Of a DNA stretch of 64,000 nt, positions 1-64,000 are shown one piece after another. The notes under the pieces were generated by a model. The model worked only from the letters and a program-made list of their open reading frames with translations. It did no database searches and was not told the origin of the DNA. The translations under genes and the position numbers were made by a program. The stretch's first letter is position 1. Every line of letters starts with the position of its first letter. The stretch comes from Tribonema minus. Lineage: Eukaryota > Sar > Xanthophyceae > Tribonematales > Tribonemataceae. The stretch spans positions 372,001-436,000 of the forward strand of contig JAFCMP010000531.1 of the NCBI GenBank assembly GCA_017506865.1, written 5' to 3'.

Positions 1-702
1 TCAGGGTAGGTACGCAGGATATGCTGTGAATTGTCACAATGCGCACGAGCACTGCGCGAAAATCACAGCAGCGCAACAGTGCCTACATGGTGGCGCAGGT
101 GGCGTGTACTCCGCTGCTGATCAGCTGTGTACACTGCATACCATTGCTCATCAGCGGTACACAATCAGAGGTGTACGGCGGCGCGCACCGCTAGTCAGCG
201 CTTCTAGTTGCGCGTCGTGCGCGCCTCCATCTATTCTATCTACCAGGTCTCGCGACGGCACCCGTCTCAGCTACCTATCCAGATGGCCTGGGTGCCGCCA
301 CGCCCTGCCTACAGCTGCGCCACCCAACACCTAGGGGGGAGGTCATTGGCGATTGCTGTATGCGCAACTGCAATCGGCAAAGCCACGCCCGAACTAGATC
401 CTAGCGCGCGGGAGAGAGGGGACGCGAAGAAGCGCAAGGAGGGTCTGGCGGCCAACGCCAGACCATGCGCCGTCGCTGATCGGATGCGCACGTGTGGGTA
501 TCAACGAAACAGCGACGAAAAGGCGCGGTAGGGCCGGCTAAGACCATCAAGAAGCCCTTAAACCGACACAGCCGGGCTGCATGCAAGACGCTGAGACTGC
601 ACGATGAGTGCAGGCCACCAGCGCTGCACCAGCGACCCCAGCAGCGCACGCACAGCAGTCGACAAAGCAAGCCAAGTTGCGAGGTGGAAGAGGCAACATC
701 AA

Positions 703-1060
703 GTTGAAGCTCGGACTTACTCACTCAGCCATCCGTACCAGGTCATGAACGAAAGAGCCCCGGGTCAAGCGCATGCGGCCAGTGCGCCCTAGTCGTTGCG
801 CCTGTTGCTGATGCGCCAGTTGAACCTTTTGCCCATGATCGTTTTCAAGTGCGTTTGCGCAAGGGAGGAGCTGCCCGAGCTACTCCGAGATGAAGCTCGC
901 ACTCACCTCAGCACCCCCCGTCCCGGGCCAAAGAATAAAAGAGCCCCAGGTCATGCGCATGCAGCCAGTACGATAAGGAGTCGCATCTGTTGCCGATGCG
1001 CCAGTTGAGCCACTCTTTGCCCATGGACGTTTTCCGGTGCGTTTGGGCCTTCCCTGCCCA
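703..1060. repeat. Diverged tandem duplication, about 180-bp unit
   Basis: Two consecutive copies, roughly 710-885 and 890-1060, share a series of blocks in the same order: AAAGAGCCCC, GCGCATGC, GCCAGT, GATGCGCCAGTTGA, TTTGCCCATG and CGTTTTC. Substitutions and small indels separate them, so the duplication is old. No coding potential stands out. The rest of 1-1790 holds no feature I can support. Confidence 0.6.
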
Positions 1061-1791
1061 TCGAAAGCTGTGTGTGCGCCTGCTACCGCCCCTTTGCCCT
1101 CGACTCTATGCCCCTCCTACTCTCTCCTCCCGCAGGCACCCACCCCAACACTAACAACGCCTAAACTTAGTTATGATTGACCTGCCCTCGATACTTGCCT
1201 GACTGCGCGCCGCCGGCACAAGACGCGAGCAGAGTCGCGCATCGGTATCATCGAGCTTCCTGATAGAGCTGCCCCGCCACGTTTCGAGGCAGGCAGAACA
1301 ACCCCAGTCGCATGTGCCCTGCGGCCTGCTGGCTGGTGTCTGGTGAGCTTGTCTGCTCTGAGCCACAAAAGCGGAGTGCAAGTCAGAATGAGGTATTGTG
1401 TACGAGGGGGCACTTACACGTGCATCGCATGCTGGTGGTGCCTCCATACTCATCTCAAGCTTGCCTGATTGCTTGCTTGCTCGTCACAACGTACAGCTTG
1501 CTACGCTTTGCTCAGGTGGAGTCACGAGGTCTCAGTCCCGCCAAAAAATCCAAGCGCGGCTGTCGGCCCAAGAGCATATGCGCATCAAGGCGTCCTGTTG
1601 TCCTGTCTGTGTCTTGTGCTTGTGCGTGAATTGTCTTTTGTGAAAGAGACACACACACCTCATGCCTGAGCACACACTTCAACTGTTCACCTGAACACTG
1701 GGGCTTTCGGCATGCTGCGGAATGACGACCATGCTGAGGAATCACGTCTGCCTCACCTTGAGGGCCTCAGGCCCTCAAGAGCCACTATACG

Positions 1792-2725
1792 GTGCTGTAC
1801 AGTTTTCCACTATCCAAAACACTTCAAGCCGTTGCGCAAACTTCAACTCCCATTTTGCAGCGCGCTGACGGAGTGAGTGAGGTGTGTGGAGACCTAGCTG
1901 AGTTTTTGGAGCGTGAAAAGCGTCAGGGCCATCTGTGCTGCGGCAGAGAGGTTGCTAGTGCCGTTCATGCGAAGGCTGAGGCGGCCGAGGTCGCAGCTGC
2001 AGCCTCTGTCACAAGCGCGACCAGCTACCGTGCTGATGAAGTACCTCGCGCTCTTAAGATAGTGCGACAGCACGCATCGCCTGAGCCTGACGGTGGAGCT
2101 GCTAAGCTCGTCGCTGGCCATGCGGATCGACGTGAGCATGCTGGCGCACGGGATGCCCCTGCGAGTGGCAATGGTAAAGCTGAGAAGCGGCTTATTACGA
2201 CGGAGGAAGAACACATGGCTGCATCTTCCCTCGTGCGGAAAGTCATGAGAGGTGTTCGTGCTGCCCGTGCTGCTGCGGAAGGGAGAGCCCGCAGGCTGCG
2301 GTGATCGCCCTTCATGCGAAGCGTCAGGCGCAAGATGATGGGGGGAAATCGCCGCGTAGCATAGCCGCAAGCATCAGAGCCGTAGACGGCGAGGGCTCTG
2401 AGCTACATGCTGAAGTGGTACTGTGCGTCCTTGCAAACACTTTACAGAGCGCGGTGCTCTCGGAACTGCCATGGCTGACGGTGGAGCTGCTGAGCGTGAG
2501 CATGCTGGGGCTCAGGTTGCCCCTGCAAGCGGCCATGACGAAGTCGTCGCTGAAAAGCGGAAATCACTACGGAGGATGAGAATGTGATTGACGCCCCCCA
2601 CATGCTGCGAATCATCAGGGCTGTGCGTGCAGCCCGTGCTGCTGCGGAAGAGCGGGCCCGCCAGGCCGCAATGATCGCAGACCGTTGCAAGGAAGGATCA
2701 GGCACAGGATGAAGCTTTCTTGAGG
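1792..2725 (+). pseudogene. Repeat-protein pseudogene, left arm
   Basis: The first 170 codons are open and contain an Ala-, Arg- and Glu-rich, probably helical repeat (GNGKAEKRLITTEEEHMA followed by RAARAAAEGRAR). A stop near 2302 breaks the frame; the match to the right arm then resumes in another frame (IALHAK, 2309 onward) and breaks again near 2540. The disabling shifts mark it as a pseudogene. I do not recognise the family. The other arm of the inverted duplication keeps a longer open frame. Confidence 0.5.
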
Positions 2726-3560
2726 GCTCGCAATGCTGCATCACCATATAGCTGGGTGCGATCGCCGTCTGTGGCTGAGGATGCCACAACACCCGCTCCC
2801 GCCTCATCCTGCCCTTGATCCTTGTAGTGATCGGCGTTCATTGCGGCCTGGCGGGCCCGCTCCTCCGCAGCAGCACGGGCAGCACGCACAGCCTTGATGA
2901 TTCGCAGCATGTGGGGGGCGTCAATCACATTTTCATCCTTCGTAGTGATTGGCCGCTTTTCAGCGACAACTTCGCCATTGCCGCTTGCAGAGGCAACCTG
3001 AGCCCCAGCATGCTCACGCTCAGCAGATCCACCGTCAGCCAGTGCCGAAAGCATCGCGCTCTGCAGAGTGTTTGCAGGGGCGCGCAGTGCCACTTCAGCA
3101 TGTAGCTTATCGCGCTCGCCGTCTATGGGTGCGGCGCTTGCGGCTATGCTACGCGGCAAATCCCCCCCATCAACGTGCGCCCGAACCTTCGCATGAAGAG
3201 CGATCGCCGCAGCCTCGCGGGCTCTCCCTTCAGCAGCGGCACGGGCAGCATGAACAGCTCTCATGACCTTTAGTAATCAGTGGAGAGGCAGCCACGTTCT
3301 CAACCTCCGTCATAGCAAGCCGCTTCTCAGCTTCACCATTGCCACTCGCAGGGGCATCCCGTGCGCCAGCATGCTCACATCGATCCGCATGGCCAGTGAC
3401 ACGCTTAGCAGCTCCACCATCACCAGTGCTGTGAGCGCTGCGCTCTGTAGTGCCTTTACACAGGCGCGTGCGGTGCCGCTCTAGCATGTAGGTGGAGCGA
3501 CAATCACAAGCCCTCATCCTCCATCGTAGCGAGTCGTTTCTCAGCTGCGCCATGCGAGTC
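1890..3560. repeat. Large imperfect inverted duplication (facing arms of about 800 bp)
   Basis: The + strand of 1890-2725 and the - strand of 3560-2790 read collinearly: both encode, in the same order, segments such as EHAGARDAPASGNG, RAARAAAEGRAR, LHAEV and RQAAM. A spacer of about 65-70 bp lies between the arms near 2760. The arms differ by many substitutions and small indels. Each arm also contains an internal direct repeat of the same motif family, so a tandemly repeated gene segment was duplicated in inverted orientation. If transcribed through, it would give a long hairpin RNA. Confidence 0.7.
2698..3553 (-). pseudogene. Repeat-protein pseudogene, right arm
   Basis: Two frames on the minus strand (3553-3230 and 3264-2698) match the left arm in order, with a frameshift between them near 3250. 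The second frame is open for 188 codons and shows two copies of an Ala/Arg-rich unit containing RAARAAAE and AxxGNGE motifs. The unit looks like a helical or coiled-coil repeat; no catalytic domain is visible. It could be a fragment of a repeat gene located elsewhere in the genome. Confidence 0.45.
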
Positions 3561-5361
3561 GGCGTCGGGCACGGCGGGGGATCAACGCGCGCGCCGCGAG
3601 CGAGACCGTGGCGGTGGGTGCGGAGGTTTGGGGGGGGCGCCTCGTGACAGTGTGTACAACCCTTTCAACATTGACTAAATGAGACCTGCAGCCGTTGTTG
3701 ACACAGCTCACAAATAGTGGTCCAGCGTTCTGCATCTTAACGCATACAAACCTTAAACAGAGTCCGTCAAAGTGGTCCTTTGCGATTCTCATACTTCTAT
3801 ACTTCTGAAGTATAATGTAGGTGCGCTGTGCACACCTCGGTCTGCGATGATGCCACGACGCCGCGTCCTCACCAGCAGTGGCTCCCACCACCTCCATGAG
3901 ACAGCCGCATACTACAACTAGAGTGCTGAAGCACGCGTCTCAGACTCCGCAGCCGTCGCTCACAGCATTGGGCGGAATGGGTGCGGTTGCATTCACAGTT
4001 TTTGGTCTGTGCAGGTCTCTGCTCGCCATGGACCCTGCCTGCTAAGCTGTAGTCAGCAAAACGCGAGGACGCAGGCAAGTTGCCATTGAGCGCATGCCGC
4101 ACGCAGCTTTAGCTTTGTAGGATCAGGATCTGCATTTGCGTTACACTTGCGCTCCAGGCTTTCATGTTTACAAATGCTACTTCTGAAGTATTTGCTTGCA
4201 ATGTGTATGCTGGCATTCGGCAGCCGATTGATTCGCTTGCCATACGCAGACTTGCGCATGGCAAAGGCGCATCTCGTGTCGTGGCTCATTCACGCAGTGT
4301 AGGCTGGCGGTCATATAGTACACACGCTACAAAGTTGTACAACACGAATCAGAATGTGTTTGAAACTCTAGTGCATTCCAGTCGCACAGAGCGCACAGCA
4401 CAGCCTCGCTCAGGACTATGACTGAGTGACTCGTCCTGATCACTTTCAAGTGTTGAGTGCGAGTTCCAATGTGTGACGAGTGCATGCAGGCGACAGAGAG
4501 CTTTGACAGCGCCATCCAATCAAAAGACAATGAACCGCCTACTTTGTGAGAGTTTCGCGCTTGCAATGGCTCACTTGACACTTGACATTCAGCAAACAAG
4601 GCCTTCCCTATTTGCTCCAACTTAACAAGAAGCTTAAGTGGCGCTTGCCTCTTGCTTCTAAGGCGTACTTTACGCTCGGGGAATTCAATCACATTGAGTC
4701 AGATGCCACATCAGATACCACGCCATACACGGGGCCACTTGAGACAAGCAAATCAATCGTCGGTTTGTGACGAGGTCTGGCACTGCCCAAGCAAAGCATC
4801 TTCTGAACATGGCACTCCTCGTCAGCAGCAATGGCGGCAGTGCCGCAAACCATGCACGGATACCAAATTCACCAGAAGCACATTGCCATCACGGCGTTGA
4901 TGTGTGTGAAATGCAAATCAATTTCTAGCGTGGACCATTCGATGGACGTGGACGGAGCATCATGCCTTTTGTGTACACACGCGTGACCTGTTTACATGAT
5001 ACCAACACCCAGATGTGTGCATGTCTGCTGGCCTCGTCTGCTTTGTGTGTGTAGCCCACTGTATGCGAAGCACCATTGCATCTTTTTCGCCAGCCACTTT
5101 CGTTCTCCCGTCACTGTAGTGCTCGCGACCTGCAATTGCTACGCTTGCGCCCTGTACAGCTGAGTAGGAGCAGCCACGTGGCCCAGACACCCCTTGCTCG
5201 CACCCTGGCCACAGCCCGAGATGCCGCCACATGTACACGCCACGGCATCTCAACCCCCCCCGGTAGCGCCGCGGCAACTGATCACTGCCTCCGCGGCACA
5301 CGCGCTGCCCGCGCAACGCGCACCCCGCGGCAGCGGCACCAGCAGCAGCAGCAGCGGCGGC
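3561..5361. other. Intergenic, nothing convincing
   Basis: No open frame here shows family resemblance, domain motifs or good splice structure. It contains two copies of the short near-palindrome TACTTCTGAAGTA (about 3800 and 4180). It presumably includes the 3' UTR and terminator of the trithorax-like gene ending at 5362. Confidence 0.5.
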
Positions 5362-8300
5362 TCAGTTCATGGAGCCGCGGCACTTGGCGGCGCCGCAGTG
5401 GCACGCAATCTTGTCGTTCTCGTACTCAAACTTGTAGTCGTACGTCACCTCCTCGCCGACCGCGAGCGCGCGCCGCGCGACGATGACCAGCTTCGGCACG
5501 CCGTCCACCGCCACGACCTTCGCGTCGGCGTTCGGGCCGCAGCAGTGATTGATGAAGCGCGCGGGGCCGCCGGCGCGCGTCGCGTCGATGATCGTGCTCG
5601 CGTCGAGCGCAAAGAGGTAGCACGAGCCGAGGCCCATCTCCTCATACTTCTTCTCGCGCTGGTCCGCGACGCAGCGCCGGATCTTCTCGCCCATGTACTC
5701 CACGATCATGTCGTTCGGCGCGAAGGGCATGAGCGTGAACAGGCCCCAGCCGTGGATGTGGCTGCGGCGCACCACGAGGCGCTGCTCCACGGGGATCTCC
5801 TTTAGCTTGCGGTAGCGCGCCGCCATGTTGGAGGCGGCCATGGCGGGGTCGGACGCGCCGCCGCCGCCGCCGCTGGCGCTGCGTGCGGCCGCTGCCGCCG
5901 CTGCGGCGGCGGCCGCGGCGGCGGCGGCGGGGGTGTGGTTCTTGCCGAGCTGCTTTGCGACGCTGCGATGGACGATGCGGTTGAAAGCAACGCACAGGGT
6001 GTGATGGTCAGGTACAGGGAGATTATAGCAAGTGGTATGCAGACTACTGTACAACTCCCCTGCACTTTCGTACAAGTAGCTCGTAACAGGCGCGTCCAGA
6101 AGAGTTGCGCATTTCAGGACAGCCAAAGACAAACATGGCAGCGATGCAGTTTCAGCAGTGACGCTACCACTATTGGTGCAGATATGCTGCTCTCTTTGCT
6201 AGCATGCACAAGTAAGGGACGACCTGAACGCTCCTCACAGTATCACTACAGCTGGCACATACAGCACCGCATGCGCAGGTGAAAGGAAGCGTAACCGCCA
6301 TGTAACCGCCATGAAACTGCCGCAACTGACCTGTACAGCGTGCGCGTGACGCGGCTGCCGCGGTACACCTGCGCACTCCAACTTCAACTGCAAGTGTAAC
6401 TGCAAAAGAAAATGAAACCGCAATATAACAGCCAAGTAACTGCCCCAACTGACCTGTACAGCGTGCGCGTGACGCGGCTGCCGCGGTGCACCTGCAGCGC
6501 GCTCTCCTTGGGCTCCGTGCGCGCGCAGCCGCTGGGGTTGTCGCGCACGCGCGCCTTCTCCGCCGCGCAGCGCCGCTGCCACGCAGTCACCGCGTCGCGC
6601 GTCGGCACCGCCGTGCAGTAGCGGTAGCGCACGGGCTTGGCGAGCTTGCCCGCCTTCATGTCGCGTTTGCGCTTGCGCGCTGCGCGGTCCTCCTGCTGCG
6701 GCGGCGCTGGCGGCGCCGCTGCTGCTGCTGCTGGCGGCGGCGGCCGCGACGGTGCTGCCGGTGCTGGCAGGGTATCGCTGGCGCCGTCGGCAGCAGCGGT
6801 GGGTTCCTGTTGACGTGCGAGCACAAGCGACATGCATGGTGTGAGTTGGTGCAGCATGGTTGGAGTGAGCCTGCCGACAAAGGGAGTCTTAGAGACTGGG
6901 CATTGCGTATCCGATAGAGTGCCGCTCGCAGTGTCACCGTGCTTGTAGCACGGCTGCGCAAACCATCTGCTTGCCGTGCAGGCCTGCTGCGTGACTGCTC
7001 TAGTGTATTCTACTGCGCGTGCGCTCTCAAGACCTGAGCGCTGGCAACTGCACAACCCTACATGTAACCCGAAGACTGACTCTAACCCTAACCCACCTAC
7101 CGAACTGCGACAGACGACAGGGCGCAGCTCATACAACGCTGCGGCGCAGGCTGCTCACAAAGCTGCTGCAGCGCCCCGCCCAGCAGTTCCTGAGCGCGAG
7201 TTCACAGCTCAATCGACATCACATTCTTGTCCTGCAGAACAGGACCGCTCAGTATGAGTAACCCTAACCCTAACCCTAACCCTAACCCCGACCGCCCCAC
7301 ACCATCACCCTTCACAAGAGCCCCACCTGCGACACGTCACCGCCAGTCATCTTGGTGCGCACGCGTGGCGCTCCCCCTCCCCCCCCCGCCGCGCGCGCCG
7401 CCGCCGCCGCAGCGTCCTCCGCCACCGGCGCCGCCGCCGCAGGCCGCGCCGCCGCCGCAATCACCTCCGGCAGCGCCTCGATGTGCCGCCGCACCGCGCG
7501 CAGCCCTACACCAAAGAACTGCGCGCCGTTGAGGCCGTAGCTCACGCGCGCGGTGCGCGGGCGCAGCAGCCAGTCGTCGGCGTCGCGCAGCGGACGCCGC
7601 GCCGCCTCGAGCTGCGCGAGGAGCTCCTCGTATGCGGCTTCCGCGGTGGGCGCGGCGATGGGCGCCTCCGGCTGGTCGAGGCTGGTGATGCGGAAGAGAA
7701 CGCCGGCGCGGCGGGGGGGGGGGGCGTTGGGGGGGGCGGCGCGCGGGGACGAGGGGAGCTGAGCGCTGTCCAGGATCTGCGAAGGGGGGGGACGGGGGGG
7801 GGAGAGGTTTTGACTCTCAGACTCTGAATGTGGTTCCTCAGCTGAGGGCGCACGATAGAGTCTCTAAAGATGATGGAGCGCGTCAGAGCGTGGACGCTGT
7901 ACAGTATTGAGCTTACACATACACTTGGCGACCGCATGGGACCACCAAAATGTCAGACAGACACTGGCCTGACAGTTACGTGAACTGTAACACTTACCCT
8001 AATCCTACACCTTACCCTAACCCCCCCAATATGATCACACCAGAGGCTGCGCGCGGTGCAAGGCGTATCGCGCAGGTAAATAGCTGCGTGACAGTTGACA
8101 TCCAGTCCAAAGACAGAACGGTGTTGCGCCAAGTTGCACGCCATGGGCGTTGGGCATGTTGGCAGTGGCAAGTTGTCAGATGAGATGCGGCCCACAAGTG
8201 TCAGTGCTCAGCTCGTCGACATGAGGAGCCACGCGCTCAACTGCATGTGTCACATGGCATGTGGCAGTAGGCGAATGCTTGTCACGCTGCAGTGCCTGCC

Positions 8301-11300
8301 TGCACAAACTGTGACAAGCAACGCTTTGAGGTGTCTACGTATCGGCTACGTATGCGGCGCACGCACCTCGCACACGTACGGCGTGCGCAGCAGCGGCCGC
8401 AGGCGGCTCCAGAACAGGCGCACGCTCCTGAACCCCACGGGGAACACGTGCGTGTCCGAGAACCAGCCGGGAACGGCCCTCACTTCCCCTACGCTCAGCA
8501 CCGTCAGCGCCCCCACGCGCAGGCACGCGTCCGCCAGCGACGCCCCCGACGCCGGCGCCTTGATGTTCGGCGGCCGCGGCTCAATCTCATAGTAGCGATC
8601 CGCCCCCTGCGTGAGCTCCTCCTGCGTATACGGCGTATCCTCGCCGTCGTCCGCGCCGCCGCCGCCGCCGCCGTCACCGCCGCCGCCGCCTCCGCCGCCA
8701 TGGCCCTTGCCGCCGCCGCCGCTGCCGCCGCCGCGGCCCTTGCCTCCGCGCCGCGCGCCCTTGCCGCGGCCGCCGCCGCCGCTGCCGCCGGAGCGCCCGC
8801 CGTCGGTGCGGTGCCATGGGCAGAGGACCTTGTTGCCGCGCGTCAGCGCCGCGGCGGCGGCGACGGCGCACGGCAGGTGGTACGTCTCGCCGCACTGCTT
8901 GTGGTGGCAGCGCAGCGTCGCGCCGACGTCGCCGCACTGCGAGCAGCGCGTGCCGCGCGCGTTGGTGCGCGCCGCGTAGACATTCAGGAGGCGCCCCGAG
9001 GTCGCCGTTTCGACCAGCACGCCGCCGGACCAGGCTGCGCGTGTGTTTGGGGGTTCGGGAAAGGGGGGGGGGGGTCAGTGTGTGGCGGGAGGGTTTGTGG
9101 GTGAGGGGCGCTATTGGGGTGTATTAAAAATTGACCAGCACGCCGCCGGACCAGGCTACACACGTTTGGGGGTGCAGGGGAGGGGAGGGGGCATGGGGGG
9201 TTGATATGAGGAGGGCGGACGGGGTTGAGGAAAACGGCAAGTTGTGTCTGCCAGGGTGTCACTGTAAGCCCATGGGCTATAATGCAGTGTGCATGCATTA
9301 GTGCAGCACGAACGACCTAGACTGGAGTTATTCCTGACTGTGTGTGCATACGTGCAGCGGTGGTGACGGTGGGAGCTCAAAAGAGCAGGCGCAGCAGCAG
9401 AGCAAGGACTTGTCGATGTGTCGTTCTGCATATTAGCACTAGAGTGCTGAGCAAATTCCTGTCATTACGTCAGTCAACAATGCGCCAAGGAGAAGACCAT
9501 CAGCTGCGAGCACAATCCCTTGGTACAATGCCAAGGAAACGAGTTACACTGCAGGCAGACAAAAACTGCACTCCTCGTGCATGCGCAATTCACATGCAGC
9601 CAGCTATGACCAGTATTCTGAAGACGACACTTTGCACGTAAACGCACATTTGCTCAATACACACACCACATCTTGATTTAAGTAATCACCGGTGCATAAT
9701 AGCCACAAGTGTTCACTACTCACATGCACAATAGGCATGCAGCCAGCTTGTGCCGCCGTCCATCGGCAGCAGCGTGCCGCCGATGGTGTCGTCGCCGCTG
9801 TTCTGGCACATGACGCAGTAGCGCGTGTCGTCCCAGTCGCCATATGCTTCCTGTGGCACGGCGGCGGCAGTTGCAAGGCAAGCAGATGAGTCAGGGGGTG
9901 TCAGGGCACAAGGGGGCGTGTGTACACACCCCAGTGAGCACTGAAACGATATGTATACATCTGTGCATAGCTTGAGCACCGAGACCATTGCTAATGGCAA
10001 CGCAGTGCCATTATCGTTGCAATTGCGTGCATCATGTGATGATGTGATGAGCGCTGTCGGTGCCCGCCATGACACGCGTGATGCAATTTTTCCGTCCGTT
10101 GAACGTGTATGACCTCCGTCTCTCGCTCTGAATGTGCGTACTTTCGGTCACTACAGGCAACCATGAGGTCATGTGGTCAGGAACGGTCTGAGGGCTACAT
10201 GAACACATCGCTGAGCTGGTGCAGAGTGCAAGAATGCACCAGTGAACAACAACGTGAACAACGTGACGCGCAGTGCATGAGTGTCCTGTCAGCCACCGCA
10301 GCAGTTGTTGTTCCAGTACTTGAGGTATCAATACCCAATTGAGGTATGGATCAGGGTACGAGCCACGATGTTCGCTGCATGGCTGAGCACAGGGCGAGTC
10401 AGCGCTCCACTGCAGCAGCGTAAACGCAAACAACGTCCCGGCGCGGACACGGTCACCTTGCCCTATGCAGGCATGCAGCTCTCGCCCTTGCACGTACGCA
10501 CTACTCTGGTGGCACACACCACAACTTCAACTTCAACAGTTGTCAGGCGACGCCCGGGCAGAGCCCTCGGGCAAGTCCCCTGAAAAGCTTGCACGCACTG
10601 TCCTTGCGCTCATACTCTGATTGCTGCACATGAACTCTGGCCGTGGACACAAACCTCAACCTCGACAAGTAATCTTCAACTTCACCTGATGCGCCGCAAA
10701 TCTGTCGTCGCCGCTCCACCCCGCGAGCCCCGCGGGCGCGCGCAGCCCCGCCGCCACCGCCAGCCGCGCCACGCGCGCCGCGCCGCGCCGCCCGCCCCCC
10801 GCCCACACCCTCTCCCAGTGGCTCACGTCCTGCACGACGCGCGCGCCAATGTCATACGCGCCGTCCATAGTGGCGTTGAGCTCCGCCACATCTTCCGCCA
10901 GGCCGCAGTTGAGCGCTGCCACTGCTGCGGAGGCGCCGCTGGCGGCGGCGGCGGGCTGCTCGCCCGTGTCGCTGCCGGCGGCGCTGCTGGCGTCGGCGCT
11001 CGGCACGGCGCTCACGCAGCGCGCAGGCGCGGCAAGCGGGTGCGGAAGTGCTGCGCGGGGGCGGCGGCGGCGGCGCTCCGCGGAGGAGGTGGCAGGGCTC
11101 CGCTGCTGCTGCTGCTGCTGCTGCTGCCGCCGCTGCTGCTGCTGCTGGTGGTGGCTGTGAGCTGCCGCAGGCGCGAGGCCGTTGACTGCGCCGTCGGCGG
11201 CAGTTTTGTCGAGCGCGCCGTTGCAGCTGTTGGCTGCGCTGCTGCAGCCGCCATTCATCGGCGGCGGCGGCGTCGTTTCGCAGTGCGCCGGTGGCCCTCC

Positions 11301-11391
11301 GCCCTGCGCAGGCGCTCCTGCAGCGGGGCCCTGCTTCTCTGCACCATTGCTCAACAGGCCTGCTGCTACCGGCACCGCCAGGGCTGTCGAT

Positions 11392-11430
<39 letters not shown>

Positions 11431-14400
11431 GCCGCACCAGCGCCTGGGGCTTCCACAGCGGCAGGCAGCGCCGCGGGATGCAGCGCGCCAGTCGTTGGCA
11501 CTGCGCTCGCGCCGTTGGTGACAGCTGCAGTCAGAATTGCCGCCGCTGCCGCCGGTGCCGCAGCGGGCTGGGGCGCCTCCCTGGTGCCATCGCCAGCGGC
11601 GACCAGCGTCAACGCAGCAGCGGCCGCGATGTCGCTGCTGCCGGAGGGACGGTCGCCTGGCACTTCTGATCGCCGTTCCCTGCGGGCGCTGCCGCCGGCT
11701 TCTGCTGCGCCACTGGCGACAGACCAAGCGCCTGCGGACGCCGCTGACGGCTGAGCCTCCGCCATAAGGCTGGCCGCAGCACCGCCGCCACCGCCACCGC
11801 TGCTGCCGCCGCCACTGCCGCCGCCACCGCCGCCGCCGCCGCCGCCGCTGCCGCTGCCGCGGCTGCCATTCATCTGCCCTGCCGCCGCCGCACCCTCCGC
11901 CGCTGCTGCACCTTCCGCGCCAGACCTACGTGAACTCTGCGCTGCAAGGGCGCCTCCATTGCCGTTTGCGTGCGCCGCAGCACTGTCCTCAGCTGCGGGC
12001 GCAGTGTCAGCGGCGCACGGTGACGCCGGCGCGCCGCCGCCGTTGCGCAGCTCCGGCTCTGAGCACTGCTGCAGCACTGCCGGCGGCTGCAGCGCACGGC
12101 GCACGTCGTCATCGATCGGCGCGCCTGCCTCCGCCGCCGCGACGGCGGTGAAGGCCGCGGCGCACATGGCGAGGCGCAGCACCATCTCCAGCGGCAGCTG
12201 CGGCGCGGGCGTGCGGAGCTGCCGCTGCGCCTGCGCAAGGGTTGAAGTTAGGGTTAGCGTGCGCAACGACGAGGTGCGTCGCGGTATGCGTGTTGCGTGA
12301 GTGTAATCTTTGCGCTACCCCCTACATGATCCTCACACCCTGGGTGTGAGCGATGGTGGCGGAGCTGTGCTGGCCGGGGGGGGGGGGGGGGGGGGGGGCT
12401 TGCTGTTTCCTTCTGGACCGGCCGTGGCGTCATGCACTGATGACGAGTACAACAACAACCCAACAAGGCTTTGCATTGCAAACATGCACACATACTTGTC
12501 ACCTCAGTCTGACTCTGACCACTACCCAAGCCAAAGGCGCGTCCTTGCAGCTCCAAATGCTGCCTCAAGATCGCAGTTCGCGCACGCAAGCCCAAACCAA
12601 TTGCGTCCCGGCCACTTCAAATGCTTATTCAAGATCGCAGCTAGTGCACGCAAGCCTTGTCAGTCGCGTCACCTGTTCGGCAGCAGCCTTCTCATTGACC
12701 GACGCGCAGAGCTGCGCATACGGGCCGCCCGCTGCGCAGCCGCCGTCGAATGAGTAGCCGTGGCTCCGCAGATAGAGGATGAGGGAGTGTAGGCGCGCGC
12801 CGCCGTGGACGCGCATCATGCGCACAAACCTGCAGACAAAGGGGCACGTCACATGTTGAACTTTGAGTTGAGGTCTGTACATGTCAGGCTGGGGTTGGTG
12901 GGGGCTGCCGGCAGCGCAGAGCTGAACAATGTGGAAGACAAGGGGCATGGCGCATGTTGAACTTTGAGTTTAAGTCTGTAGTCGACATTCCAGGCTGGTG
13001 TAAGTGTGGGCTGCAAGTACGCAGAGCCGAATGTGGACAACGTGCAGGGGTAACGGCGACGGCTGACGAGGCCTGCCTCTGCGGCGGCCACACACAGACG
13101 CGGTGTGTAGCATTTGAAAGTGGTGGCGCAATTCCAACAAGCGCACAGCAAGTTCAGTGTGGCCTTCCGAGTGCACTGCATGACTGCGGTTGAAGTAGCA
13201 GAGCAATCCCACCATCAAAGCACGCTGCGAGCTGGTCACAACAGGAGTACTTGAGGAATTGGCAATCTCAACCCTAACTTCGACCCTGACGCACCTCGTA
13301 GCTCGTTGGCGCACAAACACGGGCAGCTCTTGCACCGCGCTGCTGCTGCCGCTGCCTTGCGCTTCTGGCACACCGGCAGTGCCCATCTGTACTAGGCGCG
13401 AGACGCCTTGGTGTATGAGCCGCTCGTACATGGGGCGCAGCGGCTCTCTGTTGAGCCGTGTTGCAACGACACCACAACAGCGGGGCCGGGGTCAGTATCA
13501 AACTGATTGATACATGAGAGTATTAATCTGTTTGTTCAGGAGTGTTTTGCGTAGCGGCTCTCTATTGAGGCGCGTTGCAACGACAACAAAAAGGCAGCAC
13601 AAACAGTGGGGCCAGGGTCAGTCTCAGAATGGATCATGTACTTCCGAAGTATATACTTCAAAGTACCAGATTGTAGATGACAATGGATGTTATGATACTT
13701 CAAAAGCAAGCAATAGATCGTTTTAAATATCTTTGACAAGGAGTATTTTGCACAGAATGGTCAGATGGGACAGGGGTCAGTCTCAGAAGCAATGATACTT
13801 CAAAGTATCAGATTAATTTATCTAATACTTCAAAGTATGAAAAGTAGTGCTTTGCGTAGCAAGGCCACGGGCTAACGAGCGACGAGAGGACACGTGTGAA
13901 ACAGCAGGTGAGGATCAAGGACGGTGCGCAGGCAGCAGTGACGCCCTGATGAACACCCGCATAGAGTAGCAGGAAAACCTTGCAAAATCGACCTTTATGG
14001 AGCAGCATGCTGTGAAGGGAGAAACACGCGGGCTTGTCTGCAGCCATCAGTGAGGTTGCACTGGTCGACGTACAGTTGCTCAAACATGCATCAGCTATGA
14101 TACCTGTCGGAGCATATAGCAGTTACATGCTCATTGCCGTTTGCACGCTTGACGGTTACGGCAGTACAGTAAACAAGACTACAACACATTCACCTGCTAG
14201 CAGCACACGACTGACGTCGACCTTCTGTTGCATTGGTAACCTTGATGTCTGCCTCTGCCGTTGTGGATCAACAGGGTAGTGAGCAACAGCTCTTTATGTT
14301 GCATCAATACCTGCCTGTCGTATGGCACATGTGTGCATACCTGCGTACACTCCAGTTTCCAGCGCAGCAGCGTACTATTCATGGTGCAAGCTGCAATCCC

Positions 14401-17400
14401 CAGTCCCACCTGGAGCTACGATCACTGCATCACAAGCTTCAACTTCAACTTCAACCGCACCTGACCAGCGACTGCGCGGCCTCCAGCAGCCGCCCCGCTC
14501 GCGCCGCCGCCGCCGCCGCGCCGCCGCCGCCGCCGTCCGCCTCCCGCAGCACGCCCAGCCTGCGCTGCTGCAGCTCGTGCACCCTTTGCGCCAGCTCTCG
14601 CGCCAGCGCATTCTTCCCCAAATGGTTCCCCACCGCCCCCCTCGGCGCTGCGCTCTCCGCCGCCGCCGCCGCCGCTGCTGCCGCATCGCTGCCGCCGCGC
14701 GCGCGCTCTGCATCGCCGCCATCATGGCCTATGGAACTGGGGCCAGGGCTCGGCGACGCAATGCTGCTGCCACTGGAGCCGCCGCCATTGAGATGAGTGT
14801 GACCGCCGTTGCAGCCGGTGCCGTTGACGAGGCCGCCGCCGGCAGGCACGACGCTGAGTTCGCCGCCGTTGCTGTCATCGGCACGGAGGCGCGGCGCCGG
14901 CGCCGGCGCCGCTGCTGCTGCCGCCGGTGCCGCTGCTCCGCCGCCGCCGCCACTGCTGCTGGATGAGCGCTGCTGCTGCGCCTGCGCCTGCGCGCGGCGC
15001 GTGTCGTATGCGTGCTCCAGCGCCGCGGCGCCGAGGCAGACATCGCAGAAGAAGTCCACAGTCGCCTCCGCGTTTGCGACGATCGCTGCGTCCAGCTGGC
15101 CGTGGCTGAGGCCCTGGGCGCCCGGCAGCTCGTTGCGTGCCTGCGGCAGCGGCAGCGGCGATGTTGGGCGGCGTGCGCGCAGTTGGTGTTGGGGTTAGGG
15201 CTGACCTCAGCCCTAGGGAGGTTGTTGGGGTGCATGGCTTATGATGAGAGCGTGCGTGCGCCCTAAGGTTAGGGTTAGGGTTGAGGGACATGCGCAGCAC
15301 ATGCGGCAGCTTTGCAACAGGAAGGGGTGAACGTCAGGGATCAGATGCGCAGCGCGTGCAACAACATGAGCGCTTGTGATGATGGGTGGTCAAGCCTTGA
15401 TGAACGCTTTAGGCCATGACTCTTCAAAGCGGTTCTGCTACATCAACATGATCCCAAGCCTCACTGGAAGTCCTACCTCGGACCTCCTTCATCATCCAAT
15501 GTCCTCAGTGTAAACAAGGCCCCTGCAGCTGTGATGACCATTCAGCAACACATGACACTCGCTGTAGCCGTGAGTGTCACGAGACAGCCTCAGATCACCA
15601 TGCTGAGGGTTAGGATTAGACTGCGCATCATACCTACCCCTAACCCTACGCTGCTGCCCATGCTGCGTGGCACCAGGTCCTCCTCAGACGCAGCTCTGGC
15701 CCCAACCTCAACCAATGGGGCCGGCCATTCCCCCGATTTTCGTTTTATGTACTGCACACCAAGTCCTGCCCCTACCCTCCCACACCCCAAGCACCCAACT
15801 AACCCCCTTGACCTTCACCCTACACCCACTGTAACTCTCGCGCACCTGCGCCTGCCGCAGCTTGGACTCCACGCGCTGCCGCGCGTCGCACGCCGCCGCC
15901 GCCGAGGCGCTGCACTCCGCGTGCACCACCAGCCGGCACGCGTTGCAGCGCGCGAGCGCGCGCCGCCGCTCGTGGATCGCGGCGCCGCACATGGGGCACT
16001 TGCCGCGCAGCGCCTGCAGGATGTCGGGGGGCGCCCACGGCGACGGCGGCGCCGCGCGGCGCGCGATCGCGTACGCGCGCTTCGTCTCCGTCAGCTGCTT
16101 GCGCCGCGCCGTCAGCGCCGCGTCGAGGTGGCGGCGGCGCTCCACTGCCGCCGCCGAGGGCGGCGGAGGCGGCGGCGGCGCTGCCGCTGCTGCTGCCGGC
16201 CAGCGCGCCGCTGCCGCCGCCACGTGCTCGTCTCTGGGGCCCAGGTGCGGGTGGGCGCGGTGCTGCTGCAGCTGCTGCTGCTGCTGCAGCAGCTGCGCCT
16301 GCAGCTGCGCCTGGCGCAGCTGCTGCTGCTGGAAGTGCTGCTGGTGCAGGCGCGCCTGCTCGGCCTGCTTCTCGCGCAGTGCGCGCTCGCGCGCCTGCGC
16401 CTGCAGCGCGCGCAATCGCGCCGCCTGCGCGCCGATGCACTGGAGGCAGCGGTCGTGCGCCGTGCTGCGCGCGTTCGGCGGCGACGGCGCCTCGCACGCG
16501 TCGCACTCCACGCACTGGCCGCAGATGAAGCGCTCCTCATTGCCGCCGCCACCGCCGCTGCCGTCGTCGCCGCCGAGCGCCAGCGGCGGCACGAGGCAGC
16601 CGCGGTGGTACGCGCGGTCGCAGCGCTCGCACATGACCAGCAGCTCGTCGTCGCGCGGCGACACCTCGCAGCACTCCTGCAAGGCGGCAGCGGCGGCACG
16701 ATAGCGAACCGGTGGCAGCATACTTCAGCACAAGCGGATCGAATGCATGAGCGGCGGTACGGAGGCAGCTTGATAGTGGACCACCATCGTACGACTACAC
16801 AGCCACGACAGGCGCGTCAGGCCGCCCCTCCAAGACTGCATACTTCTCGACATACACATATACAAATCTACAGATGCAAGGATATATATGTATCCACTGA
16901 TATACATGGTCCACGATACCAAATGAACACATCTGCGTACCTCGCAAGCCTTGCAGTTGTGGCACTGCCACAGCGCGCGTGCCACCGCGTCAATGGTCGC
17001 CTCCCCATGTATACACGTCACCATTGTTGCTAGTATTGGTGAATTACATGCTTACATGTCCACTGATATACTTGATTCAGCGTTTATTAGGGTTGGGGTC
17101 AAACATCCGCACACCTCGCAGGCCTTGCAGTTGTGGCACTGCCACGAGGCGCGCGCCACCGCGTCCATGGTCGCCTCCCATAGATCACATACTTCTCGAC
17201 ATACACATAGAAGCATACAATCTACACATCACACAATATGCACAGGTATCCGCTGATATACTTGATATGCCACATCATTTTCACTACATCAAAAGAATTG
17301 TGTATGCGTACCTCGCAGGCCTTGCAGTTGTGGCACTGCCACGAGGCGCGCGCCACCGCGTCCATGGTCGCCTCCCATAGATTACATACTTCTCGACATA

Positions 17401-20400
17401 CACATAGAAGCATAATCTACACATCACACAATATGCACAGGTATCCACTGATATACTTGATATGCCACATCATTTTCACTACATCAAAGGAATCGCGTAT
17501 GCGTACCTCGCAGGCCTTGCAGTTGTGGCACTGCCACAAGGCGCGCGCCACCGCGTCCATGGTCGCCTCCCATAGATTACATACTTCTCGACATACACAT
17601 AGAAGCATAATCTACACATCACACAATATGCACAGGTATCCACTGATATACTTGATATGCCACATCATTTTCACTACATCAAAGGAATCGCGTATGCGTA
17701 CCTCGCAGGCCTTGCAGTTGTGGCACTGCCACGAGGCGCGCGCCACCGCGTCCATGGTCGCCTCTCATAGGTTACAAACATGTTGACATGGCAAATACAT
17801 GCATCTATTAAAATACACTACTTGATGCACCACATTGAATAGAAGTAGACACGCCGCGTACCTCGCAGGCCTTGCAGTTGTGGCACTGCCACGACGCGCG
17901 CGCCACCGCGTCCATGGTCGCCTCCGGTGCGCCCGCGCACCACGGGTGGAACGCCTCGCCGCAGTCCCTGCAGCACAGCAGGCGCCGCGCGTCACCGCCG
18001 CCGCAGCAGATGAGGCACAGGTCCTTCCAGCAGCACGACAGGGCCTCGTCGGGGGACATCCACGCGCTGGCGGGGGCCTGCACAAAGAGTTGAAGTTGTG
18101 AACGAAGGAGTTGAACTTTTGAGGCGGGGGCCTGAAGCGACGTGCAAGAGTTGAGCTTCATGACTTCAGCTGTGCATTTGGGTGAAGCAGCACGACAGGG
18201 CCTCTCGTCGGGGGACGTCTGCGCGCTGGCGAGGGCCGTGCGTTGTGGACAACAAGAGTTGAAGTTGTGAGGTTGTGGCTTCTCTGTTTGATGGAGAGCA
18301 GATCCGGCCGTACCAAACACCATGCTATGAGTCGAGAGACTGGGTAGACTTACTTCACTTAATGTACACACAGAAATGCATGGAGGCGGGTGACCACACT
18401 TGTTGCAACTTGAAGTTTGCAACCTCGTTGTGCAACAGACACACACACGCACGCACACACACACAATACACTGCGACACCTTGCTGGGCCCTGCCGCTTC
18501 AGGGGCGTTCAAGGCACCAACTTCAAGTTCAAATACCGCGACCACAATTGGTCACCTTGTTGTGTCCTGCCGTTTCGGGCGGGTCCGGGCAGGGCACCAG
18601 CTCTCCAACTTCAAGTTCCAGGGTAGCGCCCACCAGGAGATCCTTCTTCTGCGCCGGCGCGATGCGCGGTGCCTCCTGTGGCTTCGGCTTAACTTCAAGC
18701 AGCGCCGTTTCAATCTTCTTGCCAAACTCGCTCGGCTGCGTGTAGAGCTTGTTCTCCCGCAGGAGGCTTGCCCAGACCTGCGCATTGAAGTTGAGGGTGA
18801 AGTTGAGGTTAAGGGGGTGGTACGGTGAGAGACGCGGGTGAAGTGAAGTGGGGCTCCCAGGGGGGCAGCACAAATGACATCGATAATCTCATGGTGACGA
18901 GCAGGGGAGGCTTGCCTAGATTCTGAGCTGTGCACTGAACCTGAGGTTGGCAAGGTGAGGAGAAGTCGCCGTGTAGACTGCTATGCATGCAATCAACAGC
19001 ACGTCATGTTCATGCATGAATGCCGGAGAATCCCCAGGAGAGCCTCGCGTGATCCACATGACCGCCTCTTCAAAGGTGCTGTAGGGTGACGTTATGCAGA
19101 ACCGCCGCCGCTCTAGCGGCGCCCTGCACGTCACACAGGCACGCGCGACAAAGCGCCGCTCGCCCCCGCCCCACAAAGGTGGTGCCAACGCTCTGAGGAT
19201 TCGTTCTGGCGCAGGGCAAGAGAAAGCGCAGCTGGGGTTAGGGCTAGAGCTAGGGTTCAGGCTAGGGCAAGGGCTCGCAGTCTCGATACCCAGTCCGTAC
19301 TACTTCAACAGCAACTGAGCGCTGCGAAACGCTGCCGCGTGTCAGTCAGCAGCCGCCGCCGTGCGCGCGCCCGTCCGGTGCGCTTTCGATGGCCTTTGAG
19401 ACCCTGGTGGCGCAATTGGTTCTGACCTCAGGTCGTGCTCACAACTGCATCAGGTCTCCGCGGTGCGCAGCCTCTACATACATACATACATACATGCATG
19501 ACTGCATACATGCATACCTGATTGCTGGCGCGGTAGAAGTCGCGCGCGGCGTGGGTCACGGGGTCGTCCGGCGCGTTGCCTCTACATACATACATACATA
19601 TATGACTACATACATACATACCTGGTTGCTGGCGCGGTAGAAGTCGCGCGCGGCGTGGTTCACGGGGTCGTCTGGCGCGTTGAACACGAGCGCGTTCTGC
19701 ACGAGCAGCTCGCAGTCCTCGCGCATGGCCTGCGGGCTGCGGTAGCGCGCCGCCGCGACCTTCTCCGCCATCACGCTGAGGCTCATGGGGCGCACGATGC
19801 GCGCGGCGTACGTCGGCGCCTGCGCCGCCGTCACGGGCGCGTAGAAGAGGGCGCGCGCGTCGGCGGCGACGAGCGCGCGCAGCACGCCGCGGTGCACGCG
19901 CCCGCGACACGCGGGGCACACGTAGTCAAAGGGCTTGCCCCACAGCAGGTGCGTGTCGTCGCGGATCTGGCGGAACTCGTCCGCGAGGCGCACGCCGTCG
20001 CAGCGCGCGTGCACCCACGCGCGGCACTGGCAGCAGAAGATGGTGCGCGCCTCGTCCTCGTCCGCCGCGTCCGACTCGTCGTCGCCGCGCCACGCGACGT
20101 CGCACACCGCGCAGTAGTTGCCCGCCGCGTACTTGCCGACGCACACGTCGCACAGCGCGATCGCCGCAGCGTGCGGTCCCGCGACGTGCCCCGCCGTCCA
20201 CGGCCGCCCCCCCAGCCCCGGCAGCTCGAGCGCCGCCTCCCAAGGCTCCGCCTTGCTGAGTGCGTGGTCCAGGCGGTGCGCGGCGTGCACGTCGCGCCGC
20301 CGGTGCGCGCGCAGCGACGGCCGCGCGAGCCGCGCCGCGCCGCACCCCTCGCAGCGCTCGCACGCCGCGCAGCGCCAGCCGCGCGGCAGCGGCGCGTCCG

Positions 20401-22609
20401 GCGGCGGGTCGATGCAGTACGCGTGCGTGCGGCGCGAGCACTGCGCGCACGGCACCAGGTTCTTCTCGTCGTTCGCGCGCGCGCAGTTCGTGCACGGCGC
20501 TCCCCCATCCCCCTCCTCCTCCTGCCGCCGCTCTGCCGCGTCCGCCGCCGCCTCCTCCGCCGCCGCCGCCGCCGCCGCTGCCGCCGCCGCCGCGCCCGCG
20601 CTGCCGGCCCGTCCGCGCCTCCCCTTCCCGCCGGCCTTCTTGCCGCAGCGGCCTGCAGCTGCCGTCGCCGCGGCAGCAGCAGCGGCAGCAGCAGCGTCGT
20701 CCGGCGCCGGCTCCACGGGCGTCGCCATGAGCCCCCCCGCGCCGATCTTGAGCCAGCCCGAGCGCGCGTCCGGCGGGTGCAGGTACGCGAGCAGGTGCTT
20801 GCCCTGGTGCGCGCTGTACATGCGCACGCGCGCGGTGCACGTCTCGCGCAGGTCGTTGCGGTGGACGCGCACCGTCGCCCCCACCCAGCGCTCCGGAGGC
20901 CACGTCTCGCAGCGCCGGTGCCAGAACGCCGCGCGCAGCTGCGCGACGTTGGCAATGCCTGCCACCACCGCGAGCTCCGCCATGGCGGCGGCGACGCTCG
21001 CGCGCAGCGCGCCGAGGCTCTTGCGCAGCAGCGCGCCGCCGCGCCGCGCGTCGGGCTTGGCGTGGTGCATGTTGGCGGCGAACGGCGCGACCGCGTGCGG
21101 CTCCGGCCACCCCTCGTTGTCCTCCTTGCCGCCGCAGAAGACGACGTACGCGACGCCGGGCTTCGGCGGCGGGCGCTGCCGCAGGCACTTCTTGGTCTGC
21201 GCGTAGACCTGCGCGGGCCACCACGGGTAGCTCGCGACCTTGCACCAGACGAGGTCCGTGCCGATGAACGCGTTCGCGCGCGTGAGCGCGAGCCACTTGG
21301 AGTACGGCGGGTCCTCGCACTGCACGAGGTGCTCGTCGCGCTCCGCGTCGTACTCCAGCACGCGCAGCAGGTCCCACTGCTTGCGCCGCTCCACGTACAT
21401 GCGCACCGCGCGCCCGACGCACTGGTACGCCAGCGGCAGGTCCGGCGGCGCCGCCGCCGCCGCCAGCGCGGCGTCCGCGTCCACCTCGCCGCCGCCGGCC
21501 GCCGCGGCCGCGCGCGGCAGCCTGGCGGCAGCAGCGGCCTTCTTGGCTTTGGCGGCTGCGCCGTTGCCTGGGGGCCTCCCCCGTTTCGGCTTTGCGACGG
21601 GCGGCGCGGCTTCCGCATCTGCCTGTGACGAGGCATCAGACGCTGTAGAGGACGGCCCGCCAATGAGCGCGCGCCCGCGCTTCCGCCCCCCAGCGGCCGC
21701 CGCCCCGTCCCCTTCATCAGACTCCCCGTCTTCCGACGCCGCGCTGTCGCCGTCGCTGGTGCCAGACTCTGCGTCAGAGGCGGCCCGCTGCTGCGGCCGC
21801 CGCTGCTTCTTGCGCGCAGCCGCGACCGCGACGGTCTGCGGGGAGGGCCTGCGGAAGGGGCTCGCGCTGCCCGGCGACTCTGAAGCGGAAACCGAGGGGG
21901 CGGCCCTCTTGACGCCGCGCTTGGGCTTGGGGGAGGCAGGCGTGGCAGCTGCCGCCGCTGCCGCTGCCGCGGCGGCTTCCGCGGCATGCTGCGCCTTGAC
22001 GGTGCACTGCCGGCGGTGGAACTTGACCAGGTCGAACCTGTCGATGAATCCGCCATTGTACATGTCCAGCGTCTCCGCTGTCTCAGCGGAGTGCGCTCTG
22101 TGGTCATCGCTGTCCGTGTCGTCCAGAGCTGGCGGCGGCGGCGGCGGCGGCGATGGCGGTGCCGCATTGGCGAGTTGCGGTGCTCTGGGACGAGCCTTGG
22201 CGAATGAGGCAGTCTTCTGGAGCGCAGCACTGCAAGGATGAGAGCATAAAGGCACTGTCCTGAGTTTACAGCCTATCAGAGCAGCCTGCGCGTGCAGCTC
22301 CAACTGTGACCTGCTCGATACAGGACCTTGTGAGGTGTAAAGGATGGTATGATCAACCTGTGATGAAACTGACCAGGACAAAGCCGCATATCAGTCAGAA
22401 ACTACAAGTCTTCAAAGCTCTGGCGCCAGGCATCAATCACTGCGGCGCGTGTCGCTCCCATCAAGTATTTGCCGCCACATGGCACTTTTCGCAACTGATG
22501 TGACCCACCTGTCCTGCACAGCGCCAACATCGTCCAAGCTCTCCGCTTTGCGCTGACGGCGCATTTTCACCAGCTCATAGCGGTCCAAGCCACCTGTCTC
22601 CCAGTCCAT
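5362..22609 (-). CDS. Trithorax/MLL-type histone H3K4 methyltransferase (14 exons, 2877 aa)
   Basis: Exons: 22609-22509, 22229-19622, 18777-18634, 18077-17862, 16676-15846, 15140-14461, 13447-13295, 12829-12673, 12230-10686, 9850-9724, 9034-8367, 7776-7327, 6806-6454, 5962-5362. All junctions are GT-AG, all phases agree, and the total is 2878 codons with one terminal stop. Domains: Tudor-like and PWWP (LVWCKVASYPWWPAQVY, about 355-440), a further Tudor-like segment, PHD-type fingers (about 610-660 and 737-809), a bromodomain spanning exons 2-3 (about 827-940), a PHD pair (exons 4-5, 952-1070), a further zinc cluster, an extended PHD (exons 10-11), FYRN (about 2365-2410), FYRC (2435-2530), SET (about 2742-2861; HIHGWGLF, RFINHCCGPN) and post-SET (CHCGAAKCRGSMN). 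These are the features of nuclear MLL/ATX-type H3 lysine-4 methyltransferases that keep genes active. Exon 1 is supported by exact phase (AG|T) and by DRYELVK resembling DRFDLVK in exon 2. RFINHCC replaces the usual RFINHSC. An extra small exon between 19.6 and 18.8 kb cannot be excluded. Confidence 0.88.
6304..6372 (-). repeat. Decoy copy of exon-13 end plus splice donor (trithorax-like gene)
   Basis: This 69-nt stretch repeats 6427-6495, which spans the last 42 nt of exon 13, its donor and the first part of the intron. About five mismatches separate the copies and a 41-nt core is identical. The decoy keeps a perfect CAG|GTCAG donor at 6331/6330, 123 nt (41 codons) downstream of the true one. 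Confidence 0.85.
7259..7288. repeat. Interstitial telomere-type repeat (CCCTAA)n
   Basis: Nearly five perfect TAACCC units lie in intron 12 of the trithorax-like gene, 39 bp past the exon-12 donor. Active-looking exons on both sides rule out a chromosome end. Confidence 0.9.
9129..9185 (-). repeat. Decoy copy of exon-11 acceptor region (trithorax-like gene)
   Basis: The first 26 nt of exon 11 (GACCAGCACGCCGCCGG and flank on + strand) and the adjoining acceptor are repeated 121 nt upstream in the intron. The copy keeps an AG (GTGTGTAG) where the true site has GCGCAG. The G-rich stretches flanking both copies are also similar. Confidence 0.8.
11102..11431 (-). repeat. CAG/CTG repeats coding polyglutamine in exon 9
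   Basis: A run of twelve CTG (Gln on the minus strand) lies at about 11394-11431, and an interrupted second Gln-rich block at 11102-11155. They sit in the long low-complexity exon 9 of the trithorax-like protein, which has no recognisable fold and is probably a disordered linker. Such tracts are likely length-variable. Confidence 0.85.
12376..12398. repeat. G homopolymer, 23 bp
   Basis: An uninterrupted run of 23 G (C on the coding strand) in intron 8 of the trithorax-like gene, about 150 bp upstream of exon 9. It may act as an unusually long polypyrimidine stretch, and the exact length is a likely assembly uncertainty. Confidence 0.9.
12543..12672 (-). repeat. Tandem pair of about 65 bp beside exon 8 donor
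   Basis: 12543-12607 and 12611-12672 share CAAATGCT, TCAAGATCGCAG and GCACGCAAGCC in order. The pair fills the start of intron 8, ending against the exon-8 donor (12673). Confidence 0.65.
12838..13060 (-). repeat. Tandem intronic duplication before exon 8 acceptor
   Basis: Two units share CATGTTGAACTTTGAGTT, a CAGGCTGG block and a GCAGAGC...AATGTGGA block in order, starting at about 12847 and 12950. They lie in the 3' part of intron 7. Confidence 0.7.
13551..13600 (-). repeat. Decoy copy of exon-7 acceptor region (trithorax-like gene)
   Basis: GCGGCTCTCT and the following GTTGCAACGAC at 13438-13471 (start of exon 7, its acceptor and the intron end) recur 114 nt upstream with few changes. 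The copy has TAG at the acceptor position (exon-start equivalent 13561). Fragments of the same unit recur near 13740 and 13845. Confidence 0.75.
13640..13840. repeat. Cluster of TACTTC/GAAGTA near-palindromes
   Basis: In intron 6, ACTTCCGAAGT (about 13639), GATACTTCAAAGTATC (about 13795) and ATACTTCAAAGTAT (about 13823) are short palindromes; the last two flank the palindrome AGATTAATTTATCT. Related motifs occur at about 3800, 4180, 30255 and 35045. They could be remnants of a small inverted-repeat element or protein-binding sites. Confidence 0.5.
16930..17785 (-). repeat. Array of five decoy exon-4 ends with donors (trithorax-like gene)
   Basis: The last 63 nt of exon 4 (coding EATMDAVARASWQCHNCKACE-type sequence, cut here by its parts EATMDAVA and CHNCKACE) plus the donor and following intron recur five times inside intron 4. 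Exon-end equivalents are 17702, 17507, 17312, 17115 and 16941; the true end is 17862. Three successive spacings are 195-197 nt and those units are almost identical, while the outermost copies are more diverged. Each copy keeps an open frame, and the first four keep GAG|GT. No full PHD finger precedes them, so 17862-18077 is taken as the true exon. Confidence 0.92.
18105..18270 (-). repeat. Decoy copies of exon-4 acceptor region (trithorax-like gene)
   Basis: AGCAGCACGACAGGGCCT and a GTCGGGGGAC...GCGCGCTGGC block, which form the start of exon 4 at about 18025-18077, recur at about 18185-18240, followed in both places by AAGAGTTGAAGTTGTGA. A shorter partial copy lies at 18105-18150. The copy carries an insertion that breaks the frame, so it is intronic debris. 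Confidence 0.85.
19476..19681 (-). repeat. Duplicated exon-2 end plus donor with (CATA)n tracts
   Basis: The last 60 nt of exon 2 (19622-19681, coding PVNHAARDFYRASNQ) recur at 19518-19577 with only a few differences, and the copy keeps a CAG|GTATGC donor. Both copies are followed in the transcript sense by GTATGTATG microsatellite, so the unit includes exon tail, donor and repeat. The duplication interval is 104 nt. A third truncated junction (GCCTCTACATAC) appears at about 19469. Confidence 0.9.
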
Positions 22610-22886
22610 GGTGCCGTACGCCCTATTGGGTCAAATTTGAACTGCCAGATTGCTCCACGAGGCTCGCCTCTGCGGGCAGCTTGTGCCACGACCTATGTGC
22701 AGCTCTAAGCGGTGACCCTTTGTCGCAGCGCGGCGGAATCCGCCAGCGAGGCCTGCACCATAGGCCTGCTGGTATAAAAGTCTGGGGATAGGGTTAGGGT
22801 TCAGCTGCGCTGGGAAGTGAAGTTGGTCTTCATTTTGTGGTTCGCTCCCAGACAGCTCAGCGGGTTGCTTGCACGGACGCGCTATC
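22610..22886. promoter_or_regulatory. Shared divergent promoter region
   Basis: The 277 bp between the start codons of the trithorax-like gene (-) and the isopropylmalate synthase gene (+) contain no other gene and must hold both promoters or 5' leaders. A TATA-like element faces the + gene. Confidence 0.6.
22773..22779 (+). promoter_or_regulatory. TATA-like box (TATAAAA) of isopropylmalate synthase gene
   Basis: TATAAAA lies 108 bp upstream of the ATG at 22887 and is followed by GGGTTAGGGTT. The distance is plausible for a core promoter with a leader of about 80 nt; no transcript start is visible from sequence alone. Confidence 0.4.
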
Positions 22887-25800
22887 ATGAGGGGAGCGAT
22901 TGGATGCGTTGTCTGCAGCGGCTGCGCTCTGTCGGCAGCAGCGTTCGCCGCGCAACACCACGTGAGTGCGAGCTCGGAGAAGTTGAGATAGACTTGAGGT
23001 GTGTATCGGCTTTGGTGCGCTTGTGACAGGTCTTTGCCTCTTTCGTGCGCTGCGCCTGTTGTTGCAGGGTGGATTCGTACCACAGGCGCGGACCGCTGCT
23101 CGTCCTCATAGTAATTGGGTCGCCCAGTCGTCATGCCGACGACCGTGGCACCGGAGTATGAGCATGGTCATCATGGACCCTACTCCCTCAGTGTCATCAT
23201 CACCAGTTGCAGCAGTCAATGTCAGGCCGTCAAGGCATGACACTGGTGAGTCATGCCTGTACCACCGTTTGCAGCCGCTTCAGCTGATTTCGCCTGCGGA
23301 ACCTCTGGGGAACGTTCGCTGCCTGCGACACAAGCTACCTTGCAAGCTCTATAAGTCGCTCTCATTCACGCTGCAAATGCATTCATACTCATCAGCAAGT
23401 CCAGTACTAGTCTTTGCACTCAACTGCTGCCCCCACTTCTGAGACACAGAAACGGGCCGCGATCCCACTCGCGTCAAGATCTTCGACACCACCCTCCGGG
23501 ACGGGGAGCAGTCCCCGGGCTGCACGATGACGCGCGAGGAGAAGCTGGTGGTGGCGCGGCAGCTTAGCAAGTTGGGAGTGGATGTGATAGAGGCGGGGTT
23601 CCCCATTGCCTCGCCGGGGGACTTCGAGGCGGTGAAGGAAATTGCCGAGACAGTGGGGACGGCCAACAATCCGCCCATCATCTGTGGCCTGGCGCGCGCG
23701 CTGAAAAAGGACATTGACGTGTGCGCGGAGGCGGTGCGGCCGGCGCGGTTCCCGCGGATTCACACGTTCATCGCCACCAGCGACATCCACATGGAGCACA
23801 AGCTCAAGAAGACGCGCGAGCAGGTGCGCTCATTGCCTGCGGCGGTTTTTGTTGCGGTTATGCGCGGTGGCGTACGCACTGCGGATGAGATTTGCACGCG
23901 AGCTGCGCTTTGCGCGTAGTAGTAGTGATCATAGTGTCATGATCTCCCTGATATGTCAGTCAGCGCAGACCATACAACACACATACATACACACCACACA
24001 CCAGTTTGGCATCGGAAAGCGCGGCAGACGACACAGGTCTGTCTGGCACTGGCAGACAATGCATGTGAGCCTGAGTCTGAGTCTGAGTCGGTTTCGCCTC
24101 AGATAGCTGGTGGTTGACTCACGCGAACATGGTCTATAGGCTTGTTAAGTCAAGCAAACCCACATGTGTCCAGCGGTGACTGGTTCTGTCACTGAAAGGT
24201 ATGCAACACTTGCCAGCAACCATATCCGCTGCGCCGTTCAGGGGTTGATGGCGTCGCCAAATGTGTCGTGGTGCGTGTCTGATGACTATAGGCTTGTTAA
24301 GTCAAGCAAACCCACATGTGTCCAGCGGTGACTGGTTCTGTCACTGAAAGGTATGCAACACTTGCCAGCAACCATATCCGCTGCGCCGTTCAGGGGTTGA
24401 TGGCGTCGCCAAATGTGTCGTGGTGCGTGTCTGATGACGGCTCTGTTGCTTGTCGCACAGCACGAGCAACTCTGCAGGCCAATGCCATGCGCAACTCAGG
24501 GCTAGGGCCAGGGCATCGCGCACACACATCAGATTGTGCCGCCGACGTGCCTTCAGGGCTTGATACGTGTTGGCACCCACGCTTCATGACACACAACTTC
24601 AAGTGTTCTTGCAGCGCCCATCATCCTTCATCGAGGTCTGGCATCACGCGTCACGGACCGCTCTGACGCGCTGCATCCCGCAGGTGCTCGCCATTACGCA
24701 CGAGATGGTGTCGCACGCCAAGTCTCTGATCGATGACGTGGAGTTCTCAGCGGAGGATGCGCTGCGGTCGGACCCGGAGTTCCTGGCTAAGGTGTTCAGC
24801 GTGGCGATCGCTGCTGGCGCCAGCACCATCAATGTGAGTTGAAGTTGAAGTTTTGTGCCAGCCCTGCTGCGCATGAGTTCTGCTTGCATGACTTGAAGTT
24901 TGCATTTCGCAAGCACAAACAGTCGTGGTCAGCGAGCAGCACTGCGGCCTGTGTCGCTGAACATTTGCGGCACGGCACGTCACAGTTGCAGTGCTTGCCG
25001 CCTATCTGAAGACTTGACTTGCAGGTTGCAACCAGCATCAGCGCTGTGTGCAGCGGTTCAGTCAACAGTTACATCACGCACCTGCTCTGCCGGAGGCGTC
25101 ACCGCTGGCGTTGCTGCAGCGGTCGCCTTCGCTAGCAGGCCATCCACATAGCACTGCTGCTATATGCTTGAGAGGAAAGTTTAGTCATGCGCACGTCAAG
25201 TAAACGCCCGGCAACAGTCTACCTGAAGTGCAATTGAGGCCGTGTCGTGTTAAGCGCGGATTCTGCGCGTACATGTGGGCATGGCCTCAGGCGCTCAGAG
25301 CGCTGCTGTATCGCCAGACAGTGTTCACCATAGGGGACATGTTCAGCCACATGCGGTTGGTGACGCACAGACAGTGCGGCCAACGACTTTCAGGGTTTGC
25401 ATGAGGGTTAGGTTTAGGGGTAGGGTTAGGTGTGGTGCCGTGGAGCAACAGCCAAGTGTCACAACCTCGCTATTGTGGCTGCGCAGAGACTCCCATCCTT
25501 ATCAAAGATGAAGTTGTGCAGCCTCAAGTGCACTGCGTGTTGTTCATGGAGCCTCAGCGCAACTTCAACTGTTGGTGCGTGCCCGTAAAGTTCAACATGT
25601 GCAGCCCCAGTGCTCTGCAGTCATATACAGAGTCTCGGCGCATATTTCACTGTTGCGTGCGCCCATGAAACCTTTACACAATAAAAGTGAGCGTTTGTGG
25701 TCAGGACCAGAAAGTCGATTCGCTCTATGCTGCAGTAGATGCAATCGATCCCTGCCCGTACACGGCAGAAATCCAGGTCGAACGCATAGTATGGTCTTGC

Positions 25801-28710
25801 TTTTGACACAAAGAACGCCTCTCCGTCAATGCTGCATGTGCTGCCGCGACTGGCGCTGATGCTAAAAGGGCGCTAGTCAATGGCAGAACCTGACGGTCAC
25901 ACTGAGCAGTATTGATTGATACCCTCGCATCTCTGTCTTGATTCCCAGTTTGCCTGCTGCATGAGTTCAAGATCGGACATTCAGGCTCAGTCTGCGACAG
26001 CATCACCTCATTCACGCGTGTTAACCCTCACTTAACTCTAACCTAAGTCAGCTAAATGTAGGTGCATGCATCCGCGTGCAGCAGTGCTCAGCACTGCAAC
26101 GTCGGCACGCGCTGCAAACGTATGGGAGAGCACCCCCTCTACCGAAAGCAACGCTCAGCATCACCCCCCCCCTCACAGCTAATGCTCACCTCACCGTTGT
26201 AGAGGCCCAGTGTAATGGCAGGTACAGCGATATCGCAAGCACACTGACATCTACATCATGACACTTATAAAGCAAGCATAAGCAAACAACGCCCCTCACT
26301 CGTTCTGCCGTTAAGTCCTCGTCAGAGCCTCACACACAGCATCAACCCCCCCCCCCCCCCCCTCTTCCCCCCCCCCTTAACCAGGTCCCCGACACGGTGG
26401 GCTACACCACCCCCGGCGAGTTCAAGTCCCTCATACACTACCTCCGCGAGCACGTCGCCGGCATCGACGGCGTGACCATCTCCGTGCACGGCCACAACGA
26501 CCTGGGCATGGCGGTGGCCAACTTCCTCGCTGCGATTGAGGGCGGCGCGCGCCAGGTGGAGTGCACGGTCAACGGCATCGGCGAGCGCGCGGGCAACGCG
26601 GCGCTGGAGGAGATTGTCATGGCGCTGCACGTGCGCAAGGGGTACTTCAACGCCGCCGCGTTCGCGCGCCCCGCGGACTCGGAGCGCGCCCTCACCAACG
26701 TCGTCACGCAGGTACGCAGCTACTATGTACACATAGTGGCGGTATCAGCAGCTACTAGTGGCAGTTTCGCGTTGCGTAATTGCTACTTCAACGCCGCCGC
26801 GTTCGCCCGCCCCGTGGATTCGGAGCGCGTCCTCACCAGCGTCGTCACACAGGTGCGCAGCTGCTAGCGGCGGTTTCGCGTTGTGTAACTGGTAGTTCGA
26901 GCGGCCGCGTTTGCGCGCCCCGCAGAGTCGTGGCGTGCGCTCGCCAACGTCATCGTGCAAGCGCACAGGTATTGGCGGTTTGCATTGCGTAACTGCCTGG
27001 ACATAGTGCTGCAGGTGTTGTCGTAGCATGCGGCGGTTGTGGTGTGACCCCCTCAACGACGTCATGCAGGGGGGCGTGCGGGTCGGCGGTTTTTCGTTGC
27101 AAAACTGTCGGGACACGCAGGGCAGGGCAGGCACCGCGACTGTAGTTGTGACATGTGACAGACGAAGAGTGTCCTCACCAGCGTTACCATGCAGGTGCAC
27201 AGGTGCGGCGAGGCAGCAGGCCGTCGTGCGTGACGTATTTGCTTGGACAGGGCCTCGGCTGCAGTAATAGCGCTTTGGCAGTATGCGGCAGACTTGACAT
27301 GGCTACTCCATCTGCCCTCATCCTACATACCCTCCATGCCCCAATATCTCTAGCCCAATCCCCCCACCCCTCCCCTTTGCGCAGGAGCCAACGCTGTGCA
27401 TGTCGTGGATCTACCCTTACCTACCGCTCCTCTCCCCTCCCCCCTCTCCCCCGCCCCCCTGTGCGCAGGAGCTCTACAAGTCGTCGCGCCTCGTCTCCTC
27501 CATGACGGGCATGACGGTGCAGGCCAACAAGGCCATCGTCGGCGCCAACGCGTTCGCGCACGAGAGCGGCATCCACCAGGACGGCGTCCTCAAGAACAAG
27601 GAGACGTATGAGATCATGGACGCGGCGCTGGTGGGCGTGGTGCAGGAGTCCAACCTCGTGCTCGGCAAGCACTCAGGGCGCCACGCGTTCCGCTCGCGCC
27701 TCGCCGAGATGGGCTACACGCTCGCGGACGACGAGCTCAACAAGGCCTTCGCGCGCTTCAAGGTGAGCGCGCGCGCGAGGCTCAAGCGTGCGCAACGCAT
27801 GACGCATGGTATTGCGCTTACCATCTGAAGCAGCGCTCAGCGTGATTTGTCGAGATGGGCTATGCGCTCGCGATTGACGCGCTCAACAAGGCGTTCACGC
27901 GCGCGCAGAGCTAGTATGGCTGGTCATTGGGCATGGCACCGCTCGGCGCCCGTGGGAGTCAGTGCTCAGCCCATGGTCCACCAGGCATCAGCGCTCAACT
28001 GGGCCCCAGCTAGCTAGCTCATCGCTCACCTCAGATGTCAGCCAGTTAAGCTTTCAGGCCGTGCTGTAGCTGTACACAGCCCCGTGCGTAACCTGAACAG
28101 CACGTTCGGCTGCAGTGCCTGCTTGATTGAAATGGCGGCATATCACATGCACGAATGTGGTCTTTTGCCCCCACCCCCCCACCCCCCCTTCACCCCCCAA
28201 CCCCCCCCACCTCCCCTTCACAGGACCTCGCGGACAAGAAGAAGGAGATCTCCGTCCTGGACCTCGAGTCCATCGTCAATGAGGAGATGCGCGAGGCCAC
28301 AGGCCACATCGCCTTTGCGCTGCGTGGCGTGCAGGTCCTCGCTGGCAACCGCAACACGCCCACCGCCACCGTCATCATCCACGACAAGGACGCCGACACG
28401 GAGAGTCACATCCCGGCCATCGGCACGGGCCCCGTTGACGCGACGTTCCAGGCGATTAACGCCGCCGTCGCGGGGCACGCGCGCACGGGCGACATGAAGC
28501 TGCTGGAGTACAGCGTGGACAGCGTCACGGCCGGCATCGACGCGCTCGGCGAGGTGAGGAGCGCTGCTGCTGCTGTTGCTGTGCACGTGGCAATGTTTAG
28601 CACAGGAGCAGTGAGTAGGTTGGGGTGCAGCTAGGGTTAGGGCTAGGGTAAGGTGCGTCACGGCAGGCGTTGACGCGCTCGGCGAGGTGAGGAGCGCTGC
28701 TGCCGCCGCC

Positions 28711-28741
<31 letters not shown>

Positions 28742-29315
28742 CTGCTGTGCACGGCTACTCCTGCGGTGTTCATAGCTGCTGCTGCTGTGCCATTCATTGG
28801 TCGGCTAAGGCAACCTGTCATCGCGCAGTGCAGGCAGAGGAACACAGCTTTGAGACAGAGCACTAGCTCTGAAGCGGTGGACACAGCAGACGGACACAGC
28901 CCAACGGCAGCGCTCAGCCTCATATCAGTGGCGCAGCGCCTCGACCTGTGACCTTTGCACGATTGCCGCATTTACTGTGCGCTGCTGTGTTGATGGTGAA
29001 CCCTGCTGGGCATCTATGAGCACGTGCTGCGCCCACACCCCCCCCCCCCCCCCATACACACACATTACTCACGGAAGCCTTTGCTGCATCACCCGCTTAT
29101 TTCTCGTTTCTGCCATTCATATACCGCTCGCGTACACGCAGGTCACGGTGCGCGTGCAGGACGCCACCACAGGGCGCACCTTCTTTGGGCGCGGCGCTGA
29201 CACGGACGTCATCTATGCGAGCGCCATGGCGTACGTGGACGCTATCAACCGCATTGTCGCCGCCAGAGCCGGCCCCACGCCCAAGCACCCCCAAAAGGAC
29301 ACTTCTGAGGACTGA
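22887..29315 (+). CDS. 2-isopropylmalate synthase, probably plastid-targeted (8 exons, 613 aa)
   Basis: This enzyme condenses acetyl-CoA with 2-oxoisovalerate, the first committed step of leucine synthesis. Exons: 22887-22961, 23128-23245, 23450-23823, 24684-24833, 26385-26711, 27469-27762, 28224-28553, 29142-29315; all GT-AG and phase-consistent, 614 codons with stop. The catalytic barrel shows [13 protein letters not shown] (about residue 72), HGHNDLGMA and NGIGERAGN in exon 5 and HESGIHQDG in exon 6. Exons 7-8 form the C-terminal LeuA regulatory domain, the usual site of leucine feedback. Total length fits the family. Exons 1-2 are the weaker part: exon 1 codes a short hydrophobic leader ending [12 protein letters not shown], which resembles a signal peptide followed by the ASAF motif of secondary plastids. 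Three introns carry decoy duplications. Confidence 0.92.
24134..24437. repeat. Perfect 152-bp tandem duplication
   Basis: 24134-24285 and 24286-24437 are identical by eye over 152 bp. They lie in intron 3 of the isopropylmalate synthase gene. Each unit contains AAAGGTATGC, a donor-like sequence. Identity implies a very recent event or an assembly duplication. Confidence 0.93.
26770..27205 (+). repeat. Four decaying copies of exon-5 end and donor (isopropylmalate synthase)
   Basis: The exon-5 tail and donor (ends 26711) recur with exon-end equivalents at 26852, 26960, 27069 and 27194. The first copy matches over about 85 nt with about 8 differences and keeps CAG|GTGCG; later copies are progressively shorter and more diverged, though the last still reads CCTCACCAGCG...CAG|GTGCA. 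The first offset is 141 nt, in frame, and no stop lies between, so use of the first decoy donor would add 47 residues including a second [10 protein letters not shown]. Confidence 0.9.
27849..27911 (+). repeat. Decoy copy of exon-6 end (isopropylmalate synthase)
   Basis: CGAGATGGGCTA, CGCTCGCG and CTCAACAAGGC of the exon-6 tail (about 27708-27762) recur at 27851-27905. The donor has decayed to GCAGAG, so the copy is probably inert. Confidence 0.85.
28655..28705 (+). repeat. Decoy copy of exon-7 end plus donor (isopropylmalate synthase)
   Basis: GCGTCACGGC, GACGCGCTCGGCGAG and the donor GTGAGGAGCGCTGCTGC of exon 7 (28522-28572) recur 133 nt downstream with three changes in the exonic part. 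The decoy donor at 28686/28687 is as good as the real one; a frame change makes its use disruptive. Confidence 0.9.
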
Positions 29316-31403
29316 GCAGGGCGCCTGTGTCAGTAGTGTCCGGGGGGGGGGGGGGTAAGGTATTGCTCGATGGGCTATTCTCCCCCCAGGAGAATACTTG
29401 AAAAGATCAGCAGTGCGCATTCATCATCAGAGGATGAAGCAATGCTCGGTTGGGCACTGCCTGCCCTTTCGAGGATGAAAACGGGGGTTTCGCCTCAGGC
29501 GGCTGAGGGAGTCTCAGTCGTCACCGGCGCTGTATGGTAGCGAAGTCGCACTGGCAAATGGCGCCGCACGTGTCATTGGAAGCGACGACAAAGAAAGGCG
29601 CAGGGGAGGGCAGCTAGGGCATTGAATTGGACAGAGTGGTGTCGGCAGCGCCAACTAGATGGTGGGGGCGCTGCAAATTTTGCGGGTATATGACAGACGT
29701 GTTTTATTATCAGTGGGGCAGTCACTAGCGCATGTTTTCTGGATGCACTGGCTGCTGCTTCACTTGCTATCTATGATGATGTCAATGGTGCATGGTGTGC
29801 TGAGTCAGGCACTCGGCGGCTGCAATATGCATGTATGTGTGGACTTGCACCTTGTGGACCATCAACAAAGCACCGCCTGTTGGTGCCCCGAGTTTGTTGG
29901 GCAGGTGCTGCAGTGGGCGCCGCCATCGGTACCCCCAACATTCGCTGCACTTCTGCAACCCCCGTTCCCTTCCCCCCCCCTCTGAGAGATAGTCCTGCAC
30001 CAGTGATTTGCACGTGAAGTAGCAATGAATCTGAGACCGCAGGGGGAGGGCCCGGGGGGTGTCATGTTGCAACAACCAATCGTGGCTCTCATTGTGTGAT
30101 GGCATGTGCTGTGCTCATGGCACCTGGACATTGCGCCAGTCACTGCATTGCGTCCACAACGCTGCAGGCCCCAAAATGGCCACACCAGCTGCGTTATAAG
30201 TCAAGCAGCTTTGTGTGGTCATGCCATCGCCACACAATGCTCGTTGCATTGCCCTTGAAGTATCTTAAAGTATCAGTGGGCATGGGGAGCTGATTCACGT
30301 AAAGTCACAGCGCGTGGGGGCAACGTTGAGTCAACTCACATTCGCGCAATGCCAGGGGTGCCGCAGTTGCAGCAGCGCTCAGTACAGCGGCTCCTGCCAC
30401 ACTGGATAATGTGTGCAGCGACATTGCCATACACGCATGAAATCAAGTGTGGAGCTACTGTACCACAACCAACTACGGCAGACATACACACCAACTAATG
30501 CAGAGCGAACCATGGGTGCAACGGCGTGCACGCATGTGACAACCACTCCCTGGAACTCATTCGGAACTCGTAAAGTTGACTTCATCAATTTCAACATCAA
30601 ACATGGCACGATCATGCAGCATGCCCATCAAAGGCAGCGGCAGGGAAAAAAGAGCAACGCACGTGTAAAGTGAAGCACGTGGAATTCACAAGCTTCCGTG
30701 GACAGGAAGGACGACTCAGACTTGGACTCAGCGGCACGCACGTTCATCTCAGCGCTCAGCAATCGCCTCAGGCCCCAGACCTCCCCCCTCTGTCTGGCCT
30801 GATTTGAGAGAGTACACACGAGCTACATTGAATGCGGTGCGACACGAGAACGTTGCCAGGTGGAAGCACAGAGTGCACGCACCGAAGCCCCTTCCCCCTT
30901 TCCCCCCACTGCCTGCGCAAACAGGGGGCGGGCAGGGCAGCAAAATGCACTGCAGCAGCGGCGCACGCGCGTTGCAAGTAGCAGCAGCGCTCGGCAGCAG
31001 GGTTCGGCAGTAGCGCGGTGGCCGCAGCGCAGTAGAACAGGCGTACATCGAGAGCACTGCGGGCACTGCCCCCCCCCGCCGTCAGTTGAAGGGAGACCGC
31101 AATGGGGGCACCTCCCCGAGGGGGCTTTGATTTCATAAATCCAGCGCAAAAGCAACATCAATTTCGTGAAAAGGCCTCCATACACATGCCGGGGGCACTG
31201 CCGCCAGCCCACTCTGAGTAATGCCGCAACCGGCCTTGCTGCGCGGCGCTGCCGGCGCTGCCATCGCCGCCACCGCCACTGCTGCTGCCGCCGCCGCTGC
31301 CGCCGCCGCCGCCGCTGCCGCTGGCGATGACAGCGCCGCTGTCGCTGCTGATGCTGCTGCTGCTGCATCGCTGCTGCCGCCACCATCCGCAGCGGCGCGA
31401 TGC
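29316..31403. other. Intergenic, convergent 3' regions
   Basis: This lies between the stops of the isopropylmalate synthase (+) and the unrecognised gene (-). It contains a 14-G run at 29342-29355, C-rich tracts, and a GCx trinucleotide-rich stretch at about 31240-31380 that gives spurious Ala- or Gln-rich frames. No supported gene. The last 180 bp could instead be further exon or 3' UTR of the minus-strand gene. Confidence 0.5.
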
Positions 31404-34400
31404 TCACATCATGAGCGCCAGGGCTGCGCTGGCGCCGCGCGTTCCTTTGAACGACTGCAGCAGGCGCGCGGCGCTGAACGCTTCTTCCTCGCGCCCAGGT
31501 GACGCCACGCCTGCAATGCCGCTGCCGGCGCTCGCAGCGTTGCTGCCGCCGTTCGCAAAGCGCCTGTGCAGCTCAGAAGCAATTGCGAGTGGAATTGCCA
31601 GCGGCAGTTCGGAGAACGGACCGTGGAACGGTCTGTGGCGTCGCTTGTGCACGCATGCAGTCGGGCGCTGCTGAAATACAGCCATCTGCTGACGTCAAGT
31701 TGACTTGAATAAACCCTCAATACATTGAGCCGAGTGTGCCCTTGCGAAAACACAAGGGCGGCATGCGGAGTGGGTGCTTGCAAGTGTGTGGGCGCAATGG
31801 CCACAAGATGTTGTGCAGCCCCTATACCAAGAACACCATGGATCATCACAGGTGACTGGTGAAACTGCAAGCGCGCCAGAGAGAAGTGCGTAGTTCAGAG
31901 GCATGAGAGTTGCACCCTCCGCTCCTGCACCGGCCGTGAAGAGTGGGTATGGGGTATGGGGCCAGTACCAGTGATCAGCGCGTCTCGCGTTTTATTGTGG
32001 CACAAGGCTGGTCATCAGCAGCAGCGACAACAGGTGTACAATGGCCCCTAGCCCATATATGCCACCGGTGTTGAACATCTCAAAGTACCTCCACACAGCT
32101 CTTTACAAGTGCGGGACAGACAGCAGCACCAGCACCAGCACCAGCACCACCAACACCAGCAGCAGCAGCAGCAGCACCGCGCAGCCTCACCTGTACTTCT
32201 TATGCCGCACGCCGCTTGCGTCAGGTGCCGCTGCAGACCCGCCGCCGTCGGCAGCGCCGCCGCCGCCGCCGTTTTCCATGGCCTCTGCTTTTCGGCGGCC
32301 GCGTGCTGCTGCGGAGCCGGCGCTGATCGCTGCTGCCGCTGCTGCTGCTGCCGCACGCGGCGATGCTAGCCCAACGCTGCGGCCGTAGAGGACCTCGCCG
32401 GCAGCAGCGGCGGGCGCTGCTGCTGTCGCGGCGCTGCCGCTGCTGCCGCCGCCGCCGCCGGCGTCCATGCCGGCTTCGGAGCGTGCCTGCTCGTGGTGAG
32501 TAGCATGCGACCGATATGTGCAGATACGGGCGGATCAACAAATGTGAATGCATGTATTCAGGCCATGATGCAGGGCGCGTGCGAATGAGCTGCGTGTGCC
32601 GCACATCATCAGGCAAAGCAGGCATGAACAGTACGTGGTTCCGAGCTGGTCCAGCAGTGCTGTGGGGGCACCGTGAAGTGATTGGTAGAGCGTCATGGTT
32701 AGGGTTGGCAACACCGTATTCCGTAGATACACCGTATATCCGTATATACGCCGTATCTACGCCGTATGTCAATTTCTGGCGCGCCAAAATTCGTATTTTG
32801 CCGTATTTCCTTCTTTTAAATCACACAAAGCAGTGCAGCATGGCGGATGCCATCGATCCTGGCCCGGACCTGGCCAAGCAGGCCAGAGCATTGTATCAAA
32901 AGCGTTGTGATCAAAAGCGCCAAGGTCAGGCGGGCTGGTGGGGGTCCTTCAGTGTCGAGCTGGACTCAGTGAAGCACGAGGTGCGGCTTGTTTGCCTTCG
33001 TTGTTCAGCCAAGCTAGGTGCCAGCAACCCTTCGCGCGCAGCGAACGACCATCTTAAGAGCAAGGCATGCCTCAGAGCGACTGCTGCCAGTGCAGCAGCT
33101 GCTGCTGCTGCCGAAGCAGCAGCCGCTGCTGCTGCTGCTGCTGGCGATGGCGAGGAGGAAGTAGAGGTGACTGGCACTAAACGCCACCGCGGTGCTGCTG
33201 GCATTACACCTTACATGGCTACATCAGGCCAGATAACTCAAGCACGGAACAGCCTTGCCCGCTTCTTCTACAAGTCCGGGGTAGCGTTCCACCTGATTGA
33301 GCAGGAGGACTTGGTTGCAGCATTCGCTGCCCTTGGCGCCGACCTGCCTAACCGCAAAGCCTTGGCCGGGACAATGCTGAACAAGGAGCACGACCGCGTC
33401 AGCCGCGACGTCTGGGAAGCGATCGATGCCTTGCACCTTGTCCAGCTTGCCAGCGATGGGTGGAGGCGCAAGCATTGCGGAGACGGCACTCCGCTGGTTA
33501 ACCTTTGCGCACTGTTGCCAAAGGGCGGTTCCTACTTCGTGACAACGGAGCCAGCGCGAGGCATTTGCAAGAATGCGAAGTGGATCGAGGAGCTGCACAT
33601 GCGGTGGGCGAAGAAGGCGTTCCACGTGACTGCATGTGCAACCGAGCGCAACTGGTCCCTGTGGGGCAATGTGTACCCTAAGTGCCGCAGCAGGCTTGCA
33701 CTTGAGCGTGGTGAGAAGCTAGTGTTCATTAAAGGCAATGATAAGGCTGCTGAGCGCAAGACAGATGAGGAAGTCATGCTTACAGTGATGGAGGCGGCGG
33801 AGGAAGAGGTTGTCAACATGTAACATGCAGATGGGGGGATGAAGGAGTAGGGCAATATCTACACTAGGCTAATTATGCACATACATGATGTTATTTTCAA
33901 GTGTGTTTGCTTGTGTGTATGTTTTACAAGTGTCTGGTTTAGCATGATTCACTTTTGAAGTTGAAGTTGAAGTTTAAATGCCTGTACTGGTGATATGCGT
34001 TTGTCAGATACGGTTTAGAAATACGTATATACGGAAAATACGGCAAAATACGGTATTTTATCAGTATATGGTTTTCAGAAATACGGATTTTGCCAACCCT
34101 AGTCATGGTGGCTGAGATATGCTGCTGCAAAGAGTGCAGATCACACTCTACTCCCCAAGTTCTTCCATGATGTCATTTCTCTAATACGCCTTAAGATGAT
34201 GGGTGTATGGCACTGAGAGATGTGCGCAAAACGTCAAACAGCACTTCCATTAAGTGCTGAGTGCCCTTTACACACAACGCACCTGAGCCTCACCCACACC
34301 CTGACCCCACAAATACCATTAGACCAATGCTGACGCATTTCTTTCAGGTACGCCATCAGAACGGAGCACTGCCACCGGCACCTGTTCTAAACGCTGTTAC

Positions 34401-37400
34401 GGCAGCAGTGTTGCAATAAGCCGCGCATGCACTGAGGGCTGCAAAGGTGTGAGAACAGGCTGAGCACTGCACACACTGGTCATAGCTTTCAAGGTCTGCA
34501 TTGCCCGCATTGTCACTGCAGGCGCTGTTCCTGACCTTGTCACCAAGCAATCAACGTCAGCCTCAGCTCAAAAGGGACATGCTGCGGATTGCTTGAATGC
34601 TGCTCATTGTGCCACAAGACATGGGTTCGAGCGGCCTTGCGAAGCCAAGCAGTCTTGTGCGGTGCTTGAAAACATGGTACTTCGAAGCATGTGCATCGTG
34701 CAAGACTGACACACAATACGGCTTCGGATGATGCATACTTGCCATAGCTGCCGCACGCACACACCTTCTTCAAGACTGGAGGTTAATGTACGAGCTCTAT
34801 CACTTGAACATGCTTTATGCGTGCATTAGCATCCATCAGCAAACTTAGGGGGCTTCCCACGGGGGTCGAGTACGTTCAAGCTGACACCGTCAAATCTCTG
34901 AGCACCTGCGCTGTGGCGCGCAGCACAGGGCCATCGAAAATGTGACATCTTTGCGCATACATGTATGTGATTGTGCCAGCACGTGAGTGTGACTGAATCC
35001 TACCCTCACCCTAACCTCAACGGCAGAAACCAAAGCGCACTTTGCATACTTGAAGTATACTGGAGCAACCGCACAACAGGGCGAGTGCGCACCTTCCATA
35101 GACGACAATACGCCCTCTCAAACACAGGGTTAAAGCGGCGGCCAGTGCGTACTGACGACAAGACACCCTCTCGAACTCGAAGTTCAAGTCACAGCCATTA
35201 TCTACTAAGTACAGCAGCGGCTGCGCAGCGCCCGCTCACACACCCAGCAGCGCCGCACACAAACAAACGCATTCAAAAGCGCTGCACGCAAACACGCAAC
35301 GCACCTGCAGGCGGTTGATGTTGTCGCTCGCGAACGTCGCGTACGACCAGTCGCACGAGGGGTCCCCGCACCCCTCCGCGAGGAGGCTCAGCAGAACTTT
35401 CGAGAACTTTCTGGAGGCCGTCGCGGCGGCGTCGTCCATGTCGTGCTTCACAACGGCGACGATGCGCGTGTCGATCTTGCCGTCATAGAAGTTGCTGTGG
35501 CGGCCCGTGCGCCCCTCGAGGCCGCGCGCGACGGCCATGGCGTGCAGGCGCGCCGCGCCGCGCAGCGCAATGTACTGCGGCGGCAGTAAGGGCGCGGGGC
35601 AGTTCGGATAGTGGCGGCGCAGAACGTCAGGCGGGGGTGTGTATCAGTGTGCGTCATCTGTGGCAGGTCAACGCTGACCATTGCGCAGCGCAATGTACTG
35701 CGGCGGCGGCAGCGGAGCGCGTGAGGGGATGGCGGCAGTGCGGTTAGCTAGCGTCAGCACGAGTGTGTTGTGCTGTGTGTATGTGTTTAGTTGAAGTGCC
35801 CGTGCACCCCTCGAGGCCCCGCGCGACGGCCATGGCGTGCAGCCGCGCCGCGCCGCGCAGCGCAATGTACTGCGGCGGCGGCAGCGAGGCGCGTGAGGGG
35901 ATGGCGGCGGTGCGGTTTGCTAGCGTCAGCACGAGTGCGTGTGTGCTGTGTGTATGTGTTTGAGAGGGCCCGTGCGCCCCTCAAGGCCGCCATGGCTTGG
36001 ATTTGCGCCGCGCCGCGCAGCGCAATATACTGCGGCGGCAGCAGCGAGGCGCGTGAGGGGATGGCGGCGGTGCGGTTAGCGTCAGCGCAGGCACAGGTGC
36101 GTGTAGGCTGCGCGTATGCTTAGGATAAGGATTGGGGGCTATGGCGAGGGTTAGGGTCAGGTGCGGGTGGAGGCATCAAGGCGCGCGCGGGATGCGGCGG
36201 GGAACTCGGTTGGCGTCCATGTACATACGATGTCAGGGCAGGGGGGGATGTATGGTTTGTGTGGTGTGATATGCCGTACGTATGGAGTTTTGCAGCAGGT
36301 CGCATGTCAGCGCCGACTGACCATTGCAAAAACGTGGCGTCCAACATAGCGGAGGTCACCGCGTGTGGCAATAGTCAAACTTCACGCATCGGCAGTGCTC
36401 GAGCGCAGTGCGAAGCGACCTCGCGTCGTTCCACGGCCCTCATGACCACGTCCGCTGCATTTTTGCAGCCGCACCACCACATGCACCGCGTCGTGCACTC
36501 GGTTGCAGCCGAGACCCCACGGCAATGCGCAATGGCAGCGTGCACTGCCTGCCGTATCTCGTGCCGAGACGTGAGAAGCAACCGGCGCAGCGATGCACCT
36601 CAAAAACACGTCGCGCATGCATCGCGCCACTTCCTGGCTGAGCCCGTGCGCACGGTGCGCAGCGGCAGGCGCACGTGGCCACACTCTCGCTTAACGACAC
36701 CTCGCGCAGCACAGGCGGGAGCGTCGCACCTTGAACATGTTGGTCAGCGCCAGCGTGCGCGCCTGCCGCGGCAGGTTGAAGGCGGCGTGGTCCCCCGGCG
36801 TCGCGCGCGCCACCACCTCCGCCTCTATCAGCTGCAGCTGCCGCAGCTGCTCGTCCGTATAGTTGCGCCCGCCCACGCTGGTGCGCGCCGCGTAGCGGTG
36901 GTCCTGCGCGGGCAGCTGCAGCCGCGCCTCGAACGCGCCGTCGCCGTCCGCGCCGCCCGCTGCCGCTGCGCCGTGCAAGCGCGGTGCCGCGTGGGGGGGA
37001 GAGAAAGCCGGGGGCGGCGGAACGGCGGCATCCGGCGGCGGCGACGCAGCACCAGACGCGCGCCGCCTGCCGCGCTGGTGCGCCGCGCCGTGGCTGCCGC
37101 TGCCAGCGCTGCTGCTGCCGCAGTTGTCGGGCGCGGCGGCGCTGTTGGCGGCGCCGCTCTCGCTGATGCTGGGCGGGCGCGCCTTTGTGCGTATGCGCGC
37201 GGGGTACCGCACGGGCGCTGCTGCTGGCGCCGCTGCTGCTGCCGGCGGCGCCGCTGCCGCTGCCGCAGGCTGGCGGCTGGCCTGCTGCGGCGCTGCGGGC
37301 TTCGCCTCTGCTGCGCCAGCAGCAGCGGAGGCAACGTCCCTGCCCTGCTTGAGCTCCGGATCGGGCTTCGCACGGTGGTCATCCTGCCCGCAGCGCAGTT

Positions 37401-37989
37401 CCCGCATGCAGGACGCGCGCTTGTCGCCGCTGGCCGGCTGAGCGCCTGCCGCGGCGGCAGCGTCGGCAACGCGCACGAGAACCCCCCCCTGCTTTTCCCC
37501 CTGCGCCGCCGTGTGCTTCTGGTGCTCGTCCTTAGGCGTCACCTTGGGAAGACCACGCGTGTCTGGCTGGCGCCAGCTCGGCGGGCCCGGCGTCACGTCC
37601 GTGCAGCAGATCTGAGCGCTGACGGGCAGCTTCTGCGGCGCCGAGGATGGCAGCGCCGCCGCCGCTGCCGCGCGCGAGTTGACGAGCTGCTGCAGCCGGC
37701 AGCAGAAGTCCCCCAGGCGCGACCAGTCGAGTTGCGTGAGACCTAGCGTCGTCTCCAGAAATGCAGCCTGCTCGGCAACGTTGCTGCCGCCGCTGCCGTT
37801 GCAGGAGGGTGTGGCGTTCGCGGCGGCGCCATTGGTGCCGCTGCTGGTGGCAGAGGCAGCGGCGGCACCGCCGGCATCGAGGGGCGGAGCACTGGTCTGC
37901 ACTAGCACATGGGCAAACAAGCTGAGCATGTGCTGAGGTATGGTGTTGATGGGGCTGCCAGAGAGCATACGCTCCTTCTTTGGATACAT
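31404..37989 (-). CDS. Unrecognised protein with low-complexity regions (4 exons, 684 aa)
   Basis: Exons 37989-36730, 35574-35305, 32486-32191 and 31632-31404 are GT-AG, phase-consistent (0, 0, 2) and total 685 codons with stop. Exon 1 starts MYPKKERML, has Ala/Pro/Gly-rich low complexity, then an ordered-looking end (GGRNYTDEQLRQLQLIEAEV, LTNMFK). Exon 2 is the most conserved-looking part (YIALRGAARLHAMAVARGLE, FYDGKIDTRIVAVVKHDMD). Exon 3 is Ala/Gly-rich. Exon 4 begins PFHGPFSELPLAIPLAI. I recognise no family and see no signal peptide or membrane segment. Intron 1 holds decoy acceptors; intron 3 holds a hAT transposon in antisense orientation. A GT directly at the final codons (AT|GTGAGC) means the gene could continue into another exon. 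Confidence 0.6.
32692..32699. repeat. Target-site duplication, left copy
   Basis: GTCATGGT, identical to 34102-34109 on the other side of the transposon. Confidence 0.9.
32700..34101 (+). mobile_element. hAT-superfamily DNA transposon, internally deleted, 1402 bp
   Basis: The ends are perfect 12-bp terminal inverted repeats, TAGGGTTGGCAA at 32700-32711 and its complement at 34090-34101. An exact 8-bp direct repeat GTCATGGT flanks the element (32692-32699 and 34102-34109), the hAT target-site length. Both subterminal regions are dense in CGTAT/ATACG motifs, as expected for transposase binding sites. It encodes one 327-aa open frame with a BED finger but without a complete transposase core. 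Intact ends, exact duplication and open frame point to recent insertion. It sits in intron 3 of the surrounding minus-strand gene. Confidence 0.93.
32840..33823 (+). CDS. BED-finger protein of a deleted hAT element (327 aa)
   Basis: An N-terminal BED-type zinc finger is visible (WGSFSV at about residue 34, then VCLRC about residue 55 and a later NDHLKSKAC), followed by an Ala run and a basic patch. The next part resembles the region after the BED finger in hAT transposases (NSLARFFYKSGVAFHLIEQ). After about residue 245 the frame jumps directly to a segment like the hAT C-terminal dimerisation domain (CATERNWSLWGNV, RLALERGEKLVFIKGN). The RNase-H-like catalytic middle is largely missing, yet the frame stays open, so the deletion was in frame. 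It could bind element ends and dimerise without catalysis. The longer upstream frame extension crosses the TIR and is not used. Confidence 0.8.
   Translation: MADAIDPGPDLAKQARALYQKRCDQKRQGQAGWWGSFSVELDSVKHEVRLVCLRCSAKLGASNPSRAANDHLKSKACLRATAASAAAAAAAEAAAAAAAAAGDGEEEVEVTGTKRHRGAAGITPYMATSGQITQARNSLARFFYKSGVAFHLIEQEDLVAAFAALGADLPNRKALAGTMLNKEHDRVSRDVWEAIDALHLVQLASDGWRRKHCGDGTPLVNLCALLPKGGSYFVTTEPARGICKNAKWIEELHMRWAKKAFHVTACATERNWSLWGNVYPKCRSRLALERGEKLVFIKGNDKAAERKTDEEVMLTVMEAAEEEVVNM
34102..34109. repeat. Target-site duplication, right copy
   Basis: GTCATGGT, identical to 32692-32699. Confidence 0.9.
34110..35304. other. Intron 3 remainder of the unrecognised gene, nothing else seen
   Basis: Between the transposon and exon 2 of the minus-strand gene I see only a palindromic ATACTTGAAGTAT at about 35046 and no further exon with coherent phase. 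Confidence 0.4.
35575..36060 (-). repeat. Three decoy copies of exon-2 start and acceptor (unrecognised gene)
   Basis: The acceptor CCGCCGCAG and the beginning of exon 2 recur upstream in intron 1 with exon-start equivalents 35697, 35869 and 36029; the true start is 35574. The 35869 copy extends more than 60 nt into exon sequence (complement of GCGACGGCCATGGCGTGCAG). Units are spaced 123-172 nt and the intronic parts (GGCGCGTGAGGGGATGGCGG) are repeated as well. All copies keep a usable AG. Confidence 0.9.
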
Positions 37990-38065
37990 GGCTGCTGCGG
38001 TGGCTGCCGAGGGCGAGAGAAGAACTTCTCCGGCGGCCGCGGATCCTCCTTTTTGACGGAGCCGC

Positions 38066-38377
38066 TCAGTGGTTCACGGCGTCCGCAAGCACTTGAGCGG
38101 GCTTGGCGGCGTCCAGTATGTTCTTGTAAAGCCGCCAAAGGCAGGAGACGACGCTAGGAGCTCGCGAGCGCACAAAACACTGAGAAGCGCCGTGCCGTCT
38201 TCTTGACAGCGAAACCTCCAGGAACTGCAGCAGTTTCGACATGTGCAGCACAACATGAGGGACAGCAGGACGCATTAGTGGATCATCATGTCTGGGGCTC
38301 ATGGCGTGGGCCGACAGGGCCCTGGCCGCAGTCTGTGCGGCAACGGATACCGTGCACAAAGCAGTTTCTGAGGACAC
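38066..38377 (-). CDS. Hypothetical small protein (103 aa), weak
   Basis: An open frame ending 77 bp before the start of the next minus-strand gene. Its composition (balanced, several hydrophobic heptads such as VVLHMSKLLQFLEV and VVSCLWRLYKNIL) looks more protein-like than the surrounding shadows. It may be the last exon of a gene upstream or a fragment. No family recognised. Confidence 0.25.
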   Translation of the reverse strand: MSSETALCTVSVAAQTAARALSAHAMSPRHDDPLMRPAVPHVVLHMSKLLQFLEVSLSRRRHGASQCFVRSRAPSVVSCLWRLYKNILDAAKPAQVLADAVNH

Positions 38378-40179
38378 AGATGATCAGGCGTGGCTCGAGT
38401 ACAGGTGGGGAAGGCGGACGCGCTGCCAGCACCGGGAGGGAGGACACGGCCGCAGACCGTATTCCATAAGCATAAGAACCAGCCGGCCTGGTTCGCCAGC
38501 CCTCCGCCGGTGCGTATCCTTCACAATCGACGGCAGTAACAAGGTCAAGCGAAGGCTGACAAAAAGTAAGGATGCTTTCACCTGGCGTGCACGCAGGCCA
38601 CATACCTTGCGCGGCAGGAGGTTGCCAGGGGTGACGACACCTGTTGGGCAGTCCCTCTGGGGCTGATGCGCTTTGGTCTCTCGTGGGTTTCACCCTATCA
38701 CTTTGCACAGAGCTGAGAAACGAGTCCATGATGGGCTCGAGCTCGAGAGGGAAATGGGGCGAAATTTGGCTGAAACTGGCTGAAATGTGGCCTTGTTTGT
38801 CTGGGGAGCGTTGAATAGAGTCCAGTACATGCATCTACAGTGTGTTTTGAACATGTGCAGAGTAGCTTGGACATGTGGAAACAGGTCCAGGTCGAGACAT
38901 CCTTGCAGCACTGTCCAGGACATCTGCAGCTGCGCTGGGTCGCATGTACACACAAGTAAACGAAGGGTGTCATCCCGACGTCTGAACATGCCACCTGCAG
39001 CTTCTGCAGTGCTCTCAGCATTATGACAAGTAAAAGGATTTTTATTTGACTTGTTCAGGTTGCATAGCAGGCGTTGATGCGGCTCGTCATGTGTCGTGGT
39101 GGTGCGTCTGCGTGCGACCGCCGTCAAAGAGCACAAAGTCAAGTTGGCCCAGTTGGCCAACAAGTTGGCCAACAGAAAGAAATTTGGCGCGTTCCCGGGA
39201 TTGAATTGGAGCTCCGAACTTTTCAACTGCAACCAGGCGCCAAAGCATGAACCCTTGGTAAAGTGGGATGGACGCTCAAGCGAAGGCAGCCTCTGCACTG
39301 CTGTGGGTTCTTTGGGGCTACGCAGGCCTGCCAACGTCAATTTGTAAACACTCCAACGCAAGCGTTGCAGTGCCCCACACCACTGCAATAACACAAAAGA
39401 TTGCAGCGCTGTTCCCGGCATTGAAAGCCCTGTTCCCGGGATTGAGGTAGGGAACTGTTCAACTGCAACGTTCTGAGAGATCTACCGGGGGTGCCGTGCA
39501 GGCAAGGTTTTCCGGGCCATCGTGAATGCGAATGCGGCTGTGATGAGCTCAACAGCGATTCGACGCGCGCAGGCTGCCGTATCCCCCAAGCAGCAGCTCA
39601 TCACGCAAACATCTTGCAGCCTGCGCGCCTCGTCCACAGCGTTGCAGCACTTGACGACCTCGCTCAACGTGACAAGGGCGGATACCACCACCTCCAGCCA
39701 AAGGCGGATAGGGTGTGCGTAGCACTACGTGCGGGTCACTAGCGCGGTCATGGTGTGCGCGAGAGTAAGGCGCGCTTTCCACGCCGCCGTGCCATCATGG
39801 ATTGCTTGCCGCCAGCCCCTGTCAAGAGCACATAAGAAGGACAAGGAACGGTGTCCAAGTGTATGTGACTGCAAGCATCAGGTTTACTCAATGAGGTTGC
39901 GAAACGTGGCACGTGAAAAGGTCACCAATCAGACTTTGGCTGATGTCAGTGTCAAGTGTGTGGTGTGTGCGTGACCACTTGGGCCCTGCTGTTGCAGTGC
40001 TGCTGCCAACGCAGGTCTTTCCCAGGCTTGTGTAGCAACAGGTATCATGAATTCAAGTGTGGCGGAAACTTGGCCAGTCCGTTGTTGACGTGGCAGCACA
40101 AACTTTTGAAAATATGGCATCAAGTGCTGTTGCAAGTGGCAGCGTGCGACTGTTGAATAACAGCTGCTGCGCAGCATTG

Positions 40180-41295
40180 CGATAATGTCTTCGAAACAGC
40201 AATAATGGAGGCATGGGCAACTTGGTGTCCAGGCTATACAACTTGCAGGTAAAGAGCTTGCTCAAAAGGCAAAAAACATGAGGGACTGGAGTAGCGATGC
40301 TTGCCAGCCTGGGCACTGCCTGCCGCGCCGTAATGTGTTGCACATGGCGACTGTTCTGACGCAACTTGCTGTTGAAGTTCGCAACAGCCGACATGGTGTG
40401 TCAACAGTGCACAGTTGGTTTCAAAGTTATTGTACTTCAAGTAGGTTGAGTCGCCTGCCACGTGATATACCTGGCGACTGTCCCTACACACTATGGAGTG
40501 ACAGGTACCAGCACACATATGGTATGTCAGCAGTACCAGGTACCAGCACACATATGGTCTGTCAGTAGTGCACGGCTGGTCGTGCTGTGTGTATGGTTTT
40601 CTTTCTTCTCTCGTTGTTCAGTCAACAGCTTAATTAGTACAGGTTCGGCGTGAGTTTCGCCCTGCTTGAATGTATACACCCGCGCTGAAAAATACCATGA
40701 GAGCTGCTGAGGCAGCAGCAGAGCTAGTGTGTGCAGAAAGCATGTCAGTGAGCAGCTACAATGTTAGCACTGCTGCACACAGCGTGCAAGTGTTAGACGA
40801 CCGCTACTTCGCATGATGTGCAACTGTCTTCCGTATAGCGAAGATGGAGGCCAGCTGGGTCACTTGGTGTCCGGGGCAGCCGGCGGGGCTAGACGCCCTG
40901 TAGGTAAAGAGCTTACTTCAGAGGCAAAAGGGGGGGGGCGTGCTTGCCAGCCACAGCACCACCTGCCGTGCAGTATTGTATTGCACGTGCCAACTGCTCT
41001 GGCACAAATCAGTGGTCCAACAAGTCGCGAAATATGACATGGTGTTTCAGCAGTGCACGGCTGTTTCTTTCGTGCTGCTGTTGTGGGTTGCTTCGCCTGC
41101 CACGCGGTTACGTGCTAGCCCAGCCAATTGTCCTTACACATCATGTTGTAACAGGCACCGATGCCCAGAGTCTGTCAGCAGTGCAGGCCTGGTGGCGCTG
41201 CGTTTGTGTTTTGTCTTGGACTGTTTGAGCCGACGCTTGATGATTCAGAGCGAATTTCGCCCCGCTTTAGTGTATAGACCACTTTGCTGGATAGG
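40180..41295. repeat. Diverged direct duplication, about 480-bp unit
   Basis: Copies at about 40180-40670 and 40825-41295 share collinear blocks: CTTGGTGTCC, GGTAAAGAGCTT, TGCTTGCCAGCC, ACATGGTGT, CGCCTGCCACG and TTTCGCCC, then GTGTATA or ATGTATA. Indels are frequent. The first copy has an internal tandem repeat of GGTACCAGCACACATATGGT (40502-40559). No coding capacity survives; it may be a remnant of a transposon or of a duplicated gene. Confidence 0.7.
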
Positions 41296-43494
41296 AATAT
41301 GAAGCAGGAGTTACAGGCCTAGCATTGTGCAGATAGAAGAATCTAAGATTATGTACAGCGTTGGATGATGCTCACGTGAAGCCTGTTTCTAGTACGTTGC
41401 TGATGCAGACATTATGCGGGGCTAGCAAAAGAAGTGTTTGGCACTAGATCGTAGTTATATAAACGTAGCGCCAGCTCCTGCTCTCAAGAAGGCAGCTACA
41501 GGTCGCGCTAAGTGACAACAGTTTCGTGAGCCATATCTTACCTCAGCGCCCTTGTTGCAACGATTCCAGCAGGCGACTCTTCGCCATCAAGCACCTCCTT
41601 GAGCACCTCCTTAAGCAAACCTGCCCATCACTTGAGAGCACGTCCTCAGCATCACGATGACTCCGAACTTGTTGGCCTAGGGGGGAGTGTGGCTTCCAAA
41701 ACTTCAAGAACTCTTCTGGAAAAAGAATAAACAAGTCCAATATCATATCCATGCGCAGGCAGCGCGGCACCTGCCAGTGTATAATACTGTGTATCCCGCA
41801 GGTTTCGGGGCATCCGCACGCGTGACGCAGCACCAGATCCCTTGCATGAGACTTCGTGAACCTCGGCTTGTACAAACAGGACAACACTGATCCGAGAGCA
41901 CGAAAGTGCAGGGAAGAGATGCATGGGTTCAGCTGCGGGCAGGTCGGAGCAATGTAGAGCTTGAAATGGAGATGAACAGAGATCGGGCATGAGCTATCAC
42001 GAGCACGCTGGTGGGGTATGGCCTGCATGGAACAGGCGGAGCAGCTCGGGGCAACCTGGGCCACTACTGTAGCGGTGGGAGTATATAGGCATACATAATG
42101 TTTGCTCTTCAAAGTGGAAATGAACAGCGTAGACTACCACTTTCAACTATTGCAAATCATCATGTCGTATGTCACTTGTTTTGACCCTGTTGTGCACTCA
42201 ATGTCCGTCAGGCTGTAAAAAAACCCCGCCTGCTTCTCCCTTTGCCCGTAATGCTCTAGATGGTACCATCACACCGGTGAGCTCACGCATCGTATACCTG
42301 CAGAAGTCATTAGTAAATTTCTTGCGCTGGTGCTTTGCTGCTCGTCCTGTTGCTTCTCGCAGGCCTGCTGTAGGGTCACAAAAGTTTTTGATCTGTGCCG
42401 CTCCTGCCGCCGCTGCCGCTGCGCTCTTTGCAGACTCACCCAAATACAGAGACTATACTAGCTTGGGTACAATTTTGCAGGTGCTCTCTTTGCAGACTCA
42501 TTCGAGTATGAAGACAAAACTGTGGCAGCCAGGAAATGCTGACAACGAAGGGGTGGGCCTCCAGGCCAATTGCTAGATCCGAACTGCCGTGTTTTGCGCC
42601 TGCAAGCGTCGCTTCCCCCCACTGGAATAGTTTCTTTGCAAGACAGATATTGATGACGCCAAGGCGCAGTTGGCGTGCAGCGCAATGACACCAGTGACAT
42701 ACCCATGAACTACTGTGCTCCAAGAAGAAGCTTCCTGATGACGATGTGTCGTGAAGTTCACTGATTTCAACGCCGCGTTGAACCAGGCAGCCAACAAGCT
42801 GGCTCACACTGTAGTGATCATGAGACAATTGATTGCATTGCACCGCATGACTACAGCTCGGTCCACCCTGCGAGCCCAGATTGCTCTGCTGCATGACACG
42901 ACTCTCACGCTGTCGAATTATCAGCAATGCACGCGTCGCGCAGAGAAAACTGCTTTGCACCGTTCGTATTGATACTTGCGTACGGCGCTACAACACCCAG
43001 ATCCTTGATGTCAAGCTTGCAACCAGAGTCGAGGTCTACGTTGAATCAGAATGGCTCAAGGCTCATTGACGATCAATCGTGATGTGCCTCAGAACCTTGC
43101 AGCTTTGATGCTGTTGCAAGAAGGAGATGCGAGAGTGTGCTGTGCTCTGACGTCGACTATCATGCAAAGCATGAGGGTATGTATGCTTGTACCACTTGAT
43201 GTCAACTTGCTCCTCGGAGTAAATCATCGAGGATGGGGTATTTGTTGTCTGACAAGACACAGTCACACGCTGGCAACTTGTTGAACTTTAGAGTACCTGC
43301 CAGCACAACATCAAAAGGTACACACTACCACACACCATCGTTAGCGGCTGCATGTTTGGCGAACTATTGCACATGAGCACAAGTCATGCAAACAAGCGTG
43401 GCCATCAGCCTTGCTGAGAACCCCAAGGGACCACATGCCACGTTCTTGAATTTGAAGTAATGTTCAGTATATTGGAGTCATGCGACAGAGCACA

Positions 43495-46239
43495 TCACGG
43501 CGCCCGCTGCACCCAGAGCTCCGTCCTAAGCTTGGGCAGATCCAAAGCGGTCATATGCAGCACCGCCACGGCGCCTGGCTCTAAGCCGGCAACAGGGATA
43601 AGCGTGATGGCAGGGCGTTCGCGTGTCAAGCCGCCCAGCGCCAGCAGCACGCACTCTCGCAAGAGCACGCCATCAATAGTAGAGAGGTGGTAAACGCGCA
43701 GGCTCGCGACGTGCCGCCACTCCAGCAGCGCCGCGTCAAACGCGCCGCGCGCGGCCTGCAGCAGCGCTAGCGCCAGCGCTTCCGCCTCGCCGGATAGCAA
43801 CTGCGCAGTGCCGCCGCTGCACTCCAGTTCGGCGCGCTGCCCCCCATCTCCCCCCCTTTCCGTGGCGCCGGCACTCGAGCTCTCAGCACCGCCGCCGCCG
43901 CCGCCGCGGCAGATGCGCAGCGTGCACAGCGCCTGGCATGACACGCGCGGCACCGCGGATGCCTCAGTGGCGACGCTCCACGCGCCGAGCGCTGCTGCGG
44001 TGCCGCGAGCGTCGTCGCGCGCACGCTGCGCCGCCACCCACGCCGGCGGCATCTGCACCCAGTCCGGCGGGCGGTAGCGCGACGCGTGCAGCGGCGGCAG
44101 CGGCAGCGGCTGCGGCGGCGCCACGCTCTCGTAGAAGCGGCACGGCAGCAGCGCCAGCGCCGCGTGCGACAGGCAGACCAGCTCGAGCTCGCACGCGCAG
44201 CCGCGCGGCAGCGCGTCCAGAGCGACGATCGTCAGAGGCACGCGCCGCGCCGCCTGCGCCGCCGCCGGCGTCTCCTCCTCTTCAGCTTGGCTGTCCCACC
44301 CCTCCTCCGCGCTATCGCTGTCCCTGTCGCAAGCGTCGGTGTCGCTGACGCCGCCATTGCGCCGCAGCAGCCGCAGCGTGCGCGTCCGCGTCTGCCCCCA
44401 CCACTGCGCCGCGCCGCCGTCAAGAGCGCTGCCGCTGCTGTTGCCGCCACTCGCTGCTGCTGCTGCTGCGCCGCTGCTGCTGCTACTGCTGCCGTTGCAC
44501 GCTGGTGCTGCTGCTGCCTCCGCCAGCTCACATCCCGCCACGCCACCAGCGACAGCCGCCTGCGCTCGCGCTGTCGCTGCTGCTGTGGCGCCTGCCGCGG
44601 CAGCGCTGGCGGTGACGTACAGCGTGGCGCAGAGCACGCTGCGAGAGGCGCTGGCACCCAGAGCGCGCAGCACGCGCGCAGCATGCCGCACGCACCAGCC
44701 CAGCTCGCCGTCAAGCCCGCCCGGTGCCACCGCCATGCTGCACGGCAGCAGCCCGATCTGCCCCGACAGCAGCACCAGCGCGCCGCTGCCGACGAGGCAG
44801 TTGGCCTGGCTGTACGGACCTATGCACACGGGGGCCCAGGGGCTCAGGCTGCGTACGAGCAACGTCGCGCGGTCCTGCGCGGGCCCGCGCGGGCGCGGCG
44901 CAGAGCCGCGCTGCGCGACGCAGTCCAGCATGACGGCGTACGGCGGCGGCAGGCGCGCCTGGACGCAGGCGCGGCTCGGCGGCGCCGCCGCTGCGGGCTC
45001 AAATGCGGCTGCGTACGCGGCGTTGACCGCCGCGAAGTGCGCCATGTCGGCGAGGTAGAGGTGGACGAAGACGACGTCGGCAAGAGACGCGTCGTGCGCC
45101 GCCAGCGCGGCGGCGAGCGCGCGTAGGGCCGCTATCGCTTGCGCCGCGGCCGCTGCGGCGGCGTCGCCGGCGCTCGTCGCGCTAGGTAGTGAATCCGGCG
45201 GGCACGTGATGCTGGACACGTGGATGTGCCCCGAGGACTCGTACACGTGCGGCAGACAGCGCACGGCGTGCGGCGCAGCCGCTAGCGCGCTGGCAGCAGC
45301 GCTGCTGCAGCTGTCGAGATCGCCTCCCTCCGCTGCACTTGCAGTGCGTACGCCGCCGCCACCACTGCCGCCGCTGACACCATCGGAAACGTCAGCAAGC
45401 AGCTGCTCGAGCTCAGCGGCGGCCCGGAGATCTGGGTGGCCGATGGACGCCATGGCCTGGGCATCTCTTTCCCGCTCTTCCGCCATCTTATCCGCCGTCG
45501 AGCAGCGGACCACGCGCAGCAGCGCCACGGGCGCGAACATGTCGTCAGAGTGCATGACGACCTCGGTCTCGTCCAGCACGAGGCGGCGCACGAATGCGGG
45601 GCAGTCCAGCGTGAGCGTCTCGTACTCGCCGCCCTCGCCGCACACGTGGAAGCCGTGGCGCGCGGCCAGGGTCAGAAAGTGCGGCTGCAGGCGCGCTACG
45701 GACTTGCCCAGGTGTTTGTGAGGATCGAGCCCTAGAGATGCCACCTTTATCAGGATGGCGTCCATGTTGCTGGTGATCATGTCCTGCAGCAGCTCCGCCT
45801 GGTCTCGCTGCCAGAGGGGCGCCAGGGAGGCCAGGCCGATGCGGGAGCAGACGGACTCCACTCGCGTGCGCTGGTAGGTGGAGAAGATGGCACCGCTGGC
45901 GACAGCTTCTACCTCTGGATGTGCTGCCTTGACATCTTGCAGAAGCAGGTACAGGTCCTCCACCTCGTCACCCTCCGTCGGCTGGTAGTGCAGTGCCTGG
46001 TTGGAGCTGCTGCCGAGTATGGGCCGCCTGATGAGAGGCTTGTCGAGGCAGTGCGCCAAGGATTCGATGGCGTCGTGGCCGGCGCTCTGGTACATGAAGC
46101 TGTCGGTCTCGCCGCCGCCAGTGGAGGGCGGAGGATAGAGATTGGCCAGGCACACCAAGGTGTGGCCTTGCCTCTGCAGCTCCATTATTGTGTAGCAGCT
46201 GTCCTTGCCTCCGCTCAGGAGAGCTACATACTTCACCAT
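43495..46239 (-). CDS. DPH6: Diphthine-ammonia ligase with RidA domains, intronless (914 aa)
   Basis: Dph6 performs the last step of diphthamide synthesis, amidating diphthine on translation elongation factor 2 with ATP and ammonium in the cytosol. Residues 1 to about 245 form the PP-loop ATPase domain, with SGGKDS at residues 9-14, then GEGGEYETLTLDCP and the family feature SVCSRIGLASLAPLW. Two RidA/YjgF-like domains follow (about 335-455 with HVYESSGHIHVSSITCPP; about 470-600 with GPYSQANCLV and SGQIGLLP). The remaining Ala/Gly-rich tail reaches 914 residues. The same Dph6-RidA-RidA order is known from fungal and plant homologues. It is a single exon, unlike most neighbours. The start is the ATG before VKYVALLSGGKDS, and 250 bp separate it from the divergent PDCL3 gene. 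Confidence 0.95.
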   Translation of the reverse strand: MVKYVALLSGGKDSCYTIMELQRQGHTLVCLANLYPPPSTGGGETDSFMYQSAGHDAIESLAHCLDKPLIRRPILGSSSNQALHYQPTEGDEVEDLYLLLQDVKAAHPEVEAVASGAIFSTYQRTRVESVCSRIGLASLAPLWQRDQAELLQDMITSNMDAILIKVASLGLDPHKHLGKSVARLQPHFLTLAARHGFHVCGEGGEYETLTLDCPAFVRRLVLDETEVVMHSDDMFAPVALLRVVRCSTADKMAEERERDAQAMASIGHPDLRAAAELEQLLADVSDGVSGGSGGGGVRTASAAEGGDLDSCSSAAASALAAAPHAVRCLPHVYESSGHIHVSSITCPPDSLPSATSAGDAAAAAAAQAIAALRALAAALAAHDASLADVVFVHLYLADMAHFAAVNAAYAAAFEPAAAAPPSRACVQARLPPPYAVMLDCVAQRGSAPRPRGPAQDRATLLVRSLSPWAPVCIGPYSQANCLVGSGALVLLSGQIGLLPCSMAVAPGGLDGELGWCVRHAARVLRALGASASRSVLCATLYVTASAAAAGATAAATARAQAAVAGGVAGCELAEAAAAPACNGSSSSSSGAAAAAASGGNSSGSALDGGAAQWWGQTRTRTLRLLRRNGGVSDTDACDRDSDSAEEGWDSQAEEEETPAAAQAARRVPLTIVALDALPRGCACELELVCLSHAALALLPCRFYESVAPPQPLPLPPLHASRYRPPDWVQMPPAWVAAQRARDDARGTAAALGAWSVATEASAVPRVSCQALCTLRICRGGGGGGAESSSAGATERGGDGGQRAELECSGGTAQLLSGEAEALALALLQAARGAFDAALLEWRHVASLRVYHLSTIDGVLLRECVLLALGGLTRERPAITLIPVAGLEPGAVAVLHMTALDLPKLRTELWVQRAP

Positions 46240-46489
46240 GGCTGCGCGTCCTTCTTGCTTGCAGTACTGGCCCAGATATTGCAGGACTGGTGTCGGCGGC
46301 CCTAATACTGCTGCCTCCAGCAGTCCTGTCTGCTTTCAGCGAGATCCACAGCACGTCGCAAGCTGAAGTTTGGAGCTGAAGTTGAAGTTGCCTGAAGTTT
46401 TGTGATCAAAGGGGCCTTTTGCACCTTGCAGCGGTAAGCTGCTGCACATGACTCGGTGATACAAAGCGCTGCAGCAGACGCAAAGGAGC
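46240..46489. promoter_or_regulatory. Divergent promoter region, Dph6-type and PDCL3-type genes
   Basis: The 250 bp between two opposite start codons contain a GAAGTTTGGAGCTGAAGTTGA stretch of the dispersed TTGAAG type and no other feature. It probably holds both promoters. Confidence 0.55.
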
Positions 46490-48006
46490 ATGGGGGACAG
46501 AGGCCACACATCGGTGCCTCTGACCGACAAAACTACAGAGTGGGATGACATCCTCATCAGAAAGGGGATCCTAACTAGGGATGAGGTGCTGCGCAATAAA
46601 GGAGTCGATCCGGATGAGCTGCGGCTGCAGGAGGCCGTGGTAAGTGCTTGTAGATCTCGTTTGTAATGTTGACTCGAGGTATGCTCATACTGGCACGCAC
46701 GCGAGCTGCGCGACTGGTAAACGAATGCACAGGTTGAAGGCGCTTCACCGCAACGTGTAACTGAACAGTGAGGGAGGGAAGGATGCCTGCCGCCAAACCA
46801 CCTCCATAGAGCAGAGCTACAAATGTCATCGTGGCCCCCGATTCACGGATTGGGTCCCATGCCGAAAGAATCATGACTGTAAGCACGATGCCCCTACAAG
46901 CAGCAGCGTTGCGCATGCCTGTCACCAGCATGACCATGATCTCCAATATGGATATTGGTCGCGGTGCTCTTGTAGCAGTGGCCCCGCAAAGGCCCCTGTT
47001 TGTATCTGAAGCAGTGCGCGCATGCATATGCTGCTGTCACAGAGGATCCAGTGCTTCGCATTCTAACGTATATACACCCCCAGCTGCGTGCAACTCAGCA
47101 GGCCAGTACATAGAGGCAACGCCGGTAAAGATATATGTTTTTGAAGTACATTTCCTTGACACTTTCAAGTTGTCACAAGATGCATGCAGATTCTGGTCGA
47201 AAGCTTGACATCAGTCATCTGGGCTTTTTCGCGCTCCGAAGGGTGATGTACTGGTCACGTGCCTTAGATGGCATCCAGTTGAACTTTGCTGATCATCGCC
47301 ACTCTCGCAGGCGGAGGCGAGGGAGGAGCTGGCGCAGCGCAACGCGAGCATGACCCTCACCGACAAGCTCGCGGAAAAGTCCCTCGACGAATTGGACGCG
47401 CTCGAAGACGACTTTGCCGACGACGACGGGGAGGAGGAGATACTGCAGCGGCTGCGCCAGGCGCGCATCGTGGAGCTCAAAGCCAAGGCCGCGCGCGCGC
47501 GCTTCGGCTCCGTCATCGAAATCAGCAAGGGTGACTGGGTTGCGGAGGTGACGGAGGCGAGCGCGAACGGCGACTTGTGGGTCGTCGCGCACCTGTATCA
47601 GGACAGCGTCGTGGAGTGCCGCGTGATGGAGGCGGCGCTGCGGAGCGTCGCCGCGCGCTTCCCGGAGGTGAAGTTCGTGCGCATCCGCTCCACGCAGGCC
47701 GTCGAGAACTGGCCCGACGCGAACCTGCCGACGCTCTTCGTGTACCGCGGCGGCGCGCTCGCGCGGCAGCTTATTACCGCAGCAGCGCTCGGCGGCAAGC
47801 GCATGACCGCGGACGATCTGGAGTGGTATCTCGCGCAGCAGGGGATTGTGGAGACGGAGTTGGAGGGGGACCCCAGGGAGGGCGGGGGTGGAGGTGCGAA
47901 CGTGATCAACGTGCGGCGGAGGGGCGCGCCGGTGGCGGCGGCGGCGCGGCGCGAGGCGCGGCGGCGCGACAGCGACGGCGACAGCGATTATGACGACAGC
48001 GATTGA
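46490..48006 (+). CDS. Phosducin-like protein 3 family, thioredoxin fold (2 exons, 281 aa)
   Basis: PDCL3/VIAF proteins are cytosolic cofactors of the chaperonin CCT that help fold actin and tubulin. Exons 46490-46639 and 47311-48006 join in phase 0. The N-terminus has the family signature TTEWDDILIRKGIL. Helical region to about residue 110, then the thioredoxin-like domain, about residues 138-205 (VVAHLYQDSVVECRVM, FVRIRSTQAVENWPDANLPT, TLFVYRGG), without a CxxC motif, as expected for this family. The tail is Arg-rich and ends in an acidic SDGDSDYDDSD. Slightly longer than typical because of the tail. Confidence 0.93.
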
Positions 48007-48477
48007 TGACGGCGATCGCGCAGCGGCGTTCGGCTTTTTCTTGTCGTGTTTGTTGCAGGTGTATCATTTGTGTAGTAGTTTAGTTGTAACAAATGGTGCC
48101 TGTCCTGGTCTTGGTGCGATGGGTTCGGCGCAAAGCCTGCAGGCACAGTGCGGATGCGTTGCTATATGTGTTGACACATGTTTTGCAGTAGATGCGTACT
48201 GGGCAGAACAGATTGCTTCGCCATCTATGTGACAATCGTCACAGTCTGTGTGCTTGTGTGGCATTAACTGAGAGTTGAAGTTTACACACGAACAGAGTTG
48301 AAGTGTAGACTTGAAGATTGCCTGACGATTGATCACTAAGCAAGGCAGCTGTCATTGCATCAAGAGCATTGGCTGCTGCATTGTGGCGAAGGGCCCATGG
48401 AGCTATTGCGACGGCAGGACAACTCATTGCAGCAACTATGAGCCAGGACTGAACCTGGGTTTCGACAGAGGAGCACT
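48007..48477. other. Intergenic, tandem genes on the same strand
   Basis: The 3' region of the PDCL3-like gene and the promoter of the next. It contains a dispersed GTTGAAGTTTACAC/GTTGAAGTGTAGAC pair at about 48275-48310. A missing upstream targeting exon of the next gene could lie here; none is obvious. Confidence 0.4.
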
Positions 48478-49680
48478 ATGGCGTCAGTCGCGTGCCTGGG
48501 TTTCGCGGCGGGAGCGCTACATGCACTGACGGGGCCGGATCACATGGCCGTGCTGCTGCCTTCCTGCATTGGAAGACCAGCCAGTAGAGCTTGGAAAACA
48601 GGTGAACAGCTGCTCCTGTTTTGCTCAAAGACGTTTCGGATTCCATCTCGCAGCTTTGCCATGCTCTCGAAACAAGCAGAGCAGCCAACTGTTGGAGAAT
48701 GTGTGAATGCAGTCTTTGTCGCTGGAGCACCCTGTGGACGTGTGCAACTGCGAGAAAGATACACGTAACAGACACATTGCAGCAAACCGTGTTGCGGAAC
48801 ATGTCCCTCTTGCATCCACCTGCTGCGTCTCATGGCTGTCGGACAGAAGCACATCACGGCCACCATGCCACCGTGTCGTGCCACACGATGCATAGACTGT
48901 AGTTCCCGCCTCAACTGACCGCGTGCACTGCCTGCCGCCGCGCCAGGCGCGCGATGGGGCCTGGGGCACGGCCTAGGCGCCACCGGCTTCGGAGCCCTAG
49001 CAGTCACCGTCAAGAGGCTGCTGCGCCTGGACATCGCGGCGGCGTCGCACTGGCTGGAGCTGGGCCTCGCCCTCACGCTCGTCTTCATCGGCGCCAACGG
49101 CATGCGCGAAACAGGCGCGGATGGCGCGGCCGCGGTGCGCAGGCTCGTCCACGAGACGGAGCTCGCGGAGCGCGGGGAACGTTCCTCCGAAGACCGCGCC
49201 GCCGGCGCCGCCGCGGAGCGCGAGTTCTTCATAGACAAGCACGGCAAGCTCTCGCCCATGACGCTCGACCAGCTCGATGGGCGCGAGGCATTCCCCTCGG
49301 AGCGCGCCTCGGGAAACGGCGGCGGCGGCGCGGCGGCGGCAGCGACGCCGGAGCTGAGCAGTGCTGCGGCCGTCGCCACGGGCATCCTGCACGGTTTCAC
49401 GGGAACGGGGCACCTCGTGGGGGTGCTGCCGGCGCTGGGCATGGCGAGCGCTGCGGGCGCCGCGGTGTATCTGTCGGGGTTCTGCGCGGGGACGCTCGTC
49501 GCGATGGCGGCGTTCACGGCGACGGTCGGGGAGCTCAGCGTGCGACTGCAGCGCACGGCGGGGCCGGGCGCGCTCGTGCACATAGGGCGCGTCGCCAGCG
49601 TGTTTGCCATACTGATGGGCGTGGTGATTTTTGTGCGGTGGTGCACCGTGACGGACGCGGTGTCGACGCCTGCGGTGTAG
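48478..49680 (+). CDS. NicO/UreH-like membrane protein, putative nickel or cobalt transporter (2 exons, 285 aa)
   Basis: Exons 48478-48601 and 48947-49680 join in phase 1. Several hydrophobic segments are separated by a charged central loop (about residues 85-150). The first helix carries GALHALTGPDHMAVL, the histidine-aspartate-histidine signature of the NicO/RcnA/UreH group; WGLGHGLGATGFG follows after the junction, and the second half repeats the theme as GILHGFTGTGHLVGVLPAL. The closest match I know is the plant chloroplast family annotated as high-affinity nickel transport, which has a long transit peptide. Here the first helix starts directly at the ATG, so an upstream exon may be missing. 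The substrate is not shown by sequence. Confidence 0.8.
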
Positions 49681-51115
49681 AGTGCGTGTGTACCGTATGT
49701 ATGGCGCGGCGCAGCGTTGCTCAGGAGAGTGCGCGCTGCCGTCTAAGGTCTGTTGGTCGTGTGCTGTTTCGTCAGCTGTCAAATTTTGAATGCTTTGAGC
49801 GGATGTTAACTCTGCCGTTCCTGGCCGTGCAGGAGCGAGCACTCCCGGTTGTCAAGCCCGAAACTGGTACAAATACTATGACTGGCGCGGGGAGATGCCA
49901 TTGCATAGTGCGCAAAGCACGAGTCAGCACGCGTGTCCTCAATAATATGAAGCAATATACGACTGCCGTCTATAGTGGCTTCTACACGATCATGCGGCCT
50001 GTACATTTGTCAGACTGCAATGCCTGAGCCCCATTCCACTCTCCTTGACCGCAGACTGTGTCAGCGCAGCATCTTTATCAAAATGTGCACTGTTGAGACT
50101 TACGCGTAAAGAGGCGTCTAACTTACACATCTGAAGCTGTGGCGCATGGTGCGGCAAAAGCGGCTGTGCTAATCTTTGGTAGCTGACGTGAGAGTGGTGT
50201 TTCGCCATCATGGCTATGGGCTTGCAGCTGGTTCACCAGCCAATCGCGTTTTTGTTGGGCTACAAAGTCAACGAGATGTTGGTCCTGTGCATTTGGGGTG
50301 TGTCTGAAGCAGACTTCTATGCGAGAATGCATCATGGTGTATCGCACAAACACGCCATTCGTCAGGATGCAGATGTATGCACGCGTGGGAATGATGCTGC
50401 AAGCCCTAACCCTACAAATGCTGCTCACGAGCTCTGAATCTGGTTTGCTATTTTGCGAAGGTCGCCCACAAGTGAACCTGCACCATGCTCTACATTAGGT
50501 TCAGGTTCACACACTATGCAAGTTTGAATACTTCCGAGCAGCACTGGAACTAGGTACAACTCTATGACACACGTTCAGATGAGTGCACAACAGCATGTGG
50601 AGAGCAGAGCAAAGCCAGCGGTGGCACCTGGTGATGTTTCCTTGGCATTTGTTGCAGCGTACACCCATATCGTGTGCTGCGATGGAACCCCTGATGCATG
50701 CCAAAAGGGCTTGCGCTGTGATCAACAACACCCTGTACACGGAGTCCTGTATATACATGCACCGCTGTTTACGTTTCACATCAACATACGTTGTCTGTCC
50801 CCACTTCACCAGTCTCTCAGCCCCCCCCTCCCCCATCACAGTAACTGTTGCGTAAATGGCACATGCACCATTCAGCACACGGCACCTCTGAGCTACACAG
50901 TTGCTACAGCTGCGACAACGACGGATATTGCCGCCACTGGCGCCGCCGCCGCCGCCTAGGCTGCCACCATGCGCGCCAGTGCTCCCACAGCTCTGAACGG
51001 CACTAGCGTGCTTGCGACCAGCAGCTCCCGCCCCTTGCAATCAACCCCCCCCGTGCTTGCGACCAGCAGCCCCCTGCCCCCCTGTATATCGTCCCCCCCC
51101 CCCATGCGGCAGCGC
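49681..51115. other. Intergenic between convergent genes
   Basis: 3' regions of the NicO-like gene (+) and the FANCM-like gene (-). Just past the FANCM-like stop is a small direct repeat CGTGCTTGCGACCAGCAGC (51008 and 51053). No other gene supported. Confidence 0.5.
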
Positions 51116-54100
51116 TCACAGCGTCCGGAACAGCGCGACGATCATGCGCGCCTGCTCCGCGGTGAGCCCGGGGACGCGCGCCACGAGCGATGGTCCCGTC
51201 TCGCGCCCGATGTCCGCCGCCTTCCGCCCCTGGAACGCCTCCAGAACGCGCAGCACCGCCACGCGCGGCAGGCACTCCACCCTCGACATGACCAGCTTGA
51301 CGAAGGCCTCGCGTTTGGGCTCCAGGGCGTTGAGCGTTGCGAAGCCGCGCCCCGCAGCGCGCTCTGCGGCGACGAGCGCTGCTATGCGTGCGGCGCCCTG
51401 CGCGGGGCTTGTGACCTGGATGATCTCCGCACCGCCGGCCTGCGCGTGGCGCACCGCCGCCTGCGAGTAGGCGGTAGGTGGGATGGGGAGCGAGGGTGAG
51501 TGGTGAGGGGTGCAGGCAGTGTTCACACGCGGGAGGGGTTGGTGCGTGGACACACAGAGAGCCCGAGAAGAGCACCTGGCGCAACTGCAATGCAGCGCGC
51601 ATGTGGTGGGCAACGTGATTTCGTGATGGCTAGAATCGATGACTGTTCCAGGTGTGCACTACGGTCTGTAATATCATAACCCTAACCCAAACCCGACCCC
51701 TCTAGGCCTAACTCAATGCTTACAGCTCAGATGTGCACCTGCCGCAATGCTGCCGCCCCTATGCATCTGAATCTTACAACCTGCCTGAGCTAACCCTCAA
51801 CCACAACTGTAACTTCAACCTAACCCTAGCCCAACCCTAGACCCAACCTCACTCCTACCCCTAACCCTACAACCAGCGCGCACACCTGCCGCGATGCCGC
51901 CTCCCCCGCGCGCCCGCCCATCATCACTACCACCACCGCGCGCCCGTACCAGCGCCGCACCCCCTCCAGCGCCGGCAGCAGCTTGTCGCACGACATCTCC
52001 AGCGCCAGCGCCGTGCCCGCGCGCAGCACCACCGCGCAGTGCGGCCCCGCCAGCAGGTCCACGGGCCCGCCCTGCAGCGCTTCCTCCGCGCGCACCGCCA
52101 GCCCGTGCGCCGCCGCCAGCAGCTTCACGATGGGGTGCGTCACGGAGTGCGCGACGACCGGCAGCGGCGGCAGCGCGGGTGCTGCCGCCGCCGCCGCCTG
52201 CTGCTGCTGAGCGCCGGCCTGCGGCGGCAGCGCGGCGGCGGCGCCGCCGTGGGCAGCAGCGCGTGGCTGAGCCGCAGCTGTGGCAGGAATTGCAGCAGTG
52301 CTCTGCATTTGTGGCGGCGCGCCACCGGGGACGATGGCAGTCCGCGCAGCAGAAGGGCCAGTAGCAGCGCGCGTTTCGCCAGCAGCACGGGACAAGAGCG
52401 CAGGGGCACCATCGTCATCTTCTCCTAGGTCCATCTGCAGCGCGACGCGCGGGCGTGGCTGAGTCGCCAGCGCCACCGAGTGGTGTTGGTGGTGCACGCT
52501 AGTCGCGCCGGGCGCTGCGTTGCCTGCGCCAACAGGACCCAGCGGCTTGCGCGACCCTGATGCTGCGACGGCGGCCGTGCATGGCTGCTGCGGTGCTGGA
52601 TGCGGAGGCCCCTGCTGCGTGTTGTATGGACGAGGCGGAGGTGCTGTGGGTGGTGGGCGAGCGCAGTAGGGGTGGGCGGGGCTTTGTTGCTGCTGCTGCT
52701 GCTGCTGCGGCGGCGGCGGCGGTGGCGGCGGCAACGGTGGCTGCACGGCAAGCGCTGGGCTGGCTGCGCGCTGCGGCTGAGCGGGTGCCGGCAGCTGCTG
52801 CTGTGGCACAGAAGGCTGCTGGTGCTGCTGCTGCTGCAGTTGCGCAGCTTGCTGCTGCCGCTTCAACTGCAATTTGAGCTGCGCCGCGCGCCTGCTCTCC
52901 TCCATGCGTCGTCGCTGCTCCTCGGTCAGCGCGCTGCTGCTCGTAGCAGCGCTGGCGGCAGCAGTGCCAGGAGCGGCAGCTGCGGTGATGCCAACGGCTG
53001 CGGCCGCTGAACGACTGCCAACACTGTCTCCGATACCACCAGCACATGCCGTCGGCTGGCCAGTTGCCACCATCGCAGGTGGCAAAGTAGTCTGCAGTGC
53101 TGCTGGCGCAGCAGTCGCAAATTTGGAGCTTGTCTTGGGACCATCACCTGCAGCAACAGCTGCTGCGGCAGCAGCACAGGGAGCGTTTCCTGCGCCTGAA
53201 TTCTCCTTCCTGAAAGCTGCCCGCACCTCCGCTTCGCTGCCAGATCGCCGAAGAGGCGACGCGCCACGCGCAGCTGCTGCTGCAGCAGCGCCGTGAGACG
53301 CCGCCGTGGCGGCACCGCCGGCAGCAGATGCAAAGAACTGCTTGATGGGCTGCGCATGCGTCTGTTCGCGCCTGATGCGCTTGGCCACAGCTGCCGTCGC
53401 CGCGCCGCCGCCGTCGTCGCCTCCTGCCTGCCGCTTCCGCCGCAGCTGCTTGGTCACAGCGCCGCCGTTGCCGCGCCCCCCTTTCCCCCCCCGTCACCCC
53501 TGCCTTCCCCCTGGCCCCCCTCTGGTTGTGACACATCGGACTCGCTCTCCGAGTGACTCGACTCGCTGTCGCACGCGTCTTCAATGTCGTCGGGATCGCC
53601 TCCGTCACGCAAATGGCGCATGCACGCGGAGAGGAAGCCGCCGCTGTGCACGCGCTTGCCGGCGATGGTGATGGCGTCCGGCGACTGCAGCGCGCGCATC
53701 GTGTTGACCTGCGGGGGATAGAGGAGCGTCACCTTCAAGTCACTATGGCACGTCACCGAGGCACAAGCCGCGGAGACCTAGATGGCAGCGCAGGAGGGAT
53801 AGAGGGTTGGGGGTGCGTGTTTTGGGCTGTCAGGCGTATGAATATGAAGTTCAAGTGTTCAAATGCTCGTCAAGCATCTTGACAAGGGTTGTTCTGACAT
53901 CAGACAGGATGTTAATTTCAGCTCTAGGTGTGTGTTCAATCCAGTCAGTGGCTTCCGGCTCCAACCAATGGAGCCCAGCAACACGTTACACATTCACACA
54001 AAGCGTAGCACTATCACATTCCACATCAGCGTGTGCACCGTCATACTGCAGCATGAAGCGCCCTCAACGGTGCTGGCGACCTTATCCTGCATGTACCTTG

Positions 54101-57100
54101 ATCACATCTGGCGGGTACAGCGTTCATTGCGTGATACAATGCCTAACGAGCGGCATGTAGGCACATGCATATGAATGCTCACGCTAATGGTCCATCTTCG
54201 CACCTGCAGGTAGAGAGCTGGGCCATCAAGCTCCGCCCCCCTCCCTGCCCCCCGCCCCCTGCCTGCCCCCTTGGCCGCTGGCTTCGCTGCCCCCTGCTCT
54301 GCACTCAATGCTGCACCGGGGCTTGGCCCCGTGTAGCTGAGCTCCCCGTCGTCAATGAAGCTGTCGTCCGTGTCGTAGTTCGCATCGACAGCATCCTGCA
54401 ATGCGTGTCAGTGATAACAAGGGGGCAGTTGATGCTCAGCACAACGGTCATAGAGGCAGCACGCAATGGGGATGATCAGCTGCTGTGTCCTGGGCATGCT
54501 ACTGTACATGAGCGCTACAATCCGCAGCGCGGATCATGCTGGTTCAGACTTGCTATTAACATGACAACCTGATCAAGCAGCATTGCCCCATATCTGAAAA
54601 ACAATGCGCATTGCGCAGGGTGCGGTACACACGGCAGAAGGCAGCGCCTCTCAAACACTGGTTCCCAAACAGTACAGCAAACAGTACAGTACTTGAACCA
54701 GCCGCAGGCCCAGTGCCATGCGTCCCCCTCTCACCTCATCGTCGTCGCCGTCGCCGCAGTCGCTGCCGCTCAACGCGGCCTCATCGTCCACGAGCATACG
54801 GTACACGCGGGGGTCCAGAGGCGCCTCATCGCGCGCGCGCTTCCGCCCCTTCTTTGCCCCCCCACCCCCCACGCCCCCCTCCCCCCCGCCCCCTGCCCCC
54901 CGCCCCCCCCGCGCCTCCTGCGCTTCCTCAGCACCTTGGGCCCCTCACGCGGCGTCGGCGTCTTCAGCGCCGACCACGCGCAGCCCGGCGTCGCGCCATC
55001 AGCAGCGCTCGCCGCTGCCTCCGCTGCCGCCGCCGCCGCTGCGCAGGGCGTCGCGGCGGCAGCGCACGAGAGGACGGGCGGCGGCGGCGGCGCGGAGAGC
55101 GCGCTCGCGGGCTGCGTGAGCTGAGACATGAGCACGGCGCCCGCGCGGCGCTTCAGCTTGTTGTGCTGGGGCCTGGGAGTCAGCAGCTCCATCGCGCTGC
55201 CGCCGCCGCCGCCGCCGCCGCTGCCGCCGCAGCTGCTGCTGAACGGCGGCTTGGGGACGTCGATCTGCAGCGCTGAGGGCGCGCCTGTCGTCGGGGCGTA
55301 ACTGCCGTGCTGAGCGCTGAGCACGCGGCGCACGGCGGCGACCAGGGCTGCGCGCCTGCCTGCAACGCGCGCGCCGAGATTTGCTAGCGCCATGTCGCAC
55401 AGCTCCGCGGCGGTGGGTGGCTCTCCCGCAGACATGCCGAGCAGCAGCAGGCGCACCGCTTCTTCCAGGTCCGCGCCACCGTCATCGGCAGCGGTGGCGT
55501 GGTCGGGGTCTGCTGGCTCCGGGGCGGTGTCGTCGTCGCCGGCTGCGCACATTGTGAAACGGAATTGCATGCTTATGGGTGTGGTGTTTGATGGATGGTA
55601 TTTGCCAGTGTTCGTAGGCACCGCTGCCCATTGTAGAAGTGTGTGCAAGGTGTCAAAAGTCCACCTGTTTCACGAGAAAAGCATGCTGCCCACGAATGCT
55701 GCCTGCTCACAGCAGGAATAGTGCATATGATTCAGGTGGCAAGATGTGGCAACATGCACGCCTGGCAACGTGATGCGACATCAAGGTCAAATCCTGCGGT
55801 GCAGACCTTGCTGCGTCACGCAATGAGGTCACCGCCTGGTGAGGCGCAACGCACAGTGCAGCATGCAATGCTTGAAGTTGAAGTTGACTTTGACAGCAAT
55901 GATACATGCTTCGCAATCGCCGTGCGGACATCAGCACACATCAACCTCCTATTCAACTCATGAATGCGCAAGAACGCATGCATCCTACACACACGCCGCT
56001 CACCGCGCGCTGCAGCAGCCGCCGCCAGACGCAGCGCCCTGCGGCGCTTGCGCGAGTGGTTGACGCAGTACAGAACGTAACTGCCAGTGGGGCTCTCGCG
56101 CGCGCTCTCCAGCAGGTAGTCGTGTTCGCGCGCGCACTGCGGGTGCGCGCCGTTGGCGCAGCCGGCCACGCAGCAGAGGACGACGGCGCCGCCGCGCGAC
56201 AGGCACACCTGCGGCCGCGGTTAGGGTTAGGGTCAGGGGTAGAGTGACCTGGGATGAAGTGCCGTAGCAGTGTCAGGGTATGCGCCCTTCTTAGGGTTAG
56301 GGTTAGGCTGCTGGAGGGACTGCCGCGCGCGGAAGAGCTCTCATGTGAGGAAACATGCGGAACCACTACGTGTGAGAGACGTTCCCCACTGACATCCCAT
56401 GCATTACTGTACAGCAAATTCAGAGTTCCGCATTGTTGTTGAAGGTATCTTAGCGCCGTTGTGTCGCTGCATCATGCCAGCAGAGCCAGCACCGCAGCGG
56501 ATTGGCCTCATGGCTGTATTAGGGTTAGGAAAAGTGATAGGCACAGCAAGTCCATCACTGCACATTCTGACTGTTCTCAGGAGCAGTACTTCACTGTTTA
56601 GGGTCAGCAACGTAGAAGAAGGTCCGGCATAGACCAGCATCATTGCTGGTCACACACTGCGCACAAGCTGCACTCTCAACGCATGTGGATGCTCTTGCTC
56701 ACTTGACGACACATCAGCTGCTGATTCGGTGTGCGCCTGTATCCTATGCCTGAATCTGCTGTTGCACTAAGAATATTGACTTGAATCAGCAGTGGCAATG
56801 CAGCGCAATACCACAAAGCACAGCACGATGGCCCGCGCACTGTGCTACCCAAAGCACAATGCTATGTATGAACACCTGAAGGAGTTGCTGCTGAGCCAAC
56901 ATGAGACAGAAGTGTTGAAGTTGATGAATACACCATTGCAGTTAATGATACACCATTGCTGATCATTGGCAACAGCATGAGCGCTCAGCACCATGCACGT
57001 ACCAGGCACTTGGCCTTGCGGTCTGGGTTGAGACGGCTGTGGTGCAGGGGCGCCATTGTCTCATGGTCCACCCCCACTTCAGGCGTCCTGCAGAGGCAAC

Positions 57101-60100
57101 AACGTCAGATTGAATGTTGGCAATGTTGAAATGAAGACAAGAAGTACTATGCCCCCAAGACAAGACTGGCATTGAAAGCTCTTGCATTGACAGGAACAGC
57201 GCTTGTTCAAGTGCAGGAAGGGACCCGCTTGACTCAAGTTACAGGCACAGCACCCACCGCCTCTGGCAAGAGAGAGAGAGAGGGTATTCCCATGCCACAA
57301 AAACAATAGCAACAACCTTAGGGTTAGGGTTAGGGTTTGAACCCTAACCCTAACCCTAACTTTAACCCCTGCTTGTTGGCGACACGTAACGGTGTGGGTG
57401 TAGCATTACGATGACCAAGTCAGCTCCATGAATCTACTTAGGCCAGAAAGATGTAGTGTCGCAGGTTACGCCGTGAACAATCACCTACAGTGTAGGTACA
57501 GTAGACAAAGCTGAATATTTCATGGAAAGAAGTATTTACTTGCGATGTTTTGTACCCCACCTGGTGGCAAATACTGGACTGTGAACACCCGCATGCACAA
57601 GACACTTGTGTGGGAGTTGCGCAACAATGACCAAGTCAGCTTTTGGGATGTAGGCCAGAAGGATAGGCCAGAACGATGTAGTGTCACCAGTCACACCGTA
57701 AACCATCATCTACAGTGTCAGTAGACAAAACAGCATACTTCAATGAAGTCGATTTACTTGCAATGTCTTGTGCTTCACCTACTTGGTAGTGGCAAATACT
57801 GGAATCTGAGTATCGGCGTGCACAACCAAAGAACGCAGCATTCAGCGCATATTGACAAAATTCTCGAAAATCCTTGCATCATATCATACGGATTCTCTGA
57901 CGCTCATGTGACGTTGGACAGCGTGGGGAGTACCTGGCACAAAGACTGTGGTCTTAGCAGCCAGAGGTACACAAGTACTTTTGGAGTACATCGCATGGAA
58001 GACCTCGCTTCCGATGCACTGATTGGAACAGAGTGGTTCAATTGCGATAAATGCGTTGCGTGAACAGAATGATACACGGCATTCCGCCAGACTACAAGGT
58101 GTCGTGACGGGCCATTCGCTGGGTGCGAGCACTGCCAGGGCAGTATCGAACAACCCGCGCGTGGATATCATTGATAACATACATCGCACCTATCATAAGC
58201 GCAAGCGTAGGTTATACCACACACTAACACCCACCCATCTGCATCACATCATAACATACATGACGCATCGCACCTATCAGAATGCGCAAGCGATGTAAAC
58301 CACGCAAGATCATACCACACACTACACACACCCATCTCGATGCACACGCGACGATGAAGCACACTCAACCATGACAACACCCTCCACTCACCACAGCGCG
58401 CACGTGATGTGCGCCAGCGCACGCCGCCCCTCGCCCTCCCCCTCCGCCGCCGCCTCCCACTTCAGCGCGCCATCCGTCCCCGTGCACAGGCAGCACGCAA
58501 AGCGCGCCCCGTCCCCATCCGCGCGCCCGCCCCCTCCCGCAACGCATGCCTCGCACAGCCATCGCCCCTGCTGCGGCGGCGCGCCGTAGCACGCGGCGTG
58601 CACCGCCAGCCCGCAGCGCTCGCCGTCGCACAGCAGCAGGGGGTTGTCGCCCCCCCCGCCTTCCACGGCGCACACGGCGCACGCGGCGTCATCCGCGCTG
58701 CGGCGCGCGGCGCGGTAGCGGCTGGCGGCGGCACGCAGCCGCGGCGCAGCGCCGCCGCTGACGGCGGCGCCCGCGCCGCTGCCCCACGGGCGCGTGAACG
58801 CCGCGTCCGCGTCCGCGTCGCTGCCGCTGCCGCCGCCGCCGTTGTCCGGACACGCATCCGATAGCGCTGCGTCGCTGGCAGCGTCGCGGTGGGCTGCGTC
58901 GTCCGCCGGCGGCGCGGCGGCGGAGGCTGCAGCAGCGAATGCGTTGACGTTGGCGGCAACGGGGGCGGTGTGGGCTGCAGCGGTTGCTGGCGTTGAGTCT
59001 CCAGGGCGCTCTGCGCTGCCTGCGGTTCTGCTGTTGCCGCCATGCGCAGCCTGCGGAGAGTGGCGGGTAGATGAAGCGCACACGCCGCCTGTCCCTGCAG
59101 CGGCGTCAGCTCCAGCACCGCCGCGGCAGATAGTAGCGCCGCCGAAAAAGGGCGACAGGACCGGTGCCGCCTCAGAGTCCGGCTCCGCAGCTTGCGGCGG
59201 AGGCTCGTCAGGTGCCGCGTTGGTGTCGGCAGCGCGTAGCGCAGCTGCCACAGAAGGCATGGCTGCCTCATGCTCCGGCCGCCCCGCCGCCGCCGCCGCA
59301 GAGTCCTCACCAGCAGCGCTTACAGGCTGCCAGTGTACAGAAGACGAAGGAGCTGAAACAGCAGCAGCGAGCGGCAGAGTCGGCGGCGCAGGCAGTGTGG
59401 CCCGCTGGCACCGGCGCCGCTTGCCCGACGCTGCAGCGCCTGTAGCGCCAGTGGCGCCGGCGCTGCTGCCGACGCTGTCCGCCTTGGGCAGGAAGGATGA
59501 AATGGTGGGGAACAGGTCGGCAACTTCGTCTGCATCGCCCTGACTCTGGGACTGCAGCTGGCTCCACGACCATCCATCCGCCCCCGCAACATCCCCGCCG
59601 CTGTCCCCTTGCTCAAGCAATGCTTCCATGGCTAGTGCGGGCCGGCTGTGCTGCAAATCGATTGCCGCGGCCGCTGCTGCCGATGTGTCTATAGGAGCCG
59701 CGGCGCTAGCGGCAGCAGAGTCTTCTAGCACTGCGCCGTCTGCAGCGGCGGCGGCGTGTGAGGCAGGCGCTGCCGCCTCTACCGCCGCTGCCGCCGCCGT
59801 TGTGTCAGCTGCAGCACCTGCGGCGGCACCGGCAGCTCCACAAGGTGACGTGCCGGCGTCGGCTTCCGCCGAGGCGGGCGGAAGAGGCGCTGCCGCTGCG
59901 GAACCAACGACTGGCACGGCGGCTGCGTCTGCTGCTGCTGCGGCGGCACCTGCTGCCGCTGCTGCGGCAGCTGAGGCAGGCGCAGCGCTTGATGGAGCGT
60001 CACCATGCACGCACACAGCAGCGCTAGCATCAGCGGCTCCTGCGCAACAGAGCATGTTTGCCGGTGATTTCGGCAACATCATCCTGCCATTATCGCCGGC

Positions 60101-63100
60101 TGAGACCGTCTCCGCGTGATCACTGGCGCCTGGAAGCGGCGACACCTCCCCAGGCAGGTCTACAACTGCGCCATCGGCGGCAGGCGCCGCTTCCCCTATA
60201 CGCTCAACAGCGCTGTCTTCCGCCCCCCCATAGTGCATGATGCCCACCCCCCCATACTCCGAGTCCCAGCCACCGCCGTCCCCCCAGTCATCTTGACAAC
60301 CAATAGGGGACAGAGGCTCAGGGATGGGGGATAGGGATTGGGGGCTGGCAGCCTCGGCGAGCGCTGCTGCTGGAGGGCTGCCAGTCGGCGGCGACGCGGG
60401 GCGCGTGACGCCGCACGTGCGGCAGCGCGCGCGGCTCCTGCGGTACGAGTTGCCGCACTGCGCGCACGCCCACTTGTCCTCGCCCCCTGGCGCCGCCGCC
60501 GTTGTCGATGCCGCTGCCGCTGCTGCTGCGCCCGCAGCGCCGGCAGCTGTCGACTGAGCACTGGCGGCCTCCGGGCGCGCATCCACAACGCTCAGCAATG
60601 GCGGAGCGTCCCCCGCGCCATCCATCGCGCCCCTCGACGGCGATTTTGGAGCTGCGCCTTCGCCTGGAGATCGCAGATCCACTACCGCCAAAGCGTCCGC
60701 CGCGCCCGCAGCTGCATGCTGTTGACCGGGGCGCGCCGAGCAGACGGACGAGGGGCTACTGCAGTCGCTGCCGCCGCCGTCGTCTGTCGCTGCAGCAGCA
60801 CGGCGCGAACTGGCACTTCCAGCGCCTCCGCGCTCGGCACACCGTCGCGTGACACTGGCGGTGGCGCGCAGAAATGGCGCATCGGCGACAGCAGGCAGCA
60901 GCTGTTGCGCTGCTGCCATTGGCGCCGCCGCCGCCGCTGCCGTCGGCGCCTCGGTCGGCGATGCCGGTGACGGCAGCAGCGACGGCGCCTGTGATTGCGG
61001 CGGTGCAGCAGCCCCGCAAGCGCTGCCGCCGGAGGCGGCGTGGCGGCGCTCCGCTCCGCACATGCCGCACGCGCTCTTGCCCGCCAGCACACGCAGGCCG
61101 CAGACGCACTGCCACCGCTCGGGGCAGGGCAACACGTTGCGCGCCGCGCTTTTCTGCTGAGCACTGCCGTGGTGAGCATCGCCGCGCCGCGCTGCTGCTG
61201 TGCCTTCCGAGCGTGCCGCGTCCGCGCCGCCGGCGCCGCCGCCGCTGCCGCCGCCGCCGGGCGATCGGTCGCCGCCGTTACGAACCAGCCGCTTCTTGCG
61301 CAGCGCTGCTGGCGCGGCAGGCTTGCCCTTGGCGCGTTGATCCCTGGCAGTGGTGGACTCGAACACGTCAGCGTCCGAGTCGCTGTCGGAATCTGATGAC
61401 TCTATGTTGATGGCGCGCTGCCGCGGCTTGTTGAGGCTCGTGAAGCGCTTGATGCTGGGCTTGCGCGCCGCCGCTGCTTTGCCCCCCTCCGCGCCCCCCT
61501 CCTCCTCTTGAAGTTCGTACTGCAGCAGGAGACGCTCCATGTCGGCCGGCGCGTACAGCGTCTGCGGGGTGCGCAGAGGCAGGTGGTGCGTGTGTCAGCG
61601 GCATGGTGGTATGGGCAGTGAGGATGTCATGTGCACGCGCAAGTTCACACACAGAAACACATCCTGCAACAAAATACAATGTTGAACATACATGATGCTG
61701 CAAACAGACCTGAAGTTGGTTCGCAAACAGCACATGGCGCCGTGTAGGTTGGCAGACGAGGCGTGAAGGACACATAAGCTGTTTGAATGCTGGCCCCCTT
61801 GTCATTCCTACAATGTTGCGATACCACTGGGTGCGTCATGTATAAATCACCTGCAGAAGCCCTGCGGCTCCCATTGTAAAAAAAGCGCAATCATCGTTTC
61901 AGCCAGATGGTTGGCATGAACTGCAACAACTTTTGTGAACGTCAACACACACACACTGGTCTGAACCTCAACAAGCCGGCATGAACCTTCAAAAGCATGA
62001 CATGCAACTTAAACAAAATCTGGTGGAGAGTCACCCACATCCCACTCCTTGTTGGCGATGAAGACGCGCATGTCCAGCAGGGCAGTGCTCCGCAGGGACA
62101 TGGGCACCGCGTGTGTGCGGCAGCGCTCCTGCTGTGCGAGCCAGCCGTACCCCGCATCGAGCTTGGGGGCCCCCCGATCATCGCTGTAGTCCTCCTGCAC
62201 AGTGTAGATGTGTGTAGGTCACAACACGGCAGTGAGAATAGGGGTCGCAAAGCCCTGACAGGAAGGCTTGAAGCGAAATACCGCTTCAGGGAAGAAGCGG
62301 TATTATGCTGTGGTGAATGCCTTTGCAGGTGCGTGGTTTAGAATACTGGAACTCGAGGCAGGCAAGCTAGGGGGGGGGTGATTGAGAGTTTATGTAACCC
62401 ATGTACAGCGCCATTTCATGCCATAGGCAAACCACCAACACCGTTCCCCTTGCATTTACAGCCAGTGAGAGCAAGACATCTGCTGTCAAACAAAACATCA
62501 TCCCTTGCGCCATGACAGCAAGGGCGAAAAAGCTAAGCAGGAGCATCCTGGACCCGCACTGCAATGACCTCTCAGAGTGCACTGACACTTTAGGCTTTGA
62601 ATGAGCCTCTTTTGCCCCCCTCCCCCTGCACGCCCCCCTGTCCCTCATGCACACAACACAAGTACAGCGTGCCTCAAGCACATCACATGAGTATTATGAG
62701 CTCCTGCCATCACACTGATGCACTGCCATCAAGGGAGCCTAGACCGCCTTGCTGCATCGCACAATTCAGCGCCCAAACTTCACTCAAACAAACATACCTT
62801 CAGGAGCCTCACTTCACAGAAGTACATACCTTCAAGACCCTCATTTCAGCGGCCGTGAGCCGCCAGTCCTCCTCCTCAGCGTCATCCTTGGACCGCCCCC
62901 CCACCCCCGCCTTCCCCTTCGTCTTCGCCTTCCCCCTGCCAGGCTTGTACCCCCCCACCTGGCTCAGCCGGTACTCGTCTATCACCATCTCCCTCTGCAC
63001 CATCTCCGGCTGTATATAGCGCGGTATCATGCGCTCGCTGCTCTTGATCTGCAGCTCGAACTGCCCTGAGCGGGCCTGCAGCGCCTTGGTGATGTGACGC

Positions 63101-63919
63101 GATTTGGAGCCGCTGCCCTTGAGCTTGGCCTCCTCTGACCCCTGGCGTAACACGCAGCGCGTCGTCGCGAGAGGGATCGGGAGAGGTGCACCGATGACAT
63201 CAGCTGCGTGCGCGCGCTGCAGCTGATACAAGTTCAACTTCAGCTTCAACATCGACCTCACTGTTGAGGTAGTCCAACTTCATGTTGAACACCAACGTAG
63301 AGGCGGGTGGTTAATGAGCCCGGTGCATCAGACCGGTGCGCGTGAGCGCAGATGATAGTGATGCTCACAGGATGCTCGGGCGGTAGTGACTAGGCAATCG
63401 CATCTACTACCATGTGTTGAGCACGTGTTTGCTGACATTGCTTGCGAGCGCAGAGCAATTGCAAATTATGCATGCAGTGGCAAGTTGCGTCATGGTCCAT
63501 GAGTGAGGCAGCGTCAGGCATGGGACAGATCGAAGCCGCTACTTGAAGCGTTGTCGCATAAATCATCAGAGCATATAGCTCTCTCAGCCTGAGCCGCAGC
63601 CGCACTCTGAGTCTTGTCTGCTTGCAGCACAAAGAGTGTTGGCTTCGTAGCTACCCCATGCCTCATCAACGCCATAATGTACTCCTTGTTGTGTGTATTA
63701 TCTCGGTTGCTCGGTGAAACCGCGCCCATGCCGACGATAGCCTTGACTTCTCCATATGGGCGTGATTCAAGTGTCGGGACAGACGCGGCCCGAGACTGCC
63801 AAAACCGTTACCTTGAGGTTTGAACTTGAAGTGGGTGACTCACCTCTGAGACCAGGACGACAACCCTGCCAGCGCGCTTGCGGCCCGTGCGCCCCATACG
63901 CTGCACCATGCGTACAGGG
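51116..63919 (-). CDS. FANCM/Hef-like helicase protein with zinc-finger and PHD/ePHD insert, 5' end beyond window
   Basis: FANCM-type proteins remodel stalled forks and branched DNA in the nucleus. Exons: 63919-63844, 63141-62830, 62194-62039, 61561-58392, 57087-57003, 56208-56004, 55542-54735, 54395-54204, 53708-51886, 51460-51116. Exon 1 here is superfamily-2 helicase motif VI (VRMVQRMGRTGRKRAGRVVV); next comes the typical FANCM/MPH1 post-helicase segment (ITKALQ, MIPRYIQPEM). The 3170-nt exon has two RanBP2-type fingers (WQCVCG...CGMC and WACAQCG...CRTC) and a PHD finger; an extended PHD continues through the next two exons (HITCALW, NPDRKAKCL, HPQCAREHDYLLE, YCVNHS). The last exons carry acidic SFIDDGE, a degenerate XPF/ERCC4 nuclease fold without the ERK catalytic motif, and a C-terminal HhH (VPGLTAEQARMIV). 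Two exons (55542-54735 and 53708-51886) each need one extra base, both in G/C homopolymers. About 2390 residues lie in the window. Confidence 0.85.
51666..51875 (-). repeat. Degenerate TTAGGG-type tracts in intron next to exon donor
   Basis: Several CCCTAA/CCCTAG/CCCAAC units (minus strand TTAGGG-like) fill the first 200 nt of the last intron of the FANCM-like gene, starting about 10 nt after the donor at 51886. Confidence 0.75.
53485..53492 (-). other. Apparent -1 frameshift in a C8/G8 homopolymer (FANCM-like exon)
   Basis: Upstream of this run one frame codes the conserved-looking acidic Ser/Glu segment (DACDSESSHSESESD); downstream a second frame continues for 523 codons to the splice donor. 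One extra base would join them and restore phase to both neighbouring exons. Either an undercalled homopolymer, a real mutation or a hidden small intron. Confidence 0.6.
54856..54916 (-). other. Apparent -1 frameshift in C-rich tract (FANCM-like exon)
   Basis: The frame with PTPREGPKVLRKRRRR reads into Gly repeats; the continuing protein (KKGRKRARDEAPLDPRVYRM) is in another frame. As at 53485-53492, one extra base in the poly-C/G tract would restore phase. Confidence 0.55.
56216..56312 (-). repeat. Telomere-type TTAGGG tracts upstream of an exon acceptor
   Basis: GGTTAGGGTTAGGGTCAGGGG begins 9 nt upstream (transcript sense) of the exon at 56208, and TTAGGGTTAGGGTTAGG recurs at about 56291-56307. 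They form part of the intron's polypyrimidine-rich end on the coding strand. Confidence 0.8.
57317..57358. repeat. Head-to-head telomeric palindrome (TTAGGG)3-TG-(CCCTAA)3
   Basis: Two perfect 20-bp arms, 57317-57336 and 57339-57358, of opposite telomere-type repeats meet at a TG spacer. It lies in the intron between the PHD exon and the following ePHD exon of the FANCM-like gene. Confidence 0.95.
57408..57835. repeat. Tandem duplication of about 215 bp in FANCM-like intron
   Basis: Units starting near 57409 and 57625 share ATGACCAAGTCAGCT, AGGCCAGAA, GATGTAGTGTC, CTACAGTGT, TTTACTTGC and TGGCAAATACTGGA in the same order with moderate divergence. The whole lies in the intron between 58392 and 57087. 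Confidence 0.8.
62793..62815 (-). repeat. Decoy copy of exon end and donor (FANCM-like gene)
   Basis: ACATACCTTCA followed by CCTCA-TTC at 62825-62847 (end of the exon at 62830 and its donor) recurs 32 nt further into the intron with two changes. The decoy donor AAG or GAAG|GTATGT remains good (exon-end equivalent 62798). Confidence 0.75.
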
Positions 63920-64000
63920 CTGAAGGGGCAAACACCAACCATGGAACAGCATAGCCATGGGGTGAGAGGGCGTAGATGCCATCAATCAAGCACGCAAACA

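Follow-up and report, generated by a model that had tools for sequence, protein, structure and literature searches.

Tandem duplication of an exon segment bearing AGGT has been described as giving rise to a new intron, the ATP2A1 case of Hellsten being the example in the parts of PMC3443670 and PMC4974935 available to us. In the potato RdRp gene, as far as the available text of PMC4974935 goes, the duplicated segment runs from the end of an intron into the beginning of the following exon, and an 83-bp intronic duplication is also present. Tandem exon duplication that yields mutually exclusive exons copies a whole exon with both of its splice sites, and the copied exon is used (PMC6071210, in part), whereas an introner is a single element that occurs in dispersed copies (PMC9860276, in part). 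Short head-to-tail duplications have been attributed to fill-in at breaks in the portion of PMC8355091 that was accessible. In literature searched by title and abstract, mostly outside subscription journals, we found no account of recurrent duplications that span exon-intron junctions.

Here, we analyzed a stretch of 64,000 nucleotides from Tribonema minus (the window) together with 40 kb of flanking sequence (104 kb in total), following a preliminary description that had reported exon ends and their splice sites to be tandemly copied into introns throughout the window. Genes were modeled with a self-trained gene finder (donor consensus AG/GTGMG, acceptor GCAG/G), the refined models contain one intron per junction, and proteins with a tail rich in TGA/TAG (80498-83612) were left out as wrong-frame models. 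Junction copies were sought in 60 listed introns of the 62 modeled. Each copy carries a single splice site and the adjoining end of an exon, which measures about 23-92 nt in the window and reaches about 140 nt elsewhere; the copied units extend across existing junctions into the intron, and their spacing and exclusively direct orientation show them to be adjacent, on the same strand, and head to tail.

Comparison of each intron with 100 null introns (stretches cut from other introns) revealed that a copy of the intron's own exon-intron junction outscored all nulls in 16 of 60 introns. This was the case for 12/55 donor junctions and 6/58 acceptor junctions, as compared to 2/42 and 1/49 exon-interior pieces and 1/55 and 1/58 reverse complements, and the copying described earlier is thus confirmed in the 104 kb. 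At a score of at least 24, donors (9/55) and acceptors (4/58) remained while all four controls fell to 0. The null introns and controls rule out chance or composition as the source of the copies. When 70-base tiles were screened for direct copies no more than 800 bases away (score at least 26), such copies were detected for 17.0% of junction tiles (n = 400), 10.2% of intron tiles (n = 4217), 6.8% of intergenic tiles (n = 2635), and 3.2% of exon tiles (n = 1984); inverted copies were detected for 4.0% of intergenic tiles and 0.0-0.3% of tiles in the genic classes. The region holds 17 junction families, two of which were later dropped as low-complexity exon families (32206-33135 and 59742-60552), along with 14 intron-only, 11 intergenic, and 4 exonic families.

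Most copies are located in a reverse-strand gene modeled by the gene finder at 5362..22609, with Pfam matches to Bromodomain, PHD, zf-HC5HC2H_2, and SET, which we take to be trithorax/ATX-like. An array at 16813..17925 crosses donor 17862/17861 in five copies (TRF period 195) with exon edges at 17702, 17507, 17312, 17115, and 16941, all of which keep GT. Comparison of the units shows exon parts to be 92-98% alike and intron parts 73-80% alike with many gaps. This contrast exceeds what simple decay predicts, and our guess is that exchange within the exon part is the cause. Donor 19622/19621 is accompanied by one copy (19453..19682; edge 19518; unit of about 104, TRF period 104) that is 95% identical over 61 nt of exon and keeps GTATGC, and the copy of donor 6454/6453 (6266..6495; edge 6331, GT kept) is 98% identical over 42 nt of exon. 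A weak, old duplication crosses donor 18556/18555 (18477..18619), with an exon part of 79% identity over 58 nt and a score of 24 against a null maximum of 14. Duplications also cross acceptor 18078/18077 (18029..18270), where the copy near 18236 has lost AG, and acceptor 9035/9034 (9012..9191), where the copy at about 9155 keeps it and a Pfam match crosses the intron. At 13435..13631 (13435-13505 and 13549-13631), a tandem duplication lacks a supported junction, since exon edge 13447 is present only in the first gene model and is missing from the refined one. A dispersed, introner-like element was rejected at one locus: when positions 5300-6500 of the window were compared with the genome (40 of 200 candidates scored), 6266-6495 had no match elsewhere, and the other matches comprised a low-complexity stretch and one 46-base match.

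The forward-strand gene at 23133..29315 encodes 2-isopropylmalate synthase (PDB match E 5.9e-120; HMGL-like, HCS_D2, and LeuA_dimer). Its intron 26712-27469 holds at least two copies of donor junction 26711/26712 (26620..27206; copies at 26852-27194), whose exon parts are 86% identical across 92 nt in one case and 77% identical across 78 nt in another. The PDB alignment connects 26711 directly with 27470, and the donor was moved by homology to 26711 from the copy's donor at 26852, which the gene finder had chosen. The end of the exon that precedes donor 27762/27763, a junction inside HCS_D2, has a copy (27685..27902) that retains the exon part and has lost GT at 27905, and the copy at 28686 of donor 28553/28554 (28522..28718), a junction inside LeuA_dimer, keeps GTGAGG. 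On the reverse strand, an array at 35503..36118 crosses acceptor 35575/35574 with copies at 35697, 35869, and 36029, its exon being an ab initio prediction with no Pfam match, and a short, weak copy of donor junction 62830/62829 (62798..62853) scores 19 against a null maximum of 16 and falls under the cut-off when its exon part is taken alone. Among the duplications lying wholly within introns are a 152-bp unit in two identical copies with 1 base in excess (24134..24438) and a comparison case at 57392..57825. Just right of the window, exon 65181-65225 of the gene-finder output may be a copy that has become an exon.

The copies listed in the preliminary description lie where it had placed them, and ten of its eleven introns are retained (that at 62798 weakly); at 13561, the duplication is real and the junction is unsupported. 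Pfam or PDB matches span four of the junctions concerned, these being synthase donors 26711, 27762, and 28553 and intron 9723-9035, which interrupts a PHD-like zinc finger. Elsewhere, domain matches are confined to one side of the intron or just reach the junction: the bromodomain match stops 8 residues short of junction 19622, PHD fingers flank junction 17862 on both sides, and an esterase match begins at the residue adjoining junction -15227. Junctions that no domain match spans are therefore gene-finder predictions.

Beyond the 104 kb, conserved genes on six further contigs show junction copies that were confirmed in DNA. Among 159 neighboring match pairs from four Pfam families, four comprised an exon tail copied downstream and four an exon head copied upstream of the exon, with none reversed; a further 16 dovetails were too ambiguous to class and one pair joined two copies. 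At the DNA level, seven of these eight pairs held up, distributed over six contigs, and in each the copied unit contained the junction. This position rule and the tile rates rule out inverted or random copying. For a kinesin on contig C479, another candidate of the protein search, the DNA check gave no confirmation, and the P-type ATPase family yielded no clear case among 49 matches. Eight other loci, a non-random set with weak gene models taken from or near matches to the low-complexity stretch, yielded no clear junction copy in 28 introns; the two junction tests there each gave 1/25, the controls (0/25, 2/25, 2/17, and 3/18) being as high or higher, and direct copies were found for 0.3% of intron, 4.4% of junction, and 4.9% of exon tiles. 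The description of such copies as present throughout thus has to be limited: six further contigs hold cases but these loci yielded no clear one, and the duplication process is uneven in density. In 200 kb of contig C112 (51% GC), 8.3% of tiles had direct and 0.1% inverted copies; the gene finder gave almost no usable genes there, despite the presence of at least one conserved exon, and this contig was therefore used for tile rates only.

The observed copies, with their head-to-tail order, position rule, presence on other contigs, and decay pattern, are probably (at roughly 0.78) the remnants of a general process by which small tandem duplications, arranged head to tail and with units mostly of about 60-300 bp, arise in noncoding DNA of the alga. 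Where a duplication crosses a splice junction, only the outermost copy, meaning the first of the donors or the last of the acceptors, would remain attached to the body of the exon. Splicing at that outermost site would leave the protein normal, and the surplus exon end, together with its splice site and stretch of intron, would become intronic. Such duplications would be tolerated for this reason, while those wholly inside exons would mostly be lost because they change the protein. Arrays may then enlarge via further duplication or unequal exchange, after which the copies would decay under little or no coding constraint. Duplication across existing junctions does lengthen introns, as had been proposed. 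The likely source would be the filling-in of staggered breaks and their subsequent end joining. Six recent two-copy duplications, one of them inside the window, exceed two units by -21 to +1 base and have no long homology at their unit ends; an excess of at most 1 base is as expected for homology-independent end joining. Because intron-only and intergenic duplications are common, the junction copies appear to be part of the same process, which probably involves no special targeting of exon edges.

Copy decay was evaluated in 11 families on the window's contig after omission of two of 19 pooled rows (self-alignment 18555 and spurious long alignment 70008), the ratios from the 19 rows having been 2.07 and 1.96. 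Copies differ from the real exon at 16/209, 16/211, and 29/211 sites at codon positions 1, 2, and 3, and the intron parts differ at 108/510. Relative to positions 1 and 2, the ratio is 1.80 (1.07-3.44) for position 3 and 2.78 (1.60-5.56) for the intron part, and both ranges include the factor of 2 expected for a free copy and a constrained parent exon. This fits copies that decay roughly like unconstrained sequence, with little or no coding constraint. Identity to the exon ranges from about 98% to barely recognizable, in agreement with the preliminary description, so that events of many ages are present.

One alternative, which we regard as unlikely, is that junctions are a genuine duplication hot spot, introns grow from their edges, some copies are used or act as buffering decoy sites, and together they form a datable genome-wide record. 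It is also rather improbable that duplication is targeted to exon-intron junctions through preferential breaks or nicks (e.g., at R-loops or at borders of composition or nucleosomes), such that introns grow mainly from their edges. Random placement predicts 7.1 +/- 2.3 junction families where 15/29 were found, and junction tiles have the higher rate of direct copies noted above (17.0% against 10.2% for intron tiles). Yet a twofold visibility of junction families raises the expectation to 11.2 and a threefold visibility to 13.9, and a factor of 2-3 agrees with the measured decay ratios; duplications confined to introns or intergenic DNA are frequent, and the junction counts involve author judgment, both in the gene models and in the merging of families. 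Masking of exons left 12 junction pieces (10 when those that share an earlier family are joined) as compared to 14 intron pieces. A weak junction excess thus persists, and some preference for junctions may exist. An excess of junction duplications is present in the counts, but much of it is explained by the slower decay of exon-derived sequence.

That the copies are functional, as alternative donor or acceptor sites or as mini-exons under selection, is very unlikely. GT or AG is intact in many copies, as in the whole array at 17861 with its far more similar exon parts, and six families on other contigs differ more at third positions (8/214, 10/213, and 38/214), the strongest case being C51, where the copy in the CCT gene differs by 15 synonymous codons and 1 other. 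Protein matches led to these families, including those on C51 and C445, and such a search selects for amino-acid conservation and so favors a third-position excess. Decay on the window's contig indicates little or no constraint, and several copies carry stops, indels, or lost GT/AG. An assembly artifact can practically be dismissed, since most copies carry many independent substitutions and indels relative to the exon and occur on at least seven contigs, even though tandem arrays are hard to assemble and one 152-bp duplication is exact.

If the copies are survivors of general tandem duplication, they form a countable and roughly datable record of intron lengthening, because every copy has a parent exon under constraint and its divergence therefore measures age. 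About one-quarter of the introns in the region carry such a record. The copies also offer a large natural set of genes whose splice sites are duplicated, and RNA from these genes could show which of several identical donors or acceptors is chosen. Gene predictors may mistake junction copies for exons, as the gene finder did in some models here, which calls for caution in annotation.

Judged from the available parts of the cited sources, the copies share with break fill-in and end-joining duplications (PMC8355091) a short head-to-tail arrangement and unit ends without homology; that source introduces a class under 100 bp, most units here are longer, and we infer a shared cause. Like introners (PMC9860276), they comprise intron-making sequence with splice sites, but they match their own neighboring exon. 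As in tandem exon duplication (PMC6071210), exon and adjoining intron are tandemly duplicated, yet only an exon end and one splice site are copied, unlike in mutually exclusive exons. The potato RdRp gene (PMC4974935) likewise has a duplicated unit that crosses an intron-exon border, as well as intronic duplications, but there one event gave a new intron and exon, whereas here many events gave up to five copies and, as a rule, no new intron. As in ATP2A1, an intragenic tandem duplication would be spliced out and leave the protein unchanged; in that case a new intron arose, whereas the units described here lie across a junction that was already present, and the existing intron lengthens.

Genes were modelled over 104 kb (the window and 20 kb on each side) with a gene finder self-trained on this sequence. 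A piece of 60 nt of exon and 10 nt of intron from each junction was then sought again within its own intron, where a hit was a score above all of 100 null stretches. Among the 60 introns listed, 16 contained a donor or acceptor copy that beat every null (donors, 12/55; acceptors, 6/58), as compared to 2/42 and 1/49 for exon-interior controls and 1/55 and 1/58 for reverse-complement controls, and the copy alignments extend as far as the junction. The preliminary description had named eleven introns with such copies; ten were recovered (that at 62798 weakly), whereas at 13561 the duplication is real and the junction lacks support.

The genome comprises 158 Mb in 554 contigs, with the window at C528:372001-436000, and genes in the window are rich in GC and introns and resemble those of green algae. 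Genes in the 104 kb include a SET/PHD/bromodomain gene, 2-isopropylmalate synthase, a diphthamide-synthase-like gene, and a DEAD/ResIII helicase, with gene-finder splice consensus sequences of AG/GTGMG (donor) and GCAG/G (acceptor). Domain or structure matches that run across them confirm three 2-isopropylmalate synthase donors and the intron 9723-9035; the remaining junctions of junction-copy introns are those of the gene finder. In the 2-isopropylmalate synthase gene (23133-29315), a junction copy was taken as a coding exon by the finder, which is a caution for annotating genomes of this kind.

Junction copying belongs to a broader local duplication. Duplication families in the 104 kb were classed as junction (17), intron-only (14), intergenic (11), or exonic (4), and 70-base tiles that recur in direct orientation no more than 800 bases away made up 17.0% of junctions, 10.2% of introns, 6.8% of intergenic sequence, and 3.2% of exons. 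Inverted copies were almost nil within genes and reached 4.0% in intergenic tiles. Local tandem copies are also numerous in 200 kb of another contig (C112:1000001-1200000, L009-L028; ~51% GC), where the finder trained on the window's contig, C528, predicted few genes; 8.3% of tiles there had direct and 0.1% inverted copies.

When units were placed at random within gene spans and two low-complexity families were dropped, 7.1 ± 2.3 junction families were expected, as compared to 15 of 29 observed. However, an exon-derived copy stays recognizable for longer because its parent exon is constrained, and the expectation rises to 11.2 of 29 if such copies are twice as visible and to 13.9 if they are three times as visible. 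Masking of exons left 12 junction pieces (10 once pieces of one earlier family are joined) against 14 intron families, where simple arithmetic for random placement gives ~6 of 24. A true junction preference is therefore possible, though not required by these counts.

The order and strand of the copies are explained by head-to-tail duplication, after which the exon body would stay joined only to the first donor copy or last acceptor copy. In each of six recent duplications with two copies, homology is at most 1 base, a pattern that fits, by inference, staggered ends being filled in before end joining, the route described in one report (PMC8355091). Telomere-like CCCTAACCC motifs occur in introns (7259-7288, ~19230-19273, 28636-28655, and the C528 flanks) at 22.1 per 100 kb in the 104 kb, as compared to 5.0 for C112 and 5.2 for the eight other loci considered below, and are possibly marks of break repair. 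In the right flank, one copy of a duplication in the helicase gene (65129-65392, L029) was used by the finder as an extra 45-nt exon, with the predicted peptide EAEEQAR repeated; this model may represent exon or intron gain through the same process.

Where a free copy is paired with a constrained exon, substitutions at codon positions 1 and 2 accumulate on a single lineage and those at position 3 and in the intron part on both, and ratios of ~2 over positions 1 and 2 are therefore expected. Eleven C528 families gave 1.80 (1.07-3.44) for position 3 and 2.78 (1.60-5.56) for the intron part. All 17 families gave 2.67 (1.56-4.71) and 3.26 (2.11-5.40), higher because six were protein-match families, whose discovery itself favors amino acid conservation. 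The clearest departure is a C51 copy with 15 synonymous codon changes and one other; this copy, one of those made from a CCT exon start in L037 (C51:21600-22900), is more conserved than expected if dead, though it was found by protein match. A second departure is the donor array at 17861 in the minus-strand SET-domain gene, which matches its real unit at 92-98% in exon parts and 73-80%, with many gaps, in intron parts, and we suspect unequal exchange inside the exon part.

Whole-genome protein-family searches matched genes exon by exon, such that the copy of an exon end shows up as an additional match overlapping the first. Four families yielded 269 matches and 159 neighboring pairs ≤1.5 kb apart, among which were four exon-tail copies downstream, four exon-head copies upstream, none in the opposite placement, and one copy-copy pair; a further 16 pairs were dovetails, which may reflect imprecise alignment limits. 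Junction-crossing copies that include intron sequence were confirmed in DNA for CCT genes on C5, C51, and C135 and genes on C511, C246, and C445, several with at least three copies; DNA comparison did not confirm a protein-match case on C479. On C5 (L039, 352900-353900), the CCT exon end EYKKGESATNVE recurs with its donor, in degenerate form, seven times or more within a single intron. Eight other loci, chosen non-randomly and with weak gene models, gave only marginal hits in 28 modelled introns (donors, 1/25; acceptors, 1/25), with controls equal or higher, and tile values of 0.3% (intron), 4.4% (junction), and 4.9% (exon). The duplication process is nevertheless evidently uneven.

Our literature search for recurrent junction-spanning copies found no description of them. 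The nearest published relatives among the reports consulted are duplications of single exonic AGGT segments (PMC3443670, PMC4974935) and a potato duplication case (PMC4974935). The case described here is real and unusually dense, a mutation of known kind acting on intron length; its interest lies not in a new mechanism but in the density of the copies and the clock that they supply.
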